64,000 nt of DNA from Sulfuricystis multivorans. Its GTDB lineage: Bacteria > Pseudomonadota > Gammaproteobacteria > Burkholderiales > Rhodocyclaceae. The position numbers and the translations under genes were made by a program. Below are positions 1 to 64,000 of the stretch, piece by piece. Below the pieces are notes generated by a model. The model was not told the DNA's origin, searched no databases, and worked only from the letters and a program-made list of their open reading frames with translations. Numbering within the stretch: the stretch's first letter is position 1; every line of letters begins with the position of its first letter. The stretch is taken from contig NZ_AP018718.1 of NCBI RefSeq assembly GCF_003966565.1, forward strand, positions 1,736,001 to 1,800,000, written 5' to 3'.

Positions 1-741
1 GCGGGCTTGGCCTGCGGCGGCATGAAACCGGTGGTGGCCATCTACTCGACCTTCCTGCAGCGCGCTTACGACCAACTGATCCACGATGTCGCGCTGCAGA
101 ATCTCGATGTCACCTTCGCGATCGACCGCGGCGGCATCGTCGGCGCCGACGGGGCCACCCATCAGGGCGCCTTCGACCTTTCGTATCTCACCTGCATCCC
201 GAACATGGTCGTGATGGCGCCGGCCGACGAGGCCGAATGCCGGCGCATGTTGACCACGGCCTACCACTACCCGGGTCCCGCGGCGGTGCGCTATCCGCGC
301 GGCGCCGGACCTGCCGTTCCGCCTGCGCCGACTTTGGACGCCATCGAAATCGGCAAGGGCGAACTGCGCCGCCAGGGCAAGAAGGTGGCGATCCTCGCTT
401 TCGGTACCCTGCTTTCCGCCGCCCTGGAAGCCGGCGAGGCGCTCGATGCGACCGTGGCCAACATGCGCTTCGTCAAGCCGCTCGATACCGATCTGGTGCG
501 GCAACTCGCCGAGGGCCATGACGCGCTGGTCACCGTCGAGGAAAATGCAGTCATCGGCGGCGCCGGCGCGGAAGTCGCCCGAGTGCTCGAAAATGAGGGG
601 CAAACGAAGCCTCTGCTGCGCCTCGGGCTGCCGGATCGTTTCATCGAACATGGCGAGCAAGGCCAGATGCTCGCCGAACTGGGCCTGAACGCAGCGGCGA
701 TGGCCGAGCGGATCAGGCATTTCCTTACCACCTTTACTTGA
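1..741 (+). CDS. dxs: 1-deoxy-D-xylulose-5-phosphate synthase, C-terminal part (5' end outside window)
   Basis: This is the first enzyme of the non-mevalonate isoprenoid pathway; it joins pyruvate and glyceraldehyde 3-phosphate using thiamine diphosphate. About 246 codons are visible, roughly the last 40% of a usual 620-residue DXS. The open frame runs in from base 1. The pyrimidine-binding transketolase region is recognisable ([17 protein letters not shown], then [18 protein letters not shown]), followed by the transketolase C-terminal domain ([13 protein letters not shown]). A copy of the 24-bp dispersed repeat lies in the linker between the two domains and encodes AVPPAPTL. Identification is firm; only the N-terminus is missing. 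Confidence 0.97.
312..335. repeat. 24-bp dispersed repeat, copy 1 (inside dxs)
   Basis: On the minus strand it reads AAAGTCGGCGCAGGC followed by GGAACGGCA. On the coding strand it gives AVPPAPTL in the DXS interdomain linker. See the finding on the repeat family. Confidence 0.8.
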
Positions 742-768
742 GGAAATTAGTCGGGAATGTTATAAAGG

Positions 769-800
769 GCTCCAAAAGGAGCGCCTGGCAAAGACCAGGC
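769..800 (+). terminator. two adjacent short hairpins in the dxs-folE2 gap
   Basis: GCTCC-AAAA-GGAGC (769-782) is followed directly by GCCTGG-CAAAGA-CCAGGC (783-800). Neither has a T-tract, so termination of dxs is only a guess; they could equally be leader structure for folE2. Confidence 0.3.
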
Positions 801-828
801 CACACGCCAACCCCACGGAGACATTCCC

Positions 829-1641
829 ATGAACCTGAGAGACATCACCATGGCCATTCCTGACGTCCAATCGAGCCACGATGCCCGCCAGCTACCAATC
901 GACAAGGTCGGCATCAAATCCATCCGCCATCCGGTGAAGGTGCTGGACAAGAGCGGCGGCGTGCAGCACACGATCGCCACCTTCAACATGTACGTCGGCC
1001 TGCCGCACAACTTCAAGGGCACGCACATGTCTCGCTTCGTCGAGATTCTCAACGCCCACGAGCGCGAGATCTCGGTCGAGAATTATGAGCCGATGCTGCG
1101 CGAGATGGTGAAGAAGCTGGAAGCCAAGACCGGCCACCTGGAGATGAGCTTCCCCTACTTCATCAACAAGGAGGCGCCGGTCTCGAAGGTGAAGAGCCTG
1201 CTCGATTACGACGTCACCTTCATCGGCGAGATCGTCGAGAACGACGGCTACCGGCAGACCACGCGCGTCGTCGTGCCTGCCACCAGCCTGTGCCCCTGCT
1301 CGAAGAAGATTTCCGAGCGCGGCGCCCACAACCAGCGCTCGCACATCACGATCACCGCCACCACCAACAGCTTCGTCTGGATCGAAGAACTCGTGCAGAT
1401 GGCCGAAAGCCAAGCCTCCTGCGAGCTCTTTGGTTTATTGAAGCGTCCCGACGAAAAGCATGTCACCGAGCGTGCTTACGACAATCCGAAGTTCGTCGAG
1501 GACATCGTACGCGATGTCGCCGGCCTGCTCAATGCCGATCCGCGCATCGACGCCTACATCGTGGAATCGGAAAATTTCGAGTCGATCCACAACCATTCGG
1601 CCTACGCGCTCATCGAGCGCGACAAAACCCGCCGCGAGTAG
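829..1641 (+). CDS. folE2: GTP cyclohydrolase FolE2 (type IB)
   Basis: It converts GTP to dihydroneopterin triphosphate, the first step of folate synthesis, using the metal-flexible enzyme type that replaces zinc-dependent FolE. It has 270 residues, a normal length. Family signatures are [19 protein letters not shown] (about 116-134) and the metal/catalytic cysteine segment [21 protein letters not shown] (about 152-172). The start was chosen because ACGGAGA stands just upstream; an alternative ATG lies 21 bases downstream. The last 70 bases of the gene, from NFESIHNHS to the stop, are the source of the tandem array that follows. In many proteobacteria folE2 is controlled by zinc (Zur); here only a half-site-like ATGTTATA is visible at 757-764. 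Confidence 0.97.
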
Positions 1642-2367
1642 CGCTTCGGAACTCGAAATTTCGGCGTAGGCTAACCTCGCCCAAGCGAGGTTAAGCGCGC
1701 AGCGCGGCCGAAGCCAAAATTTCGAGTCGATCCACAACCATTCGGCCTACGCGCTCATCGAGCGCGACAAAACCCGCCGCGAGTAGCGCTTCGGAACTCG
1801 AAATTTCGGCGTAGGCTAACCTCGCCCAAGCGAGGTTAAGCGCGCAGCGCGGCCGAAGCCAAAATTTCGAGTCGATCCACAACCATTCGGCCTACGCGCT
1901 CATCGAGCGCGACAAAACCCGCCCGAGTAGCGCTTCGGAACTCGAAATTTCGGCGTAGGCTAACCTCGCTCAAGCGAGGTTAAGCGCGCAGCGCGGCCGA
2001 AACCAAAATTTCGAGTCGATCCACAACCACTCCGCCTACGCGCTCATCGCGCGGAACAAAACCCGCCGCGAGTAGCGCTTCGGAACTCGAAATTTCGGCG
2101 TAGGCTAACCTCGCCCAAGCGAGGTTAAGCGCGCAGCGCGGCCGAAGCCAAAATTTCGAGTCGATCCACAACCATTCGGCCTACGCGCTCATCGAGCGGG
2201 ATAAAACCCAACGCTAGCCGCGCTTCAGAACTCGAAATTTCGGCGTAGGCTAACCTCGCTCAAGCGAGGTTAAGCGCGCAGCGCGGCCGAAGCCAAAATT
2301 TCGAGTCGATCCACAACCACTCCGCCTACGCGCTCATCGAGCGCGACAAAACCCGCCGCGAGTAGCG
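1571..2367. repeat. tandem array of folE2 3' ends, about 145-bp unit, 5.5 copies
   Basis: Units start at 1571, 1716, 1861, 2005, 2150 and 2295. Each has about 71 bases repeating the end of folE2, including a stop codon, plus about 74 bases of spacer; the last copy lacks the spacer. The spacer contains a hairpin, TAACCTCGC-CCAA-GCGAGGTTA, nested between GCTTCGG and CCGAAGC, plus the palindrome CGAAATTTCG. Spacers are nearly identical. The coding parts vary: CAT TCG becomes CAC TCC (synonymous), ERDKTRRE becomes ARNKTRRE or ERDKTQR, and one copy has lost a base. No gene is supported within 1642-2373. Confidence 0.93.
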
Positions 2368-2373
2368 GTTGCA

Positions 2374-2407
2374 AACGAAAAAGGACGCCAAGGCGTCCTT
2401 TTTCGTT
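2374..2407. terminator. bidirectional rho-independent terminator between folE2 and rplS
   Basis: A perfect 16-bp stem, with arms AACGAAAAAGGACGCC and GGCGTCCTTTTTCGTT around a two-base AA. A-tracts on one side and T-tracts on the other let it end both converging transcripts. Confidence 0.92.
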
Positions 2408-2421
2408 GCCGGTGGCGAGGT

Positions 2422-2799
2422 TCATTCCTTGGACTCGCCACCCTTCCTGGTAAGCTTCTCCTTGATCCGCGCCGACTTGCCGGAGCGCTCGCGCAAGTAA
2501 TAGAGCTTGGCACGACGCACGTCGCCCTTCCTCTTCACCTCGATGCTCGCGATCAACGGCGAATAGGTCTGGAAGGTGCGTTCGACGCCTTCGCCGGATG
2601 AAATCTTGCGCACGGTGAAGCTCGAATTCAGGCCGCGATTCCTCTTGGCGATCACCACGCCTTCATAGGCCTGGACGCGCTTTCTTTCGCCTTCCACCAC
2701 ATTCACGTTCACCACCACGGTGTCGCCGGGAGCGAACTCGGGAATGGTCTTGCCCAGCCGTTCGATTTCCTCTTTTTCCAGTTGCTGAATCAGGTTCAT
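2422..2799 (-). CDS. rplS: 50S ribosomal protein L19
   Basis: A structural protein of the large ribosomal subunit at the 30S-50S interface. It has 125 residues, a little longer than the E. coli protein, with a lysine-rich tail. The start was set at [11 protein letters not shown]; the open frame extends further upstream but that part has no family similarity. Conserved segments are [27 protein letters not shown] and [15 protein letters not shown]. It is the last gene of the conserved rpsP-rimM-trmD-rplS operon and ends at a bidirectional terminator. Confidence 0.98.
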
Positions 2800-2821
2800 G
2801 TCGTATTTCCTTGTCGAAATA

Positions 2822-3604
2822 TTATGACGACCGCAGAGCTGCGGCGTTCGATTCGGCTTCGATCTCCCGCAGCAGTTGCGCCTCAATCTTGCTCAAACCG
2901 CGAGCAACTCTTTGCGCCAGCCATTTGGCAAACAGCTCCGGGCGGCGCTCCCGGGTCCGCGCCAGCGACTGCTTCAGTCGCCAGCGGCGGATGTTCTCGT
3001 GGTGACCGGAGAGCAACACTTCCGGCACCGGCATGCCTTCATACACCTCCGGCCGTGTGTAGTGCGGGCAATCCAGCAGCCCGTCGGCGAACGAATCCTC
3101 CGCCGCCGAAGCCTCGTCGTTCAGGGCCCCGGGCAGCTGCCGCACCGTCGCATCGATCAGCGCCAGGGCGGCGATCTCGCCGCCGGACAAGACGAAATCC
3201 CCCAGCGACACTTCCTCATCGACGCAGCGCGCGATCACGCGCTCGTCGATCCCTTCATAGCGACCGCACAGCAGGATCGCGCCGTCGCTTCCCGCCAGGC
3301 TCTTCACCCGGGCATGCGTCAGCGGCTGCCCCTGTGGGGAAAGGTAGATCACCTTTCCCGTTCCACCGCGCGCCGCTTTCGCGGCGCCGATCGCCTTCTC
3401 CAGCGGCTCGGCGCGCATCACCATGCCGGGACCGCCGCCGAAAGGCCGGTCATCGACCGAGCCATAGGCATTGCCCGCCCACTGACGCGGATTCCAGCAA
3501 GCGATCTGCCACAATCCGCGCTCCAGCGCCCGCCGCGTGATGCCGGATTCCGTCACCGCCGCGAACATCTCCGGGAACAGAGTCACGACATCGAAGCGCA
3601 GCAT
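2822..3604 (-). CDS. trmD: tRNA (guanine-N1-)-methyltransferase
   Basis: It methylates G37 of tRNAs from S-adenosylmethionine and so prevents frameshifting. It is 260 residues long, with the SPOUT trefoil-knot signatures [11 protein letters not shown] (about 54-64), [13 protein letters not shown] and [11 protein letters not shown]. The start is [14 protein letters not shown], the usual TrmD N-terminus; 13 upstream in-frame codons look unrelated. It lies between rimM and rplS in the standard order with short gaps. Confidence 0.98.
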
Positions 3605-3617
3605 CCGCAGCCCTCCT

Positions 3618-4133
3618 CTACCAGTCCCGTTCCCAGGCGACATGGATCATGCCGGCCGGCACATCCACATCCTTCACCACCTGGCCGACGAAGGGCAACA
3701 GACGCTCGCGCGCCGTTTCGCCTTCGCCTTCCGTCACCACCAGCACGGCATGGGCGCCGGACTCGATCAATTCCTTCACGCGTCCGAGCGTTTCCTGCCG
3801 CTCATTGACCACCTGCAGGCCGACCAGGTCGGCCCAGTAAAACTCGTCTTCTTCCGTCGCCGGCAGCGCTTCACGGGGCGCGCCGAAGAAATGCCCAACC
3901 AGCTGCTCGGCCGCGGTGCGGTCGTCGACACCCGCCAGCTTGACCAGCCAGCCTTTGCCGTGGATGCGCATGTCCTGAACGGCGAAGGGGCGCCAGCCGG
4001 AGGTCTCCTTCTCATCCTTGCCCAGCCACCAGCGCGGCATCTCAAGCCAGCGCCCGGGATCATCACCGAAGGGGAAGAGCCGCAACCAGCCTTTCACCCC
4101 GTATGGGGCAGTGATCCGCCCCAGAACGATCAT
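3618..4133 (-). CDS. rimM: 16S rRNA processing protein RimM
   Basis: A maturation factor of the 30S subunit that binds S19. It has 171 residues. The N-terminal RimM domain begins [17 protein letters not shown]; the C-terminal PRC-barrel part includes [15 protein letters not shown] and HAVLVVTEG. It sits 13 bases upstream of trmD in the translation operon. Confidence 0.96.
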
Positions 4134-4147
4134 TCTTTCCGCGGTGA

Positions 4148-4402
4148 TTACGCAGTCGGCGCGGCGGCAGCCTGCTTGACCAGACGTTGAGCGGTCGGCG
4201 ACAGCTGGGCGCCTTTGCCCTGCCAGTAGGCCAGACGCTCGGCATCGATCGACAGCGCCTTCTCGTTTTCGGCGGCCTTGGGGTTGTAGTAACCGATACG
4301 CTCGACGAAACGACCGTCGCGGCGGTTGCGCGAGTCGGTGACGACCATGTTGTAGAACGGGCGCTTCTTGGCGCCGCTGCGGGCAAGACGAATCACGACC
4401 AT
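4148..4402 (-). CDS. rpsP: 30S ribosomal protein S16
   Basis: A small-subunit structural protein of 84 residues with the family opening [20 protein letters not shown] and the segment [11 protein letters not shown]. It is the first gene of rpsP-rimM-trmD-rplS. GAGGAAC lies seven bases before the ATG. The operon promoter must lie in the 42-base gap to prmC or inside prmC. Confidence 0.98.
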
Positions 4403-4444
4403 AAAGGTTCCTCGAAAAATCCGGCTATGGAAAAGGGCGTGATT

Positions 4445-5320
4445 TTATTGGTTATTTACGGCCGAGACAAGGGGAACGGAAACCACCGACTGCGGCTTGC
4501 GGCCGCCGCTTACCCGCACGATGCCAGCGAGATCCTGCCGCTGTTCGATGGCTTCGAAACCGGCAGCGCTCAAAAGATCCCGCGCGGCATCCCCCTGATC
4601 CCAGCCGTGCTCGAAAAACAGCCCGCCGCCCTCGGCTAGCCAGCGCGGAGCCTCGGCGACGACCCGACGGATCGCGCTCAAGCCATCGGCATGGTCGGTC
4701 AGCGCGACGACGGGCTCGAAACGCAGGTCGCCTTGCGTCAGATGCGGATCACTCGCGGCGACGTAGGGTGGATTGGCGACGATCAGATCGAAGCTTTGCG
4801 GCGGCAACGAGGCAAACCAGTCACTCTCGAAAAAACCAACTTCTGCGTCGAGCCGCGCAGCGTTCCTGCGCGCGACGGCCAGCGCCGCCGCTGAGACATC
4901 GACCGCCGACACCTGCACACCTGGCAGCTCCAGCGCCAGCGTGATCGCCAGACAGCCGCTGCCGGTGCCCAGATCGAGGATGCGTGCCGTACCACCCGAG
5001 CCGACTTTGCCGCCCAACGTTTCCAGGGCGAGATCGACCAGCAACTCGGTTTCCGGGCGCGGGATCAACACCTCGGGCGTCACGATGAAGTCGCGGCCAT
5101 AGAACTCGCGCCGGCCGATCAGATAGGCGGTCGGCTCGCCGGCCGCGCGGCGTTCCACCAACGTTTGGAAGCGCAGGGCGGCATGCTCGGCGAGCGGCTC
5201 GTCGCAGTGGGCTTCGAGCCAAGCGGTATTGCGGTCGAGCACGTGCGCGAGCAGCACGCGCGCCTCGCCGGCGGGCAAGATCTTCCGCGCCGCGGCAAGC
5301 AGGGCGGCGACCGTCCTCAT
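4445..5320 (-). CDS. prmC: peptide chain release factor N5-glutamine methyltransferase
   Basis: It methylates the GGQ glutamine of RF1 and RF2. It has 291 residues: an N-terminal helical domain, then a Rossmann methyltransferase with motif [14 protein letters not shown] (about 114-126) and the catalytic NPPY (183-186). The ATG overlaps the prfA stop by four bases, so the enzyme is co-expressed with its substrate RF1. A copy of the 24-bp repeat encodes KVGSGGTA at 105-112, in the linker just before motif I. The C-terminal tail after [10 protein letters not shown] is longer than usual. Confidence 0.97.
4985..5008. repeat. 24-bp dispersed repeat, copy 2 (inside prmC)
   Basis: In coding orientation AAAGTCGGCTCGGG followed by TGGTACGGCA. 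It encodes KVGSGGTA in a linker. Confidence 0.75.
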
Positions 5321-6399
5321 GCGCCGCCTGCTAACGCTGCGAGCTGTTCGGCCTGATGCGCGGCCGCCAGCGCGCCGATCAGCTCGTCGAGCTCGCCATC
5401 CATGATCGCGTCGATCTTGTAAAGCGTCAGGTTGATGCGGTGATCCGTCACCCGCCCCTGCGGGAAGTTATAGGTGCGGATGCGTTCGGAGCGATCGCCG
5501 CTGCCCACCAGCGATTTGCGCGTGCTGGCGATCTTCTGCTGTCGTTCGCGCTGCTGCCTGTCCTTGAGGCGCGCAGCGAGCACGGCGAGCGCCTGCGCCT
5601 TGTTGCGGTGCTGCGAGCGGTCGTCCTGACATTCGACCACCAAGCCGGTCGGCAGATGGGTGATGCGCACCGCCGAGTCGGTCTTGTTGATGTGCTGCCC
5701 GCCGGCGCCGGAGGCGCGAAAGGTATCGATGCGCAGGTCGGCCGGATTGATCTCGACCTCGCCGATGGCATCCGCTTCCGGGAGCACGGCGACGGTGCAT
5801 GCCGAAGTATGGATGCGCCCCTGCGCTTCGGTCGCCGGCACGCGCTGCACGCGATGGCCACCCGATTCGTACTTCAGCTTCGCATACACGCCGCTACCGA
5901 CGATGCGCGCGATGATCTCGCGGTAGCCGCCCAAATCGGATTCGTTCTGCGACACCACCTCGACGTGCCAACCCTGCCGCTCGGCATAACGCACGTACAT
6001 GCGGAATAGGTCGGCGGCGAACAAGGCCGACTCCTCGCCGCCGGTGCCGGCGCGAATCTCGAGGAAAACGTTTTTCTCGTCATCCGGATCGCGCGGCAAG
6101 AGCGCCCGTTGCAGCGCATCTTCGAGACGCATGAGCTCGGCTTGCGCGGCTTCGGCCTCGTTCCTGGCGAATTCGCGCAGCTCCGGATCGCTCTCCATCG
6201 TCCGCGCCGTTTCCAGATCGGCCGCGGCGCGCCGCCAGGCGTCAAAAAGCTCGACGATCTCGGCGATCTCGGCACGTTCGCGTTGCAGGCGCCGGTAGGC
6301 TTCCATGTCACGCGTCACCTCTTCCTGGCCGAGAAGCCCATCGAGTTCGGCAAGACGTTCGGCCAGCCGCGTCAGGCGCTGGCGTAGACTGGCTTTCAT
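5317..6399 (-). CDS. prfA: peptide chain release factor 1
   Basis: It recognises UAA and UAG and triggers peptide release. It has 360 residues. The GGQ catalytic loop is at 233-235 ([14 protein letters not shown]), and the codon-recognition tripeptide PAT in [10 protein letters not shown] near 188 marks it as RF1 rather than RF2. It lies four bases downstream of hemA and overlaps prmC by four bases, the common hemA-prfA-prmC order. Confidence 0.98.
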
Positions 6400-6403
6400 C
6401 GCG

Positions 6404-7657
6404 CTACTGCTCGGGGTGCAGGCGCCAGATGCGCGAGATCAGGCGCGCGATATCGCCGCGTTCCGTGCCTTCGGCGAGATTCAGCGCCTCGGTAGGCGGA
6501 TGCAGTAGCTTGTTGGTCAGCCCCTTGGACATCGCTTCGAGCACCTGGGCCGGGTCCTCGCCGCGCTGCAGGCGTTTCATCGCATGTTCGAGCTCGTGAC
6601 GGCGCATGCGCTCGGCGGTATCGCGCAGCGCGCGGATCAAGGGCACCGCCTCGCGCGCTTCCATCCAGTGCAAAAAATCGTCAACGCGCCGGGAGATGAT
6701 TTGCTCGGCCTCGACGATCGCCGCCTGGCGCGATTCCAGGCCGGATTCGACGATCTGCGCCAGATCGTCGAGCGTGTAGAGAAAGACATCGTCGAGCCGT
6801 GCCACCTCGGCCTCGATGTCACGCGGCACCGCCAGATCGACCATCACCATCGGCCGGTGGCGCCGCACCTTGACGGCGCGTTCGACCATTCCCAGGCCGA
6901 TGATCGGCAGCGTGGCTGCCGTGCAGGAAACGACAATGTCGTACTCGGCAAGCCGCTCGCTGATTTCGTTGAGAAGCATCACATCGCCGCCGAAACGCTC
7001 GGCGATCACCCTGGCGCGCTCCGGCGTGCGGTTGGCGATCGATAAGCGCTTGGGCCGCGCGCCGGCGAAATGGGCCGCGCACAGCTCGATCATCTCACCG
7101 GCGCCGACGAACAGCACGCGCTGTTCGCTGAGGCGCTCGAAAATCCGCTCGGATAGATGCACGGCGGCGGCGGCCATCGAAACGATGTTGGCGCCGATCG
7201 CCGTCGTCGAGCGCACTTCCTTGGCCACCGCAAAAGTGCGCTGAAACAGCTTGCCAAGCAGCGTGCCAAGGGTGCCCGCCTGTTCGGCCACCCGCGCCGC
7301 CTGTTTCATCTGGCCGAGGATCTGCGGCTCGCCGACCACCATCGAATCGAGCCCCGAGGCTACCCGGAACATGTGGCGCACCGCCTCGCGCTGCGGATGG
7401 CGGTAGAGATACGGCTCGATGCGCCGCGGCGGCAGCATGTGATATTCGGCCAGCCAGTCGATCGCCGCCGCCGGTTCGTCGGTGGCGCAATACAGCTCGG
7501 TGCGGTTGCACGTCGACAGGATTGCCGCCTCGCGCACCGGCCGGCCGCGCAACAGGTCGTGCAGCGCCTGCGTAAGCCGCGTCGGCGCAAACGCCACCTG
7601 CTCGCGAATCTCGAGCGGGGCGGTATGGTGGTTGATACCGAGGGCGTAGAGCTGCAC
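6404..7657 (-). CDS. hemA: glutamyl-tRNA reductase
   Basis: The first committed enzyme of the C5 heme pathway; it reduces glutamyl-tRNA to glutamate-1-semialdehyde. The GTG start at 7657 gives 417 residues and puts the catalytic cysteine of STCNRTELY at position 50, as in characterised HemA. A TTG eight codons upstream (7681) is possible but adds no family sequence. The NADPH-binding domain has [17 protein letters not shown]. It opens the hemA-prfA-prmC operon and would supply heme to the many cytochromes encoded nearby. Confidence 0.96.
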
Positions 7658-7755
7658 GGTGCCTGTTCGTGAATGTGCCAACCCATCATTAAAGACGAAA
7701 AGCCCTTTGCCGGCAACCGGCTAGCGGAATCCGCCATCGCAACAGCCTGCCGGCC

Positions 7756-7772
7756 TGCGACAATCTGTCGCA
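7756..7772. promoter_or_regulatory. palindrome TGCGAC-N5-GTCGCA upstream of 7832
   Basis: TGCGACAATCTGTCGCA has perfect half-sites. It lies 60 bases before the 61-aa gene and divergent from hemA. It fits the GCGNC-N5-GNCGC type reported for RegA/PrrA/RegR response regulators; the factor here is inferred. Confidence 0.55.
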
Positions 7773-7831
7773 TTCCCCTGGTGACGACAAGGGCGTAGAT
7801 TTTCCACATCGGCTATCAAGGAACCCGCGCC

Positions 7832-8017
7832 ATGAGCAACGATGCACTCCAGCCAAAAAACGTCGCCCAGCCCGAGATGAGTTCGCTGCTGCTGGGCGCC
7901 GGCTTCGCCCTCGCTTCGCTGATCCTGCTGCCGGCCGTCGCACAGCGCATCGGTCTGGGATCGAGCCTGACGATCGCGCTACGCGGGGCTCTGATGCGCG
8001 CCGCGAATCATCTGTGA
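7832..8017 (+). CDS. small single-span membrane protein, unknown
   Basis: It has 61 residues with one hydrophobic segment (about 17-37, SSLLLGAGFALASLILLPAV) and an amphipathic tail. AAGGA lies upstream of the ATG. I do not recognise a family. It stands alone between hemA and the copper-type operon and follows the TGCGAC-N5-GTCGCA palindrome, so it may be a regulated small protein; function unknown. Confidence 0.6.
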   Translation: MSNDALQPKNVAQPEMSSLLLGAGFALASLILLPAVAQRIGLGSSLTIALRGALMRAANHL

Positions 8018-8033
8018 CGCAGTCGTTCCGCGC

Positions 8034-8058
8034 GGCTTTGCGATAGGCTTTGCGATAA
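8034..8058 (+). promoter_or_regulatory. tandem 12-bp repeat ending in an extended -10-like sequence
   Basis: GGCTTTGCGATA occurs twice in direct succession, and the second copy runs into TGCGATAAT, a good extended -10 match. No clear -35 was found. It could drive the nine-gene operon beginning at 8103. Confidence 0.3.
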
Positions 8059-8102
8059 TGCAGCGGCCGCGGCGCACGTTCCGCGGGTCGAGTCCTTTGC
8101 TC

Positions 8103-8441
8103 ATGCCGCCGATGCGTCCAGCCCATTTCGCTTTCCTCGTCCTTGCCCTCGCCGGGGGCGCTTTCGCGCTGACCTTCGTCGATGCCGCCCACCTGCGCGA
8201 TGCCCGGGCGCAGGAAAGCGCCGTGACGGCCCGGCTCGTAAAGCGGCTGGGACTGACCGACCCGGTGTTGTTTACCGAGGCACGCTACACGCGCCATCCG
8301 ACCCAGGCCGATCTGCAGTCGGCCTTCCAGGACCATCCGGTCGCGTTCGAACACTTCCCGAGCGGCTCGCTCATCCCGCCGCCTGCCGGCATCCTCGCCG
8401 CCTATGAACAGCTGGATCGAAAAACAGCGCCATCTGATTGA
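8103..8441 (+). CDS. secreted or membrane-anchored protein, unknown
   Basis: It has 112 residues from the ATG at 8103; another ATG three codons later (MRPAHFAF) is equally possible. An N-terminal hydrophobic stretch (AHFAFLVLALAGGAFALTF) looks like a signal peptide or anchor, and the rest is a small periplasmic domain with no motif I recognise. It overlaps the next gene by 38 bases, so it is probably the first gene of the 8103-15985 operon. Role unknown; an accessory to the ABC transporter that follows is the simplest guess. Confidence 0.6.
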   Translation: MPPMRPAHFAFLVLALAGGAFALTFVDAAHLRDARAQESAVTARLVKRLGLTDPVLFTEARYTRHPTQADLQSAFQDHPVAFEHFPSGSLIPPPAGILAAYEQLDRKTAPSD

Positions 8442-9540
8442 CTTCACGCTGGCATCCCTTGCGCGCAGGAAGACGAAGAACCTCGGGCTCTTCGTCATCT
8501 ACACGTTGCTGGTCTTCGTGCTCGCCTCGGTGGCGCTTTATACCCATGCGCTGCGCTTCGAGGCGCAAAAGGTGCTCGCCGGCAGCCCGGAGATCGTCCT
8601 GCAGCGGCTGGTGGCCGGCCGGCATGATCTGATCCCACCCGGCTATCTGGAAAAGATCGGCCGTATCCGCGGCGTGCAGAAAATCGAGGGACGGCTGTGG
8701 GGCTATTACTACGACAGCGTAGTGAAGGCCAACTACACTTTCATGGTGCCGCGCGACATGAAGATCGAGCGCGGCGAGATCGTCGTCGGCCCGGCGCTGG
8801 AACGCTCGCGGGGACTGGCCGCCGGCAATGGCATCTCGTTTCGTGCCTATACCGGTGAGTTGCACACCTTCATCGTCGCCGATGTGCTGCCCGAAGCTTC
8901 CGAGCTGATGAGCGCCGATCTGGTGCTGATGCACGAGGACGACTTCCGCGCCTTTTTCAAGATCCCGCCCGGTCATTACAACGACATCGCGCTGTCGGTC
9001 GCCAACCCGCAGGAAGTGCGCAACGTCGCGATCAAACTCCTGACGACACTCCCCGACTCGCGCCCGATCCTGCGCGACGAGGTGCTGCGCACCTATGCCT
9101 CCATCTTCGACTGGCGCGAAGGCCTGCTGCTGGCGCTGCTGTCCGCCGCGATCCTCGCCTTCGGCATCTTCGCCTGGGAAAAGGCCGCTGGGCTGTCTGC
9201 CGAGGAACGCCGCGAGATCGGCATCCTCAAGGCGATCGGCTGGGAAACGGGCGATGTGATCAAGATGAAGTTCTGGGAGGGCCTTTTGATTTCGCTCACC
9301 GCTTTCTTCACCGGCTATACGGCTGCCTATGCGCACGTCTTTCATCTCGGCGCGAGTCTGTTCGAGCCGGTGTTGAAAGGCTGGGCCGTGCTCTATCCAC
9401 GGTTTTCCTTGCCGCCGCACATCGACGGCCTGCAGATCGCCACGCTGTTCTTCTTCACCGTCGTGCCCTATACCGCGGCGGTGCTGGTGCCGATATGGCG
9501 CGCGGCCACCACCGATCCGGATACGGTGATGCGCTCATGA
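8404..9540 (+). CDS. ABC transporter permease, FtsX/MacB-like
   Basis: The membrane half of an ABC system; 378 residues. One membrane segment lies near residues 28-47, a large periplasmic domain covers about 50-230, and three segments lie near the C-terminus (about 240-258, 297-316, 340-362), which is the MacB/LolC/FtsX layout. AEERREIGILKAIGW is the coupling-loop signature of this family. The ATPase gene overlaps its stop codon. MacB-type proteins usually move envelope substrates or transmit force rather than import solutes; the substrate is not evident. Confidence 0.88.
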   Translation: MNSWIEKQRHLIDFTLASLARRKTKNLGLFVIYTLLVFVLASVALYTHALRFEAQKVLAGSPEIVLQRLVAGRHDLIPPGYLEKIGRIRGVQKIEGRLWGYYYDSVVKANYTFMVPRDMKIERGEIVVGPALERSRGLAAGNGISFRAYTGELHTFIVADVLPEASELMSADLVLMHEDDFRAFFKIPPGHYNDIALSVANPQEVRNVAIKLLTTLPDSRPILRDEVLRTYASIFDWREGLLLALLSAAILAFGIFAWEKAAGLSAEERREIGILKAIGWETGDVIKMKFWEGLLISLTAFFTGYTAAYAHVFHLGASLFEPVLKGWAVLYPRFSLPPHIDGLQIATLFFFTVVPYTAAVLVPIWRAATTDPDTVMRS

Positions 9541-10214
9541 TCGAACTGTCCGGCATCCGCAAGGCCTTCAACCAGGGCCAGCACAACGAATATTGGGCCT
9601 TGTCCGGCATCGACCTGACGATCCCGGACCGACAGGTCACCGCGCTCAAAGGGCCCTCTGGCTCCGGCAAGACGACGCTGCTCACCATCCTCGGTTGTCT
9701 TGCGCGCCCCACCGAGGGCCGGGTAAGACTCAACGGCGAGGAGATCTCCGGTCTGCCGGAGCGTTTTTTGACCGAGATTCGCCGCAAGACCTTTGGCTTC
9801 GTCTTCCAGCAGTTCAACCTCATCCGTGGCCTCTCGGCGATCGAAAACGTCATCCTGCCGGCTTATCCGCTCGGTCAGCCGCGCAAGGAATTGCTGGAAA
9901 AGGCCGAGGCACTTTTGAACAGTGTCGATCTCGCCCAGCGCCGCGCGCAGCAGGTGGAATGGCTCTCCGGCGGTGAGCAGCAGCGCATCGCGATCTGCCG
10001 CGCGCTGATCAACGATCCGCAGATCCTCATCGCCGACGAGCCGACCGCGAACCTCGACACGAAGCTCGCGAAAGAATTCCTCGGTATCCTCGAAAAACTC
10101 GCCGGCCAGGGCCGCACGATCATCCTCACCAGCCACGACCCGCTGGTGGTCGAATCGAGCCTGGTCGATCATGTCGTCACGCTGCGCGATGGGCGCATCG
10201 TGGATCAGAAATAG
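9537..10214 (+). CDS. ABC transporter ATP-binding protein, MacB/LolD-like
   Basis: The ATPase partner of the preceding permease; 225 residues. Walker A is GPSGSGKTT (about 38-46), the Q-loop is FVFQQFNLIRGLSAIEN, the signature is WLSGGEQQRIAICRAL, Walker B is ILIADEPTANLD and the H-loop is TSHD. The start at 9537 overlaps the permease stop as ATGA, indicating translational coupling. Confidence 0.93.
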   Translation: MIELSGIRKAFNQGQHNEYWALSGIDLTIPDRQVTALKGPSGSGKTTLLTILGCLARPTEGRVRLNGEEISGLPERFLTEIRRKTFGFVFQQFNLIRGLSAIENVILPAYPLGQPRKELLEKAEALLNSVDLAQRRAQQVEWLSGGEQQRIAICRALINDPQILIADEPTANLDTKLAKEFLGILEKLAGQGRTIILTSHDPLVVESSLVDHVVTLRDGRIVDQK

Positions 10215-10242
10215 TGCCGACTAGCCAGCGTCTCGTTTCAGC

Positions 10243-11247
10243 ATGATCTTTCAGCCCGCCATCATCGCCCTTCTGCTCGCGGCGAGCTTAAGCCTCCTCA
10301 TGCTGCTCGCCGCATCGCCATTCGCGCTGCAGGTGATCCGCCACTGGGACATCACGAGCGGCAGCGAAAGGCAACTCAAGCTCGAACGGCTCACCTATCT
10401 GTTTTCGACGCTGGTCGCCTTCGTCTGCGTGATGCAGATCGCCGCCGCGCTGCTGTTCGTCTTCAATGCCGACAAGCTCTCGGTGATGTTCGTCGGCGCG
10501 ATGTGCGCGGTGGGGGCCCTCAACGTCAATGATTACGGCTTTCCGGCCCTGTATGCGCAGCTGGGCCTCTTCTTCCTCGCCACGACTTGGCTTGCCATCA
10601 ACCATGCCGATAGCCACGCGCGCGACTATCCGCTCGTCAAGCTCAAATACGCGCTGCTCATTGGCGCCTTGCCGCTGTTTGCCCTGAGCCTGTGGCTGCA
10701 ATGGCGGTATTTTCTTGGTCTGAAGGCCGACGTGATCACTTCCTGCTGCGGCAGCATGTTCTCGGAAGGCGCATCGAATGTCGCCAGTGAGGTCAGCGCC
10801 TTGGAACCCAAGCCGGCGATGCTCCTGTTTTACGCTTCGCTCATCATCGCCTGCGCGGTTTCGCTGTGGCATCGGCAGCGACGCGACGATGCGAGCGGTT
10901 TTCTGACGGGGCTGACTGCACTAGGGGCATTCCTTGCCAGCATCGGCGGGATCCTCGCCTTCGTCTCGCTCTATGTCTATGAGCATCCGCACCACCACTG
11001 CCCGTTTTGCCTGCTCAAGCCCGAATACGATTACCAGGGCTATGCGCTTTACCTTCCGCTGTTTGCCGCCACGGCCGCCGGCCTGGGCGCCGGAAGCTTG
11101 CGCTTTTTCTCGCGTCGGCCGAGTCTTGCCCAGGTAATCCCCAACTTGACCGCGCGGCTGGCGACGGTCGCGGCCTTCGGCTACGCGCTATTCCTACTCG
11201 TCGCCAGCTTCATGATCTGGCACTCCAACCTGGTGCTGCTTGGATGA
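10243..11247 (+). CDS. multispanning membrane protein with an HCPFC motif, unknown
   Basis: It has 334 residues and about eight predicted membrane segments. A loop carries HPHHHCPFCLLKPEY (about 246-260), a cluster of histidines and a CxxC suited to binding a metal or taking part in thiol exchange. Another loop has TSCCGSMF. No named family recognised. Its stop overlaps the start of the thioredoxin-like lipoprotein, and it follows an ABC pair, so a role in metal delivery or periplasmic redox handling is inferred. Confidence 0.7.
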   Translation: MIFQPAIIALLLAASLSLLMLLAASPFALQVIRHWDITSGSERQLKLERLTYLFSTLVAFVCVMQIAAALLFVFNADKLSVMFVGAMCAVGALNVNDYGFPALYAQLGLFFLATTWLAINHADSHARDYPLVKLKYALLIGALPLFALSLWLQWRYFLGLKADVITSCCGSMFSEGASNVASEVSALEPKPAMLLFYASLIIACAVSLWHRQRRDDASGFLTGLTALGAFLASIGGILAFVSLYVYEHPHHHCPFCLLKPEYDYQGYALYLPLFAATAAGLGAGSLRFFSRRPSLAQVIPNLTARLATVAAFGYALFLLVASFMIWHSNLVLLG

Positions 11248-11738
11248 AGACCCTGACCTCTCTTTTGTTGGCCTTGCTGCTCGCCGCCTGCGGCGCTGGC
11301 GAGCCGCCGAAGAACGTGAATGTCGGCGACATCGCGCCGACCTTCCAGACCGTGCGCATGGATGGCATGGCGGCGCACTTTCCCGCCGCCTGGACCGGCC
11401 AGCCGGTGGTGATCCGCTTCTGGGCCGACTGGTGCCGCTATTGCGCGCCAGAGATGAAGCTGCTCGACCGCGTTGCGGCCCGCTATCGCGACAGGCGCCT
11501 CGCGGTGATCGCGATCAACGTCGGCCAGGACAAAAAGACCGTCACCGACTTCATGGCCAAGCTCGGCGTCGGCTATCTTTCTCTGATGGATGAGCAGGCG
11601 AAGATTGCCAAGTCGTACGGCGTGGTGGGCTTGCCGACGACCTTCTTCGTCGATGCGAAGGGCGTGGTGCGCGGCAAGATCGTCGGCGAAGCCGACGAGG
11701 CGCTGTTCGAACGCCATATCCAGGCGCTACTGAAATGA
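11244..11738 (+). CDS. TlpA/ResA-like thioredoxin-fold lipoprotein
   Basis: A periplasmic thiol-disulfide protein of 164 residues. A lipoprotein signal peptide ends in the lipobox LLAAC (about 12-16). The thioredoxin fold carries the active site WADWCRYC (about 61-68) and the cis-proline segment GLPTTFFVD. Such proteins reduce cysteines of apocytochromes or of copper-binding sites. Its ATG overlaps the upstream stop and its stop overlaps the downstream ATG. Confidence 0.9.
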   Translation: MKTLTSLLLALLLAACGAGEPPKNVNVGDIAPTFQTVRMDGMAAHFPAAWTGQPVVIRFWADWCRYCAPEMKLLDRVAARYRDRRLAVIAINVGQDKKTVTDFMAKLGVGYLSLMDEQAKIAKSYGVVGLPTTFFVDAKGVVRGKIVGEADEALFERHIQALLK

Positions 11739-11926
11739 TCGCCTGCGATCTGTGCGCACTCGATTGTGGCACCAAGCCCTTCGAGCTCGTCACGCCGGAA
11801 AAGACGCTGCATTTTTGCTGTGAAGGCTGCCGTGGCATCTGGATGATGATCCACGACATTGCCGAGGCGCCGCGCCAGGCGCAGAATGATTCATCCCTAT
11901 CCCACGATGAAAGGAAATCGCCATGA
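11735..11926 (+). CDS. 63-aa cysteine-rich metal-binding protein (P-type ATPase N-domain-like)
   Basis: A small soluble protein with CDLCALDC at the N-terminus and FCCEGCRGIW near 28-37. This pair is the pattern of the metal-binding domain at the N-terminus of CcoI/FixI-type copper ATPases; compare RQMCCAGCQAV in the ccoI of this window. Here the domain stands alone, inside a gene string that ends with a P1B ATPase. A copper donor or sensor for that ATPase is inferred. It overlaps both neighbours by four bases. Confidence 0.75.
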   Translation: MIACDLCALDCGTKPFELVTPEKTLHFCCEGCRGIWMMIHDIAEAPRQAQNDSSLSHDERKSP

Positions 11927-12312
11927 ACACCCAGATGATGGAAGCGGCGCGCGAGGCGCCACAGATGATGGGCAGCATGATGGGCAACGTCGGCCAACTG
12001 ATGGCCCACCCGATGTCGACCGGCGCGATGCTGGCCGCCGGCGGCTATGCAGCCGGCAAAGGCGCGCTCTTTGGTCTGTTGAGAAACCCCTTGGTGGTGC
12101 TCGCCGCGGGGGTTGCCGCCGGCTATCTGCTGTTTCGCTACCAAAAAGAAATCGTCGAGACCGCGACGAAGCTCACCGGCATGGGCAGGGACTTCATCGC
12201 CCACCAGAAGGAGAACCTCGACGACTTGATCGCCGAGACGAAATCCCCAGCGGCCACCTCCGCCGACCCGGCTTCGGCCGCCACCTCGGCGCCGGCCGCG
12301 AGCCAAGAGTAA
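11923..12312 (+). CDS. glycine/methionine-rich single-span protein, unknown
   Basis: It has 129 residues. The N-terminus is methionine-rich (MNTQMMEAAREAPQMMGSMM), followed by a small-residue, glycine-zipper-like hydrophobic region (about 45-70) and an alanine/proline-rich tail. Methionine-rich ends can bind Cu(I), but this is only suggestive. It is co-transcribed with the ATPase at 12857. Confidence 0.6.
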   Translation: MNTQMMEAAREAPQMMGSMMGNVGQLMAHPMSTGAMLAAGGYAAGKGALFGLLRNPLVVLAAGVAAGYLLFRYQKEIVETATKLTGMGRDFIAHQKENLDDLIAETKSPAATSADPASAATSAPAASQE

Positions 12313-12317
12313 GCCCG

Positions 12318-12860
12318 ATGGATGCCCGCAGCATCGAGGTCTTGCAGCGCGACAGCGGCTATCTGCGGCTGCGCCTGCCGGCCGCCTGCCGTAGTGCTCA
12401 GGTCGGCGCGATGCTCGAAAGCGGCCTGTCCGTGCTTGCCGGCATCGAGCGCATCACCTGGCTGACGGTCGAGGGCAAGCTGGCGATCCGTTTCGATCCA
12501 CAGCGCCTCACCCATGCCGAAATCGCCCGCCGCATCAAGATGCTCGTCGCCGATCTGCCCGAGACTGCGCCGGCTGCCGTGGCGGCTGCGGAACCCGCGC
12601 CCGGGCTCGCCGAACGCCTCGGCGACCTGCGCGAGCGGCTGATCGCCGCCGCACCGGCGCGTTTCCGTCCGCTCGTCGAGACTGCGACGACCGAGAAGGC
12701 GCTCACCAACTTTGCGAACGACATCGTCGCCTTCTACCTGATCAAGGTGCATTGGGACTTGATCGTCAATCGCTGGATCAAGGATCCGGTCAAATACGCG
12801 AATGCCTGGCTGACGGTGTTCTATCTCGTCTTCCTGCTGGTCCGCTACCGCAAGACGTGA
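12318..12860 (+). CDS. HMA-like domain protein with C-terminal membrane segment
   Basis: It has 180 residues. The first 80 resemble a heavy-metal-associated fold without the CxxC ([21 protein letters not shown], then [23 protein letters not shown]). A hydrophobic segment lies near the C-terminus (about 157-175). The next gene starts with GTG inside its stop codon. It is probably a partner or detached domain of the downstream ATPase, whose own first N-terminal domain is likewise a degenerate HMA. Confidence 0.65.
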
Positions 12861-15298
12861 AGCATTTCCGCATCGTCCATCGGCTGCCCTGGCGCCTGCG
12901 CCTGATCGCCCCGCCGCTCGTCAAGAACCCGGAACGCTGCTACCTGGTGGAAATCCTGCTGCGCAAGCACGCGGCGATTCGCCAGGTGCGCTGCGTGCAG
13001 GAGATCGGCTCGCTGACGATTCAATACGACGCGGCGCTGTTACCCGAACCCCGCCTCGTCGCACTCGTCGATGCGGTGATCGGCAACCTCGTCGCCGCGC
13101 CGGCCAGGCGTGCCGTCTTGGAGCCGCCGACTTTGGCCGTCGATCCGACCCAACCCGTTCAGGAATGTCTCGCCGCCGTGGAGGGCATGACCTGCGCCTC
13201 CTGCGCGGCGCTCATCGAGCTCTCGCTCAAGCGCGATCCGCGTATCGAGCTCGCCGCCGTCAATTACGCCGCTGAGACCGTGACGGTGAAAGGCCGCATC
13301 ACGAAAGAGGAGCTCTTCGCCGCCATAAGGAAGCTCGGCTATGCCGCCCGGCCAATGGATACGCTGGCGCAGCGGCGGCTGCTCGTCGAGCGCGAGAAGG
13401 AACGTTTGACCACCGCCAAGCGCAAGCTGCTTTACGCCGCCATCGCCACTGTGCCGGTGATGCTCTCCGGCATGGCGATGCACCGCTTGCTGCCGCTGCG
13501 TGTTCTCGAGCTCGCGCTATCGACCTACGTGCTCGCCGGCCCCGGCGGTGAGATCTTCAAAAAGGCCTGGGCACTTGCCAAAGAGCGCGAGGCGAACATG
13601 GACACGCTGATCGCGCTAGGCGCCGGCGCAGCTTATCTCTACAGCCTGCCGGGCGTCTTCTCGGCGCAGCATCATGTCTATTTCGAATCGGCGGCGGCGA
13701 TCGTCAGCTTCGTGCTCGGCGGTCGCTACATGGAAGAGCGCGCGAAAGGCAAGGCGTCGGAAGCGATCCGCAAGCTGATCGAGCTGCAGCCCAACACCGC
13801 GATCCGGGTGACCGACGCCGGCGACGCCGTGGTGAGCATCGATGACGTGAAAGTCGGCGATGTGCTGCGCGTGCGCCCCGGCGACAAGGTGCCGACCGAT
13901 GGCCTCGTCAGCGAGGGTTCCGGCAGCGTCGATGAGTCGCTCGTCAGCGGCGAGCCGCTGCCGGTGAGCAAGCGTGCCGGCGATCCGGTGGTCGGCGGCA
14001 CGTTGAACGTCGCCGGCAGCTTCACGCTGCGCGTCACCGCCACCGGCACGGACACCGTGCTCGCCGGCATCGTCCGGCTCGTCGATCATGCGCAAGGCAG
14101 CAAGCTGCCGGTGCAAAAGCTCGCCGACCGCATCTCGGCGCGCTTCGTGCCGGCCGTCGGCATGATCGCCGGCGCCACTTTCCTCGGCTGGCTCGCCGCT
14201 GGCCATCCGCTGGCGCGGGCGCTCTCGCACGCCGTCGCGGTGCTCCTGATCGCCTGTCCCTGTGCGCTGGGGCTCGCCACGCCGACCGCGATCATGGTCG
14301 GCATGGGCGAAGCGGCGCGGCGCGGTATCTATATCCGCAACGGCGAGGCGCTGGAGACGGCCGCCACGCTCGACACACTGGTGTTCGACAAGACCGGCAC
14401 GATCACGGCGGGCCATCCCGTCGTCACCGACTTTCTACCCGCCGCCGACATCGACGCCAGCCGGCTGCTCGCCCTCGTCGCCGGCGCCGAGCAGCGTTCC
14501 GAACACTTCCTCGCCCGCGCACTCGGCGCTTATTGCCAGGCGCGTGCCGTGTCGCCAGCGCCGACGGTCGACTTCGTCGCCACCCCCGGCCTCGGCGTCA
14601 TGGCAAAGAGCGAGTCAGGCACGATCCGCATCGGCAATGCCGCTTTCCTGGAGGCCGCAGGCATCGACTGCGCGGCCTTTGCCGCGCAGGCCGACGCTTT
14701 TGCCGCCCAAGGCAAGACGCCGGTGTTCGTCGCCCTCGATGAGACTTGCGTGGCGCTATTCGCGATCGCCGACACGCCGCGCGAAGGAGCGAAAGCGGCG
14801 ATCGCGCTGCTTCACCGCTTAGGGCTCAGAACGATCATGGCGACCGGGGATGTCGAGGCAGCCGCACGCCATGTCGCCCGGGAAGTGGGCATCGATGAGG
14901 TGATGGCGCGCGCGACGCCCGCCGACAAGCTCGCCCTCGTCGAACGACTCGAATCGGAAGGCCGCAAGGTCGGCATGATCGGCGACGGCATCAACGACGC
15001 GCCGGCGCTCGCGGCGGCGGCGGTCGGTTTTGCGATCGGCGGCGGTGCCGACATCACGGTGGAAGCCGCCGACGTGACGATCCTGGGCGGCGACATCGCC
15101 CGCCTCGCCGCTGCCATCGAGCTCTCGCGCCGCACGATGGCCATCGTGCGCCAGAATCTCTTCTGGGCGCTCGGTTACAACCTCGTCGCCATCCCCGTCG
15201 CGGCGGCCGGGCGTTTGAACCCGATGATCGCCGCCGCTGCGATGGCGATGAGCTCGGTTTCGGTGGTCACCAACTCGCTGCGCTTGCAGCGGAAATAG
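12857..15298 (+). CDS. P1B-type heavy-metal (probably copper) transporting ATPase
   Basis: It exports monovalent metal from the cytoplasm using ATP; 813 residues from the GTG at 12857. Domains in order: a degenerate HMA-like stretch (about 1-75), a canonical HMA with GMTCASC (110-116), the transmembrane metal site CPC (467-469, [12 protein letters not shown]), the phosphorylation site DKTGT (511-515), then [10 protein letters not shown] near the C-terminus. The CPC motif and N-terminal CxxC point to Cu(I) or Ag(I). It is the eighth gene of a tightly overlapping string. A 24-bp repeat copy lies in the linker between the two HMA regions. Confidence 0.92.
13111..13134. repeat. 24-bp dispersed repeat, copy 3 (inside the P1B ATPase gene)
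   Basis: Minus strand AAAGTCGGCGGCTCC followed by AAGACGGCA. On the coding strand it gives AVLEPPTL in the inter-HMA linker, the same frame as copy 1. Confidence 0.75.
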
Positions 15299-15310
15299 CC
15301 GGCGTTCGCG

Positions 15311-15985
15311 ATGGACATCTCCTTTGGAGCCGCCTTCATGGTGGGCCTCTTGGGCAGCGGACACTGCCTGGGCATGTGTGGCGGGCTGGTTTCGGCTTTC
15401 TTCCTGAAACTGAACGCACGCGGGCCGTGGCCCTATCTCGGCTACCACACCGGCCGCATCGCGGTCTATGCCACCATTGGCCTGATCGCCGCGCTGCTGG
15501 GCAGCGCGCTCGTCTCCACCGGCCGCCTGGGACTAGCGCAGGGCGCCTTGCAGATCGTCGCCGGCCTCATCGTCATCCTGCTCGGCCTCGACCTCTTGGG
15601 TCTGGCGCCGATCCGCAACGCCTTCGGCTTTGCGCCGCTTTCCTGGCTGCGCCGGCAGTTCATGACCGCGACGCAAAAGGGACCCATCGTCGGCAGCCTG
15701 ATCGGTGGCGCGATCAACGGCCTGATGCCCTGCTCGATGACGCTGGCGATGGCCGTCAAGGCCACCACCGCCCCTACGCCGCCCGAAGGCATGCTGCTGA
15801 TGCTCGCCTTCGGCGCCGGCACGCTGCCCTCGATGCTGTCGGCTTCACTGCTGTTCGGCAAGCTCGGGCCCGCCTTGCGCGGCGGGTTGCTCAAAGCCGC
15901 CGCGCTCACCGTCATCGCGCTCGGCGTGTCGACCTTCTGGCAAGGGCTGCGCTACTTCCTCGTCATGTCGCGGCTGGTGGGTTGA
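15311..15985 (+). CDS. DsbD_2/TauE-SafE-like membrane protein (copper/cytochrome biogenesis type)
   Basis: It has 224 residues and six predicted membrane spans. The opening GLLGSGHCLGMCGGLVSAF is the family signature shared with DsbD/CcdA-like and CcoH-associated proteins, and GGAINGLMPCSMTLAMAV repeats the cysteine-containing pattern. A paralogue at 33985 sits beside copA. Such proteins accompany cbb3-oxidase and copper ATPase genes and may carry electrons or metal across the membrane. It lies 12 bases after the ATPase and ends the operon. Confidence 0.85.
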   Translation: MDISFGAAFMVGLLGSGHCLGMCGGLVSAFFLKLNARGPWPYLGYHTGRIAVYATIGLIAALLGSALVSTGRLGLAQGALQIVAGLIVILLGLDLLGLAPIRNAFGFAPLSWLRRQFMTATQKGPIVGSLIGGAINGLMPCSMTLAMAVKATTAPTPPEGMLLMLAFGAGTLPSMLSASLLFGKLGPALRGGLLKAAALTVIALGVSTFWQGLRYFLVMSRLVG

Positions 15986-15995
15986 CCCGCCCGGC

Positions 15996-16009
15996 TTGAT
16001 CGAAATCAA
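15996..16009. promoter_or_regulatory. FNR/ANR-type box before the 33-aa ORF
   Basis: TTGATCGAAATCAA is a perfect TTGAT-N4-ATCAA palindrome, 40.5 bp upstream (centre to centre) of the palindrome at 16035-16051. Confidence 0.7.
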
Positions 16010-16034
16010 GCCAGGCCGCAAAAACCCTGCTCCC

Positions 16035-16051
16035 TGCGACGTTTTGTCACT
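16035..16051. promoter_or_regulatory. TGCGAC-N5-GTCACT, imperfect member of the TGCGAC-N5-GTCGCA family
   Basis: The left half is perfect and the right half has GTCACT. Its spacing from the FNR box equals that in front of the copper receptor gene. Confidence 0.45.
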
Positions 16052-16117
16052 TCTCGGCCTCGCACCAAAGTCATAGGCTTCGCCCCTCTTCGATGAATCG
16101 CAACGGGAGGCGAAACG

Positions 16118-16219
16118 ATGTCTTGCTCTGCAAAGCGCAATGAGCGCCAAGTGTGCGTCCGATTCCAACGACGCAACGGCCTGATCCTGTTGGGCATGCG
16201 CCGGTTATTGCCGTTCTGA
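16118..16219 (+). CDS. possible 33-aa small protein
   Basis: A short frame starts MSCSAKRNERQ and ends RRLLPF. GGGAGG stands seven bases before the ATG, one of the best ribosome-binding sites in the window, and an FNR box and palindrome lie upstream. It contains two cysteines and many arginines, and overlaps the end of the convergent Sel1 gene by 15 bases. No homology can be judged. It could instead be a leader peptide or part of an untranslated RNA. Confidence 0.4.
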   Translation: MSCSAKRNERQVCVRFQRRNGLILLGMRRLLPF

Positions 16220-16834
16220 CTCGTCCGCCGGCGAATTGACATGTGCCGCGAGCTCTATCCTGGCGGCAACGGCGGACTGCGCGGCGCCGATGCCTGCCCG
16301 CCGTTGCAGGTCGGCAAGAATCTGCGCGTCGTTCTGCCGTGAGCGCACAAAAGCCTCGCGCCGATCGCGTTCTTCGATCAGGGCTTGCGCCTGTTTGCGC
16401 CATTGCTGGAATTGCGGGGTGTGCAGATGATGCAGGTGATGGCGGCGGTTGGCGGTAAACCATTCGTGCGCCTTCGCTTCATCGGCCGCTACACCCTCGC
16501 CTTTCAAGTACATCTGGCCGAGCGCATATTGCGCCGCCTTGTCACCGCGCTCCGCGGCGATGCGATACCAGGCGAGCGCCTGGGCGGGGTCGTAGGCCAC
16601 GCCATCGGCATGCTGGTGGATCACCGCGAGATTGTAGGCGGCATCGACATCGCCCTGCTCGGCCCATTTCTTCCAGATCTGCACCGCCGCTGCGGTTTCG
16701 CCGGCGAAATGCAGCTTCGCCGCGCGGTAGAACTCGGCTTCTCGTGGCTCACCCGCTTGCGCATGGAAAGCCGCCAAGGCTTGGATCACCACGCCCGCCA
16801 TCAAAAGAGATTTCATCAGAGATTTCCTCGTCAT
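16205..16834 (-). CDS. Sel1-repeat (TPR-like) periplasmic protein
   Basis: It has 209 residues. A signal peptide precedes HAQAGEPREAEFYRA. Two to three Sel1 repeats follow (AAYNLAVIHQHADGVAYDPAQALAWY; AQYALGQMYLKGEGVAADEAKA). The C-terminal half is helical and charged. These repeats bind proteins; the partner is unknown. The gene is divergent from the copper receptor and shares its 244-bp regulatory gap. Confidence 0.85.
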   Translation of the reverse strand: MTRKSLMKSLLMAGVVIQALAAFHAQAGEPREAEFYRAAKLHFAGETAAAVQIWKKWAEQGDVDAAYNLAVIHQHADGVAYDPAQALAWYRIAAERGDKAAQYALGQMYLKGEGVAADEAKAHEWFTANRRHHLHHLHTPQFQQWRKQAQALIEERDRREAFVRSRQNDAQILADLQRRAGIGAAQSAVAARIELAAHVNSPADESERQ

Positions 16835-16905
16835 CGCAGCATTCCTCTTTGATTTTTCCCAATGCTAGGCGCTCTGTCTGATGCTGGAAATTGGACAAAT
16901 CGTCG

Positions 16906-16922
16906 CGCGGCAGTTTGTCGCA
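16906..16922. promoter_or_regulatory. CGCGGC-N5-GTCGCA palindrome-like site
   Basis: CGCGGCAGTTTGTCGCA contains GCGGC-N5-GTCGC, the form cited for RegA/PrrA sites. It lies 72 bp upstream of the Sel1 gene start, in the divergent promoter region. Confidence 0.45.
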
Positions 16923-16958
16923 ACCGTCGTGAAACCGGCGCTGGCAGGGCGGCATGGC

Positions 16959-16972
16959 TTGATCGATGTCAA
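16959..16972. promoter_or_regulatory. FNR/DNR-type box upstream of the copper receptor
   Basis: TTGATCGATGTCAA. Its centre is 40.5 bp from the centre of the perfect palindrome at 16998-17014. Confidence 0.65.
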
Positions 16973-16997
16973 GAACATCCGCAGAAAAGCGCCAAGC

Positions 16998-17014
16998 TGC
17001 GACGATATGTCGCA
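16998..17014. promoter_or_regulatory. perfect palindrome TGCGAC-N5-GTCGCA upstream of the copper receptor
   Basis: TGCGACGATATGTCGCA. If the FNR box acts at -41.5, this site would cover the transcription start, which suggests a second regulator. Confidence 0.6.
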
Positions 17015-17078
17015 GAGGACAGCGCGCTCGGCTTCCTAGAATCCGTGCTGGTTTTTTGCACGCTTCCAGGAGATCGGG

Positions 17079-19355
17079 ATGTCATTGAAACGCGCAACCC
17101 TCGCCGCCGCGCTCGCGGCACTATCCTTTGCGGTCCAGGCCGCCGACACCACGCTGTCGACCGTCGTCGTCACCGGCGCCAAGGAAGAAACCGCTGCCGG
17201 CAAGGTGGGCTTCGACACTTTGCAAACCCTGCGCCCGGCCACCAGTGACACGGCGCAACTATTGCGCGACATTCCCGGCGTCAGTCTGCAAGGCGCCGGC
17301 GGCGTCTCCTCACTGCCGATCGTGCATGGCCTGGCCGACGAGCGGTTGCGGCTGACTGTCGACGGCATGGACCTCTATGCCGCTTGCCCGAACCACATGA
17401 ACACGCCGCTCTCCTACATCGACCCGACCCAGGTCGGCGCGATCAAGGTCTGGGCAGGTATTGCGCCGGTCTCCACCGGCGGCGATGCGATCGGCGGCGC
17501 GATCCAGGTCGACAGCCCGCCGCCCAAATTCGCCGCGCCCGGCCAGGGCAGCCTCTTCGGCGGCGAAGTCGGGGCGTTCTACCGCAGCAACGGCAATGCC
17601 AGCGGCGCCAACCTCTCGGCGAGCTACGCCACCGAGTCTTTGAATGTCAGCTATAGCGGCGCGATCGCCAAGTCGGACGACTACAAGGCCGGCGGTGATT
17701 TCAAGAACTACGATTTCACCGGTCGCATCGGCCACACACTGGGGCGCGACAAGGTCGGCTCCACCGCCTATGAAACGCGCAACCACACGCTGGGCGTGGC
17801 CTTCAAGGGCGGCAACCATCTCGTCGAGGCCAAGCTGAATGTCCAGGACATGCCTTACCAGCTCTATCCGAACCAGCGCATGGACATGCTCGACAACGAG
17901 AGCACCAAGATCAACCTGCATTATCTCGGCCGCTTCGCCTGGGGCCGGTTCGATGCGCGCGTCTGGCACGAAGACGTCGATCACTTCATGGACTTCGGCG
18001 AGGACAAGCGCTATTGGTATGGCACGGCTTCCGGCGGCAGCGCGGCTTTCAACGGCACGCCCTGCTCGCCCATCGGGTCAACCTGCGCCACGGGAATGCC
18101 GATGTATACGCAGAGCAAGGCCGATGGCGCCAAGCTTGCGGCCGACATCGCGCTGTCGCAGAAAGATCTGCTGCGCGTCGGCGCCGAGCTCCATCGCTAC
18201 CGGCTCGACGACTGGTGGCCGCCCTCCGGCGGCGGCATGTGGCCGGGCACCTTCTGGAACATCCGCGACGGCCAACGCGACCGCACGGCGCTGTTCGGCG
18301 AATGGGAGGCGAAGCTTTCTCCGCAATGGATGACGCTCGCCGGGCTGCGCTATGAGCACGTGACGACCGATGCCGGCGCGGCAAGTGGTTATAACCCCAA
18401 TACGAACGGCACGGCGCCGAATCTCAACTATCAAAAACGCGACGGTGATGCATTCAACGCCCGCGACCACAAGCGCAGCTTCGACAACTGGGACATGACG
18501 CTGCTGGCCCGCTACACGCCGAGCACGACGCAGGAGATCGAATTCGGCTTCGCGCACAAAGAGCGCGCGCCGAGCCTCTACGAGCTCTATCCGTGGTCGA
18601 CCTGGCAGATGGCGGCGCTGATGAACAATTTCGTCGGCGACGGCAACGGCTATGTCGGCAATCTCGATCTGAAGAAGGAAAAAGCGAACACGCTCTCCGC
18701 CACCTTCGACTGGCACGCGCAGGACCGAGCCTGGGAGTTCAAGGCGACGCCTTACTACACGCGAGTCGCCGACTACATCGATGCCGTGCAGTGGAACGCC
18801 ACGACCAACGCGCCGCAAACGCCTTTGCTCACCAATCGCTTCACCGTCCTCAAATACATGAACCAGGATGCGCGGCTCTATGGCCTGGACCTCTCCGGCA
18901 AGCTGCCGCTCGGCAAGACCGGCTTCGGCGAATGGGGGCTCAAGGGCCTCATCAACTACACCAACGGCAAGAACCGCGATACGGGGGATGATCTCTACAA
19001 CATCATGCCGCTCAACGCGAAGCTGACGCTCACCCACAAGTACGCTGGTTGGGACAACGCCGTGGAACTCGTGATGGTCAAGGGCAAGGACAAGGTCTCC
19101 GACGTCAGGAACGAAATCAAGACGCCGGGCTACAGTCTCGTCAATCTGCGCGCGAGCTACTCGTGGAAGCAGGCACGCGTGGATTTCGGCGTCGAGAACC
19201 TGTTCGACCGGCTCTACTACCTGCCGACCGGCGGCGCCTACACTGGCCAAGGCACGACGATGACCAATCCGGCCCTGCCCAACTATCCGCAGTGGGGCAC
19301 CGCAGTGCCCGGCCCGGGGCGCTCGCTCTATGCCGGCTTCAACTACACGTTCTGA
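17079..19355 (+). CDS. TonB-dependent outer-membrane receptor, OprC/NosA copper type
   Basis: An outer-membrane barrel of 758 residues with a signal peptide (cleavage likely after VQAA) and a plug domain. The plug has DTAQLLRDIPGVSLQG and LPIVHGLADERLRLTVDGM. LYAACPNHMNTPLSYIDP places CPNHM at 103-107, the CxxxM arrangement that binds Cu(I) in OprC. The C-terminus ends in aromatic YTF, as barrels do. In denitrifiers the NosA/OprC receptor supports N2O reductase copper supply. The FNR-type box upstream fits that, and tonB follows directly. Confidence 0.92.
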   Translation: MSLKRATLAAALAALSFAVQAADTTLSTVVVTGAKEETAAGKVGFDTLQTLRPATSDTAQLLRDIPGVSLQGAGGVSSLPIVHGLADERLRLTVDGMDLYAACPNHMNTPLSYIDPTQVGAIKVWAGIAPVSTGGDAIGGAIQVDSPPPKFAAPGQGSLFGGEVGAFYRSNGNASGANLSASYATESLNVSYSGAIAKSDDYKAGGDFKNYDFTGRIGHTLGRDKVGSTAYETRNHTLGVAFKGGNHLVEAKLNVQDMPYQLYPNQRMDMLDNESTKINLHYLGRFAWGRFDARVWHEDVDHFMDFGEDKRYWYGTASGGSAAFNGTPCSPIGSTCATGMPMYTQSKADGAKLAADIALSQKDLLRVGAELHRYRLDDWWPPSGGGMWPGTFWNIRDGQRDRTALFGEWEAKLSPQWMTLAGLRYEHVTTDAGAASGYNPNTNGTAPNLNYQKRDGDAFNARDHKRSFDNWDMTLLARYTPSTTQEIEFGFAHKERAPSLYELYPWSTWQMAALMNNFVGDGNGYVGNLDLKKEKANTLSATFDWHAQDRAWEFKATPYYTRVADYIDAVQWNATTNAPQTPLLTNRFTVLKYMNQDARLYGLDLSGKLPLGKTGFGEWGLKGLINYTNGKNRDTGDDLYNIMPLNAKLTLTHKYAGWDNAVELVMVKGKDKVSDVRNEIKTPGYSLVNLRASYSWKQARVDFGVENLFDRLYYLPTGGAYTGQGTTMTNPALPNYPQWGTAVPGPGRSLYAGFNYTF

Positions 19356-19384
19356 ACGGCGTAATATTTCGATTTACCATTGCG

Positions 19385-19405
19385 ACGCCGGCCTCGCGCC
19401 GGCGT
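19385..19405 (+). terminator. GC-rich hairpin after the receptor gene
   Basis: ACGCCGGC-CTCGC-GCCGGCGT, an 8-bp perfect stem, is followed by a pyrimidine stretch but not a true T-tract. It may only attenuate read-through into tonB. Confidence 0.4.
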
Positions 19406-19431
19406 TCGTCTTCTCACGACATCGCTTGGCA

Positions 19432-20061
19432 ATGCAACGCGTGTTCAGCCTGTCTTTCGTCCTGCTCCTGCATGCCGCGATCCTCTGGGCGCTCTGGCAG
19501 CACCGGCTGATTCCCGCCCCGCACGAGGCGATGACGTTGTTCGTGAATTTCATCGCGCCGCCCGCGCCCGTGAAAAAGCCCGAACCATCGCCGCCCCCGA
19601 AAGTTACGAAGCCCAAACCGACGCCACAGCCCGCGCCCAGGCTGGTCGCCCAAACGCCCATCGTCGCCCCCACGGACTACGTCGCCCCGCCACCGCCTCC
19701 GGAGCCGCCACGCATCGAGGCGCCCCTCGCGCCGCCTCCCCCACCCGCGCCGGCGCCCGCATTGCCGGCCGGACCGGTCGCCTTGGGCAGCGAGCTTTCC
19801 GTTGCCTGTCCCGAGCGCACGCCACCCAGCTATCCGGCGATCGCCCGGCGACTGGGCGAGGAAGGCACGGTGGTGCTGCGCGTCGAACTCGATGAAACCG
19901 GCGCGGTAGTCTCGGCACAAGTCAAGACCAGCAGCGGGTTTTCACGCCTCGACGAGGCCGCGCTCGCGGCCGTGAAAACCTGGCGCTGCGAGCCGGCCCG
20001 CCGCAATGGCCAGCCGGTGCGCGCGGTGGCGCTGCAACCCTTCAAATTCTTGCTGCAATGA
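19432..20061 (+). CDS. tonB: TonB energy-transducing protein
   Basis: It links the inner-membrane proton motor to outer-membrane receptors. It has 209 residues: an N-terminal membrane anchor (about 5-22), a long proline-rich spacer with KP/EP repeats and PPPPPEPPR, and the C-terminal TonB domain (PPSYPAIARRLGEEGTVVLRV, then AALAAVKTWRCEPARRNG). The start MQRVFSLSF was chosen over an in-frame upstream extension. Its position next to the receptor and ahead of exbB-exbD suggests a dedicated copper-uptake motor. Confidence 0.93.
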   Translation: MQRVFSLSFVLLLHAAILWALWQHRLIPAPHEAMTLFVNFIAPPAPVKKPEPSPPPKVTKPKPTPQPAPRLVAQTPIVAPTDYVAPPPPPEPPRIEAPLAPPPPPAPAPALPAGPVALGSELSVACPERTPPSYPAIARRLGEEGTVVLRVELDETGAVVSAQVKTSSGFSRLDEAALAAVKTWRCEPARRNGQPVRAVALQPFKFLLQ

Positions 20062-20066
20062 TCGCG

Positions 20067-20459
20067 CTACAGTATTTCGACGCCGGCAAGCCCGATCATG
20101 CGACGATCGAAACTCAAGATGGCGCGGCAGCCAGCGTGATTGGCCTTGGCGACGATCAAGCAATCGGGAAAATCCGGGCCGCCCGCTTCGAAATGGGTCA
20201 GCGCATCTTGGACGGCTTTGGGCGATTCGAGCGTGATGCTGGCATTGTCCAACAAAGCCCGCACCGCGCGGGAGATGTCGGCTCGCATCATTCCGTAGCT
20301 GCGCGTAAGCACCCAGCACAGCTCGACCAGCACGATGTCGGAAACGAACAAGCTTCCTTCTCGCGCATGGGCATCGAAGGCCGCCTTGGCACGCTGCGCT
20401 TGCGCCTCATCATCGCGCGTCAGAAGGCGCACCAGCACGTTGGTATCGAGGGCGATCAC
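20067..20459 (-). CDS. vapC: VapC-type PIN-domain toxin
   Basis: A predicted ribonuclease toxin of 130 residues. PIN-domain acidic residues appear in MIALDTNVLVRLL (D5), LVELCWVL and DFPDCLIV. Its start overlaps the stop of the upstream AbrB-type antitoxin as ATGA. The pair lies between tonB and exbB on the opposite strand. Confidence 0.92.
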   Translation of the reverse strand: MIALDTNVLVRLLTRDDEAQAQRAKAAFDAHAREGSLFVSDIVLVELCWVLTRSYGMMRADISRAVRALLDNASITLESPKAVQDALTHFEAGGPDFPDCLIVAKANHAGCRAILSFDRRMIGLAGVEIL

Positions 20460-20713
20460 CGCTTTGCCTGCGCATTGCGATCCCGGGCCGCCGCGGCGAT
20501 GCCCGCATCCATCGCTTCGATGCTTTGCGCCTCGATACCCGGTCGCTGCAGCAGGCCGAACAGATTGTCGGCGCCGTGCGCGAGTACCCGCACCCGCAGG
20601 CTGCCATCGCTCATGAGCTCGAAATCGAGCCGGCTGCCCGGCACGATGCCGATGCGATCGCGAATTGCCTTCGGCACGGTGACCTGGCCTTTATCGGTAA
20701 CGGTAGCAAGCAT
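20456..20713 (-). CDS. vapB: AbrB/SpoVT-fold antitoxin (VapB)
   Basis: An 85-residue DNA-binding antitoxin. MLATVTDKGQVTVPKAIRD is the swapped-hairpin AbrB signature, and the C-terminal part (GLLQRPGIEAQSIEAMDAGI) would wrap the toxin. The start at 20713 was chosen because the family domain begins there. VapB-VapC complexes usually repress their own promoter, which here would lie next to the MITE-like element. Confidence 0.9.
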   Translation of the reverse strand: MLATVTDKGQVTVPKAIRDRIGIVPGSRLDFELMSDGSLRVRVLAHGADNLFGLLQRPGIEAQSIEAMDAGIAAAARDRNAQAKR

Positions 20714-20733
20714 AGGAGTCCCATTAACTCTTA

Positions 20734-20876
20734 GGAAACGCTGAAGAAGGCCGCGAGCGGGATGCAGCGCAAGGCGCACGGAGCGCAGCGACCGAGACAT
20801 ATCAATAAGATAGGCGAGGGAGCGAGCACCGCGCAACGCAGCGATGCGCCCGCGCAGCAACTTATTCAGCGTTTCC
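20734..20876. mobile_element. 143-bp MITE-like element with 12-bp terminal inverted repeats
   Basis: The ends are GGAAACGCTGAA and TTCAGCGTTTCC, perfectly inverted. CTTA flanks both sides (20730-20733 and 20877-20880) as a possible 4-bp target duplication. It has no coding capacity. It separates vapB from exbB. Confidence 0.7.
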
Positions 20877-20945
20877 CTTACCTATTATCCGCAGTAAGCA
20901 TAACCTGTCAATTCTGACGCCTACCTGGAGTAAGGAACATCATTC

Positions 20946-21611
20946 ATGGAACCGAATCATTTCGACGGCTTCGGCTTTGCCCACTTTCTCGCGCAATGCG
21001 ATGGCGTCGGCAAGACGGTGCTGGCGCTGCTGTTGCTTCTCTCGGTCGCCAGCTGGTATCTGATCGTCACCCGCACGCTCGACAACTGGCTCGCCAAGCG
21101 GCGCGCGCAAGCCTATGAAGCGCGCTTCGACAGCACAAAGACGCTCGATGCCCTGCCGGACGATGAGCCCCATGCGCTCGCCCGGCTCGTGGCGGAAGCG
21201 AGATCCGTCATAAGCCGCTGCGCGGGCAAGAAAAACGATGCCGCTTTCGAGGAGGTGCTCACCCGCAGCCTCAACAACGCGATCGATGCCGAAATGATGC
21301 GCGCCGAGCATGGCCTGACGATCCTCGCCACCGCTGGATCGGCCGCACCCTACATCGGTCTGTTCGGCACGGTCTGGGGCATCTATCACGCGCTGGTGCA
21401 GATCGGCATGAGTGGCCAGGGCACGCTCGACAAGGTGGCCGGCCCCGTGGGCGAAGCGCTGATCATGACCGCGCTGGGTCTGGCGGTGGCGATTCCGGCG
21501 GTGCTGGCCTACAACGCCTTCCAGCGCAGGAACCGCCTGTGGCTCAATCGTCTCGAATCCTTCGCCCATCGGCTCTATCTCGAACTGGCGGTGCAACATG
21601 GCCAAGGCTGA
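20946..21611 (+). CDS. exbB: ExbB/MotA/TolQ-family proton channel
   Basis: The inner-membrane pentamer subunit that, with ExbD, uses the proton gradient to energise TonB. It has 221 residues and three membrane segments (about 24-43, 125-150, 170-190). Family signatures are TAGSAAPYIGLFGTVWGIYHAL and GPVGEALIMTALGLAVAIPAV. It overlaps exbD by 14 bases. Confidence 0.93.
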   Translation: MEPNHFDGFGFAHFLAQCDGVGKTVLALLLLLSVASWYLIVTRTLDNWLAKRRAQAYEARFDSTKTLDALPDDEPHALARLVAEARSVISRCAGKKNDAAFEEVLTRSLNNAIDAEMMRAEHGLTILATAGSAAPYIGLFGTVWGIYHALVQIGMSGQGTLDKVAGPVGEALIMTALGLAVAIPAVLAYNAFQRRNRLWLNRLESFAHRLYLELAVQHGQG

Positions 21612-22017
21612 CATCTCGCGCCGCCATCACGACGAGCCGATGGCAACGATGAACGTCGTGCCGCTGGTCGACGTGATGCTGGTGCTGTTGGTGATCTTCA
21701 TCGTCACCGCGCCGATCCTCACCCATGCGGTGAAGATCGATCTGCCCAAGGCGTCGAGCCAGGCCAATATCACGAAGCCGGAGCACATCGAATTCGGCAT
21801 CCGCGAAGACGGCAGCCTGTTCTGGAACGGCGAGCCAGTCCCGCTGGAGGCTTTGCCGGCGCGTTTCGCGCTCGAGGCGGCGAAACAGCCGCAGCCCGAA
21901 TTGCACATCCGCGCCGACCGGCTCGTGCATTACGAAAAGGTAGCTCAGGTAATGGCCGCGGCGGCGAAAGCCGGCATGGTCAGGATCGGCTTCGTCAGCG
22001 AACCGACGGCCGAGTAG
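21598..22017 (+). CDS. exbD: ExbD biopolymer transport protein
   Basis: It has 139 residues: a short cytoplasmic N-terminus, one membrane span with the essential aspartate (MNVVPLVDVMLVLLVIFIVT, D about 24) and a periplasmic domain (LHIRADRLVHYEKVAQVMAAA). It completes the TonB-ExbB-ExbD motor next to the copper receptor. Confidence 0.94.
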   Translation: MAKADISRRHHDEPMATMNVVPLVDVMLVLLVIFIVTAPILTHAVKIDLPKASSQANITKPEHIEFGIREDGSLFWNGEPVPLEALPARFALEAAKQPQPELHIRADRLVHYEKVAQVMAAAAKAGMVRIGFVSEPTAE

Positions 22018-22019
22018 CG

Positions 22020-22043
22020 AAAGTCGGCGCCGGCGGGACGGCA
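22020..22043. repeat. 24-bp dispersed repeat, copy 4 (just after the exbD stop)
   Basis: Plus strand AAAGTCGGCGCCGGC followed by GGGACGGCA, beginning two bases after the exbD stop codon. Intergenic. Confidence 0.8.
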
Positions 22044-22064
22044 AGCGATGACAAACTCTGCGAT

Positions 22065-22739
22065 TTACTGTCTGGCGCTGATTTCGCGCAGGCGCTGGGC
22101 ATCGAGCACCCGCACGTGATCGCTGCCAACCGAAATCGCACCGCTGTCCGATAGTTCGCGCAGACAACGCGATAGTGCCTCGGGCGTCATGCCTAGCCGC
22201 GACGCGATGACGTGCTTCGGTGCGCAAAAGCTGATCACCGTGCCGTCACCACAGGATTCGGCACCCTCGTTGACCAGATAACTGGCCAGCCTTTTCACAG
22301 GTGGATGCAAGCGGAAATCTTCGAGGTCGCGCATGCGGGCATAGAGTCGCATGGAAAGCTTGACGAGCAGACGTTTGGCGAACTGCGCCGAGCGACCGGA
22401 CAAAGCGAGTACGGCCTCGGCATCGATATGCAACAGCCGCGTCGGGGAAAGCGCAGCCGCCAGGTAAGGGTAGGCATTGCCGAGCAGGACGGTCGAAACG
22501 CCGAACACTTCGCCGCTGCCTACCAAATCGATGACCCGCTCCTCGCCGGCCGGCGACTGGCAAGCCAACTTGACGACGCCGGAAAGTACTGCATACATGC
22601 CGGTCGGACGATCGCCTTTGATGATGATCAGTTCATCCTTTTCGTAACGTTTCTCCCGTGTCGCAGCGGCCAACTCGGTCAGCAAGGCCGCTGGCAGTTC
22701 CGAAAAGAAGGGGATTCCCCGCAATTCCAGGCAAGACAT
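22065..22739 (-). CDS. Crp/Fnr-family regulator, DNR-like (no Fe-S cysteines)
   Basis: It has 224 residues from the start MSCLELRGIPFF, which has GGAG nine bases upstream; an ATG five codons earlier is possible. An N-terminal cyclic-nucleotide-type domain (GDRPTGMYAVLSGVVKLA) is followed by an HTH (KHVIASRLGMTPEALSRCLREL) whose ExxSR recognition helix is the FNR/DNR type that reads TTGAT. It lacks the N-terminal cysteine cluster of FNR, so a heme/NO-sensing DNR-type role is inferred. Confidence 0.88.
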   Translation of the reverse strand: MSCLELRGIPFFSELPAALLTELAAATREKRYEKDELIIIKGDRPTGMYAVLSGVVKLACQSPAGEERVIDLVGSGEVFGVSTVLLGNAYPYLAAALSPTRLLHIDAEAVLALSGRSAQFAKRLLVKLSMRLYARMRDLEDFRLHPPVKRLASYLVNEGAESCGDGTVISFCAPKHVIASRLGMTPEALSRCLRELSDSGAISVGSDHVRVLDAQRLREISARQ

Positions 22740-22836
22740 GGCTGGCTGCTCCATCGGGATGCGATGCCCGGCATGCTACCGAGCCGCAGCCGACTTGCCG
22801 ATTGGGCGGGTTCCGATTTTCCGCGCCGGAATATTC

Positions 22837-23916
22837 CTATGCGCCGAATTTCACCGTGACGCTCAACCCCCTGCCCTCCAAGCCCTCGCCCATTTCGAGC
22901 CGAGCATGGTGCAGCTCGGCGATGCGTGCGACGATCGACAAGCCCAGCCCACAGCCTTCGATGTCCTGACCGGCCAGACGATGCAGGCGGCGCAGCGCTT
23001 GCGCGTGTTGATCCGCTGGAATGCCCGGCCCATCATCGGCGACGCGAAGCTCGATTTGTCCACCCCGTGCCGCCACGCCAACGCCGACTTTGCCGCCTGC
23101 GGGTGTGTAACGGATCGCGTTGTCGAGCAGGTTTCTGAGCAGCACGCGCAGCATCGCATCGACGCCGGTGAGCGTCACCGCCTGCGGCGCATCGAGGGTG
23201 AGCGCGATGTTCTTCTCCAGCGCCGCCGCGCCATGCTCGGCGCAGACTTCGGCGGCGAGCCGATCGAGGCGCAATTCACTCATCGGCAGATCGGCCGCCG
23301 GATCGAGCCGCGCCAGCGTCAGGAGCTGCTCGACCAAGTGGCGCGCCCGTTGCGCGCCGGTGACCAACTGCGCGAGGGCATGATCGCGCTCGGCCGCATC
23401 ACGGGCGCGCGCAGCCACCTGCGCCTGCGTGACGATTGCGGCGAGCGGCGTGCGCAGCTCGTGGGCGGCATCACTCGTGAAGCGCCGCTCGGCCTCGAGC
23501 GAGTTGGCCAGACGCGCGAACAGATCATTGATCGCATCGATGAGCGGGCGGATCTCGCCCGGCGCCGCCTCGGGCGCGAGCGGATCGAGCCGGTCCGGCG
23601 TGCGGCAGGCGACCTCGGCGGCGATCTGGTCGAGCGGGCGAAAACCGTGGCGGGTGGCAAACCAGATCCATGCGCCGAGGATCGGCAGGCCAAACAGCAA
23701 CGGCGTGAGCATCGTTTTCAGCAGATGCTCGGCGAGCTCCTCGTGCACATGTCGTTCGAGGCGCTTGTCGTCATGACCGCGCTTTTCGAGCATTTCCAGC
23801 ACCTCTTCGCGCGTCTCGACATAGGCAAAACCAACCGCTCCCAGCCAGCCGGCGGTGACGCCAGCGAGCAGCCAGGTGAGCAGACGGCGACGCAGCGAAA
23901 ACCAGCGTGTGTTCAT
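22837..23916 (-). CDS. sensor histidine kinase, QseC/PmrB-like
   Basis: It has 359 residues. Two membrane segments (about 10-32 and 68-88) flank a short, charged periplasmic loop of only about 35 residues, so the sensor domain is much smaller than in QseC. The phosphorylated histidine is H152 (FTSDAAHELRTPLAAI). The N-box LLRNLLDNAIRYTP and G-boxes DDGPGIP and GCGLGLSIV follow. It overlaps its response regulator. A 24-bp repeat copy encodes KVGVGVAA between the N-box and the first G-box. Confidence 0.93.
   Translation of the reverse strand: MNTRWFSLRRRLLTWLLAGVTAGWLGAVGFAYVETREEVLEMLEKRGHDDKRLERHVHEELAEHLLKTMLTPLLFGLPILGAWIWFATRHGFRPLDQIAAEVACRTPDRLDPLAPEAAPGEIRPLIDAINDLFARLANSLEAERRFTSDAAHELRTPLAAIVTQAQVAARARDAAERDHALAQLVTGAQRARHLVEQLLTLARLDPAADLPMSELRLDRLAAEVCAEHGAAALEKNIALTLDAPQAVTLTGVDAMLRVLLRNLLDNAIRYTPAGGKVGVGVAARGGQIELRVADDGPGIPADQHAQALRRLHRLAGQDIEGCGLGLSIVARIAELHHARLEMGEGLEGRGLSVTVKFGA
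23068..23091. repeat. 24-bp dispersed repeat, copy 5 (inside the histidine kinase gene)
   Basis: Coding orientation AAAGTCGGCGTTGGC followed by GTGGCGGCA, encoding KVGVGVAA. Confidence 0.7.
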
Positions 23917-24569
23917 TTCGGCATCGTGTAGCCGATGCCGCGCAGGGTCTTGATGCGTTCGGCGCCGAGCTTCTTTCTCAGATTGTGGATATGCACTTCG
24001 AGCGCATTGCTGTCGGGCTCATCCCGCCAGCCGTAGAGCGATGCCTCCAGCTGGGCGCGCGTCATCACCCGGCCTGCGTTTTCCATCAACAGTTGCAACA
24101 GCGCAAGTTCCCGCGCGGAAAGTTCGATCGGCGCTCCAGCCAGCCTCACCTGCCGCGCGGCGGGATCGAGCGCCAGATCGCCTACCTCGAGCACTGGTTG
24201 AGCGCGGCCCGCAGCGCGGCGGGCGAGCGCCCGCACCCGGGCTGCGAGCTCATAGAGATCGACCGGCTTGACGAGGTAATCGTCGGCGCCGGCATCGAGT
24301 CCTTGCACCTTGTCGCTGGTCGCATCACGCGCGGTGAGAATCAGCACTGGCAGCGTCTGACCGCGCGCGCGCAAGGCGGCGAGCACCTCCATGCCCGTTT
24401 GACGCGGCAGACCCAGATCGAGGACGAGGAGATCATAGGCTTCGGTTTTGAGCGCCAGATCGGCCGTCGCGCCGTCCTTCACCCAATCGACGGCGTAGCC
24501 CTCCTGGCGCAAGCCCACCATCAGGCCGTCGCCCAGCTGCGGATCGTCTTCGGCGAGCAATATGCGCAT
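23913..24569 (-). CDS. OmpR-family response regulator, QseB/PmrA-like
   Basis: It has 218 residues. The receiver has D51 as phosphoacceptor (DLLVLDLGLP), LTARDATSDKVQGLDAGADDYLVKPV and acidic EDD near the N-terminus. The winged-helix C-terminus includes RVMTRAQLEASLYGW and VHIHNLRKKLGAERIKTLRGIGY. It lies ten bases after the cytochrome b561 gene and probably controls that operon through the CTTAAG-N5-CTTAAC repeat at 26160-26176. Confidence 0.94.
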   Translation of the reverse strand: MRILLAEDDPQLGDGLMVGLRQEGYAVDWVKDGATADLALKTEAYDLLVLDLGLPRQTGMEVLAALRARGQTLPVLILTARDATSDKVQGLDAGADDYLVKPVDLYELAARVRALARRAAGRAQPVLEVGDLALDPAARQVRLAGAPIELSARELALLQLLMENAGRVMTRAQLEASLYGWRDEPDSNALEVHIHNLRKKLGAERIKTLRGIGYTMPK

Positions 24570-24578
24570 GGGACCAGT

Positions 24579-25184
24579 TTAGCGTGACAACCACCAGCCG
24601 GCGGTCAAAGCGGTGGCTAGCAACAGGGGCACCGCCCAGGCGCGTGAGGAAGCGATCGCCTCGGAGACTTCGCCCAGTTTTTCGCCGGTGATCATCGCCC
24701 GCACCAGATTTTCGCGATGGGCGAGGCTGCCCACCACCACGCCCGCCACATGCACACCGACGACCGTCAACATGGTATTCGCGAGCCCTTCGTGCAGCTC
24801 CTCGAGCCAATGGCCACCCCAATCGTTGTAGATCAACCAACCCGTGCCGCCGGTCGCCAGCCCCAGCGCGATGAGCAGCAGGATCGCCCAGCCGCCGGCC
24901 GGATTGTGGCCGGTGGTATGCGCGGCATGGCCCGTGACCAATCCCTTGAGATAGGCGAAGGCGGCCATCGGGCCCCTCACGAAGCTGGCAAAGCGCGCAT
25001 GCCGAGTGCCGATGAAACCCCACAGGAGACGAAACAGCATCGCGCCGACCAGCGTGCCGCCTGCCATCGCATGAATGAGCCGCCATTCTTCGCTATCGCC
25101 GGTCAGCCAGGCAATGGCGAAGGCCCCGACCATCAGCCAGTGGCCGATCCGCACCGGCCAATCCCAGACGAGGATCTTCTCCAT
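24579..25184 (-). CDS. cytochrome b561-family membrane protein
   Basis: A diheme b-type cytochrome of 201 residues with four membrane spans and histidines in VRIGHWLMVGAF, RLIHAMAGGT and VVGVHVAGVVVGSLAHRENL. It would pass electrons from quinol or another donor to the periplasmic DHC and SHP cytochromes encoded just upstream. The trio b561-DHC-SHP is known from Shewanella and Rhodobacter. Confidence 0.9.
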   Translation of the reverse strand: MEKILVWDWPVRIGHWLMVGAFAIAWLTGDSEEWRLIHAMAGGTLVGAMLFRLLWGFIGTRHARFASFVRGPMAAFAYLKGLVTGHAAHTTGHNPAGGWAILLLIALGLATGGTGWLIYNDWGGHWLEELHEGLANTMLTVVGVHVAGVVVGSLAHRENLVRAMITGEKLGEVSEAIASSRAWAVPLLLATALTAGWWLSR

Positions 25185-25185
25185 T

Positions 25186-25683
25186 TCAATCTCCTTCCCA
25201 GCGGCGGCCGCTCGGCATCACGATCTCGCGTTCGCGGTAACTGCCTTGCGCGGCTTGGGTGTGGCAGGCGGCGCAGTTGGCCGGCGTCTTCACCTTGGGG
25301 TGGGCCCAGTCGCGGCGCGACACCTCGCGGTGCTTGCGCTCGAACCAGGGCGTGGCAGTGAGCCGCGGCAGCGCGCTAGCGGATGCCGTCTTGCGAGCGC
25401 CGACTTTCGACGGGCTGCCGGCATTGCGGATGAGGAAGCCTTCGATGGCGCGCCGCGTCGGCTCATCGAGGCTGGCGTTGTCGCCGTAGTGTTTGTCGAG
25501 GCTCGCCATCACGCGCCGCCAATCGTCGGCAGTCAGAAGCCGAGGCGGATAAGCGACATGGCAGCTCGCGCATTCGGCCTGATAGGCCGGCGGCGCATCG
25601 GCGGGCAGACCATGCTTGTCGGCCAGCGCCGTGGCAGAGAGCGAGACGAGCACGATGCCGATGAAGAAATTTTTTATTTTCAT
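25186..25683 (-). CDS. diheme cytochrome c (DHC)
   Basis: A periplasmic 165-residue protein with a signal peptide ending at ATALA and two heme-binding motifs, CASCH (38-42) and CAACH (137-141). It is the presumed redox partner of SHP. The start MKIKNFF was chosen because the signal peptide begins there; its ATG overlaps the SHP stop. A 24-bp repeat copy encodes KVGARKTA (93-100) between the two heme regions. Confidence 0.92.
   Translation of the reverse strand: MKIKNFFIGIVLVSLSATALADKHGLPADAPPAYQAECASCHVAYPPRLLTADDWRRVMASLDKHYGDNASLDEPTRRAIEGFLIRNAGSPSKVGARKTASASALPRLTATPWFERKHREVSRRDWAHPKVKTPANCAACHTQAAQGSYREREIVMPSGRRWEGD
25384..25407. repeat. 24-bp dispersed repeat, copy 6 (inside the DHC gene)
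   Basis: Coding orientation AAAGTCGGCGCTCGC followed by AAGACGGCA, encoding KVGARKTA. Confidence 0.75.
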
Positions 25684-26087
25684 GGCCGCGCCTCCATCAT
25701 GAAGGCGACGAAATCGGCCTTCTCCGCGGCCGTGCATTCACGGCCGACGACCTCCTTGCAGTTGCGACCGAACCACTTCTCGGTCTTGGCCAGATCCGTG
25801 AAGCGCTGCGAATTGGCGGCAGGCGCCATGGGCTTGATCGCCTTGTCGGTGACGACATGGCGGCCAGCTTGAGTCGGTTTCTCGGTATGGCAACTGGTGC
25901 AGGCCGGCATCTTGGCGGATATCCCGAAACGCCGCGCGAAGAACTCGGCACCGCGCCCGGCAGAAGGTTGAAAATTCGGCGCCACCTTGGCAGCTTCGGC
26001 ACGATAAGTCGCCAGAAGCTCGGCAGGGGTGGCGGCCAAGGCAGTGCTGGCGGCAAGCGAGAGGATGACCAACGGGAAAGCTTTCAT
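25680..26087 (-). CDS. SHP-type monoheme cytochrome c (DUF1924)
   Basis: A periplasmic 135-residue protein with a signal peptide (ASTALA) and one heme site CTSCH (63-67), followed by TEKPTQAGRHVVTDKAIKPM. The sequence RFTDLAKTEKWFGRNCKEVVGREC is typical of the sphaeroides heme protein family, which can bind O2 or NO at an open heme site. It is the first gene of SHP-DHC-b561-RR-HK. Confidence 0.9.
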   Translation of the reverse strand: MKAFPLVILSLAASTALAATPAELLATYRAEAAKVAPNFQPSAGRGAEFFARRFGISAKMPACTSCHTEKPTQAGRHVVTDKAIKPMAPAANSQRFTDLAKTEKWFGRNCKEVVGRECTAAEKADFVAFMMEARP

Positions 26088-26159
26088 GGGCAGACTCCTG
26101 TTTGGTGATGAACATGGCGAGAGTCTGCCGCCCCGCGCTTAAATGACGATGAAAGCCGG

Positions 26160-26176
26160 CTTAAGCCAGACTTAAC
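26160..26176 (-). promoter_or_regulatory. PmrA/QseB-type box CTTAAG-N5-CTTAAC
   Basis: Two direct CTTAA repeats five to six bases apart lie 73 bp before the SHP start; another CTTAA is at 26138-26142. The spacing fits the YTTAAK-N5-YTTAAK consensus of PmrA-like regulators, and such a regulator is encoded in the same operon. Confidence 0.5.
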
Positions 26177-26208
26177 CGACATTGCCTCCGGGACAGAATC
26201 CGCGCCTC

Positions 26209-26394
26209 ATGACACTCGATCATCTGCCTTCCGACTGGGGCATCGTCGCGATCTTCGCGCCCGTCTATCTGGGAATGTTCCTGGGCGGGCCGCCCAGGCT
26301 CAAGCTCGACCGTGCAGGAGCTGCGCTGCTCGGCGCGATCGGCGTGCCGGTGACATCGATGACGACTGGCATCGTCTGGCTTTGGCTGTGCTGA
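26209..26394 (+). pseudogene. internally deleted anion-transporter remnant (ArsB/SLC13-like ends joined)
   Basis: The 61-codon frame starts MTLDHLPSDWGIVAIFAPVY and continues GMFLGGPPRLKLDRAGAALLGAI, which resembles the N-terminus of ArsB/NhaD/SLC13-type permeases. It then jumps to GVPVTSMTTGIVWLWL, which resembles their extreme C-terminus. About 350 residues would be missing. It may be a deletion relic or a small membrane protein that only looks like one. Confidence 0.4.
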
Positions 26395-26409
26395 CCATCC
26401 CGCCTCTTC

Positions 26410-26426
26410 TGCGACATTTTGTCGCA
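26410..26426. promoter_or_regulatory. perfect palindrome TGCGAC-N5-GTCGCA upstream of the nosL-like genes
   Basis: TGCGACATTTTGTCGCA matches the published RegR box pattern GNGRCRTTNNGNCGC exactly. TATATT about 20 bp downstream could be a -10. Confidence 0.6.
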
Positions 26427-26487
26427 TCCCATCCAGTTCGGAACCGCTTATATTGCATTGCATGATCAACTCTGAAGGAGAAGCATC

Positions 26488-27114
26488 ATGGATCGTCGCG
26501 AAGCGCTCAAGTTGACCCTGCTCGCCGGCGCTGGTCTCGCCGCGGGCGGACAGTCCGCCCACGCCGCCGTCTGCGAGGGCGATGGCACCCCGATGCAGTT
26601 CATCCCGAAGAAACCGGCCGACCCGCAGGCCCACGTCAATGACATCGAGAAATATCCGAAGTGCCCCTACTGTGGCATGGATCGCAAGCAGTTCCACCAT
26701 TCGCGCATGCTGATTCAGTACTCGGACGACTTGGCGGACGGCACCTGCTCTTTGCACTGCGCGGCGATCTCGCTGTCGCTGAACATCGACCGCGAACCGA
26801 AAGCGATCTGGGCCGGCGACAATGCCGCCGCGGGTGACATCAAGCCGCTCGTCGAAGTCGATAAGGCGACTTTCCTCGTCGGCAGCAAGATTCCGGGTGT
26901 GATGACCGCGCGCAGCAAGGTTGCGTACGGCAATGCCGATGCGGCGAAGGCGGCGCAGGCCGCCAATGGCGGCGAGCTGACCGACTTCAATGGCGCATTG
27001 CTCGCGGCCTATACCGACATGGCCAAGGATGTCGCTCGCATCCGCAAGTTGCGCGCCGAGCGGCGCAAGAAGATGATGGAACAGCAAGGCAAAGCGATGG
27101 AGCATCACCACTGA
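26488..27114 (+). CDS. NosL-like copper chaperone (Tat-exported)
   Basis: It has 208 residues. MDRREALKLTLLAGAG is a twin-arginine-type signal. KCPYCGMDRKQFHHSRM (about 58-74) is the NosL metal site, followed by ADGTCSLHCAA. NosL delivers Cu(I) to N2O reductase. The lysine/arginine-rich tail ends in HHH. No nosZ, nosD or nosF is in the window, so the client is unknown. It is transcribed with a second NosL-like gene whose ATG overlaps its stop. Confidence 0.88.
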   Translation: MDRREALKLTLLAGAGLAAGGQSAHAAVCEGDGTPMQFIPKKPADPQAHVNDIEKYPKCPYCGMDRKQFHHSRMLIQYSDDLADGTCSLHCAAISLSLNIDREPKAIWAGDNAAAGDIKPLVEVDKATFLVGSKIPGVMTARSKVAYGNADAAKAAQAANGGELTDFNGALLAAYTDMAKDVARIRKLRAERRKKMMEQQGKAMEHHH

Positions 27115-27638
27115 TGCCTTCGCGCCGGCAATTCCTGCTCAGCGCCTGCGCTTGCGGCTGGGCGGCCTTGGCGGCCGCGCAGACGGCGCACTCGCCCGCG
27201 CAAGCGCCGCTACCGTTGGATCGGCTGCCCAAGCCAGGGCCGAAGGATACCTGTCCGGTCTGCGGCATGTTGGTCTCGAAATACCCGCATTGGGTAGCGA
27301 CCATCGTTTATAAGGATGGCCATACGCACTTCTTCGATGGCGCGAAGGACATGTTCAAATTCTGGTTCGACCCCCCGAAATATGCGCCCAACCATTCCCG
27401 CGCGATGATCGCGCAGATGGTCGTCACCGATTACTACAACCTGCAGTCGATCGACGCGCAGAAGGCCTTTTACGTGATTGGCTCCGATGTGCTCGGGCCG
27501 ATGGGGCACGAGTTCGTGCCGCTCGCCAGTCAGGCGGATGCCGAGGAATTCCTGAAAGAGCACAAGGGAAAACGGATCCTGCGTTTCGATCAGATCACCC
27601 AGGACATGCCGTTCAAATTGGACGAGGGAAAGCTTTAG
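27114..27638 (+). CDS. second NosL-like protein (Tat-exported)
   Basis: It has 174 residues. SRRQFLLSACACGW is a Tat-type signal. The core has TCPVCGMLVSKYPHW (about 46-60) and GHTHFFDGAKDMFKF, then VTDYYN and AFYVIGSDVLGPMGHEFVP, closer to full NosL-domain proteins than its upstream neighbour. Two consecutive NosL-type genes suggest a relay or two copper clients. It overlaps the convergent gene at 27613 by 26 bases. Confidence 0.88.
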   Translation: MPSRRQFLLSACACGWAALAAAQTAHSPAQAPLPLDRLPKPGPKDTCPVCGMLVSKYPHWVATIVYKDGHTHFFDGAKDMFKFWFDPPKYAPNHSRAMIAQMVVTDYYNLQSIDAQKAFYVIGSDVLGPMGHEFVPLASQADAEEFLKEHKGKRILRFDQITQDMPFKLDEGKL

Positions 27639-28260
27639 GCCGCGACAGGCTCGCCGCTTCTCGCGCCAGAGCCAGCGCGGTTTTTTCCATCGTCGCGTAA
27701 AGCCCGGAGAGCACGCGCTGGCGCAGTGGCATCAGCAGCGCCGGCATTCGCACCGCCTCGCCCAGGATGCGGGTTTCCTGGGCATACGAGAGCAGCAGAT
27801 CGGCGACCAGGCGCTCCAGGGCATCGCCTGGATACGCTGCGGCGAGCGCCTCGCGCAGGCCGCGCCCCGTCGGCCAGGCCGCGCAGACGCGTTGCACGGC
27901 CTCGAACAAACGGCGGATGCGCGCTCGACGCACTGGATTGATCCGCTCGTAGGGAATCGGGATTTCCAGCGGCCCGCGTGCAGTCATGAGGAAATCACGG
28001 TCGATGGCGGCGGCAACCCGTAACAGACGTTCCACCTCGGCATCATCGATCGCCTGCTGATGCACTGCCGCTCGCGCTGCGCTGTGTATCACCTCGGCAT
28101 CCTTGCGCACTTCCTTGGCGACATTGCTCGCCAGCAGGCGATCCAGCCACGGCAGCGCCGCAGGCAATGGCAGCCGCGCGCTGATGGCCGCCGTGGTGCG
28201 CCGGCTATAGGTTTCGAGTAGCTGCCGGTTCAGCGCCGCGAGCAGCCTCGCCTTGTGCAT
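27613..28260 (-). CDS. conserved-looking protein of unknown function
   Basis: It has 215 residues, mostly helical and arginine/alanine-rich, with no membrane segment or motif I recognise. Notable stretches are ASNVAKEVRKDAEVIHSAAR and FLMTARGPLEIPIPYERI. The ATG lies five bases after the methyltransferase stop, so it is the end of an operon with methyltransferase, P-II and NadE. Function cannot be assigned. Confidence 0.7.
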   Translation of the reverse strand: MHKARLLAALNRQLLETYSRRTTAAISARLPLPAALPWLDRLLASNVAKEVRKDAEVIHSAARAAVHQQAIDDAEVERLLRVAAAIDRDFLMTARGPLEIPIPYERINPVRRARIRRLFEAVQRVCAAWPTGRGLREALAAAYPGDALERLVADLLLSYAQETRILGEAVRMPALLMPLRQRVLSGLYATMEKTALALAREAASLSRPKAFPRPI

Positions 28261-28265
28261 TTCTT

Positions 28266-29015
28266 TCAGAGCGGTTTCTGCGCTCGATGCACGCCGATCA
28301 TGCCCGCCAGCAGGCTCTTATGGACGACTTTCACCATGCCGTGGGCGCGCAGCAGATCGGAAAACTCCTCTGGTGAATAGAAGTTGTCGAGCGCGTCGAT
28401 GAAGTATTGGCGGCAGTTGAGCGCCGGTTCACCGCTGCGGAACAGCGCCGCGGTGAAATTCAGACAGAAGCGCAGATAGCCGAAATACAGCTTCGCCACA
28501 CGCGGGTGCGGCGGACGCAGCATGTCGCAGTGATGGAAATGCCCGCCTGGCTTGAGCACGCGGCGCACTTCCTCGAACACCTCGTCGAGGCGCAGATGGC
28601 GCGACGCCCACTGCAGCGTGACGATGTCGAAATGATCGTCGGGATAAGGCAGCTGGTGCACGTCGCCGATCGTCGCGCGGATCACCATGCCGCGCTCCTG
28701 GGCGCGCTGGCGGCCGACGGTCTGCATCGCGACGTTGCGATCGAGCGCATAGGCTTCGAGTGTCGGCTCGCGTTTCAAGAGTGCGATGCCGACCGCATTG
28801 GTGCCGGCACAGATGTCGAGCGCGCGCATCCCCGGTCTTGTCTCCACCAGGTCCAGGTGATGGCGCAGGAACCAGTTCCACAGGCCGAGACTGGCAACCT
28901 GATTGGCGCGATCGTAATAGCTGGCGACATCGGTGAAGACGGGATCGAGGTCGTTCTGCCAGTAATGGCTGAAGCGCTGCTTGCGCTGCGCTTCCTTCGA
29001 GAGGGGTGCATCCAT
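28266..29015 (-). CDS. class I SAM-dependent methyltransferase, UbiE/MenG-like
   Basis: It has 249 residues. Motif I is ALDICAGTNAVGIAL (about 64-78), with an unusual CAGTN in place of the common xGxGxG. The post-I DRNVAMQTVGRQRA and VLKPGGHFHHCDML follow. The arrangement resembles quinone C-methyltransferases, but the N-terminal half is longer and the exact substrate is uncertain. Confidence 0.8.
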   Translation of the reverse strand: MDAPLSKEAQRKQRFSHYWQNDLDPVFTDVASYYDRANQVASLGLWNWFLRHHLDLVETRPGMRALDICAGTNAVGIALLKREPTLEAYALDRNVAMQTVGRQRAQERGMVIRATIGDVHQLPYPDDHFDIVTLQWASRHLRLDEVFEEVRRVLKPGGHFHHCDMLRPPHPRVAKLYFGYLRFCLNFTAALFRSGEPALNCRQYFIDALDNFYSPEEFSDLLRAHGMVKVVHKSLLAGMIGVHRAQKPL

Positions 29016-29024
29016 CCGGGCGCC

Positions 29025-29366
<342 letters not shown>

Positions 29367-30989
29367 TCAGCTCCACTCGTCGGGATAGTGTGATGTTATC
29401 GGATAGCGCCAATCCTTGCCGAAGGCGCGCCTTGTTACGCGCACGCCCGGCGGCGCCTGGCGGCGCTTGTATTCGTTCTTCTTCAGCAGCATGATCACCC
29501 GCCGCACATCGGCTTCCGGGATGCCCTGCGCGATGATCTCGCGCGGCGAAAGGTCGCGCTCCATGTAGGCTTCGATGATCGCGTCGAGTATCTCGTAAGG
29601 AGGCAGGGAATCCTGGTCGGTTTGATTGGCCTTGAGCTCGGCCGAAGGCGCACGCGTGATGATGTTGTGCGGGATCACTTCGGAGCGGGCATTGCGGTAG
29701 TGCGCCAGGCGATAGACGAAGGTCTTGAAGACATCCTTGAGCACCGCGAAGCCGCCGGCCATGTCGCCGTAGAGCGTCGCGTAGCCGACCGCCATCTCGC
29801 TCTTGTTGCCGGTGGTGAGAAGGATGCATCCGGTGCGGTTCGAGATCGCCATCAGCAAAAGCCCGCGGATGCGCGCCTGGATGTTTTCCTCGGTGGTGTC
29901 CCAGGCGGGCTTCGCTCCCAGCGGCGCGAACACCGGCGCGAGCAGGGTGGAGAATTGCTCCATCGCGGTGGCGATCGGAATCTCGTCATACTGCACACCC
30001 AGGCGGTGCGCCATCTCGCGCGCATCGGTCAGGCTCATCTGCGCGGTATAGGGCGAAGGCATCATCACTGCGCGCACCTTGTCCGCGCCCAGCGCATCGA
30101 CGGCGATGGCCAAGGTGAGTGCCGAATCGATGCCGCCGGAAAGACCGATGATCGCGCCGGGGAAACCGTTCTTGCCGAGATAGTCGCGCACCCCAAGACA
30201 CAGCGCGGAATACACCGAGGCCTCGAGCGACGAGGGGGGGGCCAGCAGGCCCGGCAGCAAATGGCCATCGGCATATTCGACGATCGCCAGCGCCTCTTCG
30301 AACGCGGGCAACTGGTGGGTGAGCCGCCCTTGCGCATCGAGCGCGAAGGACGCGCCATCGAACACCAGCTCGTCCTGGCCGCCCACCAGATTACAGTAGA
30401 TCGCCGGTATGCCGGTGCCGGCGATGCGGCTGCGCAGCACCGCCTGGCGGGTCGCCGCCTTGTTCATGTGGAAAGGCGAGGCGTTCAACGCCAGCAACAG
30501 CTCGGCGCCGGCCGCGCGGGTCGCCTCGACCGTGCCCGGCAGCCAGATGTCCTCACAGATCGCCAGGCCGATATTCGCTTCGCCGAGCGAAAACACGCAT
30601 GGGGCAGTACCGGCGGCGAAATAGCGTTCCTCGTCGAATACCTCGCTGTTGGGCAGGCGCTGCTTGTGGTAGGTCAGCTCGACGCGCCCCTCGCGCAGCA
30701 ATGAGGCGGCATTGAAGCGCAGTCCGCCGCGCATCTCGGGATGACCGACGACGGCCGGCAGCGGCAGCCGTGCCGCCAGCGCCGACAATTCGCGCGCGCA
30801 GGCACGATGGAAATCCGGCCGCAGCAGCAGATCCTCGGGCGGATAGCCGGCGAGCGCCAGTTCGGGCGTCAGCAAAAGATCGGCGCCCTGGGCATGCGCC
30901 TCATCGGCGGCCGCCAGGATGCGGGCGGCATTGCCGGCTAGGTCGCCGACCGTGCAGTCGATCTGCGCGACGGCTATTTTGAGGCTCAT
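29367..30989 (-). CDS. nadE: glutamine-dependent NAD+ synthetase
   Basis: It makes NAD+ from deamido-NAD+ with glutamine as amide donor. It has 540 residues: an N-terminal nitrilase-type glutaminase (E at LLTPELALAGYPPEDLLLR; K at VELTYHKQRLPN; C at GLAICEDIW) and a C-terminal synthetase with the PP-loop GLSGGIDSALTLAIA and NRTGCILLTTGNKSEMAVGY. It sits between ppa and glnB. Confidence 0.98.
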   Translation of the reverse strand: MSLKIAVAQIDCTVGDLAGNAARILAAADEAHAQGADLLLTPELALAGYPPEDLLLRPDFHRACARELSALAARLPLPAVVGHPEMRGGLRFNAASLLREGRVELTYHKQRLPNSEVFDEERYFAAGTAPCVFSLGEANIGLAICEDIWLPGTVEATRAAGAELLLALNASPFHMNKAATRQAVLRSRIAGTGIPAIYCNLVGGQDELVFDGASFALDAQGRLTHQLPAFEEALAIVEYADGHLLPGLLAPPSSLEASVYSALCLGVRDYLGKNGFPGAIIGLSGGIDSALTLAIAVDALGADKVRAVMMPSPYTAQMSLTDAREMAHRLGVQYDEIPIATAMEQFSTLLAPVFAPLGAKPAWDTTEENIQARIRGLLLMAISNRTGCILLTTGNKSEMAVGYATLYGDMAGGFAVLKDVFKTFVYRLAHYRNARSEVIPHNIITRAPSAELKANQTDQDSLPPYEILDAIIEAYMERDLSPREIIAQGIPEADVRRVIMLLKKNEYKRRQAPPGVRVTRRAFGKDWRYPITSHYPDEWS

Positions 30990-31004
30990 GCCGGTGCCGG
31001 AAAA

Positions 31005-31553
31005 TCAGAACGCGGGCTTTTGCTTGGCCTCGTTGAAGCGCGCGACACCGGCGATGATCTCCTGTTTGGCCTCCTCGGCGCCGACCCAGCCTTCGACGCG
31101 CACGAACTTGCCCGGCTCGAGATCCTTGTAATGCGCGAAAAAGTGGGCGATGGCATCGAGGACCACCTGCGGGAAATCGCGCGGCGATTCGATGTCGCGA
31201 TACATCGGCGTCAGCTTGTCGACCGGCACGGCCAACAGCTTGGCATCCTCACCGGCCTCGTCGCTCATCTTCAGCATGCCCACCGGCCGGCAGCGCACGA
31301 CGACACCGGGCGGCAGCGCGAACTGGGTGACGACCAGCACATCGACCGGATCACCATCGCCGGCGATGGTGTGCGGGATATAGCCGTAATTGCACGGATA
31401 ATGCATCGCCGTGGACATGAAGCGATCGACGAAGATCGCACCGGAATCCTTATCGACTTCGTATTTGATCGGCTCCGAATGCATCGAAATCTCGATGATC
31501 ACATTGAAATCGTTCGGCAGATCCTTGCCGGAAGGAACGTTGTTCAAGGCCAC
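31005..31553 (-). CDS. ppa: inorganic pyrophosphatase
   Basis: A soluble family I pyrophosphatase of 182 residues with [23 protein letters not shown], which carries the metal-binding aspartates, and [16 protein letters not shown] near the N-terminus. It is the first gene of ppa-nadE-glnB; NadE releases pyrophosphate, so the pairing is functional. Confidence 0.97.
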
Positions 31554-31600
31554 GGCTGACTCCTGTCAAAAACGCCGTATTATAAGGTGCGCCACAGCAA

Positions 31601-31807
31601 TCATTCGGCGCCGAACCCGGCATCTTCGATCGCCGCGCACAGCGCTTCCCGCGTCACCTTGGCCGGATCGAATTCCACGGTCGCCTGACCGGGGGAAAGC
31701 TGCACCTCGACCTTCGCCACCCCCGGCGTTTCGGAAAGCACCTTCGTCACGCTGGCGGTGCAGCCGCCGCAGGACATGCCGGTGATCTTGATCAATGTCG
31801 TTTCCAT
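31601..31807 (-). CDS. copZ: CopZ-like copper chaperone
   Basis: A 68-residue single HMA domain with GMSCGGCTASV (11-21). It carries Cu(I) to the copper ATPase encoded one base upstream. The CxxC is followed by AVTKVLSETPGVAKVEV-like strands typical of the ferredoxin-like fold. Confidence 0.93.
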   Translation of the reverse strand: METTLIKITGMSCGGCTASVTKVLSETPGVAKVEVQLSPGQATVEFDPAKVTREALCAAIEDAGFGAE

Positions 31808-31808
31808 T

Positions 31809-33983
31809 TCACCCTCCTGGTTTCCAGCGTTTCAGCAGCAAAGAATTGCTCACCACCGAAACCGAGCTCATCGCCATCGCCGCGCCGGCTACCACCGGGC
31901 TGAGGAAACCGAGGGCCGCCGCGGGAATGCCGATCACATTGTAGATGAAGGCCCAGAACAGATTCTGGCGAATCTTGGCGAGTGTGGCGCGTGACAGCGA
32001 GATCGCATCGGCCACACCATTCAAGTCATTGCGCATCAGCGTGACATCGGCGGCCTGCATCGCCACGTCCGCGCCCGCGCCCATCGCGAAGGAAACGTCC
32101 GCCGCCGCCAGCGCCGGCGCATCGTTGATGCCATCGCCGGCCATGCCGACGATCTTGCCGCCGGCTTTGAGCGCCGTGACGTGGCGCGCCTTGTCGGCGG
32201 GCAGCACATTCGCCTCGAAACGATCCACTCCGGCCTGACGGGCGATCTCGGCTGCGGTGGCGGCATTGTCGCCGGTGAGCATCACCACCTCGACGCCCAG
32301 TTTCCGCAGTCGCGCCACCGCCGCCCTCGAGCTTTCGCGCAGCGGATCGGCGACGATGATGATGCCGAGAACCTTGCCATCGACCTCGACGGCAATCTGA
32401 CTGCCTGCCGATTCGCTAGCCCCCGCGCCCAGCCAGTCAGGCGAACCGACCCGCACGGCTTTACCGGCGACCTTGCCACGGATCCCTTTGCCGGACTCGA
32501 CCTTGACGTCTTGCGGCAATTCGAGCGCAAGCCCCTGCGCCTTCGCGGCAGCCACCACGGCGGCGGCGAGCGGATGCGTCGAGCCTTGCTCCAAACTGGC
32601 GGCGAGCCTCAGCACCTCGGGTGCCGTCCCGTCGGCGCCGACTTTCACATCGACCACCACCGGCTTGCCTTCCGTAAGCGTACCAGTCTTGTCGACCGCC
32701 AGCACGGCGATCTTCTCCGCCAGTTCCAGCGCCTGAGCGTTCCTGATCAGGATGCCTGCCCTCGCGCCAAGGCCAGTGCCGACCATGATCGCAGTCGGCG
32801 TCGCCAGCCCCAGGGCACAGGGACAGGCAATCACCAGCACTGCGACCGCATCGATCAGCGCCCGAGTGAAGTCGCCGGCAAGCCACCACCAGGCGACAAA
32901 GGTGATCAGCGCGATCGTCACCACCACCGGCACGAAGATCGCCGCCACCTTGTCGGCGAGCCGCTGCACCGGTGCCTTCGATCCCTGCGCCTGCTCGACC
33001 AGCCGGATGATGCCGGAAAGCAGCGTGTGCGCGCCGACGCCGGTCGCTTTGATGCGCAGAAGGCCCTCGCCATTCACCGTCGCCGCGAACACCTTGTCAC
33101 CGGGCCGTTTCGCAACCGGCAGGCTCTCGCCGGTGAGCATCGCCTCATCGAGGCTCGACTCACCCGCAACCACCTCGCCATCGACCGGCACCGCCTCGCC
33201 TGGCCGCACGATCACGATGTCGCCGGGAATCAGGCTCTTGACCGGCAGCTCGATGAGTTGGCTTTGACCATCGATGAGGCGCTCGACATGCGCGGTCGAG
33301 GGGGCGAGCTTCATCAGCGCCTCGATCGCCGCGCCGGTCTTCGCCTTGGCGCGCGCCTCCAGAATCTTGCCGAGCAGCACCAACGTGATCACCGTCGCCG
33401 ACGCCTCGAAATAGACGTGCTGATGCAAACCGAACAGCAGCACGACGGTGCTGTAAGCCCAAGCCATCGTCGTGCCGAGGGCGACTAACACGTCCATGTT
33501 GCCCGAACCGCCGCGCAGCGCGTTCCAGCCGCCGACATAGAAACGCCAGCCGATCCAGAACTGCACGGGGGTGGCAAGCAGAAACTGCAGCCAGCGCGGC
33601 AGGATGTCGGCATGAACATTACCGCCCGCGGCGAACATGAACGGCATCTGCGCGATCAGCGGTGCGGTGAGTGCCAGCGCGATCCAGAAACGCTTCACTT
33701 CGGCACGGAAGAGTGCCTCCTTGCGCGCCTTCTCTTCGGCGCGCGTGTCAGCGGTCGAGGGCGTGGCCGTGAAACCGGTCTTGACGATCGTCGCGATCAG
33801 TTTATCGACATCGGCCGCTTGTGGATCGAAGCGGATGTGGGCGCGCTCGGCCGGCAGATTCACCACCGCCTCGACGCCCGGCAGCTTGTTCAGTTGCCGC
33901 TCGATGCGCGATGCGCAGGCGGCGCAGGTCATGCCGCCGATCGAAAGCTCGACCGTCTCACAGACTTCGTTTTTCGTTTCCAT
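31809..33983 (-). CDS. copA: Cu(I)-exporting P1B ATPase CopA
   Basis: It has 724 residues from ATG 33983; a GTG three codons earlier is possible. One N-terminal HMA has GMTCAAC (17-23). The metal site is CPC ([18 protein letters not shown]), followed by [16 protein letters not shown] and [15 protein letters not shown]. It lies directly after a DsbD_2-like gene and before copZ. A 24-bp repeat copy encodes KVGADGTA in the nucleotide-binding domain. Confidence 0.96.
32622..32645. repeat. 24-bp dispersed repeat, copy 7 (inside copA)
   Basis: Coding orientation AAAGTCGGCGCCGAC followed by GGGACGGCA, encoding KVGADGTA. Confidence 0.75.
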
Positions 33984-33984
33984 T

Positions 33985-34644
33985 TCAGCCACGGAAATAA
34001 TTGACGAAGCCCATTATCCCGTAACCGAGCACCAGGAGGCCAGAAACCACACGCACGACGCGGGCTTGTGCAAAACGCGTGAAGCGCGCGAGCAAGAGCC
34101 CAGCGAGCAACAGATTGGGCAAGGTGCCCAGCCCGAAGGCGAGCATCGAGAGCGCCCCGCGTGTCGCCGTGCCGCTGGCGAGCGCCGTGGTCAGCGCGCT
34201 ATAGACCAGTCCACAGGGCAGCCATCCCCACAAGAGCCCCAACGGCAGCGCTTGGGCAATCCCGCGCACCGGCAGGAAGCGTTTCGTCAGCGGCTGGATG
34301 CGCCGCCACAGCGTTTGACCGCCACGCTCCAGCGGGGCGAGCAATTGGGTCAGCCCGAGCAGATACAGGCCCATCGCGATCAACATCAGGCTGGCGAAGA
34401 GATACAGGCCGTTTTGGAGCAGAAGCAGGTTGCCGGCCTGCTGCCCCAGCCAGCCGGCGATCAGACCGGCGAAGACGTAACTGGTGATGCGGCCGAGGTT
34501 GTAAGCAAGCTGCACGGCGAGCGCCGCCGCACCCTGCTTTGGCGCTTGCAGCGAGAGGGCGCCGACGATGCCGCCGCACATGCCGGCGCAATGGCCGCCG
34601 CCGAGCAGGCCGACGATGAACAGCGCGAAAAACGAGTTATCCAC
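33985..34644 (-). CDS. DsbD_2/TauE-SafE-like membrane protein
   Basis: A paralogue of the protein at 15311, with 219 residues and six predicted spans. [19 protein letters not shown] opens it and [19 protein letters not shown] gives the second cysteine motif. Its stop is one base from the copA start, and hemN lies upstream; this hemN-DsbD_2-copA association is typical of cbb3-oxidase assembly loci. Confidence 0.87.
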
Positions 34645-34652
34645 GGGCGGGG

Positions 34653-34676
34653 TGCCGTCCTGTCAGCGCCGACTTC
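34653..34676. repeat. 24-bp dispersed repeat, copy 8 (hemN to DsbD_2-like gap)
   Basis: Minus strand GAAGTCGGCGCTGAC followed by AGGACGGCA; one mismatch at the first base. It fills most of the 41-bp gap between the two genes. Confidence 0.75.
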
Positions 34677-34685
34677 GTGCCCGAG

Positions 34686-36077
34686 TCAGATGACTTTGGA
34701 ATAGCGGATGCGCTCGCGGTCGGCGCGCAGATACTTGTCGAACACCATCGCGATCACGCGCACCAGGATGCGGCCCTTGGGCTCGACCGTGATCCACTGG
34801 TCGTCGATCGTCAGCAGCCCGGCTTTTTCCATTTCGCGCAAATCGGCGAGCTCCGGCGCGAAATAGGACTTGAAGTCGATCAAATGCGCGATCTCGATCG
34901 ATTCGATCGACAGCTCGAAATGACACATCAAGGCCTGGATGATCGAGCGGCGCAACAGATCATCCGCGGTGAGCTCTAGCCCGCGCATCACCGGTAGCCG
35001 CCCCTGGTCGAGCGCATCGTAATACTCATCGAGGGTGCGATAGTTTTGAGCATAGGTCGGCCCGACCTTGCCGATCGCCGAGACGCCGAAGGCCAACAGA
35101 TCGGCTTCGGCATGCGTCGAATAACCTTGGAAGTTGCGATGCAGGCGTCCTTGACGCTGCGCGATGGCGAGCTCGTCATCCGGCTTGGCGAAGTGATCCA
35201 TGCCGATGAAGACATAGTCGGCATCGGTGAGCCGCCGGATCGCCAGCTGGATGATCTGCAGCTTGGCCTCCGGGCTCGGCAGATCGGCCTCCTGGATGCG
35301 GCGCTGCGGCTTGGCGAGATTGGGCAGATGCGCGTAGTTGTAGATCGACAGCCGGTCGGGGCCGAGTTTCAGCACCTCGTCGAGCGTGTGGTTGAAGCTG
35401 ATCACGTTCTGCTTCGGAAGACCGTAGATCAGATCGACCGAAATGCCCTTGAAGCCGAACTCGCGCGCCGCCTCGATGACGACGCGCGTCTCGTCGAGCG
35501 TCTGGATGCGATTCACCGCGGCCTGCACGCGCGGATCGAAATCCTGCACACCGACGCTCATACGGTTGAAGCCGAGCTCGGCGAGCAGCTTGACGGTTTC
35601 GCGGTCGACCTTGCGCGGATCGACCTCGATCGAATATTCGCCGTCCGGCAGCAGACGGAAATGCTTCTGCGTCATTTCCATCAGGCGGCGCATCTCGTCG
35701 TGCGACAGGAAGGTCGGCGTGCCGCCGCCCCAGTGCAACTGCACCACGTCGTGCGGGCCATCCAGCGCCGCCGACTGCAACGCGAGTTCCTTGCCGAGAT
35801 ACTTCAGATACTTCGCCGAGCGCCCGTGATCCTTGGTGATGATCTTGTTGCAGGCGCAGTAATAGCAGATCGTGTTGCAGAAAGGGATGTGAAAGTATAA
35901 TGAAAGCGGCCTGCCGATCCCGCCGATCGTGCGCTTGCCCAGCCAGGAACGGTAGGCGGCATCATCGAAAGCCTCGACGAAGCGGTCGGCCGTCGGATAA
36001 GACGTATAACGCGGGCCGGAAACGTCGAAGCGACGGATGACCTGCGGATCGAAAATCAGTTCTTGATAATGGCTCAC
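34686..36077 (-). CDS. hemN: oxygen-independent coproporphyrinogen III oxidase
   Basis: A radical-SAM enzyme of anaerobic heme synthesis. The GTG start at 36077 gives 463 residues, close to the usual 457; the frame stays open upstream to 36212 but that part lacks similarity. PQVIRRFDVSGPRYTSYPTA is the family N-terminus and CNTICYYCACNK holds the Fe-S cysteines CxxxCxxC. The HWGGGTPTFL and LIYGLPKQ motifs follow. It is divergent from fnr, with an FNR box between them. Confidence 0.95.
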   Translation of the reverse strand: MSHYQELIFDPQVIRRFDVSGPRYTSYPTADRFVEAFDDAAYRSWLGKRTIGGIGRPLSLYFHIPFCNTICYYCACNKIITKDHGRSAKYLKYLGKELALQSAALDGPHDVVQLHWGGGTPTFLSHDEMRRLMEMTQKHFRLLPDGEYSIEVDPRKVDRETVKLLAELGFNRMSVGVQDFDPRVQAAVNRIQTLDETRVVIEAAREFGFKGISVDLIYGLPKQNVISFNHTLDEVLKLGPDRLSIYNYAHLPNLAKPQRRIQEADLPSPEAKLQIIQLAIRRLTDADYVFIGMDHFAKPDDELAIAQRQGRLHRNFQGYSTHAEADLLAFGVSAIGKVGPTYAQNYRTLDEYYDALDQGRLPVMRGLELTADDLLRRSIIQALMCHFELSIESIEIAHLIDFKSYFAPELADLREMEKAGLLTIDDQWITVEPKGRILVRVIAMVFDKYLRADRERIRYSKVI

Positions 36078-36180
36078 GACTTGCAGCAATAAATGCGACG
36101 CGATGAAAATACCACGCTCGACCAGAGCTTGCCCCGACCGGACGAGACTGGCAGGATGCAACAAGTGCGCCCGGCCCACG

Positions 36181-36194
36181 TTGACGCAGATCAA
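36181..36194. promoter_or_regulatory. FNR-type box between hemN and fnr
   Basis: TTGACGCAGATCAA. It lies 22 bases before the fnr ATG, suited to autorepression, and 104 bases before the hemN start, suited to activation. Confidence 0.6.
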
Positions 36195-36215
36195 AGCACC
36201 TCTGAATGACATGCC

Positions 36216-36953
36216 ATGCCGGCCAAACTAGCCCATCTATCGGTGCCGGCGCTACGCGAAGCTTGCTCGCAATGCAACCTACGGGAGCTATGCCTGCCGG
36301 TCGGGCTCTCGGAAGAAGAGCTCGGCCGGCTCGACGAGCTCGTCACGATCCGGCGCCGCATCCTGCGTGGGCAGCCGCTGTTTCGCAGCGGCGACCCCTT
36401 CGAAGCGATTTATGCCGTCAAGACCGGCTTTTTCAAAACCGATGTGCTGCTCGAGGATGGCCGCGAACAGGTCACCGGTTTCCAGATGGCGGGCGAAATC
36501 CTCGGCCTCGACGGCATCGGTAGCGAAAAGCACTCGTGCAATGCGATCGCGCTCGAAGACAGCGAAGTCTGCGTCATTCCGTTTTCCGACCTCGAAAACT
36601 ACTCCCGCTCGATCGGTGCGCTGCAGCATCATTTCCACAAGGTGATGAGCCGTGAGATCGTGCGCGATCACGGAGTGATGATGTTGTTGGGCATCATGCG
36701 CGCCGAGGAGCGTCTGGCTGCCTTCCTGCTCAACCTCTCGCAGCGCTTCACCGCGCGCGGCTATTCGCCGACCGAGTTCAACCTGCGCATGACGCGCAAC
36801 GAAATCGGCTCCTATCTCGGCCTGAAGCTCGAAACCGTCAGCCGCGCCTTCTCGCGCTTCCAGGAAGAGGGGCTCATTGCGGTGCATCAGAAGCACATCC
36901 GTATCCTCGATGTCGCCGGACTCAAAAAACTGTTGTCCGAACGGCGCACCTGA
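36216..36953 (+). CDS. fnr: FNR/ANR oxygen-sensing regulator
   Basis: A global activator under low oxygen; 245 residues. The [4Fe-4S] ligands are C17, C20 and C26 (ACSQCNLRELC) and C108 (KHSCNAI). The HTH is RNEIGSYLGLKLETVSRAFSRF, with the ExxSR helix that reads TTGAT-N4-ATCAA. Likely targets in this window are ccoN, hemN, the copper receptor and possibly uspA. Confidence 0.97.
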   Translation: MPAKLAHLSVPALREACSQCNLRELCLPVGLSEEELGRLDELVTIRRRILRGQPLFRSGDPFEAIYAVKTGFFKTDVLLEDGREQVTGFQMAGEILGLDGIGSEKHSCNAIALEDSEVCVIPFSDLENYSRSIGALQHHFHKVMSREIVRDHGVMMLLGIMRAEERLAAFLLNLSQRFTARGYSPTEFNLRMTRNEIGSYLGLKLETVSRAFSRFQEEGLIAVHQKHIRILDVAGLKKLLSERRT

Positions 36954-36970
36954 AAGGAGCTGCTCCCGAC

Positions 36971-37675
36971 ATGACGTCGCAAGAAACCCACGACACACGA
37001 ATCGACATTCCGGCGCTGCTGGTGCGCCTGCCGCTGTTCCAGGAGCTCACCCCCGAGCAGATCGCGCATCTGGCCGCACATACGCGCGCCAAGCGCCTGC
37101 CGAAGGGCGAGATGCTGTTCCAGCGCGGCGATGTCGCGCACGGCTTCTATTTCATCGTTTTCGGACAGGTCAAACTCGCCTTCCCGTCGTCGAGCGGCAA
37201 CGAAAAAGTGGTCGAAATCCTCGGCCCGCGCCAGAGCTTCGGCGAGGCCGCGGTCTTTGCCCAGCGGCCCTACCCCGTCTTTGCCCAGGCGCTGGCCGAC
37301 ACCCTGTTGCTCTACATCCCCCGCGACGCAATCTTCGAGTTGCTCGAAAAGGACATCGCGTTCGCGCGCAACATGCTTGCCGGGCTGGCGATGCGCCTGC
37401 ATTCGCTGATCCAGGACGTCGAATCCTATTCACTGCGCTCCAGCGCGCAGCGCGTCATCGGCTATCTGCTGCAGCACTGCCCGGATGAGCGCTGGGAAAG
37501 CAGCGTGGAGATCACCCTGCCGACCTCGAAGCAGGTGATCGCCTCGCGGCTCAACCTGACGCCGGAAACCCTCTCGCGCATCCTGCACGACCTGGCCGAA
37601 GCGCGGCTGATCGAAATGCACGGCAAGCACATCAAGATCGGCGATCTCAAGCGGCTACGCGAATACGAGTTTTGA
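36971..37675 (+). CDS. Crp/Fnr-family regulator, DNR-like
   Basis: It has 234 residues and no cysteine cluster. The sensor domain includes KGEMLFQRGDVAHGFYFIVFGQVKLAF. The HTH is KQVIASRLNLTPETLSRILHDL. It lies 17 bases after fnr and ahead of NO-related genes (NnrS-like, DUF2249, hemerythrin) on the other strand, so an NO-responsive DNR role is inferred. Its end overlaps the convergent gene by 29 bases. Confidence 0.9.
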   Translation: MTSQETHDTRIDIPALLVRLPLFQELTPEQIAHLAAHTRAKRLPKGEMLFQRGDVAHGFYFIVFGQVKLAFPSSSGNEKVVEILGPRQSFGEAAVFAQRPYPVFAQALADTLLLYIPRDAIFELLEKDIAFARNMLAGLAMRLHSLIQDVESYSLRSSAQRVIGYLLQHCPDERWESSVEITLPTSKQVIASRLNLTPETLSRILHDLAEARLIEMHGKHIKIGDLKRLREYEF

Positions 37676-38933
37676 AGTCCCGATAGACGCCCACCGCGCC
37701 GAGCAGGTTATAGCCCAGCCAGGCGCAGGAGGCCGCGAACAGCAAACCGGCCAGCCGGGCCAGCAGCGGCCAGAAGACCGCCGCGAGAAGGAAGGCTAGA
37801 GCCGCCAGATGCAGGCGGAACTGCCCGAGCATGCGCTTTTCCGGGATCATCTGGTGCATCGTCGGCGGCATCATGCGCATGCCGCACAGATTCTGCAGAT
37901 GCAGCCAGTTCAAAAACGGCACGATCTTGTAGAGCATGCCGTTGATCGCCGAGACGAAAACGCCGACGATCGCCAGCAGGCCGATCCAAACCGCCCCGCG
38001 CGGCTCGCCCTGCAGGGCCGGCAGCCAGGTGATGACCAGCACCGAAACGATCACCGCGAGCAGGGCCAACATCGCGGTGCGGAAAAACAGGAAGGTGGCA
38101 TCCCTCACCTTGCGGCGGCGGCGACTTTGCAGACGGAGCGTGGCGAGCGCAAACACGCCGCTAAGAACGACACCGCCGATGAACGCCACTTGCTGCCGGG
38201 TCGGAACCTGAGGGTCGAACAGCAGCGACCAGCCTAGCAGCACCGCGATCAGGGCGAACGGAAAGCTGCGCGCCAGCCAGGCCGGATAAGCGGGCGTCAA
38301 CTGGAACATCGGCACCACGTAGTAAGAGACGCCAGCCAGCAGAATCAACGCCCAGCCGCCCAAACCCCACGCCGCATGCAGATCGGTGAGCGCCAATAAC
38401 GGCAACTCGCTGCCGCGCGCAAGCCCGGTCGCCAGGACGATGCCCAGACTCACTGTCGCCACGAGGGCGACCAGGGCCAGCCGCAGTGCCATGACTGTCG
38501 CGCCGCGGGCCGGCGTGCGCAAGAGGGCAATCCCCGTCACGATGGCGAAGAAGCCCAGCGCCAACGCCAGCCCATGTGCCGCGGCCATGAAAAACCCTGG
38601 CTGCTGACCCAGGAAGGCGGTAACCAGCAGTACGGCCGAGACGATCAGTAGCGGGTGCACCACCCCGGCCACCAGGCGCGGACGCCAGACGTTCGCCCCG
38701 GCGGCCACCGGCAGGAATTGCAGCAAGGCGCCGCACATCGTCTGCAGCATGAAACCGAGCACCAGAAGATGGGTGCCCGCCAATGCACTCGGCATCCAGC
38801 GCGAAGCGAACATCTCGCCGCCGACGATCGCGAGCAGCAACCCCGCCGCGATGCCGAACAGCGGCGCGGTCAGGAAGAAACGGAACGGGACGTCGATCGG
38901 CGGCGCCTGATCGAAGGAGAGATCAGGGTGCAT
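37647..38933 (-). CDS. NnrS-like heme/copper membrane protein
   Basis: It has 428 residues and about twelve membrane spans from the start MHPDLSFDQAPP. Histidines recur in spans and loops (AGTHLLVLGFMLQTMCGALLQFLP, DLHAAWGLGGWALI, MYKIVPFLNWLHLQ). The pattern resembles the NnrS family, expressed with nitrogen-oxide genes. It probably forms an operon with the DUF2249 and hemerythrin genes upstream. Confidence 0.75.
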   Translation of the reverse strand: MHPDLSFDQAPPIDVPFRFFLTAPLFGIAAGLLLAIVGGEMFASRWMPSALAGTHLLVLGFMLQTMCGALLQFLPVAAGANVWRPRLVAGVVHPLLIVSAVLLVTAFLGQQPGFFMAAAHGLALALGFFAIVTGIALLRTPARGATVMALRLALVALVATVSLGIVLATGLARGSELPLLALTDLHAAWGLGGWALILLAGVSYYVVPMFQLTPAYPAWLARSFPFALIAVLLGWSLLFDPQVPTRQQVAFIGGVVLSGVFALATLRLQSRRRRKVRDATFLFFRTAMLALLAVIVSVLVITWLPALQGEPRGAVWIGLLAIVGVFVSAINGMLYKIVPFLNWLHLQNLCGMRMMPPTMHQMIPEKRMLGQFRLHLAALAFLLAAVFWPLLARLAGLLFAASCAWLGYNLLGAVGVYRDFKTRIRVAA

Positions 38934-38953
38934 GGTTCTCGTCTCGAAAGGGG

Positions 38954-39187
38954 TCAACCGTGACGGATGCGGATCTCGTGCGTGCCGTCCTCGAAGATCT
39001 CCTCCTGCCAGACGTAGCCATGATTGCGCAGGATGTTGAACAGCGGCAGCGGGTGGCAGTAGAGCAACAGCCTGAGCTCCTCGCCGCGCGGCAGGGTATC
39101 GAGCGCCTCGAGCGTGCGCTCCAGCGGCTCGGGCGGCTGCATTTCCCGGCCATCGATGACGCGCGTGGCTGGACTCGCAGCCGTCAC
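38954..39187 (-). CDS. DUF2249 small protein
   Basis: It has 77 residues from a GTG start that overlaps the hemerythrin stop as GTGA. REMQPPEPLERTLEALDTL, then LLLYCHPLPLFNILRNHGY is the SirA-like DUF2249 pattern. These proteins are regularly encoded with hemerythrins and NO-handling genes; their reaction is not established. Confidence 0.85.
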   Translation of the reverse strand: MTAASPATRVIDGREMQPPEPLERTLEALDTLPRGEELRLLLYCHPLPLFNILRNHGYVWQEEIFEDGTHEIRIRHG

Positions 39188-39630
39188 GCCGCCTCCAGAC
39201 GCTCGCGCAATGTCGGCGCCAACGCCGCCGCTTCGGCATCGAGTCGCTGATCGCACATCGGGTAGAGGATGTTTTCTTCCTTCAGGTTGTGCTGCTGCAA
39301 CATCACCAGGAGGGTATCGGCCGCGCTGGCATAGGCCTCGGCATCGCGGTCCGCACACCCAGCCTCCATCTGCTTGAACAATTCGCGCATCTGCGCATGT
39401 TCATGGCGCATCACGCGCGTCGGCCCCATGCTCATGCCTGTGGCGGCCTCGAATGCCGGAAACAGCGTCTCTTCCTCGGCCGCGAAATGGGTTTCCATTG
39501 CGGCGAGGAAACCAGACAACGCAGCATTGGCGCCCGGCCAATCGCCGGCGCGCACGGCATTTTCGGCGGCGACGAACAGATCGTCGCAATGTTGATGATG
39601 ATGGCGCAGCGGTTCGGTCAGGGAAGGCAT
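39184..39630 (-). CDS. hemerythrin HHE-domain protein
   Basis: It has 148 residues from MPSLTEPLRHHHQHCDD. Di-iron ligands are suggested by HHHQHC, METHFAAEEETLFPAFE, MRHEHAQMRE and LQQHNLKEENILYP. It likely binds O2 or NO, or senses iron. The long in-frame extension upstream of the ATG has no hemerythrin similarity and was left out. Confidence 0.92.
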   Translation of the reverse strand: MPSLTEPLRHHHQHCDDLFVAAENAVRAGDWPGANAALSGFLAAMETHFAAEEETLFPAFEAATGMSMGPTRVMRHEHAQMRELFKQMEAGCADRDAEAYASAADTLLVMLQQHNLKEENILYPMCDQRLDAEAAALAPTLRERLEAA

Positions 39631-39698
39631 CGGCAGCTCGTTTCGGTAAAAGCAGCATCGATTCTCTTTGCTTACGCCGACCATCGCCTTGACGAACA

Positions 39699-40976
39699 TC
39701 AAATCGCCGCCAAGGTTTCCTCGGCAACCTCCGCGGGCGGCAGCGCGATCGCATCGTCCTTGCTGTAGCGGTAGTCGTTGAAGACGTGCTCGGCGCTCAG
39801 CAGCTGCCAGCTGCCGTCCGGCCGGCGCCGCGAGGTGTGCTTGAGGCGGTAGGTGTAATGGCCACAGGTCCACAGGTCGAAATTGCGCATCTGCGTGCAA
39901 AGGCAGGTCTTGTCCCAGACGTGGATCTTCTTCGCGCCAGGATGCGCGGCGACCTCGCGGTTGTAGGCGTCGATGTAGGAACAACGGCCGTTGGCGTCGA
40001 GCAGATAGCCATAGGCCTCGCAGTTCGGGCGGATGCCGTCACCGATCGCTGGGCTGTTCTTCAGCATGCGCATCGGGTAGCCAGTCGGCGAAATCATGTT
40101 CACTTCGATGTCGTCTTCCTCGGCCTTGAAATATTCCTGCTTCACGTCGTCGGGCAGGCCGCACTCTTTGGAGACGGTGAAACGGGTGGCCACCTGCACT
40201 GCCGCGGCGCCGTTTTCGAGAAAACGCACCGCATCGCTGCCGGTGAAGATGCCGCCGGCGGGAATCAGCGGGATCGCCAATCCTTCCGCATCCAGCCAGG
40301 CGCGGATCTCGGCGACGATGCTCGCCAGATCGTAATCCGCCCAATCCATGCCGAAACCGAGGTGGCCGCCGGCGAGCGGCCCTTCGACGACGACATAATC
40401 CGGCAGCCGTTGCGTGCGCGCGCTCTTCTTGATGAACAGCTGCAGGGCGCGCAAGGAAGAGACGATGATGCCGAGCTTGACGTCACGAAAACGCGGGTGA
40501 TCTTCCATCAGCGCGAATGAGCCAAGATGCAGGCCAGCGGCGAGCGTGATGCCGTCGATGCCGGCATCGAGCGCCGAGCGCAGCCGCACGCGCAGCGTTT
40601 CCTTCGGCGCGTTCATCGTCAGCTTTTCCATGCAGTTGATGAAGATCAGTCCGTTACCGCGCTTCCTTTCCATCGTGTGACGCACGTGCGCCTCGGTGGC
40701 CTCGGCGAGCAGAGCGAGATCGAACTGCACGTCGGACTTGTTGCTGTTGGCGACGTTGTATTTGTACTGGCGCAGCTTGTCCTTGACGTATTTGGTGTTG
40801 TAGCGTCGGTCGGAAACGGTCGGCACCATCGCATCGGAGATGTGCCCGACCCCGCCCAGCCGCGCCGCCTCGAGCGCGAGCTCGGTCGTCGAGATATCCA
40901 CCCCCATCCCGCCGATGACGATGGGCACCAGCTCATGTTTGCCCAGGCGCAGGCGGAAATCATCCACGCATTTCAT
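39699..40976 (-). CDS. NPD-family flavoprotein (nitronate monooxygenase-like)
   Basis: It has 425 residues in an FMN-binding TIM barrel: ELVPIVIGGMGVDISTTEL, VEGPLAGGHLGF and IPAGGIFTGSDAVRFLENGAAAVQVATRF. The C-terminal 90 residues carry an additional cysteine-containing region (RPNCEAYGYLL, DKTCLCTQMRNFDLWTCGHY) not present in classical nitronate monooxygenases, hinting at a different electron-transfer subfamily. Substrate unknown. Confidence 0.85.
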   Translation of the reverse strand: MKCVDDFRLRLGKHELVPIVIGGMGVDISTTELALEAARLGGVGHISDAMVPTVSDRRYNTKYVKDKLRQYKYNVANSNKSDVQFDLALLAEATEAHVRHTMERKRGNGLIFINCMEKLTMNAPKETLRVRLRSALDAGIDGITLAAGLHLGSFALMEDHPRFRDVKLGIIVSSLRALQLFIKKSARTQRLPDYVVVEGPLAGGHLGFGMDWADYDLASIVAEIRAWLDAEGLAIPLIPAGGIFTGSDAVRFLENGAAAVQVATRFTVSKECGLPDDVKQEYFKAEEDDIEVNMISPTGYPMRMLKNSPAIGDGIRPNCEAYGYLLDANGRCSYIDAYNREVAAHPGAKKIHVWDKTCLCTQMRNFDLWTCGHYTYRLKHTSRRRPDGSWQLLSAEHVFNDYRYSKDDAIALPPAEVAEETLAAI

Positions 40977-41032
40977 GTTCGCTATCCCGGCCGCCTTTGG
41001 CAGCCCCAATCACAGGCCATAATGATACCCCG

Positions 41033-41056
41033 TGCCGTCCCGAAGCCGCCGACTTT
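41033..41056. repeat. 24-bp dispersed repeat, copy 9 (phaC to NPD gap)
   Basis: Minus strand AAAGTCGGCGGCTTC followed by GGGACGGCA. A partial copy (AGTCGGCGCTGGCGG) at 41093-41108 abuts the phaC stop codon, so two repeat copies lie within 75 bp. Confidence 0.8.
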
Positions 41057-41108
41057 TCGAGGCGGGCCGGCGCCCGGCGGGCGTTCCATTTTCCGCCAGC
41101 GCCGACTG

Positions 41109-42842
41109 TCAGCATTCGAGCACGTAGGTTCCCGGCGCATCGGCGAGCGCCGGATGCGCGCGGCTGGCCACCGGCCCCGGCTTGACGAGCGCTCCGGAAT
41201 GCACCCGCAGCCAGGTGACCCAATCCTGCCACCAGCTGCCCGGCTGCGCTTCGGCCCGTTCCTGCCAGACATCGGGATTGTCGTGCCGTTCGGCGGCGCC
41301 GACACGGTATTCGCGCTTGGGCGGATGCACGGGCGGATTGACGATGCCGAGGATGTGACCCGAGCTCGACAGGACGAAACGCTTCGGCCCGGAAACATAA
41401 TTCATGAGGCGGTAAGCCTGCCGCCAGGGAGCGATGTGATCGTCCGCTGCCGCGACCGCATACACCGGCTGAACGATGCGCGTCAGGTCGAGCGGCTGGC
41501 CAGCGAGTGTCAGAGCATCCTTTTTGATCAGCTGGTTGTCGAGGTAGAGGTTGCGCAGATACCAGGCGTGCATCCTGGCCGGCATGCGCGTCGTGTCCAT
41601 GTTCCAGTAGAGCACGTCGAAGGGCGGCGGCGTCTCGCCATACAGATAGCCATGCACGACGTAATGCCAGATCAGGCTGTTCGAGCGCAGCAGGCGAAAT
41701 GCCGCGGCCATCTCCTTGCCGTCGAGATAGCCTCTGGCCTCCATTTTCGCGACCAGATAGCGGTAACTGCCCTCGTCGAGAAACACCTCGATGTCGCCCG
41801 GCTTGTGGAAATCGACCAGCGTGGTAAAGAACGTCGCACAACCCACCGGCACATCCTGTGGCGCGTATTTGCGATTCGCCCAGGCGAGATAGATCGCCAG
41901 CGCGGTGCCGCCGATGCAGTAACCGACGGCGTTGACCCTGTCGGACTTCGAGATGCCGCGCATCGTCCCGATCGCAGCCTCGATGCCCTCGGTGAGGTAA
42001 TCGTCGAAGCCCACGTCCGCCATGGTCTCGTCCGGGTTCCTCCAGCTCGTGATATAGACGTCGAAGCCCTGGTCGAGCAGAAACTTGACCAGGCTCTTCT
42101 TGGGCGTGAGATCGAGGATGTAGAACTTGTTGATCCACGGCGTGACGATCAGAAGCGGCACCCGGTGCACCTGGGTGGCGGTCGGCGCATAGTGGATCAG
42201 CTCGACGAGCCGGTTGCGCATCACCACCTTGCCGGGGGTCGTGGCGAGATTGACACCGACCTTGAAATCGTCCGGCCGCGTCATGCGAATCTCGCCGGCC
42301 TGCCAGTCGGCGATGAAATTCGCCCAACCGCGCCAAAGGCTCTCGCCGTGACTTTCGACAGCCTTGCGCATCGCCACCGGATTGGTGAGCAGGAAATTCG
42401 TCGGCGCCATCGCGTTGAGCCACTTGCGCCACCAGAAAGCGGCGCGCCGCCGCTCGCGGCTGGGCAGCCCCGGCGTCTGATAAAGCATGTCCTGGATCTG
42501 GTGGGTGAAGGCAAGGTACCACTCCTTCGTCAGATCCCAGGTTGCCGACTCGGTCCAAACCGGATCGGCGAAGCGGTTGTCGTCCGGATGCGGCAGCTCG
42601 ACGTCCTCTCCTGGCAATCCCAGCATGCGCTGCCAGGAATGCTGCTGCAATTCGACCATGCGGGCATAGAAGCCTGCCGTCGTTTCGGCCAGCTCCTGCG
42701 GGTGTGTCAGCCATGCCCACTGCGCATTGGATAGCGGCATCACCATGCCAAGCGGATCGATGCTCGTCTGCGCAGCCTGGCGCAAGACCTGAAAAACCTG
42801 TTGGGGCGTAACCGTGACTCCCAGTGCTCTGTTCGTTGCCAT
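41109..42842 (-). CDS. phaC: class I poly(3-hydroxyalkanoate) synthase
   Basis: It polymerises (R)-3-hydroxyacyl-CoA into storage polyester. It has 577 residues, typical of class I. The lipase-like box is GYCIGG with the nucleophile C309, followed by catalytic Asp in VAAADDHIAPW and His in SSSGHILGI. FADPVWTESATW and NKFYILDLTPKKSLVKF are conserved. It is divergent from uspA. Confidence 0.97.
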   Translation of the reverse strand: MATNRALGVTVTPQQVFQVLRQAAQTSIDPLGMVMPLSNAQWAWLTHPQELAETTAGFYARMVELQQHSWQRMLGLPGEDVELPHPDDNRFADPVWTESATWDLTKEWYLAFTHQIQDMLYQTPGLPSRERRRAAFWWRKWLNAMAPTNFLLTNPVAMRKAVESHGESLWRGWANFIADWQAGEIRMTRPDDFKVGVNLATTPGKVVMRNRLVELIHYAPTATQVHRVPLLIVTPWINKFYILDLTPKKSLVKFLLDQGFDVYITSWRNPDETMADVGFDDYLTEGIEAAIGTMRGISKSDRVNAVGYCIGGTALAIYLAWANRKYAPQDVPVGCATFFTTLVDFHKPGDIEVFLDEGSYRYLVAKMEARGYLDGKEMAAAFRLLRSNSLIWHYVVHGYLYGETPPPFDVLYWNMDTTRMPARMHAWYLRNLYLDNQLIKKDALTLAGQPLDLTRIVQPVYAVAAADDHIAPWRQAYRLMNYVSGPKRFVLSSSGHILGIVNPPVHPPKREYRVGAAERHDNPDVWQERAEAQPGSWWQDWVTWLRVHSGALVKPGPVASRAHPALADAPGTYVLEC

Positions 42843-42893
42843 TTTCGTTTTCCCGATGCGCTATGATTCTGCAAGGGCTCGCCGTCCGCGATG

Positions 42894-42907
42894 TTGATAT
42901 GCGTCAA
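42894..42907. promoter_or_regulatory. FNR-type box upstream of uspA
   Basis: TTGATATGCGTCAA. Its centre is only 31 bp before the uspA ATG, too close for a usual -41.5 activation site with a leader, so it may repress, or act on phaC instead. Confidence 0.4.
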
Positions 42908-42931
42908 GCCCCTTGTCAAAAGGAGCGCATC

Positions 42932-43375
42932 ATGTTCAAGCACATTCTCGTTCCGACCGACGGTTCGCAACTATCGCAGGAAGCAGTCATGCGCGCCATC
43001 ACCTTTGCAAAGGAAACCGGTGCGCGTATCACCTTTTTCTACGCCAAACCGGAATATCCGGTCGCCTTCTATGGCGAGGGAGCGCTGATCGACCCGACGA
43101 CGCCTGAAAAGTTTGCGCAGATGGCGGAGCAGCAGGCGAAAGAGATCCTCGATGCCTGCACCAAGCTCGCCGCTGCCGAGGGCGTCGAATGCGCGACCCG
43201 CAGCAAGACCAGCGATATCCCCTATGAGGCGATCATCGAGGCCGCCGATGCCGCTGGTTGCGATTTGATCTTCATGGCCTCGCACGGTCGGCGCGGCCTG
43301 GGCGCCCTGCTGCTCGGCTCGGAGACCCAGAAAGTCCTCACCCATTCGAAGATTCCGGTGCTGGTCTATCGCTGA
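42932..43375 (+). CDS. universal stress protein UspA family
   Basis: It has 147 residues. MFKHILVPTDGSQLSQEAVM opens the fold and HGRRGLGALLLGSETQKVL is the ATP-binding G-x2-G-x9-G-S/T motif. AGGAG precedes the ATG. It is followed one base later by a hemerythrin gene, and an FNR-type box lies upstream, which fits anaerobic-stress USPs. Confidence 0.93.
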   Translation: MFKHILVPTDGSQLSQEAVMRAITFAKETGARITFFYAKPEYPVAFYGEGALIDPTTPEKFAQMAEQQAKEILDACTKLAAAEGVECATRSKTSDIPYEAIIEAADAAGCDLIFMASHGRRGLGALLLGSETQKVLTHSKIPVLVYR

Positions 43376-43376
43376 C

Positions 43377-43979
43377 ATGCACAATCGCGCGCTGGCCATC
43401 CTTCACGACGAGCACCGCTCACTGGGCGCGGTATTGCATGGGCTGCACTTCCTCGTCCGCGAGGCCCGCGAGAAAGGCAAAGAGCCCGATTTCAAGTTGC
43501 TCTGGGCGATGCTCTATTACATGGACGCCTTCTCGCAGCGGCTGCACGATCCGCGCGAGGAAGCACTGCTGTTCGCTCGCCTCAGAGCGCGTACCCGGGA
43601 AGCCGACGAGACCCTGACGTTGCTCGAACGGCAGCATGCAGAAAGCGCACGGCATATCCAGGAACTCGAACGGCTGCTCGGTCAGGTCGAGGCCGGCGTT
43701 CCCGGCAGCCTCGACGCCTTCGCTGCTGCCGTCGAGGCCCATCTCGATGCCGCGCGTCAGCACATGCTACTCGAAGAAAAAGTGGTGATTCCGTTGGCGA
43801 AGAAATATCTGACTGCCCAAGACTGGCTCGAAATCACCGACGCCTTCGCTGGCAAAGACGATCAACGTTTCGGGCCCAAGCCCGAGCATGAGTTTCGCGA
43901 CTTGTTTTCCCGCATCGTCAATCTCGCTCCGCCGCCGATTGGCGTTGGCCCGACGCACACGGGCTCACGGCGGGGTTGA
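43377..43979 (+). CDS. hemerythrin HHE-domain protein
   Basis: It has 200 residues: LAILHDEHRSLGAVLHGLHFL, DAFSQRLHDPREEALLF, RQHAESARHIQELERL and EAHLDAARQHMLLEEKVVIPLA supply the likely di-iron histidines and acids. It is co-transcribed with uspA. The last codons and stop lie in a perfect 22-bp tandem duplication (43967-44010). Confidence 0.9.
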   Translation: MHNRALAILHDEHRSLGAVLHGLHFLVREAREKGKEPDFKLLWAMLYYMDAFSQRLHDPREEALLFARLRARTREADETLTLLERQHAESARHIQELERLLGQVEAGVPGSLDAFAAAVEAHLDAARQHMLLEEKVVIPLAKKYLTAQDWLEITDAFAGKDDQRFGPKPEHEFRDLFSRIVNLAPPPIGVGPTHTGSRRG

Positions 43980-44010
43980 GCTTTGCCGACGGCGGGGTTG
44001 AGCTTTGCCG
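43967..44010. repeat. 22-bp perfect tandem duplication at the end of the hemerythrin gene
   Basis: ACGGCGGGGTTGAG followed by CTTTGCCG is repeated twice without a gap. The first copy contains the TGA stop. Confidence 0.85.
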
Positions 44011-44065
44011 AAACGGTGAATGCACGCGGCGCCCGCCTGGATCGCGGACGCCGGTGGCTCAAAAG

Positions 44066-44209
44066 TTACTTACCCGCTTTCCTGGCGTCTTCTTCTGCGT
44101 GCTTCTTAAAGAAGTTGTACAGAAAGATGATCATGCCGATCGCGAAAACGACGGTGAACGTACTCAGCAGACCGATATCGGTACTGAACAGCAGTTTCAG
44201 TGCTTGCAT
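44066..44209 (-). CDS. DUF3149-type 47-aa membrane protein
   Basis: It has 47 residues: MQALKLLFSTDIGLLSTFTV-type N-terminus, one hydrophobic span (about 14-34) and a charged tail KKHAEEDARKAGK. GGGAGAAC lies before the ATG. It follows fixH at the end of the cbb3 locus; small proteins of this kind are common in that position. Role unknown. Confidence 0.8.
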   Translation of the reverse strand: MQALKLLFSTDIGLLSTFTVVFAIGMIIFLYNFFKKHAEEDARKAGK

Positions 44210-44254
44210 GCCAGTTCTCCCCTAGTTGACGAACAAAAACCGACCGGCGCCCGC

Positions 44255-44770
44255 TCAACCCTTGCCGCTGGCGCCGATCACCACATCGTTGCTTGCCGGC
44301 AACATCACCCCCCCCATCACCCGCCAGGTCTTCGCCTCGTCCTCGATGATCAGCAGCCAGTGGCCAGAAGCGGGCAGATTCAGCTCGCCGACGTATTCCG
44401 CGCCCAGGGGCTTCAATATCGCGTGCTGATCGATGCCGGCCCGGGTCGGGTGAGACAAGGTCAAATACAGTGCGGTTGGCGACACGGAAGCGTCGCGGCT
44501 GCCTAGGCGTACGCGCACACGGTCGCCTTCCAGCCGCATCGCGACCGTAATGCCCAGGGTCTCGGCAAGCTTGCTCTTTGCCAGCGTTTCGCCGGCCGCC
44601 AGCCCCTGTTTGTAATAATCCTCGCTGACCAGGCCATCGTTGCTCCTGATCGCGATCCATGCCGATACGAACGCCGCGATGATCACGATGATCGGGCCAG
44701 ACATCAGGAACCACGGCCACGGTTCGCGGTACCAGGGTTTGACGGTGGGCTGGCGTGTCGGTGCATTCAT
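44255..44770 (-). CDS. fixH: FixH-family cbb3 oxidase assembly protein
   Basis: It has 171 residues. A single N-terminal membrane span (about 20-42) lies after PWYREPWPWFLMSGPIIV, then SNDGLVSEDYYKQGLA and a periplasmic domain. The family, also called CcoH, helps assemble the oxidase together with CcoG and CcoI. The ATG lies ten bases after the ccoG stop. Confidence 0.92.
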   Translation of the reverse strand: MNAPTRQPTVKPWYREPWPWFLMSGPIIVIIAAFVSAWIAIRSNDGLVSEDYYKQGLAAGETLAKSKLAETLGITVAMRLEGDRVRVRLGSRDASVSPTALYLTLSHPTRAGIDQHAILKPLGAEYVGELNLPASGHWLLIIEDEAKTWRVMGGVMLPASNDVVIGASGKG

Positions 44771-44780
44771 GTCGCATCCC

Positions 44781-46199
44781 TCAGGGCATCAGGAACGTGG
44801 CCTTCTCATGCACGGCCATCTTCTCGTCGCCTTCCGCCTTCACATCGAAATAGATCGTGTGCGAGCCCTTTGGCGCCGCATCGGGCGGCACGCGCACGGC
44901 AAAGGAAAAGCTCTTCGTCGTCGCCGGCTCGACTTCGACCACCGGCCCGCCTTCGAGCTGGATGCCTTCGAGCCCGCTCACCGTGATCCGATAGCGGTGC
45001 GGTTGCTCGGAGACGTTCATCACCTGCAGGCGATAGATGTTTTCGACCAGGCCGCCCTCGACTTCCCGCGCAAGCACACCGCGGTCGCGGATCACATTCA
45101 CGCGCAGATCCGGTTTGTGAGCGATGCCCCAGATCAGGCCGGAGACGATCGCGAGCAGGATCACGGTATAGACGATGATGCGCGGGCGTACGACATGGCG
45201 CAGGATTTCCTTCCTGCCCCAGTGCCGTTCCATCGCATGCTCGGTCGTGTAGCGGATCAGACCGCGCGGATAGCCCATCTTGTCCATCACCTCGTCGCAG
45301 CCGTCGATACAGGCAGCGCAGCCGATGCATTCATATTGCAGCCCGTTCCTGATGTCGATGCCGGTCGGGCAGACTTGCACACAGATGCCGCAGTCGATGC
45401 AGTCGCCCTTGCCGATGCTCTTCGGATCGACCCCCTTCCTGCGCGCGCCGCGCGGCTCGCCGCGCTCGACGTCGTAGGTGATGATCAAGGTGTCCGGGTC
45501 GAACATCACGCTCTGGAAGCGGGCGTAGGGGCACATGTAGAGACAGACCTGCTCGCGCAGATGGCCGGCAAAGAGATAAGTGAACCCCGCGTAGAAGAAC
45601 ATCCAGAAGGTCTCCCACGGGCCGAGGTTCCAGCTCCAGAATTCGACCCACAGCTCGTGGATCGGCGTGAAGTAACCGACGAAGGTAAAGCCCGTCCACC
45701 AGGCAAACAACACCCAGAGGAGGTATTTCGTCGCTCTGAGGCGGAACTTGCGCGCATCCATCGGCGCTTGGTCGAGCTTGATCCGAGCGGGGCGCTCGCC
45801 CTCGACCATCTTCTCGATCCACATGAAGATTTCCGTATAGACGGTCTGCGGGCAGGAATAGCCGCACCACAGCCGCCCGGCCACCGCCGTGAACAAAAAC
45901 AGCGCATAAGCCGAGATGATCAGGATGATGGCGAGGAAAACCACATCCTGCGGCCAGAGCACCAGATCGAAGACATAGAACTTGCGATTGACGATGTCGA
46001 GCAGGAAGGCCTGCCGATCACCCCAGGGAATCCAGGGCAAGCCGTAATAGATCAGCTGGGTCAGCCAGACGAATACCCAGCGCCAGTTGGCGAAACGCCC
46101 GGTCACCGAGCGTGGGTGGATTTTCTTGCGGGACTTGTAGAGGGTGACGACTTCTTCCGCCGGAGCTGCGGCGTTACTTTTCTCTGCGGGTGGGTTCAT
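44781..46199 (-). CDS. ccoG: CcoG/RdxA/FixG iron-sulfur membrane protein
   Basis: It has 472 residues from ATG 46199; a TTG ten codons earlier was rejected. Spans with WCGYSCPQTVYTEIFMWIE are followed by two [4Fe-4S] motifs CIDCGICVQVCP and CIGCAACIDGC, and a C-terminal immunoglobulin-like domain. CcoG is thought to reduce Cu(II) to Cu(I) for cbb3 assembly. It lies 165 bases after ccoP. Confidence 0.96.
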   Translation of the reverse strand: MNPPAEKSNAAAPAEEVVTLYKSRKKIHPRSVTGRFANWRWVFVWLTQLIYYGLPWIPWGDRQAFLLDIVNRKFYVFDLVLWPQDVVFLAIILIISAYALFLFTAVAGRLWCGYSCPQTVYTEIFMWIEKMVEGERPARIKLDQAPMDARKFRLRATKYLLWVLFAWWTGFTFVGYFTPIHELWVEFWSWNLGPWETFWMFFYAGFTYLFAGHLREQVCLYMCPYARFQSVMFDPDTLIITYDVERGEPRGARRKGVDPKSIGKGDCIDCGICVQVCPTGIDIRNGLQYECIGCAACIDGCDEVMDKMGYPRGLIRYTTEHAMERHWGRKEILRHVVRPRIIVYTVILLAIVSGLIWGIAHKPDLRVNVIRDRGVLAREVEGGLVENIYRLQVMNVSEQPHRYRITVSGLEGIQLEGGPVVEVEPATTKSFSFAVRVPPDAAPKGSHTIYFDVKAEGDEKMAVHEKATFLMP

Positions 46200-46328
46200 T
46201 GGGTCGGGTCGAGGTCTTCGGTTGTACAAAGGCGATGCGCTATCTTACTTCACGGCCCCTACCCTCGAAGGTTCCGCGTGTCGAAGCCGCCCGTCGCCAG
46301 CAACGACGACCCCCTGTTGGGCGGGAAT

Positions 46329-46357
46329 GCCGCCCACGCCAGGCAGGCGCGGGCGGC
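46329..46357 (-). terminator. strong GC hairpin after ccoP
   Basis: Arms GCCGCCCACGCC and GGCGCGGGCGGC around AGGCA pair with one mismatch, eight bases past the ccoP stop. There is no T-tract; it may reduce transcription into ccoG or protect the ccoNOQP mRNA end. Confidence 0.45.
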
Positions 46358-46364
46358 GGCGAGA

Positions 46365-47357
46365 TCACTTCTGTTGTTCAGCCGGAGCGGCCTCCTGCGA
46401 GCTAGCAGGTGCGGCTTCTGCCGGAGCAGGCGCCGGAGCAGGCTTGACGCCGCCACCGAGGCCCCAAACATAGGCGGTCAAGAGATGCACTTTCGCCGGG
46501 CCGAGAAACTCGCCGAACGCAGGCATCTGGTTCTGACGACCCTTGGTGACCGTCTCGATCATCGTCTCTTCACGTGAGCCGTAGAGCCAGACCTTGTCGG
46601 TCAGGTTCGGATAGCCGGCTTCCTGATTGCCCTTCGCATCAGGCCCGTGGCAGGCCGCGCAGGCTTGCGGGAAAAGCTCGGCACCGCGCTGCGCGCGTGC
46701 GGCATCATGCGACAGGCCGGAAAGCGAACGCACGTAATGCACGACATCCTTCACCTGCTCGGCATCCATGTCGGGCTTCACGCCCTTCGGCGTCATGACC
46801 CCCATGCGGCCATTGGTGATGGTTTCCTTGATCTTTTCGGGTGTGCCGCCCCACAGCCAGTCACCGTCCTTCAGGTTCGGAAAGCCCGGGCCACCACCGG
46901 CGTCGGAGCCGTGGCATTGCGCGCAGTAGGTGAGGAACAGCCGCTGACCCATTTCGCGCGCCTCGGGGTTGGCGGCGACGGCCATCACGTCCTGCTGCAG
47001 GAACTTGTTGAAGATCGGGCCGTACTTCGCTTCGGCGGTTTTCATCTCTTCATCATACTGCCCACGCATCGTCCAGCCGAACATCCCGCGGTTGTTGCCG
47101 AGGCCAGGATAGAGCGCCAGATAGGCGATGGCGAACACCACCGTGATGTAGAACATCCAACGCCACCAGTTCGGCAGCGGGTTGCTGTATTCCTCGAGCG
47201 TTTCATCCCAGACGTGGCCGGTGACCTCGCCCGGTTTGAATTTGGCCGAACCTTGCACCCAGAGGAAAACCGCGCAGCCGATGACGCTGACGGCGACGAT
47301 CACGACGACGAAGAGGTTCCAGAACCCCACCAAGTCGCTCGTAAAGTTGAAATCCAT
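46365..47357 (-). CDS. ccoP: cbb3 oxidase diheme cytochrome c subunit
   Basis: It has 330 residues. Two N-terminal spans (about 10-32 and 66-84) precede two cytochrome c domains with CAQCH (about 145-149) and CAACH (about 233-237). The C-terminus is proline/alanine-rich. It takes electrons from soluble cytochromes and passes them to CcoO. Confidence 0.97.
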   Translation of the reverse strand: MDFNFTSDLVGFWNLFVVVIVAVSVIGCAVFLWVQGSAKFKPGEVTGHVWDETLEEYSNPLPNWWRWMFYITVVFAIAYLALYPGLGNNRGMFGWTMRGQYDEEMKTAEAKYGPIFNKFLQQDVMAVAANPEAREMGQRLFLTYCAQCHGSDAGGGPGFPNLKDGDWLWGGTPEKIKETITNGRMGVMTPKGVKPDMDAEQVKDVVHYVRSLSGLSHDAARAQRGAELFPQACAACHGPDAKGNQEAGYPNLTDKVWLYGSREETMIETVTKGRQNQMPAFGEFLGPAKVHLLTAYVWGLGGGVKPAPAPAPAEAAPASSQEAAPAEQQK

Positions 47358-47369
47358 GACGAATTCCTT

Positions 47370-47546
47370 TCAGTTGTGCGTTTGACCCGCGCCCTTGTCC
47401 GCCGCAGGCAGGTCGTCGTCGAGCACCGATCGAGCGGCCTCGTCGAACGGCGCCTTCTGCTTTGCCGAGTAAGCCCACCAGACGATCCCGGCGAACAGGA
47501 CGATCACCAGGACCGTGAACAGGGAGCGCAGGTCGTTGATGTCCAT
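47370..47546 (-). CDS. ccoQ: cbb3 oxidase small subunit
   Basis: It has 58 residues: MDINDLRSLFTVLVIVLFAG begins a single span, followed by WWAYSAKQKAPFDEAARSVL, the usual CcoQ pattern. The start was set at the conserved MDI, four bases after ccoO. It stabilises the complex. Confidence 0.93.
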   Translation of the reverse strand: MDINDLRSLFTVLVIVLFAGIVWWAYSAKQKAPFDEAARSVLDDDLPAADKGAGQTHN

Positions 47547-47550
47547 GTGC

Positions 47551-48165
47551 TCAGCGCACCTGCTTGAGTGCCAGCCCCAGACCCTGCAGGTAGGCAATCA
47601 CCGCATCGAGCTCGGTCTTGCCTTCCAGCGCCTTGGGCGCTTCGGCGATCTCCTGGTCGGTGTAGGGCACGCCCACCTTGCGCAGCGCCGCCATCTTCGC
47701 GCCGATGTGCGGATCCTTGAGCGGACGGTCCAGCCAGTAATAAGCCGGCATGTTCGACTCGGGCACGACATCACGCGGATTCAAGAGGTGGATGCGGTGC
47801 CACTGGTCGGAATAGCGGCCGCCGACGCGTGCCAGATCCGGGCCGGTGCGCTTCGACCCCCACTGGAACGGGTGATCGTAAACAAACTCGCCGGCGACCG
47901 AGTAGTGGCCATAACGCTCGGTCTCGGCGCGGAAGGGACGGATCATCTGCGAATGGCAGTTGTAGCAGCCTTCGCGGATGTAGATGTCCCGCCCGGCAAG
48001 ACGCAGCGCGTCGTAAGGCTTGACCAGCTCATTGACCGGCGTGGTCGTGGATTTCTGGAAAAACAGCGGCACGATTTCCAGCAACCCGCCCACGCTCACC
48101 ACCAAAGTGGTGAGGATGATCAGCAGCGTATTGCTGGTTTCGATTTTTTCATGCGTCAATGCCAT
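47551..48165 (-). CDS. ccoO: cbb3 oxidase monoheme cytochrome c subunit
   Basis: It has 204 residues, an N-terminal anchor (about 11-33), and one heme motif [13 protein letters not shown] (about 67-79). [28 protein letters not shown] is characteristic. It bridges CcoP and the catalytic subunit. Confidence 0.97.
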
Positions 48166-48186
48166 GATGTCTTGTCTCCCTTGCGA

Positions 48187-49626
48187 TCAGTGGGCGCCGG
48201 CGGGGGCGAGTACGGGGGCATTGTCCACCGCCTTGCCGCTGGCGATCGTCTTGAACATGTTCCAGGCCATCAACACCATGCCCGTCAGATACAGGAGACC
48301 GCCGACGACGCGGATGGTCCAGAACGGATAGGACGCCTTGACGGCTTCGACGAAAGCATAGGTGAGCGTGCCGTCCGGGTTGGTGGCGCGCCACATCAGA
48401 CCCTGCATCACGCCGGAGATCCACAGCGCGGCGATGTAGAGCACGGTACCGAGCGTGGCCAGCCAGAAATGCACGTTGATCAAGCGCACCGAATACATCT
48501 CGGTCTTGCCGAAGAGGCGCGGGATCAGGTAGTACATGGATCCGATCGAGACCATGCCGACCCAGCCCAGCGCGCCCGAGTGCACATGACCGACCGTCCA
48601 GTCGGTGTAGTGCGACAGGGCATTGACGGTCTTGATCGACATCATCGGACCCTCGAAGGTCGACATGCCGTAGAACGACAGCGAGGTGACGAGGAACTTG
48701 AGGATCGGGTCGTCACGCAGCTTGTGCCAGGCACCCGAGAGCGTCATGATGCCGTTGATCATGCCACCCCAGGAGGGCGCCAGCAGGATCAGCGAAAAGA
48801 TCATGCCGATCGACTGGGTCCAGTCGGGCAGCGCGGTGTAGTGCAGATGGTGCGGGCCGGCCCACATGTAGGTGAAGATCAGCGCCCAGAAGTGCACCAC
48901 CGACAGGCGATAGGAATACACCGGGCGGCCGGCCTGCTTCGGCACGAAGTAATACATCATGCCGAGGAAGGCAGCGGTCAGGAAGAAGCCGACGGCGTTG
49001 TGGCCATACCACCACTGCACCATCGCGTCCTGTACGCCGGCGTAAGCCGAGTAGGACTTCGGCGTCAGGATGCCGGCCTCGAAGACCGGAATCTCGGCGC
49101 TATTGAAGATGTGCAGCAGCGCCACCGCGATGATGAACGCGCCGTAGAACCAGTTGGCCACATAGATGTGCTTGGTCTTGCGCGTGCCGATCGTGCCGAA
49201 GAAGACGATCGCGTAGGCAACCCAGATCACGGTGATCAAGAGGTCGATCGGCCATTCGAGCTCGGCGTATTCCTTGCCAGTGGTAAAGCCCAGCGGCAGC
49301 GACAAGGCAGCCAGCACGATGACCAGTTGCCAGGCCCAGAAGGTGAAAGTGGCTAGCCCCGGCGCGAACAGCGTCGTATGGCAGGTGCGCTGCACGACAT
49401 AGTAGGAGGTGGCGAACAGCGCGCTGCCGCCGAAGGCGAAGATCACCGCATTGGTATGCAGCGGCCGCAAACGCCCGTAGGACAGCCATTCATAGATGCT
49501 CAATTGTGGCCAGACCAGCTGGGCGGCGACGATGACGCCGACCAGCATGCCGACGATGCCCCAGATCACGGTCATCACGGCGAACTGGCGCACGACTTTG
49601 TAGTTGTAAGTCGCTTGCGATTGCAT
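48187..49626 (-). CDS. ccoN: cbb3 oxidase catalytic subunit I
   Basis: A heme-copper oxygen reductase of 479 residues with twelve spans and conserved histidine ligands in [47 protein letters not shown] and [11 protein letters not shown]. The start is [19 protein letters not shown]; in-frame codons to 49695 lie in the promoter region. Three FNR-type boxes precede it. Confidence 0.97.
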
Positions 49627-49736
49627 GATGGATTTCACCTCTCTCACTGATTGAAAACTGCCTGCCCAATGAAACTCCGCTTCAACTCCCGCCACCCCGA
49701 CCAGGCCATCGGCGCAGCAGAAATCCCTGCGACAAA

Positions 49737-49854
49737 TTGACTCGGATCAAAATCGTGACGGAGGATACTGCAGTATCACCGACAGAAATTGATTCAGGTC
49801 AACTTTTATTAAAGTCAGAATATTTGATGTTGTTATCAGTTTGACTAATGTCAA
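49737..49854 (-). promoter_or_regulatory. three FNR-type boxes, 52 bp apart, upstream of ccoN
   Basis: TTGACTCGGATCAA (49737-49750), TTGATTCAGGTCAA (49789-49802) and TTGACTAATGTCAA (49841-49854). Their centres are exactly 52 bp apart, about five helical turns. The palindrome GATACTGCAGTATC (49764-49777) lies between the first two. The 364 bases 49627-49990 hold no supported gene; GC content is visibly lower here than around it. Confidence 0.72.
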
Positions 49855-49990
49855 AGCAAAAAAAAGGGTGCGCGAAACGCGCACCCCCAACCCCAACAGA
49901 GAGACTAACCGTGAAACCTTGAAACCCTCGCCCAGCGCAGATGAGACCCAACAGCCGAACGATCGAGGCGTAGTATCGTCCGGTTGATCC

Positions 49991-50200
49991 TCACTTACTT
50001 TGATCTGGATCAACAGATGGCGATGTCGTCTGTGGGGTTTTCGGGGAATCCTCGCGCGGCGTATCGTCGTCCATCAGCACCCGGTAGGCCGGGCCTTCGA
50101 GATCGTCCAGCTGACCGCTTCTCAGCGACCACCAGAACACCACGCCGATCGCGAAGACCAGCAATACGGAGACGGGGATCAGGAGATAGAGGCTTTCCAT
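49991..50200 (-). CDS. ccoS: CcoS-type cbb3 oxidase maturation protein
   Basis: It has 69 residues: MESLYLLIPVSVLLVFAIG gives the single span, then WWSLRSGQLDDLEGPAYRVL and a charged C-terminus. CcoS is needed for cofactor insertion into cbb3 oxidase. Its start overlaps the end of ccoI by 22 bases. Its last codons coincide with a fourth FNR-like palindrome (TTGATCTGGATCAA, 50000-50013). Confidence 0.93.
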   Translation of the reverse strand: MESLYLLIPVSVLLVFAIGVVFWWSLRSGQLDDLEGPAYRVLMDDDTPREDSPKTPQTTSPSVDPDQSK

Positions 50201-52650
50201 GCCACGCCTTTCTGCAGCCGCAAGGCATTCATGACCACGAGCAGCGAGCTGGCCGACATGCCGATGCCGGCCATCCACGGCGTCACCCAGCCGGTCATCG
50301 CCAGCGGGATCGCTACCAGATTATAGGCAAAGGCCCAAGCGAGGTTCTGACGGATGATCCGCAAGGTTTGTCGCGCCAGCGCAATGCCATCGGCGAGATG
50401 GCCAAGATCGTCGGAAAGCAGCACCACGTCGGCCTGACTGCGCGCGAGATCCGTGCCGCCGCCCATCGCCACCGAGACGTGCGCCTGCGCCAGCACCGGC
50501 GCGTCATTGACGCCATCGCCGACCATCGCCACGGTGGCGCCGCTGTGCTGGATCTCACGCACTGCGGCGTGTTTTGCCTCCGGGGTCATCCCACCGCGGT
50601 AATCCTCGACGCCGAGCGCGCACGCCACCGCCGCCACCGTCTCGGGCGCATCGCCGGAAAGGATGGTCAGTTTCGCGCCCGTCGCCGCGATGCGCGACAG
50701 CGCTTCGCGCACGCCTGGCCGCAAGCCATCGCTGATGCGAAACCAGGCGCGATCCCCACGATCGTCGCCCAATGCGATCACCGTATCGCCGCCCGCCCGC
50801 CAGCCGACGACGTCCTCCGGTAACGGCCGTCCATGCAATTCGGCGACGAAGGCCGGCACGCCGATGCGCACTGCCCTGCCCTCGGCATCCCGGGCCTCGA
50901 TCCCCTTGCCGGTCACGGCGCGCAGCTGCGCAAGTGTCGCCGTCTCACCAGCGCCGACTTTCTCACACAGCGCCTTGGCCAGCGGATGTTCCGATGCCTG
51001 CTCCAGCGCCCTTACCTGCGCGAACACCTCGGTCTCGCTCAACCCCTCGGCCAAGCGCAGATCGACCACCGTCGGCCGCCCCAAGGTGAGTGTGCCCGTC
51101 TTGTCGAAAATCCAGTGATCGGCGCGCGAGAGCGTCTCGATCGCATGACCGCGCGTGACCAGCACGCCTGCCTTCGCCAGCGCGCCGGTGGCCACGGTCA
51201 GCGCCGCGGGCGTAGCGAGCGAAAGCGCGCACGGGCAGCTGACCACCAGCACCGCGACGCAGATCCACAAGGCATTGGCCGGATCGACGTTGAACCAGTA
51301 AATGCCGGTCGCCAGCGCCAGTGCCAACAGTGCCCAGACGAAACGCTGCGCGATGCGATCCGCCGTCTGCACCAGGGTCGGTTTTTCCGCCGCGGCCTGC
51401 TCCATCAGCCGGCGGATCGACGCGAGTCTCGTCGCCTCGCCGACCCGTTCGAGCCGGATCGTCAGGGGGCTGCCGACATTGACGCTGCCGCCCGTCACCG
51501 CATCCCCGATGCCCTTGGTCACCGGGCGGCTCTCACCGGTGAGCAGCGATTCGTCGGCGCTGCTTTCGCCATCGACGACGATGCCATCGCCGGGGATCGT
51601 CTCGCCGGGCTTGACGCGCACCACATCGCCGACGGTCAGATGCGCGACCGCGACGCGCTCGGCATCAACGGCCGGCCAATGGGGCAGCCGCTCGGCGAAC
51701 GCCGGAATCGCGCGCGCCAGCGCCTCGATCCCGCGGGTGGCCTTCTGTCGCGCCATCATCTCCAGATAGCGTCCGGTGAGCAGGAAGAACACGAACATCG
51801 TCACCGAATCGAAATACACCTCGCCCGAAGCCGTGAGCGTCGCCCAGACGCTGGCGAGAAACGCGCTGCCGACGCCGAGGGCCACCGGCACGTCCATGCC
51901 GACGCGGCGGAACTTCAAATCGCGCCAGGCGCTGGTGAAGAACGGCGCCGCCGAATAGCCGATCACCGGCACGGTGAGCAGAAAACTCGCCCAGCGCATC
52001 AGTTGCGCGATGTCCAAGGGCATGTCGCCGCTCTCGCCGATGTCCGCCAAATACATCGGTACCGCATACATCATCACCTGCATCATGCCGAAACCGGCGA
52101 CGAACAGCCGCCACTGCGCGCTGCGCCGTTCCTTTTTCGCCAGTTGCTCGGACTTCGTCGCATCGTATGGATGCGCGCGATAGCCGATCGCCTGGATCGC
52201 CTCGAGCAGCGCGGAGAGCTTGGTCACGCGCTCGTCCCAGCGCACCCGCGCGCGCCGCGTCGCATAGTTGATGTCCACGGCGGTCACACCCGGCTGTTTC
52301 GAAAGATGCGCCTCGTTGAGCCAAACGCAGGCCGCGCAGGTGATGCCTTCGAGGATCAGGCTCGCCTCGCGCTCGTGCGCGCCGATCGGCCGCACGAAAT
52401 TCTTCTGCACCTCGGGATGGTCGAAGAGCCCCAGCTCCTGCAAGGCGGCGGGCAACGCCTCGCGCGGGCTTTCCGGCAGCGCGTCGCGGTGCTTGTAGTA
52501 ATCGGTCAGTCCGTTGGCGACGATCGCCTGCGCCACGGCCTGGCAGCCGGCGCAGCACATCTGGCGCGGCACGCCATCGATCTCGACCGTGAAATCGACG
52601 CCCGGCGGCACCGGCAGGCCGCAGTGATAGCAGTCGTGTTCGCTGGCCAA
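50179..52650 (-). CDS. ccoI: CcoI/FixI copper-transporting P1B ATPase
   Basis: It supplies copper for cbb3 oxidase. It has 823 residues. An N-terminal metal-binding domain has CYHCGLPVP and RQMCCAGCQAV; an HMA has GITCAACVWLN (about 100). The membrane site is SCPCALSLATPAAL, followed by DKTGTLTLG, TGESRPV and GDGVNDAPVLAQAHV. A 24-bp repeat copy encodes KVGAGETA in the nucleotide domain. It is followed by ccoS and then the ccoN promoter. Confidence 0.96.
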   Translation of the reverse strand: MASEHDCYHCGLPVPPGVDFTVEIDGVPRQMCCAGCQAVAQAIVANGLTDYYKHRDALPESPREALPAALQELGLFDHPEVQKNFVRPIGAHEREASLILEGITCAACVWLNEAHLSKQPGVTAVDINYATRRARVRWDERVTKLSALLEAIQAIGYRAHPYDATKSEQLAKKERRSAQWRLFVAGFGMMQVMMYAVPMYLADIGESGDMPLDIAQLMRWASFLLTVPVIGYSAAPFFTSAWRDLKFRRVGMDVPVALGVGSAFLASVWATLTASGEVYFDSVTMFVFFLLTGRYLEMMARQKATRGIEALARAIPAFAERLPHWPAVDAERVAVAHLTVGDVVRVKPGETIPGDGIVVDGESSADESLLTGESRPVTKGIGDAVTGGSVNVGSPLTIRLERVGEATRLASIRRLMEQAAAEKPTLVQTADRIAQRFVWALLALALATGIYWFNVDPANALWICVAVLVVSCPCALSLATPAALTVATGALAKAGVLVTRGHAIETLSRADHWIFDKTGTLTLGRPTVVDLRLAEGLSETEVFAQVRALEQASEHPLAKALCEKVGAGETATLAQLRAVTGKGIEARDAEGRAVRIGVPAFVAELHGRPLPEDVVGWRAGGDTVIALGDDRGDRAWFRISDGLRPGVREALSRIAATGAKLTILSGDAPETVAAVACALGVEDYRGGMTPEAKHAAVREIQHSGATVAMVGDGVNDAPVLAQAHVSVAMGGGTDLARSQADVVLLSDDLGHLADGIALARQTLRIIRQNLAWAFAYNLVAIPLAMTGWVTPWMAGIGMSASSLLVVMNALRLQKGVAWKASIS
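50938..50961. repeat. 24-bp dispersed repeat, copy 10 (inside ccoI)
   Basis: Coding orientation AAAGTCGGCGCTGGT followed by GAGACGGCG, encoding KVGAGETA, identical at protein level to the cusB copy. Confidence 0.8.
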
Positions 52651-52654
52651 GGGC

Positions 52655-53422
52655 TTATTTCGGCTGCATGCGGATCGCGCCGTCGAGGCGGATCGTCTCG
52701 CCGTTCAGATACGGATTCTCGATGATCTGCCCGACGAGCGAAGCGAACTCGGCCGGCCGGCCCAGGCGCGGCGGGAAAGGCACCATCTTGCCGAGCGCAT
52801 CCCTCACCTCGTCGCTCATGCCGGCCATCATCGGCGTTTCCATGATCCCCGGCGCGATCGTCATCACGCGGATGCCCATGCGCGCCAGATCGCGGGCGAT
52901 CGGCAATGTCATGCCGACGATGCCGCCTTTCGATGCCGCATAGGCCGCCTGACCGATCTGGCCGTCGAATGCCGCCACCGAGGCGGTATTGACGATCACG
53001 CCGCGCTCGCCCTCCTCGTTCGGCGCGTTCTCGCCCATCGCCGCGGCGGCCAGCCGAATCATGTTGAAGGTGCCGACCAGATTCACCTCGATCACGCGCT
53101 TGAAGCTTGCGAGCTGATGCGGCCCTTCCTTGCCCACCGTCTTCTCGCCCAGCACGATGCCGGCGCAGCCGACCAGGCCATGCACCGCGCCGAAAGCCTC
53201 CCGCGCCGCCGCGATGCAGTCTCGTGCGCTCCCTTCGTCGGCGACGTCGGTGGCAACGAAGCGGGCATTCGCCCCCAGTTCCGCGGCCAACGCCTCGCCC
53301 GCGGCATGATTCGGATCGGCAATGACCACCTTGCCGCCACGCCCTGCCAGAAACCGCGCCGCCCCGGCGCCCAGGCCCGAAGCCCCGCCAGTGACGATGA
53401 ACACACATTCTTCGATCTGCAT
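52655..53422 (-). CDS. short-chain dehydrogenase/reductase, 3-hydroxyacyl-CoA dehydrogenase type 2-like
   Basis: It has 255 residues. The NAD-binding motif is [14 protein letters not shown] (11-24), then [23 protein letters not shown] with the YxxxK catalytic pair, and [20 protein letters not shown]. The closest known pattern is the HSD17B10/beta-oxidation type. It lies four bases before ccoI but is probably metabolically unrelated. Confidence 0.9.
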
Positions 53423-53428
53423 GACCCA

Positions 53429-53863
53429 TCAATCCTTTTCGAGTGCGAGACGCCCGCCCGCTTTCTTCAACGCCTTGCGCAAATCTGCATCGATGGTCGC
53501 CAACGGCAGATCCTCACGCAAGGCCAGTTCGAGGTATGAAGCATCATAAGTCGAAAGCCCATAGCGGCGCGCCAACTGCAAGGTATCCGATAGCGCAAGG
53601 CGGTTCGAGGCCGGGTCGATCTCGATCGCCATGTCGCGCAACAACGAAAGGAAGGCGATACTGCGCGCCTCCTGGAGCAAGCCTTTCGCCTCGGCGCGCA
53701 CCACGACATTGCCGACCTCGAGCGGCCAGACGGCGGGAACGAGCGCGACGGTTTCTTCCTGCTCGAAACAGGCCAGCACCTCTTCGGCATAGCGGCGGTC
53801 GGCCTCGCTGCCATCGCCGAACAGCCAGCGCATCACGACCGAATTGTCCAGCACGAGCCGCAT
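53429..53863 (-). CDS. PIN-domain ribonuclease toxin
   Basis: It has 144 residues. The PIN fold has MRLVLDNSVVMRWLFGD, VWPLEVGNVV and YGLSTYDASYLELAL with the expected acidic residues. It starts on the last base of the antitoxin stop. It is a VapC-like toxin paired with a Phd-type antitoxin rather than the AbrB type seen at 20456. Confidence 0.92.
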   Translation of the reverse strand: MRLVLDNSVVMRWLFGDGSEADRRYAEEVLACFEQEETVALVPAVWPLEVGNVVVRAEAKGLLQEARSIAFLSLLRDMAIEIDPASNRLALSDTLQLARRYGLSTYDASYLELALREDLPLATIDADLRKALKKAGGRLALEKD

Positions 53864-54114
53864 CAGTCGCGGCCCTCTTCGATCAGCGCGCGCACATCGA
53901 CCCCTTGCCCTGCGGCACGCTCATGCATGAAACGCCGCAGCCGCGCGGCGGCTTCGGCGCAAGCGCGCTTTTCGAGCGTCGCCGCGGGAACCAGATCGGC
54001 CACCGGCTTACCGCGCTGGGTGATGCGATAGGCCGCGCCGGCCTGGACCTTGCGCAGAAAATCGGCGAGATGCGTCTTCGCCTCGTAAGCCCCTATTTCC
54101 ACGTATGTCGTCAT
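53863..54114 (-). CDS. Phd/YefM-type antitoxin
   Basis: It has 83 residues: VEIGAYEAKTHLADFLRKVQAG and YRITQRGKPVADLVPA are the Phd/YefM pattern. It neutralises the adjacent PIN toxin and probably represses the operon through the gap to aroE, which includes the inverted pair TAGACCGGTCGGTC-like near 54139-54156. Confidence 0.92.
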   Translation of the reverse strand: MTTYVEIGAYEAKTHLADFLRKVQAGAAYRITQRGKPVADLVPAATLEKRACAEAAARLRRFMHERAAGQGVDVRALIEEGRD

Positions 54115-54205
54115 CGCTTCACCCCCACCATCGACCAGTAGATAGACCGGTCGGTCAAAGTATACAGCCGCCTTCGGGATGCGCTGCAGAATTTTTCACC
54201 GCCGC

Positions 54206-55021
54206 TCAGCCATCCCGCAACATCGCCAGCACCGGCGCCGTCTCGGGCCGCACGCCGCGCCAGAGGAAGAACGACTCGGCCGCCTGCTCGACCAGCATCC
54301 CCAGTCCATCGGCGACGCAGGATGCGCCCAACCCTCGCGCCTGGATCATGAACGGCGTCTCGCTGGGGCCATAGACCATGTCGTACGCCAGGGCGTCGGG
54401 GGCGAACAGCCCCTGCGGCAGCGGGAGCTGCGCCCCGCCCAGGCCGGCCGAGGTCGCATTGATCACGACGTCGAAGGCCCCACCCGCGAAAGCGTCGAAG
54501 CCGCCGGCCTCGATCCGCCCGTAGGATGCAAAACGTTCGCGCAGCTCGCAAGCCTTCTCGACGCTGCGGTTGGCGACCGCCAAGAGCGCCGGCGAGCGTT
54601 CCAAGAGCGCCGGAATCACTCCCCGTGCCGCCCCGCCAGCGCCGAGAATCAGCACCCGCCGGCCGGCAAGATGCACGCCCAGCCGCTCTTCCAGATCGCG
54701 CACCAGCCCGATGCCGTCGGTGTTGTCGGCGAAGATGCCGTCCGCATCGAAGCGCAGCGTATTCGCCGCGCCGGCCAGCCGAGCCCGCTCGGTCGGTTTG
54801 TCGGCCAAGGCCAGCGCCTCCAGCTTGAATGGCACCGTGACGTTTGCGCCGCGCCCGCCGGCGGCGCGGAACGCCGATACCGTGGCCGCGAAGTCCTCCA
54901 GCGGCGCGAGGATCGCCTCGTAGGACACGTCCTGCCCGGTCTGCCGTGCGAAAGCGGCGTGGATCAGCGGCGATTTCGAATGGGCGATCGGGTTGCCGAT
55001 CACCGCGTAACGGTCGGTCAT
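54206..55021 (-). CDS. aroE: shikimate dehydrogenase
   Basis: It reduces 3-dehydroshikimate with NADPH in the aromatic pathway. It has 271 residues: [20 protein letters not shown], then [11 protein letters not shown] with the catalytic lysine, [12 protein letters not shown] and the nucleotide motif [12 protein letters not shown]. It overlaps the Uma2 gene by four bases. Confidence 0.97.
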
Positions 55022-55593
55022 CCCGCCTCCAGCCCGGCCACATCCTCGTAGAAGTCATCGAGCGAGACCGCGATCGACAACGGCGGGCAGGACAGTGTCA
55101 GCACCTCGTCCTCCTCGAGCGTCCCCGGCCGCCACGGCCCGCCGGCCTCGCGCAGCCAATACTCCACCGCGCGCTGCTCGCTATCGACCAGCAGATAGGC
55201 ATGAAGGCTTGGCAGCGTCCGGTAAGCGAGCCATTTCTCGCGGCGGTCGATCGCCGCCGTCGAAGGCGAGAGCACCTCGACGACGATGCACGGACTACTC
55301 TTGTACTGCGGGTGCGTATCCGTCTCGCACACCAGCATCACGTCCGGGTAATAGAACGCATTGGCCGCCTCGATGCGCAGCTTCATGTCGCTGATGAACA
55401 CCCCGCAGCGCGTGCCACGCGAGGCAAGGCGGAAACGGAAGGCGGCATTCAACGCGATGCGGTTGTGCCGCTCGCCGGCGCCGGCCATCGCGACGATGCG
55501 TCCATCGAGATATTCGTGCTTGATCGGGCTTTCGGCCTCGTGTCTCAGATAGTCTTCCGGGGCGACGGGCAGGATTTCGGCGGCAAGCGGCAT
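55018..55593 (-). CDS. Uma2-family (PD-(D/E)xK-like) protein
   Basis: It has 191 residues: [22 protein letters not shown], then [11 protein letters not shown] and [22 protein letters not shown] carry the D and ExK-type residues of the Uma2 nuclease-like fold. Function in bacteria is not established. A degraded second copy lies directly upstream. Confidence 0.88.
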
Positions 55594-55753
55594 AGGACGA
55601 CTCCGATTCGAGAAACATCGAGAACACGAACCCTAGCATACCGGATCGCCCTCGTCACCCGCCGCCGCGACGGCCGCGAGCGGTGCCAAGATCGCCCCCT
55701 GCGTCATGTCCCGGCCGCGCTGGCGCGCGCACGCCGCGAGGTTGCGCGGTCGG

Positions 55754-56044
55754 TCATCCTTCCTCCGCCGGCAGCGTGTTCCAGTCGATCGTCACCTCCG
55801 GCACCGCGGCGCTTGCCAACGTGCCGGAAAGCTCGAAGACCTCGTCGCGGCCATAAAGGCCGCCTGCCGCATCGAGCCGATAGACGCTTGCCGCATCGAG
55901 CCGATAGACCATTGATCGAGACCCCACGTAGTGACGCACCGGCGCATGGTAGCGCAGCTTTTCGTCCCTCACCATCCATCCGGCCTGCAAAGCGCGGCTG
56001 GCCCGCCAGATCCCTCTCCCGCTTGGGCAGCTTGGATGTTGCAA
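55754..56044 (-). pseudogene. Uma2 C-terminal remnant
   Basis: The frame ends VYRLDAAGGLYGRDEVFELSG, then TLASAAVPEVTIDWNTLP, the usual Uma2 C-terminus, but its N-terminal 150 residues are gone. VYRLDAA is encoded twice in tandem by a 24-bp duplication near 55871-55910. The stretch 55594-56256 holds nothing else beyond this relic and the porin leader. Confidence 0.55.
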
Positions 56045-56195
56045 AAACCCAACACCTGCGTCGTCAAGAACCCGCCAAAGTGCAATCGTGGCCCAGCTCG
56101 ACGGTGGCTTTGGCGATAATGGCGCCAGCTTCCCGCTTGGGGAGTTCCCGCGGAGTCAGTGGCCGACCACGTGGAGCCATTGGAGCCGTCTGAAA

Positions 56196-56250
56196 CACCT
56201 TTACAACACATCTTTGAAACACCTTTGCAACACCTTCTCAACCAAAGGAG
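56196..56250 (+). promoter_or_regulatory. porin leader with direct repeats and ribosome-binding site
   Basis: GAAACACCTTTACAACA and GAAACACCTTTGCAACA are repeated about 23 bp apart, then AAAGGAG stands six bases before the porin ATG. Confidence 0.5.
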
Positions 56251-56256
56251 ATTCAT

Positions 56257-57366
56257 ATGCAGAAGAAAATCATCGCTCTGGCCGTCGCCGGCCTCGTTTC
56301 CGGCGCGGCGTTCGCTCAGTCGAACGTGACGGTCTATGGCGTCGCCGACGGCTACTATGGCCGCCTCTCCGCCGACGGCATGATGTCCAACAACTACTTC
56401 AACTCCGGCGGTCTGTCCGGCTCCCGCATCGGTCTGCGCGGTTCCGAGGATCTGGGCGGGGGGCTCAAGGCCGTGTTCGAATATGAGCTTGGCTTCAACC
56501 TCGACAATACTGCCAAGGACGCCACTCAAGCCATCAACAAACAAGATACCACTAACGGTGGGAACGGTATCAATGGCACCCGCCAGTCCTATGTCGGTCT
56601 CGGTGGCGGCTTCGGCACCGTCGTTGTCGGCCGCCTGCAGACGCCCGGCTACTACATCGGCAAGTTCGACGCCCTGGCCTCCTCGACGATCAGCCCGCAG
56701 TCCATCCTGTCGGGTAAATCCGGTGCGACGATCGCCCCGAACAACAATGGCCGCGTGAACAATACCATTGCCTATATGTCGCCGAATTTCAACGGCTTCT
56801 CCGCCGTCGTCGCTTTTGGCTCGGGTGAAGAAAACACGCAAGGCGCCGAGAAGGAAAGCGTGCAGGGCCTGGGCCTGAACTATGCGAACGGCCCGCTAGC
56901 CGTCGGCTATGTTTTCCATCATGTCACGAACGTCACGGCTAATAACACAGCCAATGTCGATTTCCCGAACCGCTCCGAGCACATGATCGGCGCGTCCTAC
57001 GACTTCGGTATGGTCAAGGTGCTCGGCTCGTACCAGAACCAGAAGAACTCTGGCGGCGGTCTGACCGATCCGGCCACCAAGCGCGACAACATCTGGCAAC
57101 TTGGCGTGGTCGTGCCGGTCGGCGCAGGCAACGTTCATCTCGCCTATGGCAAGTACAACCTCAAATCCACCGCCGCTTCGGACGATGCCAAGAGCTGGAC
57201 GCTGGCCTATACGCATGGCTTCTCCAAGCGCACCACGGGTTATGCGGGTTACAACTACACCAGCAACGATGGCGACAATCTGACGGGGGGCACCGCGGGC
57301 ATCCTGGCCCCGACCCCTGGCGGCAACAGCAAAGCCTTCGTCGTCGGCGTCCGCCACACCTTCTGA
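56257..57366 (+). CDS. Gram-negative trimeric porin (betaproteobacterial type)
   Basis: A general diffusion porin of 369 residues. The signal peptide MQKKIIALAVAGLVSGAAFA is followed by QSNVTVYGVADGYYG. GSRIGLRGSEDLGGGLKAVFEYE is the family signature. Beta-strands with alternate aromatic residues end in VGVRHTF with a terminal phenylalanine. Codon use is less GC-biased than the neighbours in places. It has its own terminator and no operon partners. Confidence 0.95.
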   Translation: MQKKIIALAVAGLVSGAAFAQSNVTVYGVADGYYGRLSADGMMSNNYFNSGGLSGSRIGLRGSEDLGGGLKAVFEYELGFNLDNTAKDATQAINKQDTTNGGNGINGTRQSYVGLGGGFGTVVVGRLQTPGYYIGKFDALASSTISPQSILSGKSGATIAPNNNGRVNNTIAYMSPNFNGFSAVVAFGSGEENTQGAEKESVQGLGLNYANGPLAVGYVFHHVTNVTANNTANVDFPNRSEHMIGASYDFGMVKVLGSYQNQKNSGGGLTDPATKRDNIWQLGVVVPVGAGNVHLAYGKYNLKSTAASDDAKSWTLAYTHGFSKRTTGYAGYNYTSNDGDNLTGGTAGILAPTPGGNSKAFVVGVRHTF

Positions 57367-57390
57367 TCGATTTCCCTCGATCGAAGCTCG

Positions 57391-57421
57391 AAACAGCCGC
57401 CTCTTGGCGGCTGTTTTTTTT
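57391..57421 (+). terminator. rho-independent terminator of the porin gene
   Basis: AAACAGCCGCC-TCTT-GGCGGCTGTTT, a perfect 11-bp stem, runs into a T-tract of nine. Confidence 0.95.
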
Positions 57422-57634
57422 GCCTCGCTGCCGCAATGCGCCACTAACGCCCATCTGCGGAAGATGAAATTCCCATGCGCAAGAACAAACACCCGCCCAC
57501 ATCCTGTAGGGGCGGGTCTTGTGCCCGCCCTATGGGCGGCTGAACGGGTAGGCACAAGGCTGAGCTTCCCCTGAAATTTCGTCTTCCAGGAGATGGGCTA
57601 TGACGCCCCGGCAAACTGGAAGGAGCGAGGAAGT

Positions 57635-57663
57635 TGAACCCAAATCGTCCATTGGACCGGGCT
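57635..57663. repeat. 29-bp IS-like end, left copy
   Basis: TGAACCCAAATCGTCC followed by ATTGGACCGGGCT. It matches the inverted copy at 60036-60064 at 25 of 29 positions. Confidence 0.6.
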
Positions 57664-57722
57664 GGCTCGGATGAGCGTGAGCAAGCCTTGTCATCCTGGA
57701 CTGCGCAAGTGCTTTCGGTCTG

Positions 57723-57909
57723 CGGGCAGGCCAGCAGGATCAGATAGGGCAGCCAGCCGAGCAAGCCGGACAAGTGCATCCGGTGCTCGAAGGCCAGGAG
57801 CAGAACCGCAAGGAGCGCATAGCCACCGAAGACTCAACGGGAGCGTCGTTTTGTCCTGATGGTTGTCTCGGTGCGCGGAATGGTCATGTGCTTCCATCGA
57901 ATATGCCAA
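57723..57909 (-). pseudogene. frameshifted and truncated DUF2933-like membrane protein gene
   Basis: One frame reads MEAHDHSAHRDNHQDKTTLP and LSLRWL; after one extra base another frame continues ALLAVLLLAFEHRMHLSGLL and GWLPYLILLACP. Together this is the N-terminal His-rich and membrane part of DUF2933 proteins that accompany copper resistance genes. The C-terminal His-rich tail is missing where the left IS-like end begins. The rest of 57422-57999 shows no gene. Confidence 0.6.
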
Positions 57910-57999
57910 GAGTTATGCGTCACTCTTACCTTGCTCGCGACAACCCTATGCCAACATGACCTGGAAGTGACATTCACGTCAGTGGGACTGGGCTATCCC

Positions 58000-58503
58000 T
58001 CAGCGCAACCGCGCCGGCGGATGGTTGCAGCAAGCGCCGCTCATCGGATGCGCCTCGTTTTCGATTTCATTGCCCTCGATGAACTTCCACAGGCTGCGGC
58101 GCCAGCGATGCAAACCGCCGCGGAGAACGAGGCCCGCCCCGGCAACGACGGCTTCGATTTGTGCGAATGTCACCTGGCGCAGGTCATATTCGACAGTGAG
58201 ATCATCCGCCCCCGGAACGGCAGTTGTGACTCCCATCATGCCGAGGAGCATGCCGCACGTGGCACGAAGCGTCTCCTGTTTCGGCGCGATGAAGCGAATC
58301 TTGCGCCGTTTGACGATGGGGACGACATTTTTGACGCCTTCCGGTGAGGTGTAGAGCGATGGATTGGCAATGAAGCGTTCGAGGCATTGCGCCGAACAGA
58401 AATGGAATTCGATCCCTTGCCATGTCGTCGAGTATGGCGATGCGATAACGCCTACAATCATCCCACACACCGGGTCGCGGCTCGTTTCAGGTTTCCTGGT
58501 CAT
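58000..58503 (-). CDS. YHS-domain metal-binding protein with HMA-like C-terminal part
   Basis: It has 167 residues. RDPVCGMIVG (9-18) and FHFCSAQCLERFIANP (33-48) form a YHS/TRASH metal site. Residues about 78-130 (TLRATCGMLLGMMGVTTAV, then VEYDLRQVTFAQIEAVV) resemble an HMA domain without CxxC. The tail carries SGACCNHPP. It probably buffers copper within the Met-rich/DUF411 set. Confidence 0.82.
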   Translation of the reverse strand: MTRKPETSRDPVCGMIVGVIASPYSTTWQGIEFHFCSAQCLERFIANPSLYTSPEGVKNVVPIVKRRKIRFIAPKQETLRATCGMLLGMMGVTTAVPGADDLTVEYDLRQVTFAQIEAVVAGAGLVLRGGLHRWRRSLWKFIEGNEIENEAHPMSGACCNHPPARLR

Positions 58504-58563
58504 GGGTCTCTCCTGTCAAGGTAGCACATGGAGATGCTGAAAATATGTAGCGTGCAGGTAATG

Positions 58564-58587
58564 CGCCGTCCTGCCAGCCCCGACTTT
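58564..58587. repeat. 24-bp dispersed repeat, copy 11 (between Met-rich and YHS genes)
   Basis: Minus strand AAAGTCGGGGCTGGC followed by AGGACGGCG. Intergenic. Confidence 0.75.
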
Positions 58588-58711
58588 CGGGGCATGCGTC
58601 AGATCAGATCGCCTGCATGATCCGCTCCAGTTTCCCGCGCACTATGGCGGCGAGAGGCTCGATGTTCGGGTTGTCAACGAGCTGAAGCACTGCAGCTGTC
58701 CATAAATGTGC

Positions 58712-59281
58712 TCAATTGGCTGGTTTCGTGGGCTCGCCCGGCGGCATGCCCATGCGGCCCTGCATCATCATCTGCATCATGTCCATGCGCTTCTCCATCA
58801 TCTCCATGCGCTTGGACATCATGTCGTCCGGGGCAACCTTGCCTTGCCCCATCATGCCCATGCCGCCACCCATCATGCCCATGCCGCCACCCATCATGCC
58901 CATGCCGCCACCCATCATGCCCATGCCGCCACCCATCATGCCCATGCCGCCACCCGGCATGCCCATGCCCCCCTGCATCATCGGACAACCCATCATGGCC
59001 GATTGCATGCCCCGGGCCATGCCCATGTTCTCCTGCATGGTCTGCATGTGCTCGTCCATGATCTTCTGGCGTTCTTCGGCGGTCTTCGCCTTCGCCAGCC
59101 GTTCGAGTTGGATGCGCATTCGGCCCAGGTTGTCCAGCATCTTCTGCACGGTCTTGCCATCCGGCTGTGCCTGTGCAGTTTGTGCCCCACCGGGTTGCGA
59201 TGGGTGGTGTGCATCATCGGCAAGCGCCGGCATGGCCAAGACGATGGAGGCAGCGATAGCGGAAAGTGTGATCGTTTTCAT
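58712..59281 (-). CDS. periplasmic methionine-rich copper-binding-type protein
   Basis: It has 189 residues from MKTITLSAIAASIVLAMPALA, a signal peptide. A helical region (about 40-90) precedes five near-perfect GGGMGMM repeats (about 115-150) and a C-terminal KRMEMMEKRMDMMQMMMQ. Methionine clusters bind Cu(I) in the periplasm. It lies 23 bases after the DUF411 gene. Confidence 0.87.
   Translation of the reverse strand: MKTITLSAIAASIVLAMPALADDAHHPSQPGGAQTAQAQPDGKTVQKMLDNLGRMRIQLERLAKAKTAEERQKIMDEHMQTMQENMGMARGMQSAMMGCPMMQGGMGMPGGGMGMMGGGMGMMGGGMGMMGGGMGMMGGGMGMMGQGKVAPDDMMSKRMEMMEKRMDMMQMMMQGRMGMPPGEPTKPAN
58849..58964. repeat. 21-bp coding tandem repeat (GGGMGMM), five units
   Basis: Plus strand unit CATCATGCCCATGCCGCCAC plus one base, nearly identical at the DNA level, so expansion is recent or homogenised. 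Confidence 0.92.
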
Positions 59282-59304
59282 GGTGTTGCTCCTTTGCTGA
59301 AGTT

Positions 59305-59742
59305 TCAATGACGGGCGAAGGACGACGTGCTGCCGTCCTGGCGCACGAGGAAGATTTCGTAGGGCTGCTTGCCGGGCATGTCCATGCCGGGCGCGCTTTG
59401 CGGCATACCAGGCGAGACGAGACCCTTCGCCTTCGGCTTTTCTGTCAGCAGGCGCTTGACGTCATCCGCCGGAACGTGGCCCTCGACCAGATAGCCGCCG
59501 ACCTCGGCGGTGTGACAGGAACCCATACCGACTGGCACGCCCAGCCGCTGCTTGTGCGGCGTGACATCGTTCATTTCGTGGGTGACGACCTTAAAGCCGT
59601 TCGCCTTCATGTGCTCCACCCATTTGCCGCAGCAGCCGCAGGTCGGGCTTTTGTATACCTCGACAGTCGGCAGGGAGGCTGCGGCCCAGGCGGCTGGCGT
59701 GAGCAGTGCAAACAGGACGGCGGCGCGGATTGCTGGTTTCAT
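59305..59742 (-). CDS. DUF411 periplasmic metal-binding protein
   Basis: It has 145 residues with a signal peptide (AAWAAA). VYKSPTCGCCGKWVEHMKANGF (29-50) is the DUF411 cysteine motif, and PVGMGSCHTAEVGGYLVEGH follows. The C-terminus has an additional MPQSAPGMDMPGKQPYE Met-rich segment. It opens the DUF411-Met-rich-YHS operon and has a CopR/CusR-like box 68 bp upstream. Confidence 0.92.
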   Translation of the reverse strand: MKPAIRAAVLFALLTPAAWAAASLPTVEVYKSPTCGCCGKWVEHMKANGFKVVTHEMNDVTPHKQRLGVPVGMGSCHTAEVGGYLVEGHVPADDVKRLLTEKPKAKGLVSPGMPQSAPGMDMPGKQPYEIFLVRQDGSTSSFARH

Positions 59743-59809
59743 GAGAGACTCCTTTCTGATTCGATGAATCCAGTATGAAGTACAAACACCTACGCCAGTC
59801 TGACCGCAA

Positions 59810-59827
59810 GATTACATTGCTGTCATC
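59810..59827 (-). promoter_or_regulatory. CopR/CusR-like box upstream of the DUF411 gene
   Basis: GATTACA-TTGC-TGTCATC is an inverted repeat with one mismatch and the four-base spacing of the ATGACA-N4-TGTCAT box of copper-sensing CopR/CusR regulators. No copRS gene is in the window. Confidence 0.45.
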
Positions 59828-59852
59828 TGCGCATTGCGAGGTGCCAAGGTCG

Positions 59853-60064
59853 TTCAACCCAGATTGTCCATTGGAACGCGAGCGGGTATCGAAAGCGAGG
59901 GCGAGCAGGTTTGGGTCTCCGCGACGAGCCAATAACAGTGTCTGGCGATACGCGGGGGCGCAAAGATGCCGCCCGCAGACCGAAAACCGCCGCGTAGGGC
60001 GTTGAAATGATCGTATCGGATGTTCATGACGAATCAGCCCGGTCTAATGGATAATCTGGGTTCA
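59853..60064. mobile_element. IS-like relic with inverted ends
   Basis: TTCAACCCAGATTGTCC (from 59853) and, inverted, the 29-bp end at 60036-60064 (AGCCCGGTCTAATGG followed by ATAATCTGGGTTCA). No transposase frame survives between them. The right end runs to the TGA stop of the gene at 60062, so insertion affected that gene's end. 59743-60061 holds no gene. Confidence 0.5.
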
Positions 60065-60538
60065 ATGCATCATGTGCCCGGAGTGGCCGTCTTGCGCCAT
60101 GGCCGCAGCTTTCGCCAACGGCGTAAAGCGCGCCTGCTCGGCGGCTTTCCCGGGCAGCGTGATCGACACCACCGCCTTCATGTCGGGCGTCGAGGCATAC
60201 ACCCCCGATCCCTTGAGCCGATTGTCGCCATCCGGAGCCAGATCGACCGTGGTCTTGGCCTTGCCAGACAGAATGGTCACCGTACCTTTGGCGCCCGTCG
60301 TCGGCACCTTGGTGCCGGCGTGGTCGGTGACATAGACAATCACGGGGTTGTCTTTCGCCTCTTTGCTGTCTTTGGCCACGACCAGTTCGAAGTGGTAAAT
60401 GCCCGCCATGCGCAGTTGACCGCCGTGGGGCGCGGCCTGCGTGTCCAGGTATTCGTCGGAATGCGCCAGGGCAGCGCTGGTGGAAAGGGAAAACAGGCTG
60501 GCAGCAGCGGCGACAGTGATCAGGGTCTTGCGAAACAT
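60062..60538 (-). CDS. periplasmic His-rich protein linked to the Cus efflux system
   Basis: It has 158 residues. A signal peptide MFRKTLITVAAAASLFSLST precedes AHSDEYLDTQAAPHGGQLRM. The middle is a beta-rich domain (YHFELVVAKDS, VIVYVTDHAGTKVPTTGA). The end is GHSGHMMH. His and Met at both ends suggest copper binding. It lies 35 bases after cusA. Its stop codon sits inside the IS-like end, so the last residues may differ from the ancestral protein. Confidence 0.75.
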   Translation of the reverse strand: MFRKTLITVAAAASLFSLSTSAALAHSDEYLDTQAAPHGGQLRMAGIYHFELVVAKDSKEAKDNPVIVYVTDHAGTKVPTTGAKGTVTILSGKAKTTVDLAPDGDNRLKGSGVYASTPDMKAVVSITLPGKAAEQARFTPLAKAAAMAQDGHSGHMMH

Positions 60539-60573
60539 CTTGGTTCTCCTGGGTCGTTGTGAAGTGGGTCGGA

Positions 60574-63500
60574 TCAGAAGCTGTCCCGGCCATGCTCGGC
60601 GAGCAGTCGCTTGAGCGGCTTCTCGCCCCAGAGCCAGAACATCAGCGGCGTCAGCACGGTGTCGAGCAGGGTGGAGCTCACCAGGCCGCCAAAGATGACG
60701 ACGGCGACCGGATGCAGCACCTCCTTGCCCGGCGCATCGGCCGCGAGCAGCAGGGGCAGCAGCGCGAAGGCCGCGACCAGCGCGGTCATCAATACCGGCG
60801 TCAGGCGTTCGAGCGAGCCGCGCACGATCATGTGCTGGCCGAAGCTCTCGCCCTCGAAGGCGCACAGGTTGATGTAGTGACTGATCTTGAGAATGCCGTT
60901 GCGCGTGGCGATGCCGGTCAAGGTAATGAATCCCACCAGCGCGGCGACCGACAGCGGCTGGCCGGAAATCCACAGCGCGATCACGCTCCCCACCAGGGCC
61001 AGGGGAATGTTGCCCATGATGATGAAAGTCAGCGTCGCCGAACGGTAGCGGCTGTAGAGCACCATGAAGATCATCGTCAGCGAAATCAGGGCCAGCAGGG
61101 TGATCAGCCGGGCTGCCTGCTCCTGCGCCTGGAACTGGCCCTCGAGCGCCGTGAAGTAGCCTTCCGGCAGCGGGTTGGCTGCCAGTTCGGCGCGAATGTC
61201 GGCGATCACCTGCGCCATGTCCCGGCCGTTGGTATTGGCTGAAAGCACGATGCGCCGGCGCGAGTTCTCGCGGCTGATCTGATTGGGCCCGTCGCTCTCC
61301 TCGACGCGGGCGATCTTTGACAGCGGCACGAAGCCGTTGGGCGTTTCGATCATCAAGTTCGCCAGCGCCTGCGGCCCGCGGGCGTCTTCCGGCAGGCGCA
61401 CCAGCAGGTCGAAGCGGCGGTTGCCCTCGACGATCTGGGTGATGCGCTCGCCCGCGACCATCTGTTCCAGGCTGCGCAGCAGATTGCCCGGCGCGACGCC
61501 GTAACGTGCAGCCTCGGTATAGTCGAGATGGATCTTGATCTGCGGGATCAGCACCTGCTTCTCGATTTGCAGATCGGTGATGCCGGGAATCTTCGCCAGC
61601 CGTTCCCGCAAGCCACCCGCCAGACCGCGCAGGGTGTCCAGGTCGTCGCCGTAGATCTTCAGGGCGATCTGAGCGCGCACGCCGGAGAGCAGATGATCGA
61701 GACGGTGCGAGATCGGCTGGCCGACGCTGGAGACGGCCGGCAGGGTGGCCAGGCGGCTACGGATGTCGGCGATGACGGCCTCACGGCTGCGCTCCGACGT
61801 CTTGAGGTCGACTTCCATCTCGGTGTAATGCACGCCTTCGGCGTGTTCGTCCAGTTCGGCGCGACCGGTGCGCCGGCCGACCTGGGTCACCTCGGGCACC
61901 TGCAGGACGAGTTCCTCGGCCAGGGTGCCGATGCGATTCGATTCGGCCAGCGAGGTGCCGGGATTGAGCAGCACGTTCACGGTAAGCGTGCCTTCGTTGA
62001 ACGGGGGCAGGAAGGAGCGCGAAAAGAACGGCACGCTGGCGCCGACCAGCAGGACCGCGACCAGCGCGACGGCCAGCAGGGTGCGCGCATGGGCGAACGA
62101 CCAGTGCAGCAGGCGCGCGTCCTGACGCTTGAGCCAGATCACCAGCGGGCTATCGCCCGCGTGCAGCTGCTTCATCCGGGGCAGCAGGTAATAGGCCATC
62201 ACCGGGGTCAGCGTCACCGAGACGATCATGCTGGCGAGGATCGAAACGATGTAGGCGACGCCCAGCGGCGTAAACAACCGACCCTCGATGCCGGGCAGCA
62301 CGAACAGCGGCACGAATACCAGGACGATGATCACCGTCGCATAGACGATCGCGGAGCGCACTTCCAGCGTCGCCGCTGCGATCACCTCGATCACCGGCCG
62401 TGGCGAAGATCCGGCTCGATTGATCTTGAGGCGGCGCAACACGTTCTCGACGCCGACCACCGCATCGTCGACCAGTTCACCGATGGCGATCGCCAGCCCG
62501 CCCAGCGTCATGGTGTTGATCGACAGGCCGAAGTAACGGAACACCAAGGCCGTTACCAGCAGGGAGACGGGAATCGCCATCAGCGAGATCACCGTGGTCC
62601 GCACGTTGAGCAGGAACAGGAAGAGGATCACCGCGACCATCAACGCACCGTCGCGCAAGGCCTCCTCGACGTTGGTCACCGAGTGCTCGATGAAATCGGC
62701 CTGTTTGAACAGGAAGGCGGGCGCGGCCACGCCCGGCGGCCGGCTCTTCGCCAGTTCGTCCACCGCCTTCTCGACCTCGCGGGTCAGGGTCACGCTGTCG
62801 GCAGACGGTTGCTTCTGCACCGACAGGATCACGGCCGGCTTGCCCTGGTAGCTACCGTCGCCGCGCTTGATGGCGGACGCGAGGCGAACATCGGCCAGCT
62901 GCTTGAGCAGCACCGGCTGACCGTTCTTGACGGCCACGACCAAGTTTTGCAGGTCCTCGATGCGACTGGTGCGGCCGATGGCGCGGATGAGGAATTCGCG
63001 CCCCTGCGCTTCGAGAAAGCCACCGCTGGTGTTGGCGCCGAAATCGCGTAGCGCCGCGTCGAGCTTCTCGCGCTCGATGCCGAGGGCTTGCAATTGGGCC
63101 GGCTTCGGCTCGACGCGATATTGCCTGACCTCGCCGCCGATCGGGATCACCTGGGCGATACCCGGAATGGTCAACAGACGCGGCCGCATCACCCAGTCGG
63201 CATACTCGCGCACCGCCATCGGACTGGCCCTGTCCGGGCCGGCAGCGGTATCGATAGGCAGGGCGATCAGCAGGATTTCGCCCATGATCGATGAGATCGG
63301 CCCCATTTGCGGAACAATGCCCGGCGGCAACTGTTCGCGCACCAGATTGAGCCGTTCGGAGATCTGCTGACGGTTGCGGTAGATGTCGGAACCCCACTCG
63401 AACTCGACATACACAACCGACAAGCCGATGCCGGAGACCGAGCGCACACGGGTAACTCCCGGCATGCCGTTCATGGCCGATTCGATCGGGAAGGTGACGA

Positions 63501-63690
63501 GCTGTTCGACCTCTTCCGGCGCCATGCCGCCGGCTTCGGTCATCAGGGTCACCGTCGGTTTGTTCAGGTCGGGAAAGACATCGACCGGTACCTGGCGCAG
63601 GGTCAGCGCGCCGTAGATCATCAGCAGCAGCGCGACGCCCAGCACCAAGAGTCGCTGCTTAAGGCAGGCGCGAATGATGAAATCGAACAT
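60574..63690 (-). CDS. cusA: RND efflux transporter CusA/CzcA family
   Basis: The inner-membrane proton-driven pump of a tripartite metal exporter; 1038 residues. Twelve spans flank two large periplasmic loops. Signatures: [24 protein letters not shown] at the N-terminus, and [26 protein letters not shown] with the essential acidic residues in TM4. The length and DD in TM4 fit heavy-metal efflux; Cu/Ag is preferred from the neighbours but Zn/Co/Cd cannot be excluded. The start lies two bases from cusB. Confidence 0.93.
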
Positions 63691-63692
63691 GA

Positions 63693-64000
63693 TTAGCGCA
63701 CCTGAGACAGCAGGCTGGCGCCCTCGGTGACCACGCGGTCGCCGTCATGCAGGCCGTCGATCACGGCCACGTTGGCCGCATCCAGCGGCTGGGTGCGCAC
63801 CTTGCGCGCGATGAAGCGCTCGGCTTCGGCATGCACCCAGACTGCCGTCTCGCCAGCGCCGACTTTTACCATGGCCTGCAGCGGCACGGCCTCGCCCTTG
63901 ATTCCCTGCGCGGTACGCACCACGACCTTGACCGGTTGTCCCACGGCGATGGAAGCATTCGGCTCGATGATGCGAAACAGCAGGGGCAGCGCCTGCTCGC
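63693..64000 (-). CDS. cusB: RND efflux membrane-fusion protein, C-terminal part (continues beyond window)
   Basis: The frame enters from base 64000. Visible residues ([20 protein letters not shown], then [20 protein letters not shown] and [18 protein letters not shown]) are the beta-barrel and membrane-proximal parts of CusB/CzcB adaptors. A 24-bp repeat copy encodes KVGAGETA where most relatives have a short variable turn. Confidence 0.9.
63843..63866. repeat. 24-bp dispersed repeat, copy 12 (inside cusB)
   Basis: Coding orientation AAAGTCGGCGCTGGC followed by GAGACGGCA, closest to the consensus; encodes KVGAGETA. Confidence 0.8.

Follow-up and report, generated by a model that had tools for sequence, protein, structure and literature searches.

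A bipartite 24-bp repeat in Rhodocyclaceae genomes looks like a DNA-uptake self-recognition tag

Introduction

The uptake sequences of the Neisseriaceae (DUS) are described as strongly over-represented, situated in permissive regions of genes as well as in intergenic DNA, and divided into lineage dialects (PMC3630211). The USS of the Pasteurellaceae, as portrayed in a 2025 paper, are discontinuous, longer than their core, highly enriched and grouped into dialect types, with AT-rich flanks in the extended USS; according to the same paper, no family apart from the Neisseriaceae and Pasteurellaceae is known to have such tags (PMC12616744).

The stretch of 64 kb analysed here (the window) comes from Sulfuricystis multivorans, a member of the Rhodocyclaceae, and carries a dispersed repeat for which an initial annotation had suggested an uptake signal, a chromosome-organisation signal or a miniature element able to insert in frame. 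We report on its number, placement, spelling and distribution, from which the 24-bp word looks like a previously unrecognised DNA-uptake self-recognition tag. The genome of the window is labelled G000, and a close relative G017.

Results

The repeat in the window

The repeat is confirmed as real: the 9-mer AAAGTCGGC is present 11 times, against a mean of 0.53 and a maximum of 3 in 100 dinucleotide shuffles, much as the initial annotation had stated (about 11 copies, with well under one expected), and every coordinate of the 12 copies that it listed is correct. Its consensus was one base short as written, and the 23-letter version finds nothing at 3 mismatches; the 24-bp unit is AAAGTCGGCGCTGGC-RRG-ACGGCR, a bipartite site also written AAAGTCGGC-GCTGGC-RRG-ACGGCR. 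Allowing up to 5 mismatches raises the count in the window to 16, against none in the reversed control, the four additional copies starting at 14545, 16931, 30766 and 54626. Eleven of the 12 listed copies are AAAGTCGG-like and on the minus strand, the one at 22020 being on the plus strand. Genes were called with a codon-score script of simple design for which the window served as training data; the calls agree with the annotation in placing eight of the 12 in genes and four between them. An Rfam scan of the window at the gathering threshold gave no matches.

As had been noted, six minus-strand copies in minus-strand genes encode KVGxxxxA. These are found in prmC (4985–5008, gene 4445–5320; KVGSGGTA, the assignment to PrmC being supported by Pfam); in genes identified by Pfam as encoding a histidine kinase (23068–23091, gene 22837–23916; KVGVGVAA), a dihaem cytochrome, DHC (25384–25407, gene 25186–25683; KVGARKTA), and a P-type ATPase (32622–32645, gene 31809–33983; KVGADGTA); in a P-type ATPase of CcoI type with an ATPase-cat_bd domain (50938–50961, gene 50179–52650; KVGAGETA); and, as a perfect motif (63843–63866; KVGAGETA), in a gene cut by the end of the window. 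The last is called CusB by position, after the RND pump next to it; its 101-aa piece had no Pfam match.

Two further minus-strand copies lie in plus-strand genes and are read there, again as described, as AVPPAPTL and AVLEPPTL. The first (312–335) is in a transketolase-family gene (22–741) whose product we read as DXS, and the motif occupies the homologous place in the DXS loop of 11 of 30 genomes. The second (13111–13134), with the centre variant GGCTCC, is in a P-type ATPase gene (12857–15298), and the corresponding position in G017 has no motif; the same gene holds a degenerate minus-strand copy with 3 mismatches (14545–14568) that is a perfect motif in G017. Intergenic copies are found at 22020–22043 (plus strand, the sole one so oriented among the 12), 34653–34676 and 58564–58587 (both minus), and a minus-strand composite at 41033–41110 joins a motif (41033–41056) to a degenerate 54-bp palindromic unit, the 37-bp middle of which has 11 mismatches and the outer end of which overlaps a called gene (41109–42746). 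The remaining degenerate copies, each with 4 mismatches, are intergenic at 16931–16954 (plus strand; 1 mismatch in G017), or on the minus strand in the minus-strand genes 29367–30989 (at 30766–30789) and 54206–55021 (at 54626–54649; ILGAGGAA).

Number, orientation and placement

The initial annotation had allowed that a genome-wide count might lie near expectation; it is far above, the strict bipartite pattern giving 145 copies on the 2.56-Mb chromosome and 0 for the reversed control. Relaxed copies number 70 in 324 kb of chromosome (the window and 13 stretches, a non-random sample), or about 550 for the chromosome if that sample is extrapolated. On the other two contigs (252 kb) there are 0 strict copies against 14.3 expected, and 0 relaxed copies in an 80-kb sample, an absence of the kind expected for uptake sequences in mobile or newly acquired DNA, though it is no more than suggestive, since the lower G+C there (0.55–0.57 in the samples) cuts the chance of motifs.

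A strand bias in the window (11:1) does not extend to the strict copies genome-wide, which divide 75 to 70 (reversed control 0 and 0); neighbours agree in orientation in 72 of 144 cases (permutation mean 71.6), the coefficient of variation of spacing is 1.02, and the arc excess has p 0.32, the origin not being located. KOPS-like polarity, one form that the suggested chromosome-organisation signal might have taken, was thus rejected for the strict copies. The relaxed copies in the sampled stretches are split 48 to 22 by strand (binomial p 0.003), or 34 to 20 with the window removed (p 0.08). Deserts of the strict motif do not mark genomic islands, as eight of nine strict-gap stretches hold 3–7 relaxed copies per 20 kb; the sole empty one, L441, carries the genes for RNA polymerase beta and beta' and EF-Tu. 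IMG/VR has 75 stretches with exact 24-mers, phage genes and host flanks taken together.

Among the loci of other genomes, 153 of 241 copies are in genes and 80 are intergenic, compared with about 15% of non-coding DNA. The 153 in-gene copies occupy all six frames, so that the earlier description of an always tolerated frame fails as a rule; it stands as a bias, with 68 of 85 same-strand copies in frame 0 and 3 in frame 1. The contention that the DNA is conserved rather than the protein is supported by these six frames and by the intergenic copies, and also by G016, whose DXS site has that genome's own spelling, with a change in the encoded residues. Divergent gaps contain 23 intergenic copies where 35.3 were expected, and close inverted pairs were seen at 2 of 509 places (overlapping loci counted in both figures). 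The bipartite site is well conserved at its two ends, and conservation of the flanks does not extend past one base.

Distribution and spellings

Motif-rich genomes (at least 80 copies) make up 27 of 249 in the family and all fall within six genera; 221 are motif-poor (0–14 copies), and samples of 8 other genomes had none. Environmental carriers include Sulfurisoma, Rugosibacter and Sulfuritalea. One clade of the tree, with support 0.93, holds most non-carriers. For the motif-poor genera we considered unrelated tags, but the strongest 9-mers of G061 and G036 looked like codon or protein-repeat effects.

The preferred spelling at set positions differs by genome, nine sampled carriers having five spellings. 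The ending is CGGCA in G000 (9/13) and G017 (24/29), CGGCG in G009 (5/7), G019 (7/9) and G064 (6/8), and CGGTG in G004 (8/9) and G087 (6/11); the start is AAACTCGG in 12 of 13 copies of G016 and AAAGTCAG in 13 of 13 of G028. G000 and G017 are sisters with a common spelling; G004 and G087, which share CGGTG, are not sisters, and spelling and phylogeny therefore match only partly. The expectation that the motif is clearly better conserved than its flanks between G000 and G017 was not borne out: conservation is only slightly higher in the motif, at 0.856 against 0.838 for the flanks from the copies of G000, and 0.847 against 0.787 from those of G017 (one overlap counted twice). Motif decay is greater in G000 than in G017, and G005, of the same genus, has no copies.

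Substitution, insertion and palindromic units

At the DXS site the motif stands in place of other sequence: 7 of 11 carriers share a loop length of 16 residues with 17 of 19 non-carriers, and the rest of the carriers exceed it by 1–2 residues. PrmC is mixed: of the 14 carriers measured, 5 match the non-carriers at 15 residues, 6 exceed them by 4, and 3 by 9 to 25 (24 of 30 were measured). None of the DXS or PrmC loops is exactly 8 residues, the length of the 24-mer, above the usual non-carrier length, and non-carriers have other residues there in DXS and PrmC, the two families in which the alternative named in the annotation, an ancestral KVG in each family, was examined. IspH has 42–45 residues with a single motif and 40–43 without, except for 57 in G019 (overlapping loci counted). 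A first orthologue comparison, small and biased by the choice of loci by motif, covered 50 pairs, of which 38 had the motif in both; in 6 of the other 12 there was a gap at the site, several such gaps being of 4 residues, with a control gap rate of 0.05. That comparison counts in part against pure substitution, and, with the PrmC lengths, indicates that length change is not rare.

Small palindromic units of 54 and about 27 bp lie at or inside the motif, some of them in frame. DHC of G017 has exactly 54 bp more, in frame, at the motif site 25384, and the IspH loop of G000 is 21 residues longer than that of G017, this loop containing a unit of the 54-bp type; hairpins of about 27 bp lie within the motif in Sulfurisoma and G004. 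In-frame insertion is seen for the 54-bp unit in DHC; for the 24-mer itself it is contradicted in DXS, with PrmC less clear. Outside G000 and G017 the 54-bp unit is almost absent, a single clear copy being present among 2738 kb from other loci. This derivative of the motif folds, whereas one motif by itself lacks a stable fold (z 0.14 and 0.37).

Candidate uptake machinery

A ComEC family member was found in 30 of 30 genomes (10 of the 14 controls also had one), and PF16732 (ComP_DUS-family) pilins in 35 of 35 genomes with or without the motif and in none of the 14 controls. Since both occur in motif-less genera too, presence and absence failed to single out a receptor. The genome of the window has 15 prepilin matches, and a minor-pilin cluster, fimT-pilVW, with a PF16732 pilin and a FimT-like one, was found; inspection of the pilin sequences by reading found no feature separating carriers from non-carriers.

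Discussion

The repeat is probably an uptake-sequence system of the DUS/USS kind, with an unrelated core, in the Rhodocyclaceae; of the ideas in the initial annotation this one fits best, as a proposal. A surface receptor, for which a type IV pilus minor pilin is the most likely candidate, would bind the 24-bp site on outside DNA, and motif-bearing DNA would be preferentially taken up and then recombined. Over time such an uptake bias may convert near-matches to full motifs, both in tolerant loops and at the ends of genes and chiefly through substitution, and may spread each lineage's own spelling. Our data establish the copy number, the balance of orientation, the in-place substitution in DXS, the genome-specific spellings, the absence from the other contigs, the deficit in divergent gaps, and the presence of ComEC and minor pilins; from these we infer a receptor for the site and an uptake bias as the driving force. 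Counting against this explanation are the ComEC and PF16732 pilins of motif-less genera, the longer loops of many PrmC carriers, the small difference in conservation between motif and flanks, the greater decay of the copies in G000, the lack of copies in G005, the CGGTG spelling common to the non-sisters G004 and G087, the rarity of close inverted pairs, and the lower G+C of the other contigs.

We consider it unlikely that the motif is instead bound by a protein acting chromosome-wide in nucleoid organisation, segregation or recombination, and is retained because selection favours chromosome function. The good conservation at both ends of a bipartite site would suit a two-domain DNA-binding protein, the 145 strict sites are on the main chromosome with none on the other contigs, and the sampled relaxed copies have a strand excess; the strict copies, however, show no polarity and are randomly spaced, and spellings that differ within one genus, together with the patchy occurrence (27/249), are a better fit to a self-recognition tag than to a housekeeping site.

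The case for a mobile miniature element with in-frame insertion into genes draws on the exact 54-bp addition to DHC in G017, the longer, unit-bearing IspH loop of G000, the hairpins within the motif in Sulfurisoma and G004, and the longer PrmC loops in 9 of 14 carriers. Same-length replacement in DXS, the lack in DXS and PrmC of any loop extended by 8 residues, flanks devoid of conserved ends, a single motif with no stable fold, and a 54-bp unit nearly confined to two genomes make such an element improbable as an explanation of the 24-mer. Hardly credible is a conserved protein motif, KVGxGxTA, which the DNA merely follows: one frame does hold 68 of the 85 same-strand copies, but six frames are used, a third of the copies (80/241) are intergenic, the host proteins are unrelated, the change of spelling in DXS alters its residues, and the intergenic and antisense copies contradict it.

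An uptake tag in the Rhodocyclaceae would be a third case of its kind, in free-living bacteria, with several spellings in one family and with sister genera that lack the motif; the origin, spelling change and loss of tag systems could then be studied, receptors might be found by co-variation, and it would become apparent that a force acting on DNA can reshape the loops of proteins. We lean, by a modest degree, towards the fuller statement that this is a third, independently evolved uptake system, with a bipartite 24-bp tag in at least five spellings, the tag having also become a landing place for small palindromic units, which in more than one lineage have extended proteins by in-frame peptides.

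Comparison with known systems

KOPS, matS and parS resemble the motif as many short chromosomal sites; unlike them, its strict copies lack orientation bias and its spellings vary between related genomes. KOPS is also shorter than 24 bp, and KOPS and macrodomain sites are polar or non-randomly placed, unlike the strict copies of the motif. With REP/REPIN and the Rickettsia palindromic elements the 54-bp derivative shares a palindromic structure and the ability to lie in frame in genes, whereas the 24-mer has no fold and adds no length in DXS; and REP/REPIN are extragenic, unlike the 153 of 241 copies within genes.

The motif differs from DUS in family and in being 24 bp long and bipartite rather than about 9–13 nt, and it rarely forms the close inverted pairs that are frequent among DUS and USS. 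The likeness to Neisseria in the initial annotation holds for one end, TGCCGTC(T), as in AT-DUS, and not for the DUS 10-mer GCCGTCTGAA, which occurs 0–1 times per sample of 71–160 kb (18 samples, other described dialects being outside the count). The USS core AAGTGCGGT has 0 occurrences in all 18 samples, and the motif is G+C-rich past its first bases. With DUS it shares over-representation, copies both within and between genes, and lineage spellings, and with USS a discontinuous site longer than its core, enrichment, and the existence of spelling types.

Copy number and position in the genome

The 24-bp bipartite motif, with the consensus AAAGTCGGC GCTGGC RRG ACGGCR, is present in 16 copies in the window when up to five mismatches are allowed, versus none in the reversed control. 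The initial annotation had listed 12 copies, all at correct positions, and the enrichment it noted for the 9-mer AAAGTCGGC is borne out by 11 occurrences in the window against 0.53 expected. Outside the 24 bp, the sole preference is for A or G immediately 5' of the motif.

The Sulfuricystis multivorans genome (G000) comprises 2.81 Mb in three contigs, the window being C1:1736001-1800000. The strict pattern AAAGTCGGC-N9-RCGGCR occurs 75 times in forward and 70 times in reverse orientation (control, 0 and 0), and all 145 places are on C1, in random order of orientation and with Poisson-like spacing. There are no strict copies on C2 (149 kb) and C3 (103 kb), against 14.3 expected; C3 carries a TraI_2-family gene, and we infer both contigs to be plasmids. 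With mismatches allowed, 70 copies (48 minus-strand, 22 plus-strand) were found in 324 kb of chromosome, a sample made up of the window and 13 stretches, nine picked as gaps in the strict pattern and four whose choice took known positions into account; extrapolation gives about 550 copies. The 80 kb sampled from the other two contigs yielded no relaxed copy. A few copies on C1, for example at window 13111 and 41033, have a GGCTYC centre that relatives almost entirely lack and that may be an emerging spelling.

The window also holds a 145-bp tandem array at 1571-2367 (5.5 copies, 95% match), mostly between called genes, whose repeated part has a palindromic CCTCGC..GCGAGG segment; there was no Rfam match anywhere in the 64-kb window, this array included.

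Distribution across taxa

Among 249 genomes of the family, 27 have at least 80 strict copies and are confined to six genera (g1, g2, g9, g62, g70 and g88); one g1 genome has 64, the remaining 221 have 0-14, and control counts are 0-2 per genome. In a first survey, the motif was found in 18 of the 19 genomes of the window's own genus (26 to 496 copies), the exception being G005, and at 0-5 copies in 24 genomes of the order's other families. G005, although filed in this genus, has a long branch in the tree described below and other residues at the PrmC and DXS sites.

Exact 24-mers were found in at least 120 stretches of named genomes, and the matches listed are mostly from Rhodocyclaceae, including Sulfuritalea, Sulfurisoma, Rugosibacter and a Propionivibrio MAG; 11 of the 20 genomes counted from these matches have at least 99 copies. 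We infer that g70 is Sulfurisoma, g88 Rugosibacter and g9 the Propionivibrio MAG, and copy counts agree. One of the 11, a MAG titled Burkholderiaceae (locus L093, JAIPCT010000022.1), has 332 strict copies; its title may be wrong, or it may belong to another family. Of the few exact copies in genomes poor in the motif, several sit together on a single contig (G096:C50, G097:C104 and G171:C148) or within one stretch (G123:C1:1461265-1502266), as if from carrier DNA or mis-binning. An IMG/VR contig filed as viral (L371) has five exact copies at 883-2239, three of the four gaps being exactly 316 bp.

Spellings and phylogeny

In the samples taken, an ending in ..CGGCA is preferred in G000 (9/13) and its close relative G017 (24/29), ..CGGCG in G009 (5/7), G019 (7/9) and G064 (6/8), and ..CGGTG in G004 (8/9) and G087 (6/11). 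Two further genomes have spellings of their own, AAACTCGG in G016 (12 of 13 sampled copies) and AAAGTCAG in G028 (all 13); samples of eight further genomes held no motif copies. The 24-bp frame is maintained across spellings, and the DXS site of G016 is written in that genome's own spelling, so that it encodes AASPAPSL rather than AVPPAPTL.

A midpoint-rooted tree of PrmC and DXS, with the motif columns removed, places the canonical carriers in two groups. Non-carriers except G005 form one clade (support 0.93), and G028 joins the non-carriers (support 0.65). G004 and G087 share a spelling yet are not sisters.

Substitution or insertion at orthologous sites

The initial annotation raised the possibility of a miniature element inserting in frame, and loop lengths in host proteins bear on this. 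For the transketolase-family gene read as DXS, 30 genomes were chosen for and against the motif and the loop was taken from YPRG to the next glycine motif; the 24-mer is present in 11 and absent in 19, and the loop has 16 residues in 7 of the 11 carriers (17 or 18 in the others) and in 17 of the 19 non-carriers. The PrmC loop gives a mixed picture: it holds the motif in 14 of 24 genomes measured, with 15 residues in five carriers, 19 in six, and 24, 36 and 40 in one each; without the motif it has 15 residues in 7 of 10 genomes. Single-motif IspH loops have 42-45 residues and motif-free ones 40-43, except for G019 with 57. None of these three sets of loops looks as if the 24-mer had been inserted whole, and because of these lengths we consider that the motif at least partly overwrites sequence already there, often with small changes in length. 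Six PrmC carrier loops (L159, L160, L162, L165, L151 and L152) are exactly four residues above the usual 15, a 12-bp step, and four-residue gaps recur in the first orthologue comparison.

Palindromic units built on the motif

G000 and G017 have a 54-bp unit that combines the motif's left 17 bp with a stretch containing the motif in inverted form; it precedes a full motif and is in places repeated in tandem (L437:19312-19402, L358:15587, L295:2180, L340:11221 and window 41033-41110). These units are dispersed, in frame in several genes, with 10 distinct ones in 464 kb of G000 loci and six (one poor) in 190 kb of G017. Other loci, 2738 kb in total, gave a single clear copy, and the reversed control gave 0; the consensus of the units has a predicted fold of -43.6 kcal/mol. 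The dihaem cytochrome has a single motif in G000 and is exactly 54 bp longer, in frame, in G017, and the IspH loop of G000, which contains the unit, is 21 residues longer than those of G017 and G003. In Sulfurisoma-type genomes and G004, the motif has a hairpin of about 27 bp (CCCC..ACTTCC..GGGG) within or next to it (L263, L264, L266, L053, L098, L217 and L218); at eight sites judged by eye, seven have both motif halves around the hairpin and the other has one half.

Placement relative to genes

Loci of other genomes, which were fetched for holding a motif and are about 85% coding by a simple gene caller, have 153 copies in genes, 80 between genes and eight at edges; the equivalent count for G000 is 41, nine and two. 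All six frames are occupied by in-gene copies, unequally. Divergent gaps hold 23 intergenic copies where 35.3 would be expected, and in tandem gaps such copies are commoner near the upstream gene (34, 22, 17, 7 and 13 by fifths). The stretch containing rpoB, rpoC and tuf has no copy. Among 509 places of the strict pattern, a total for all fetched loci that includes overlaps and viral contigs, there are two close inverted pairs, a point against reading the motif as an uptake tag.

Comparison with DNA uptake sequences

Were the motif an uptake tag, receptor-biased intake of DNA would raise its frequency wherever protein and promoter permit, and a shift in receptor preference would convert sites to a new spelling. 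All 30 genomes searched for the ComEC family have it. G000 has 15 prepilin matches, and in one cluster a ComP_DUS-family (PF16732) pilin, a GspH/FimT-like pilin and PilV adjoin a gene that we read as a putative ispH. No receptor is singled out, because the ComP_DUS-family pilin occurs in carriers and non-carriers alike (35 of 35 genomes). It counts against the uptake reading that copies in G000 are weaker than those in G017 and that conservation of the motif between the two exceeds that of the flanks by a small margin (0.856 versus 0.838 from G000; 0.847 versus 0.787 from G017); this may reflect relaxed uptake or drift in the species.

Taken together, the results on copy number, orientation and placement are features of uptake sequences, and those on loops and spelling may be. 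Searches of open-access papers brought up no report of the motif, by its letters or its peptides, or of Rhodocyclaceae uptake sequences. The Neisseriaceae and Pasteurellaceae are given as the only families known to use such sequences (PMC12616744), and dialects of the Neisseriaceae DNA uptake sequence are described as following phylogeny (PMC3630211).
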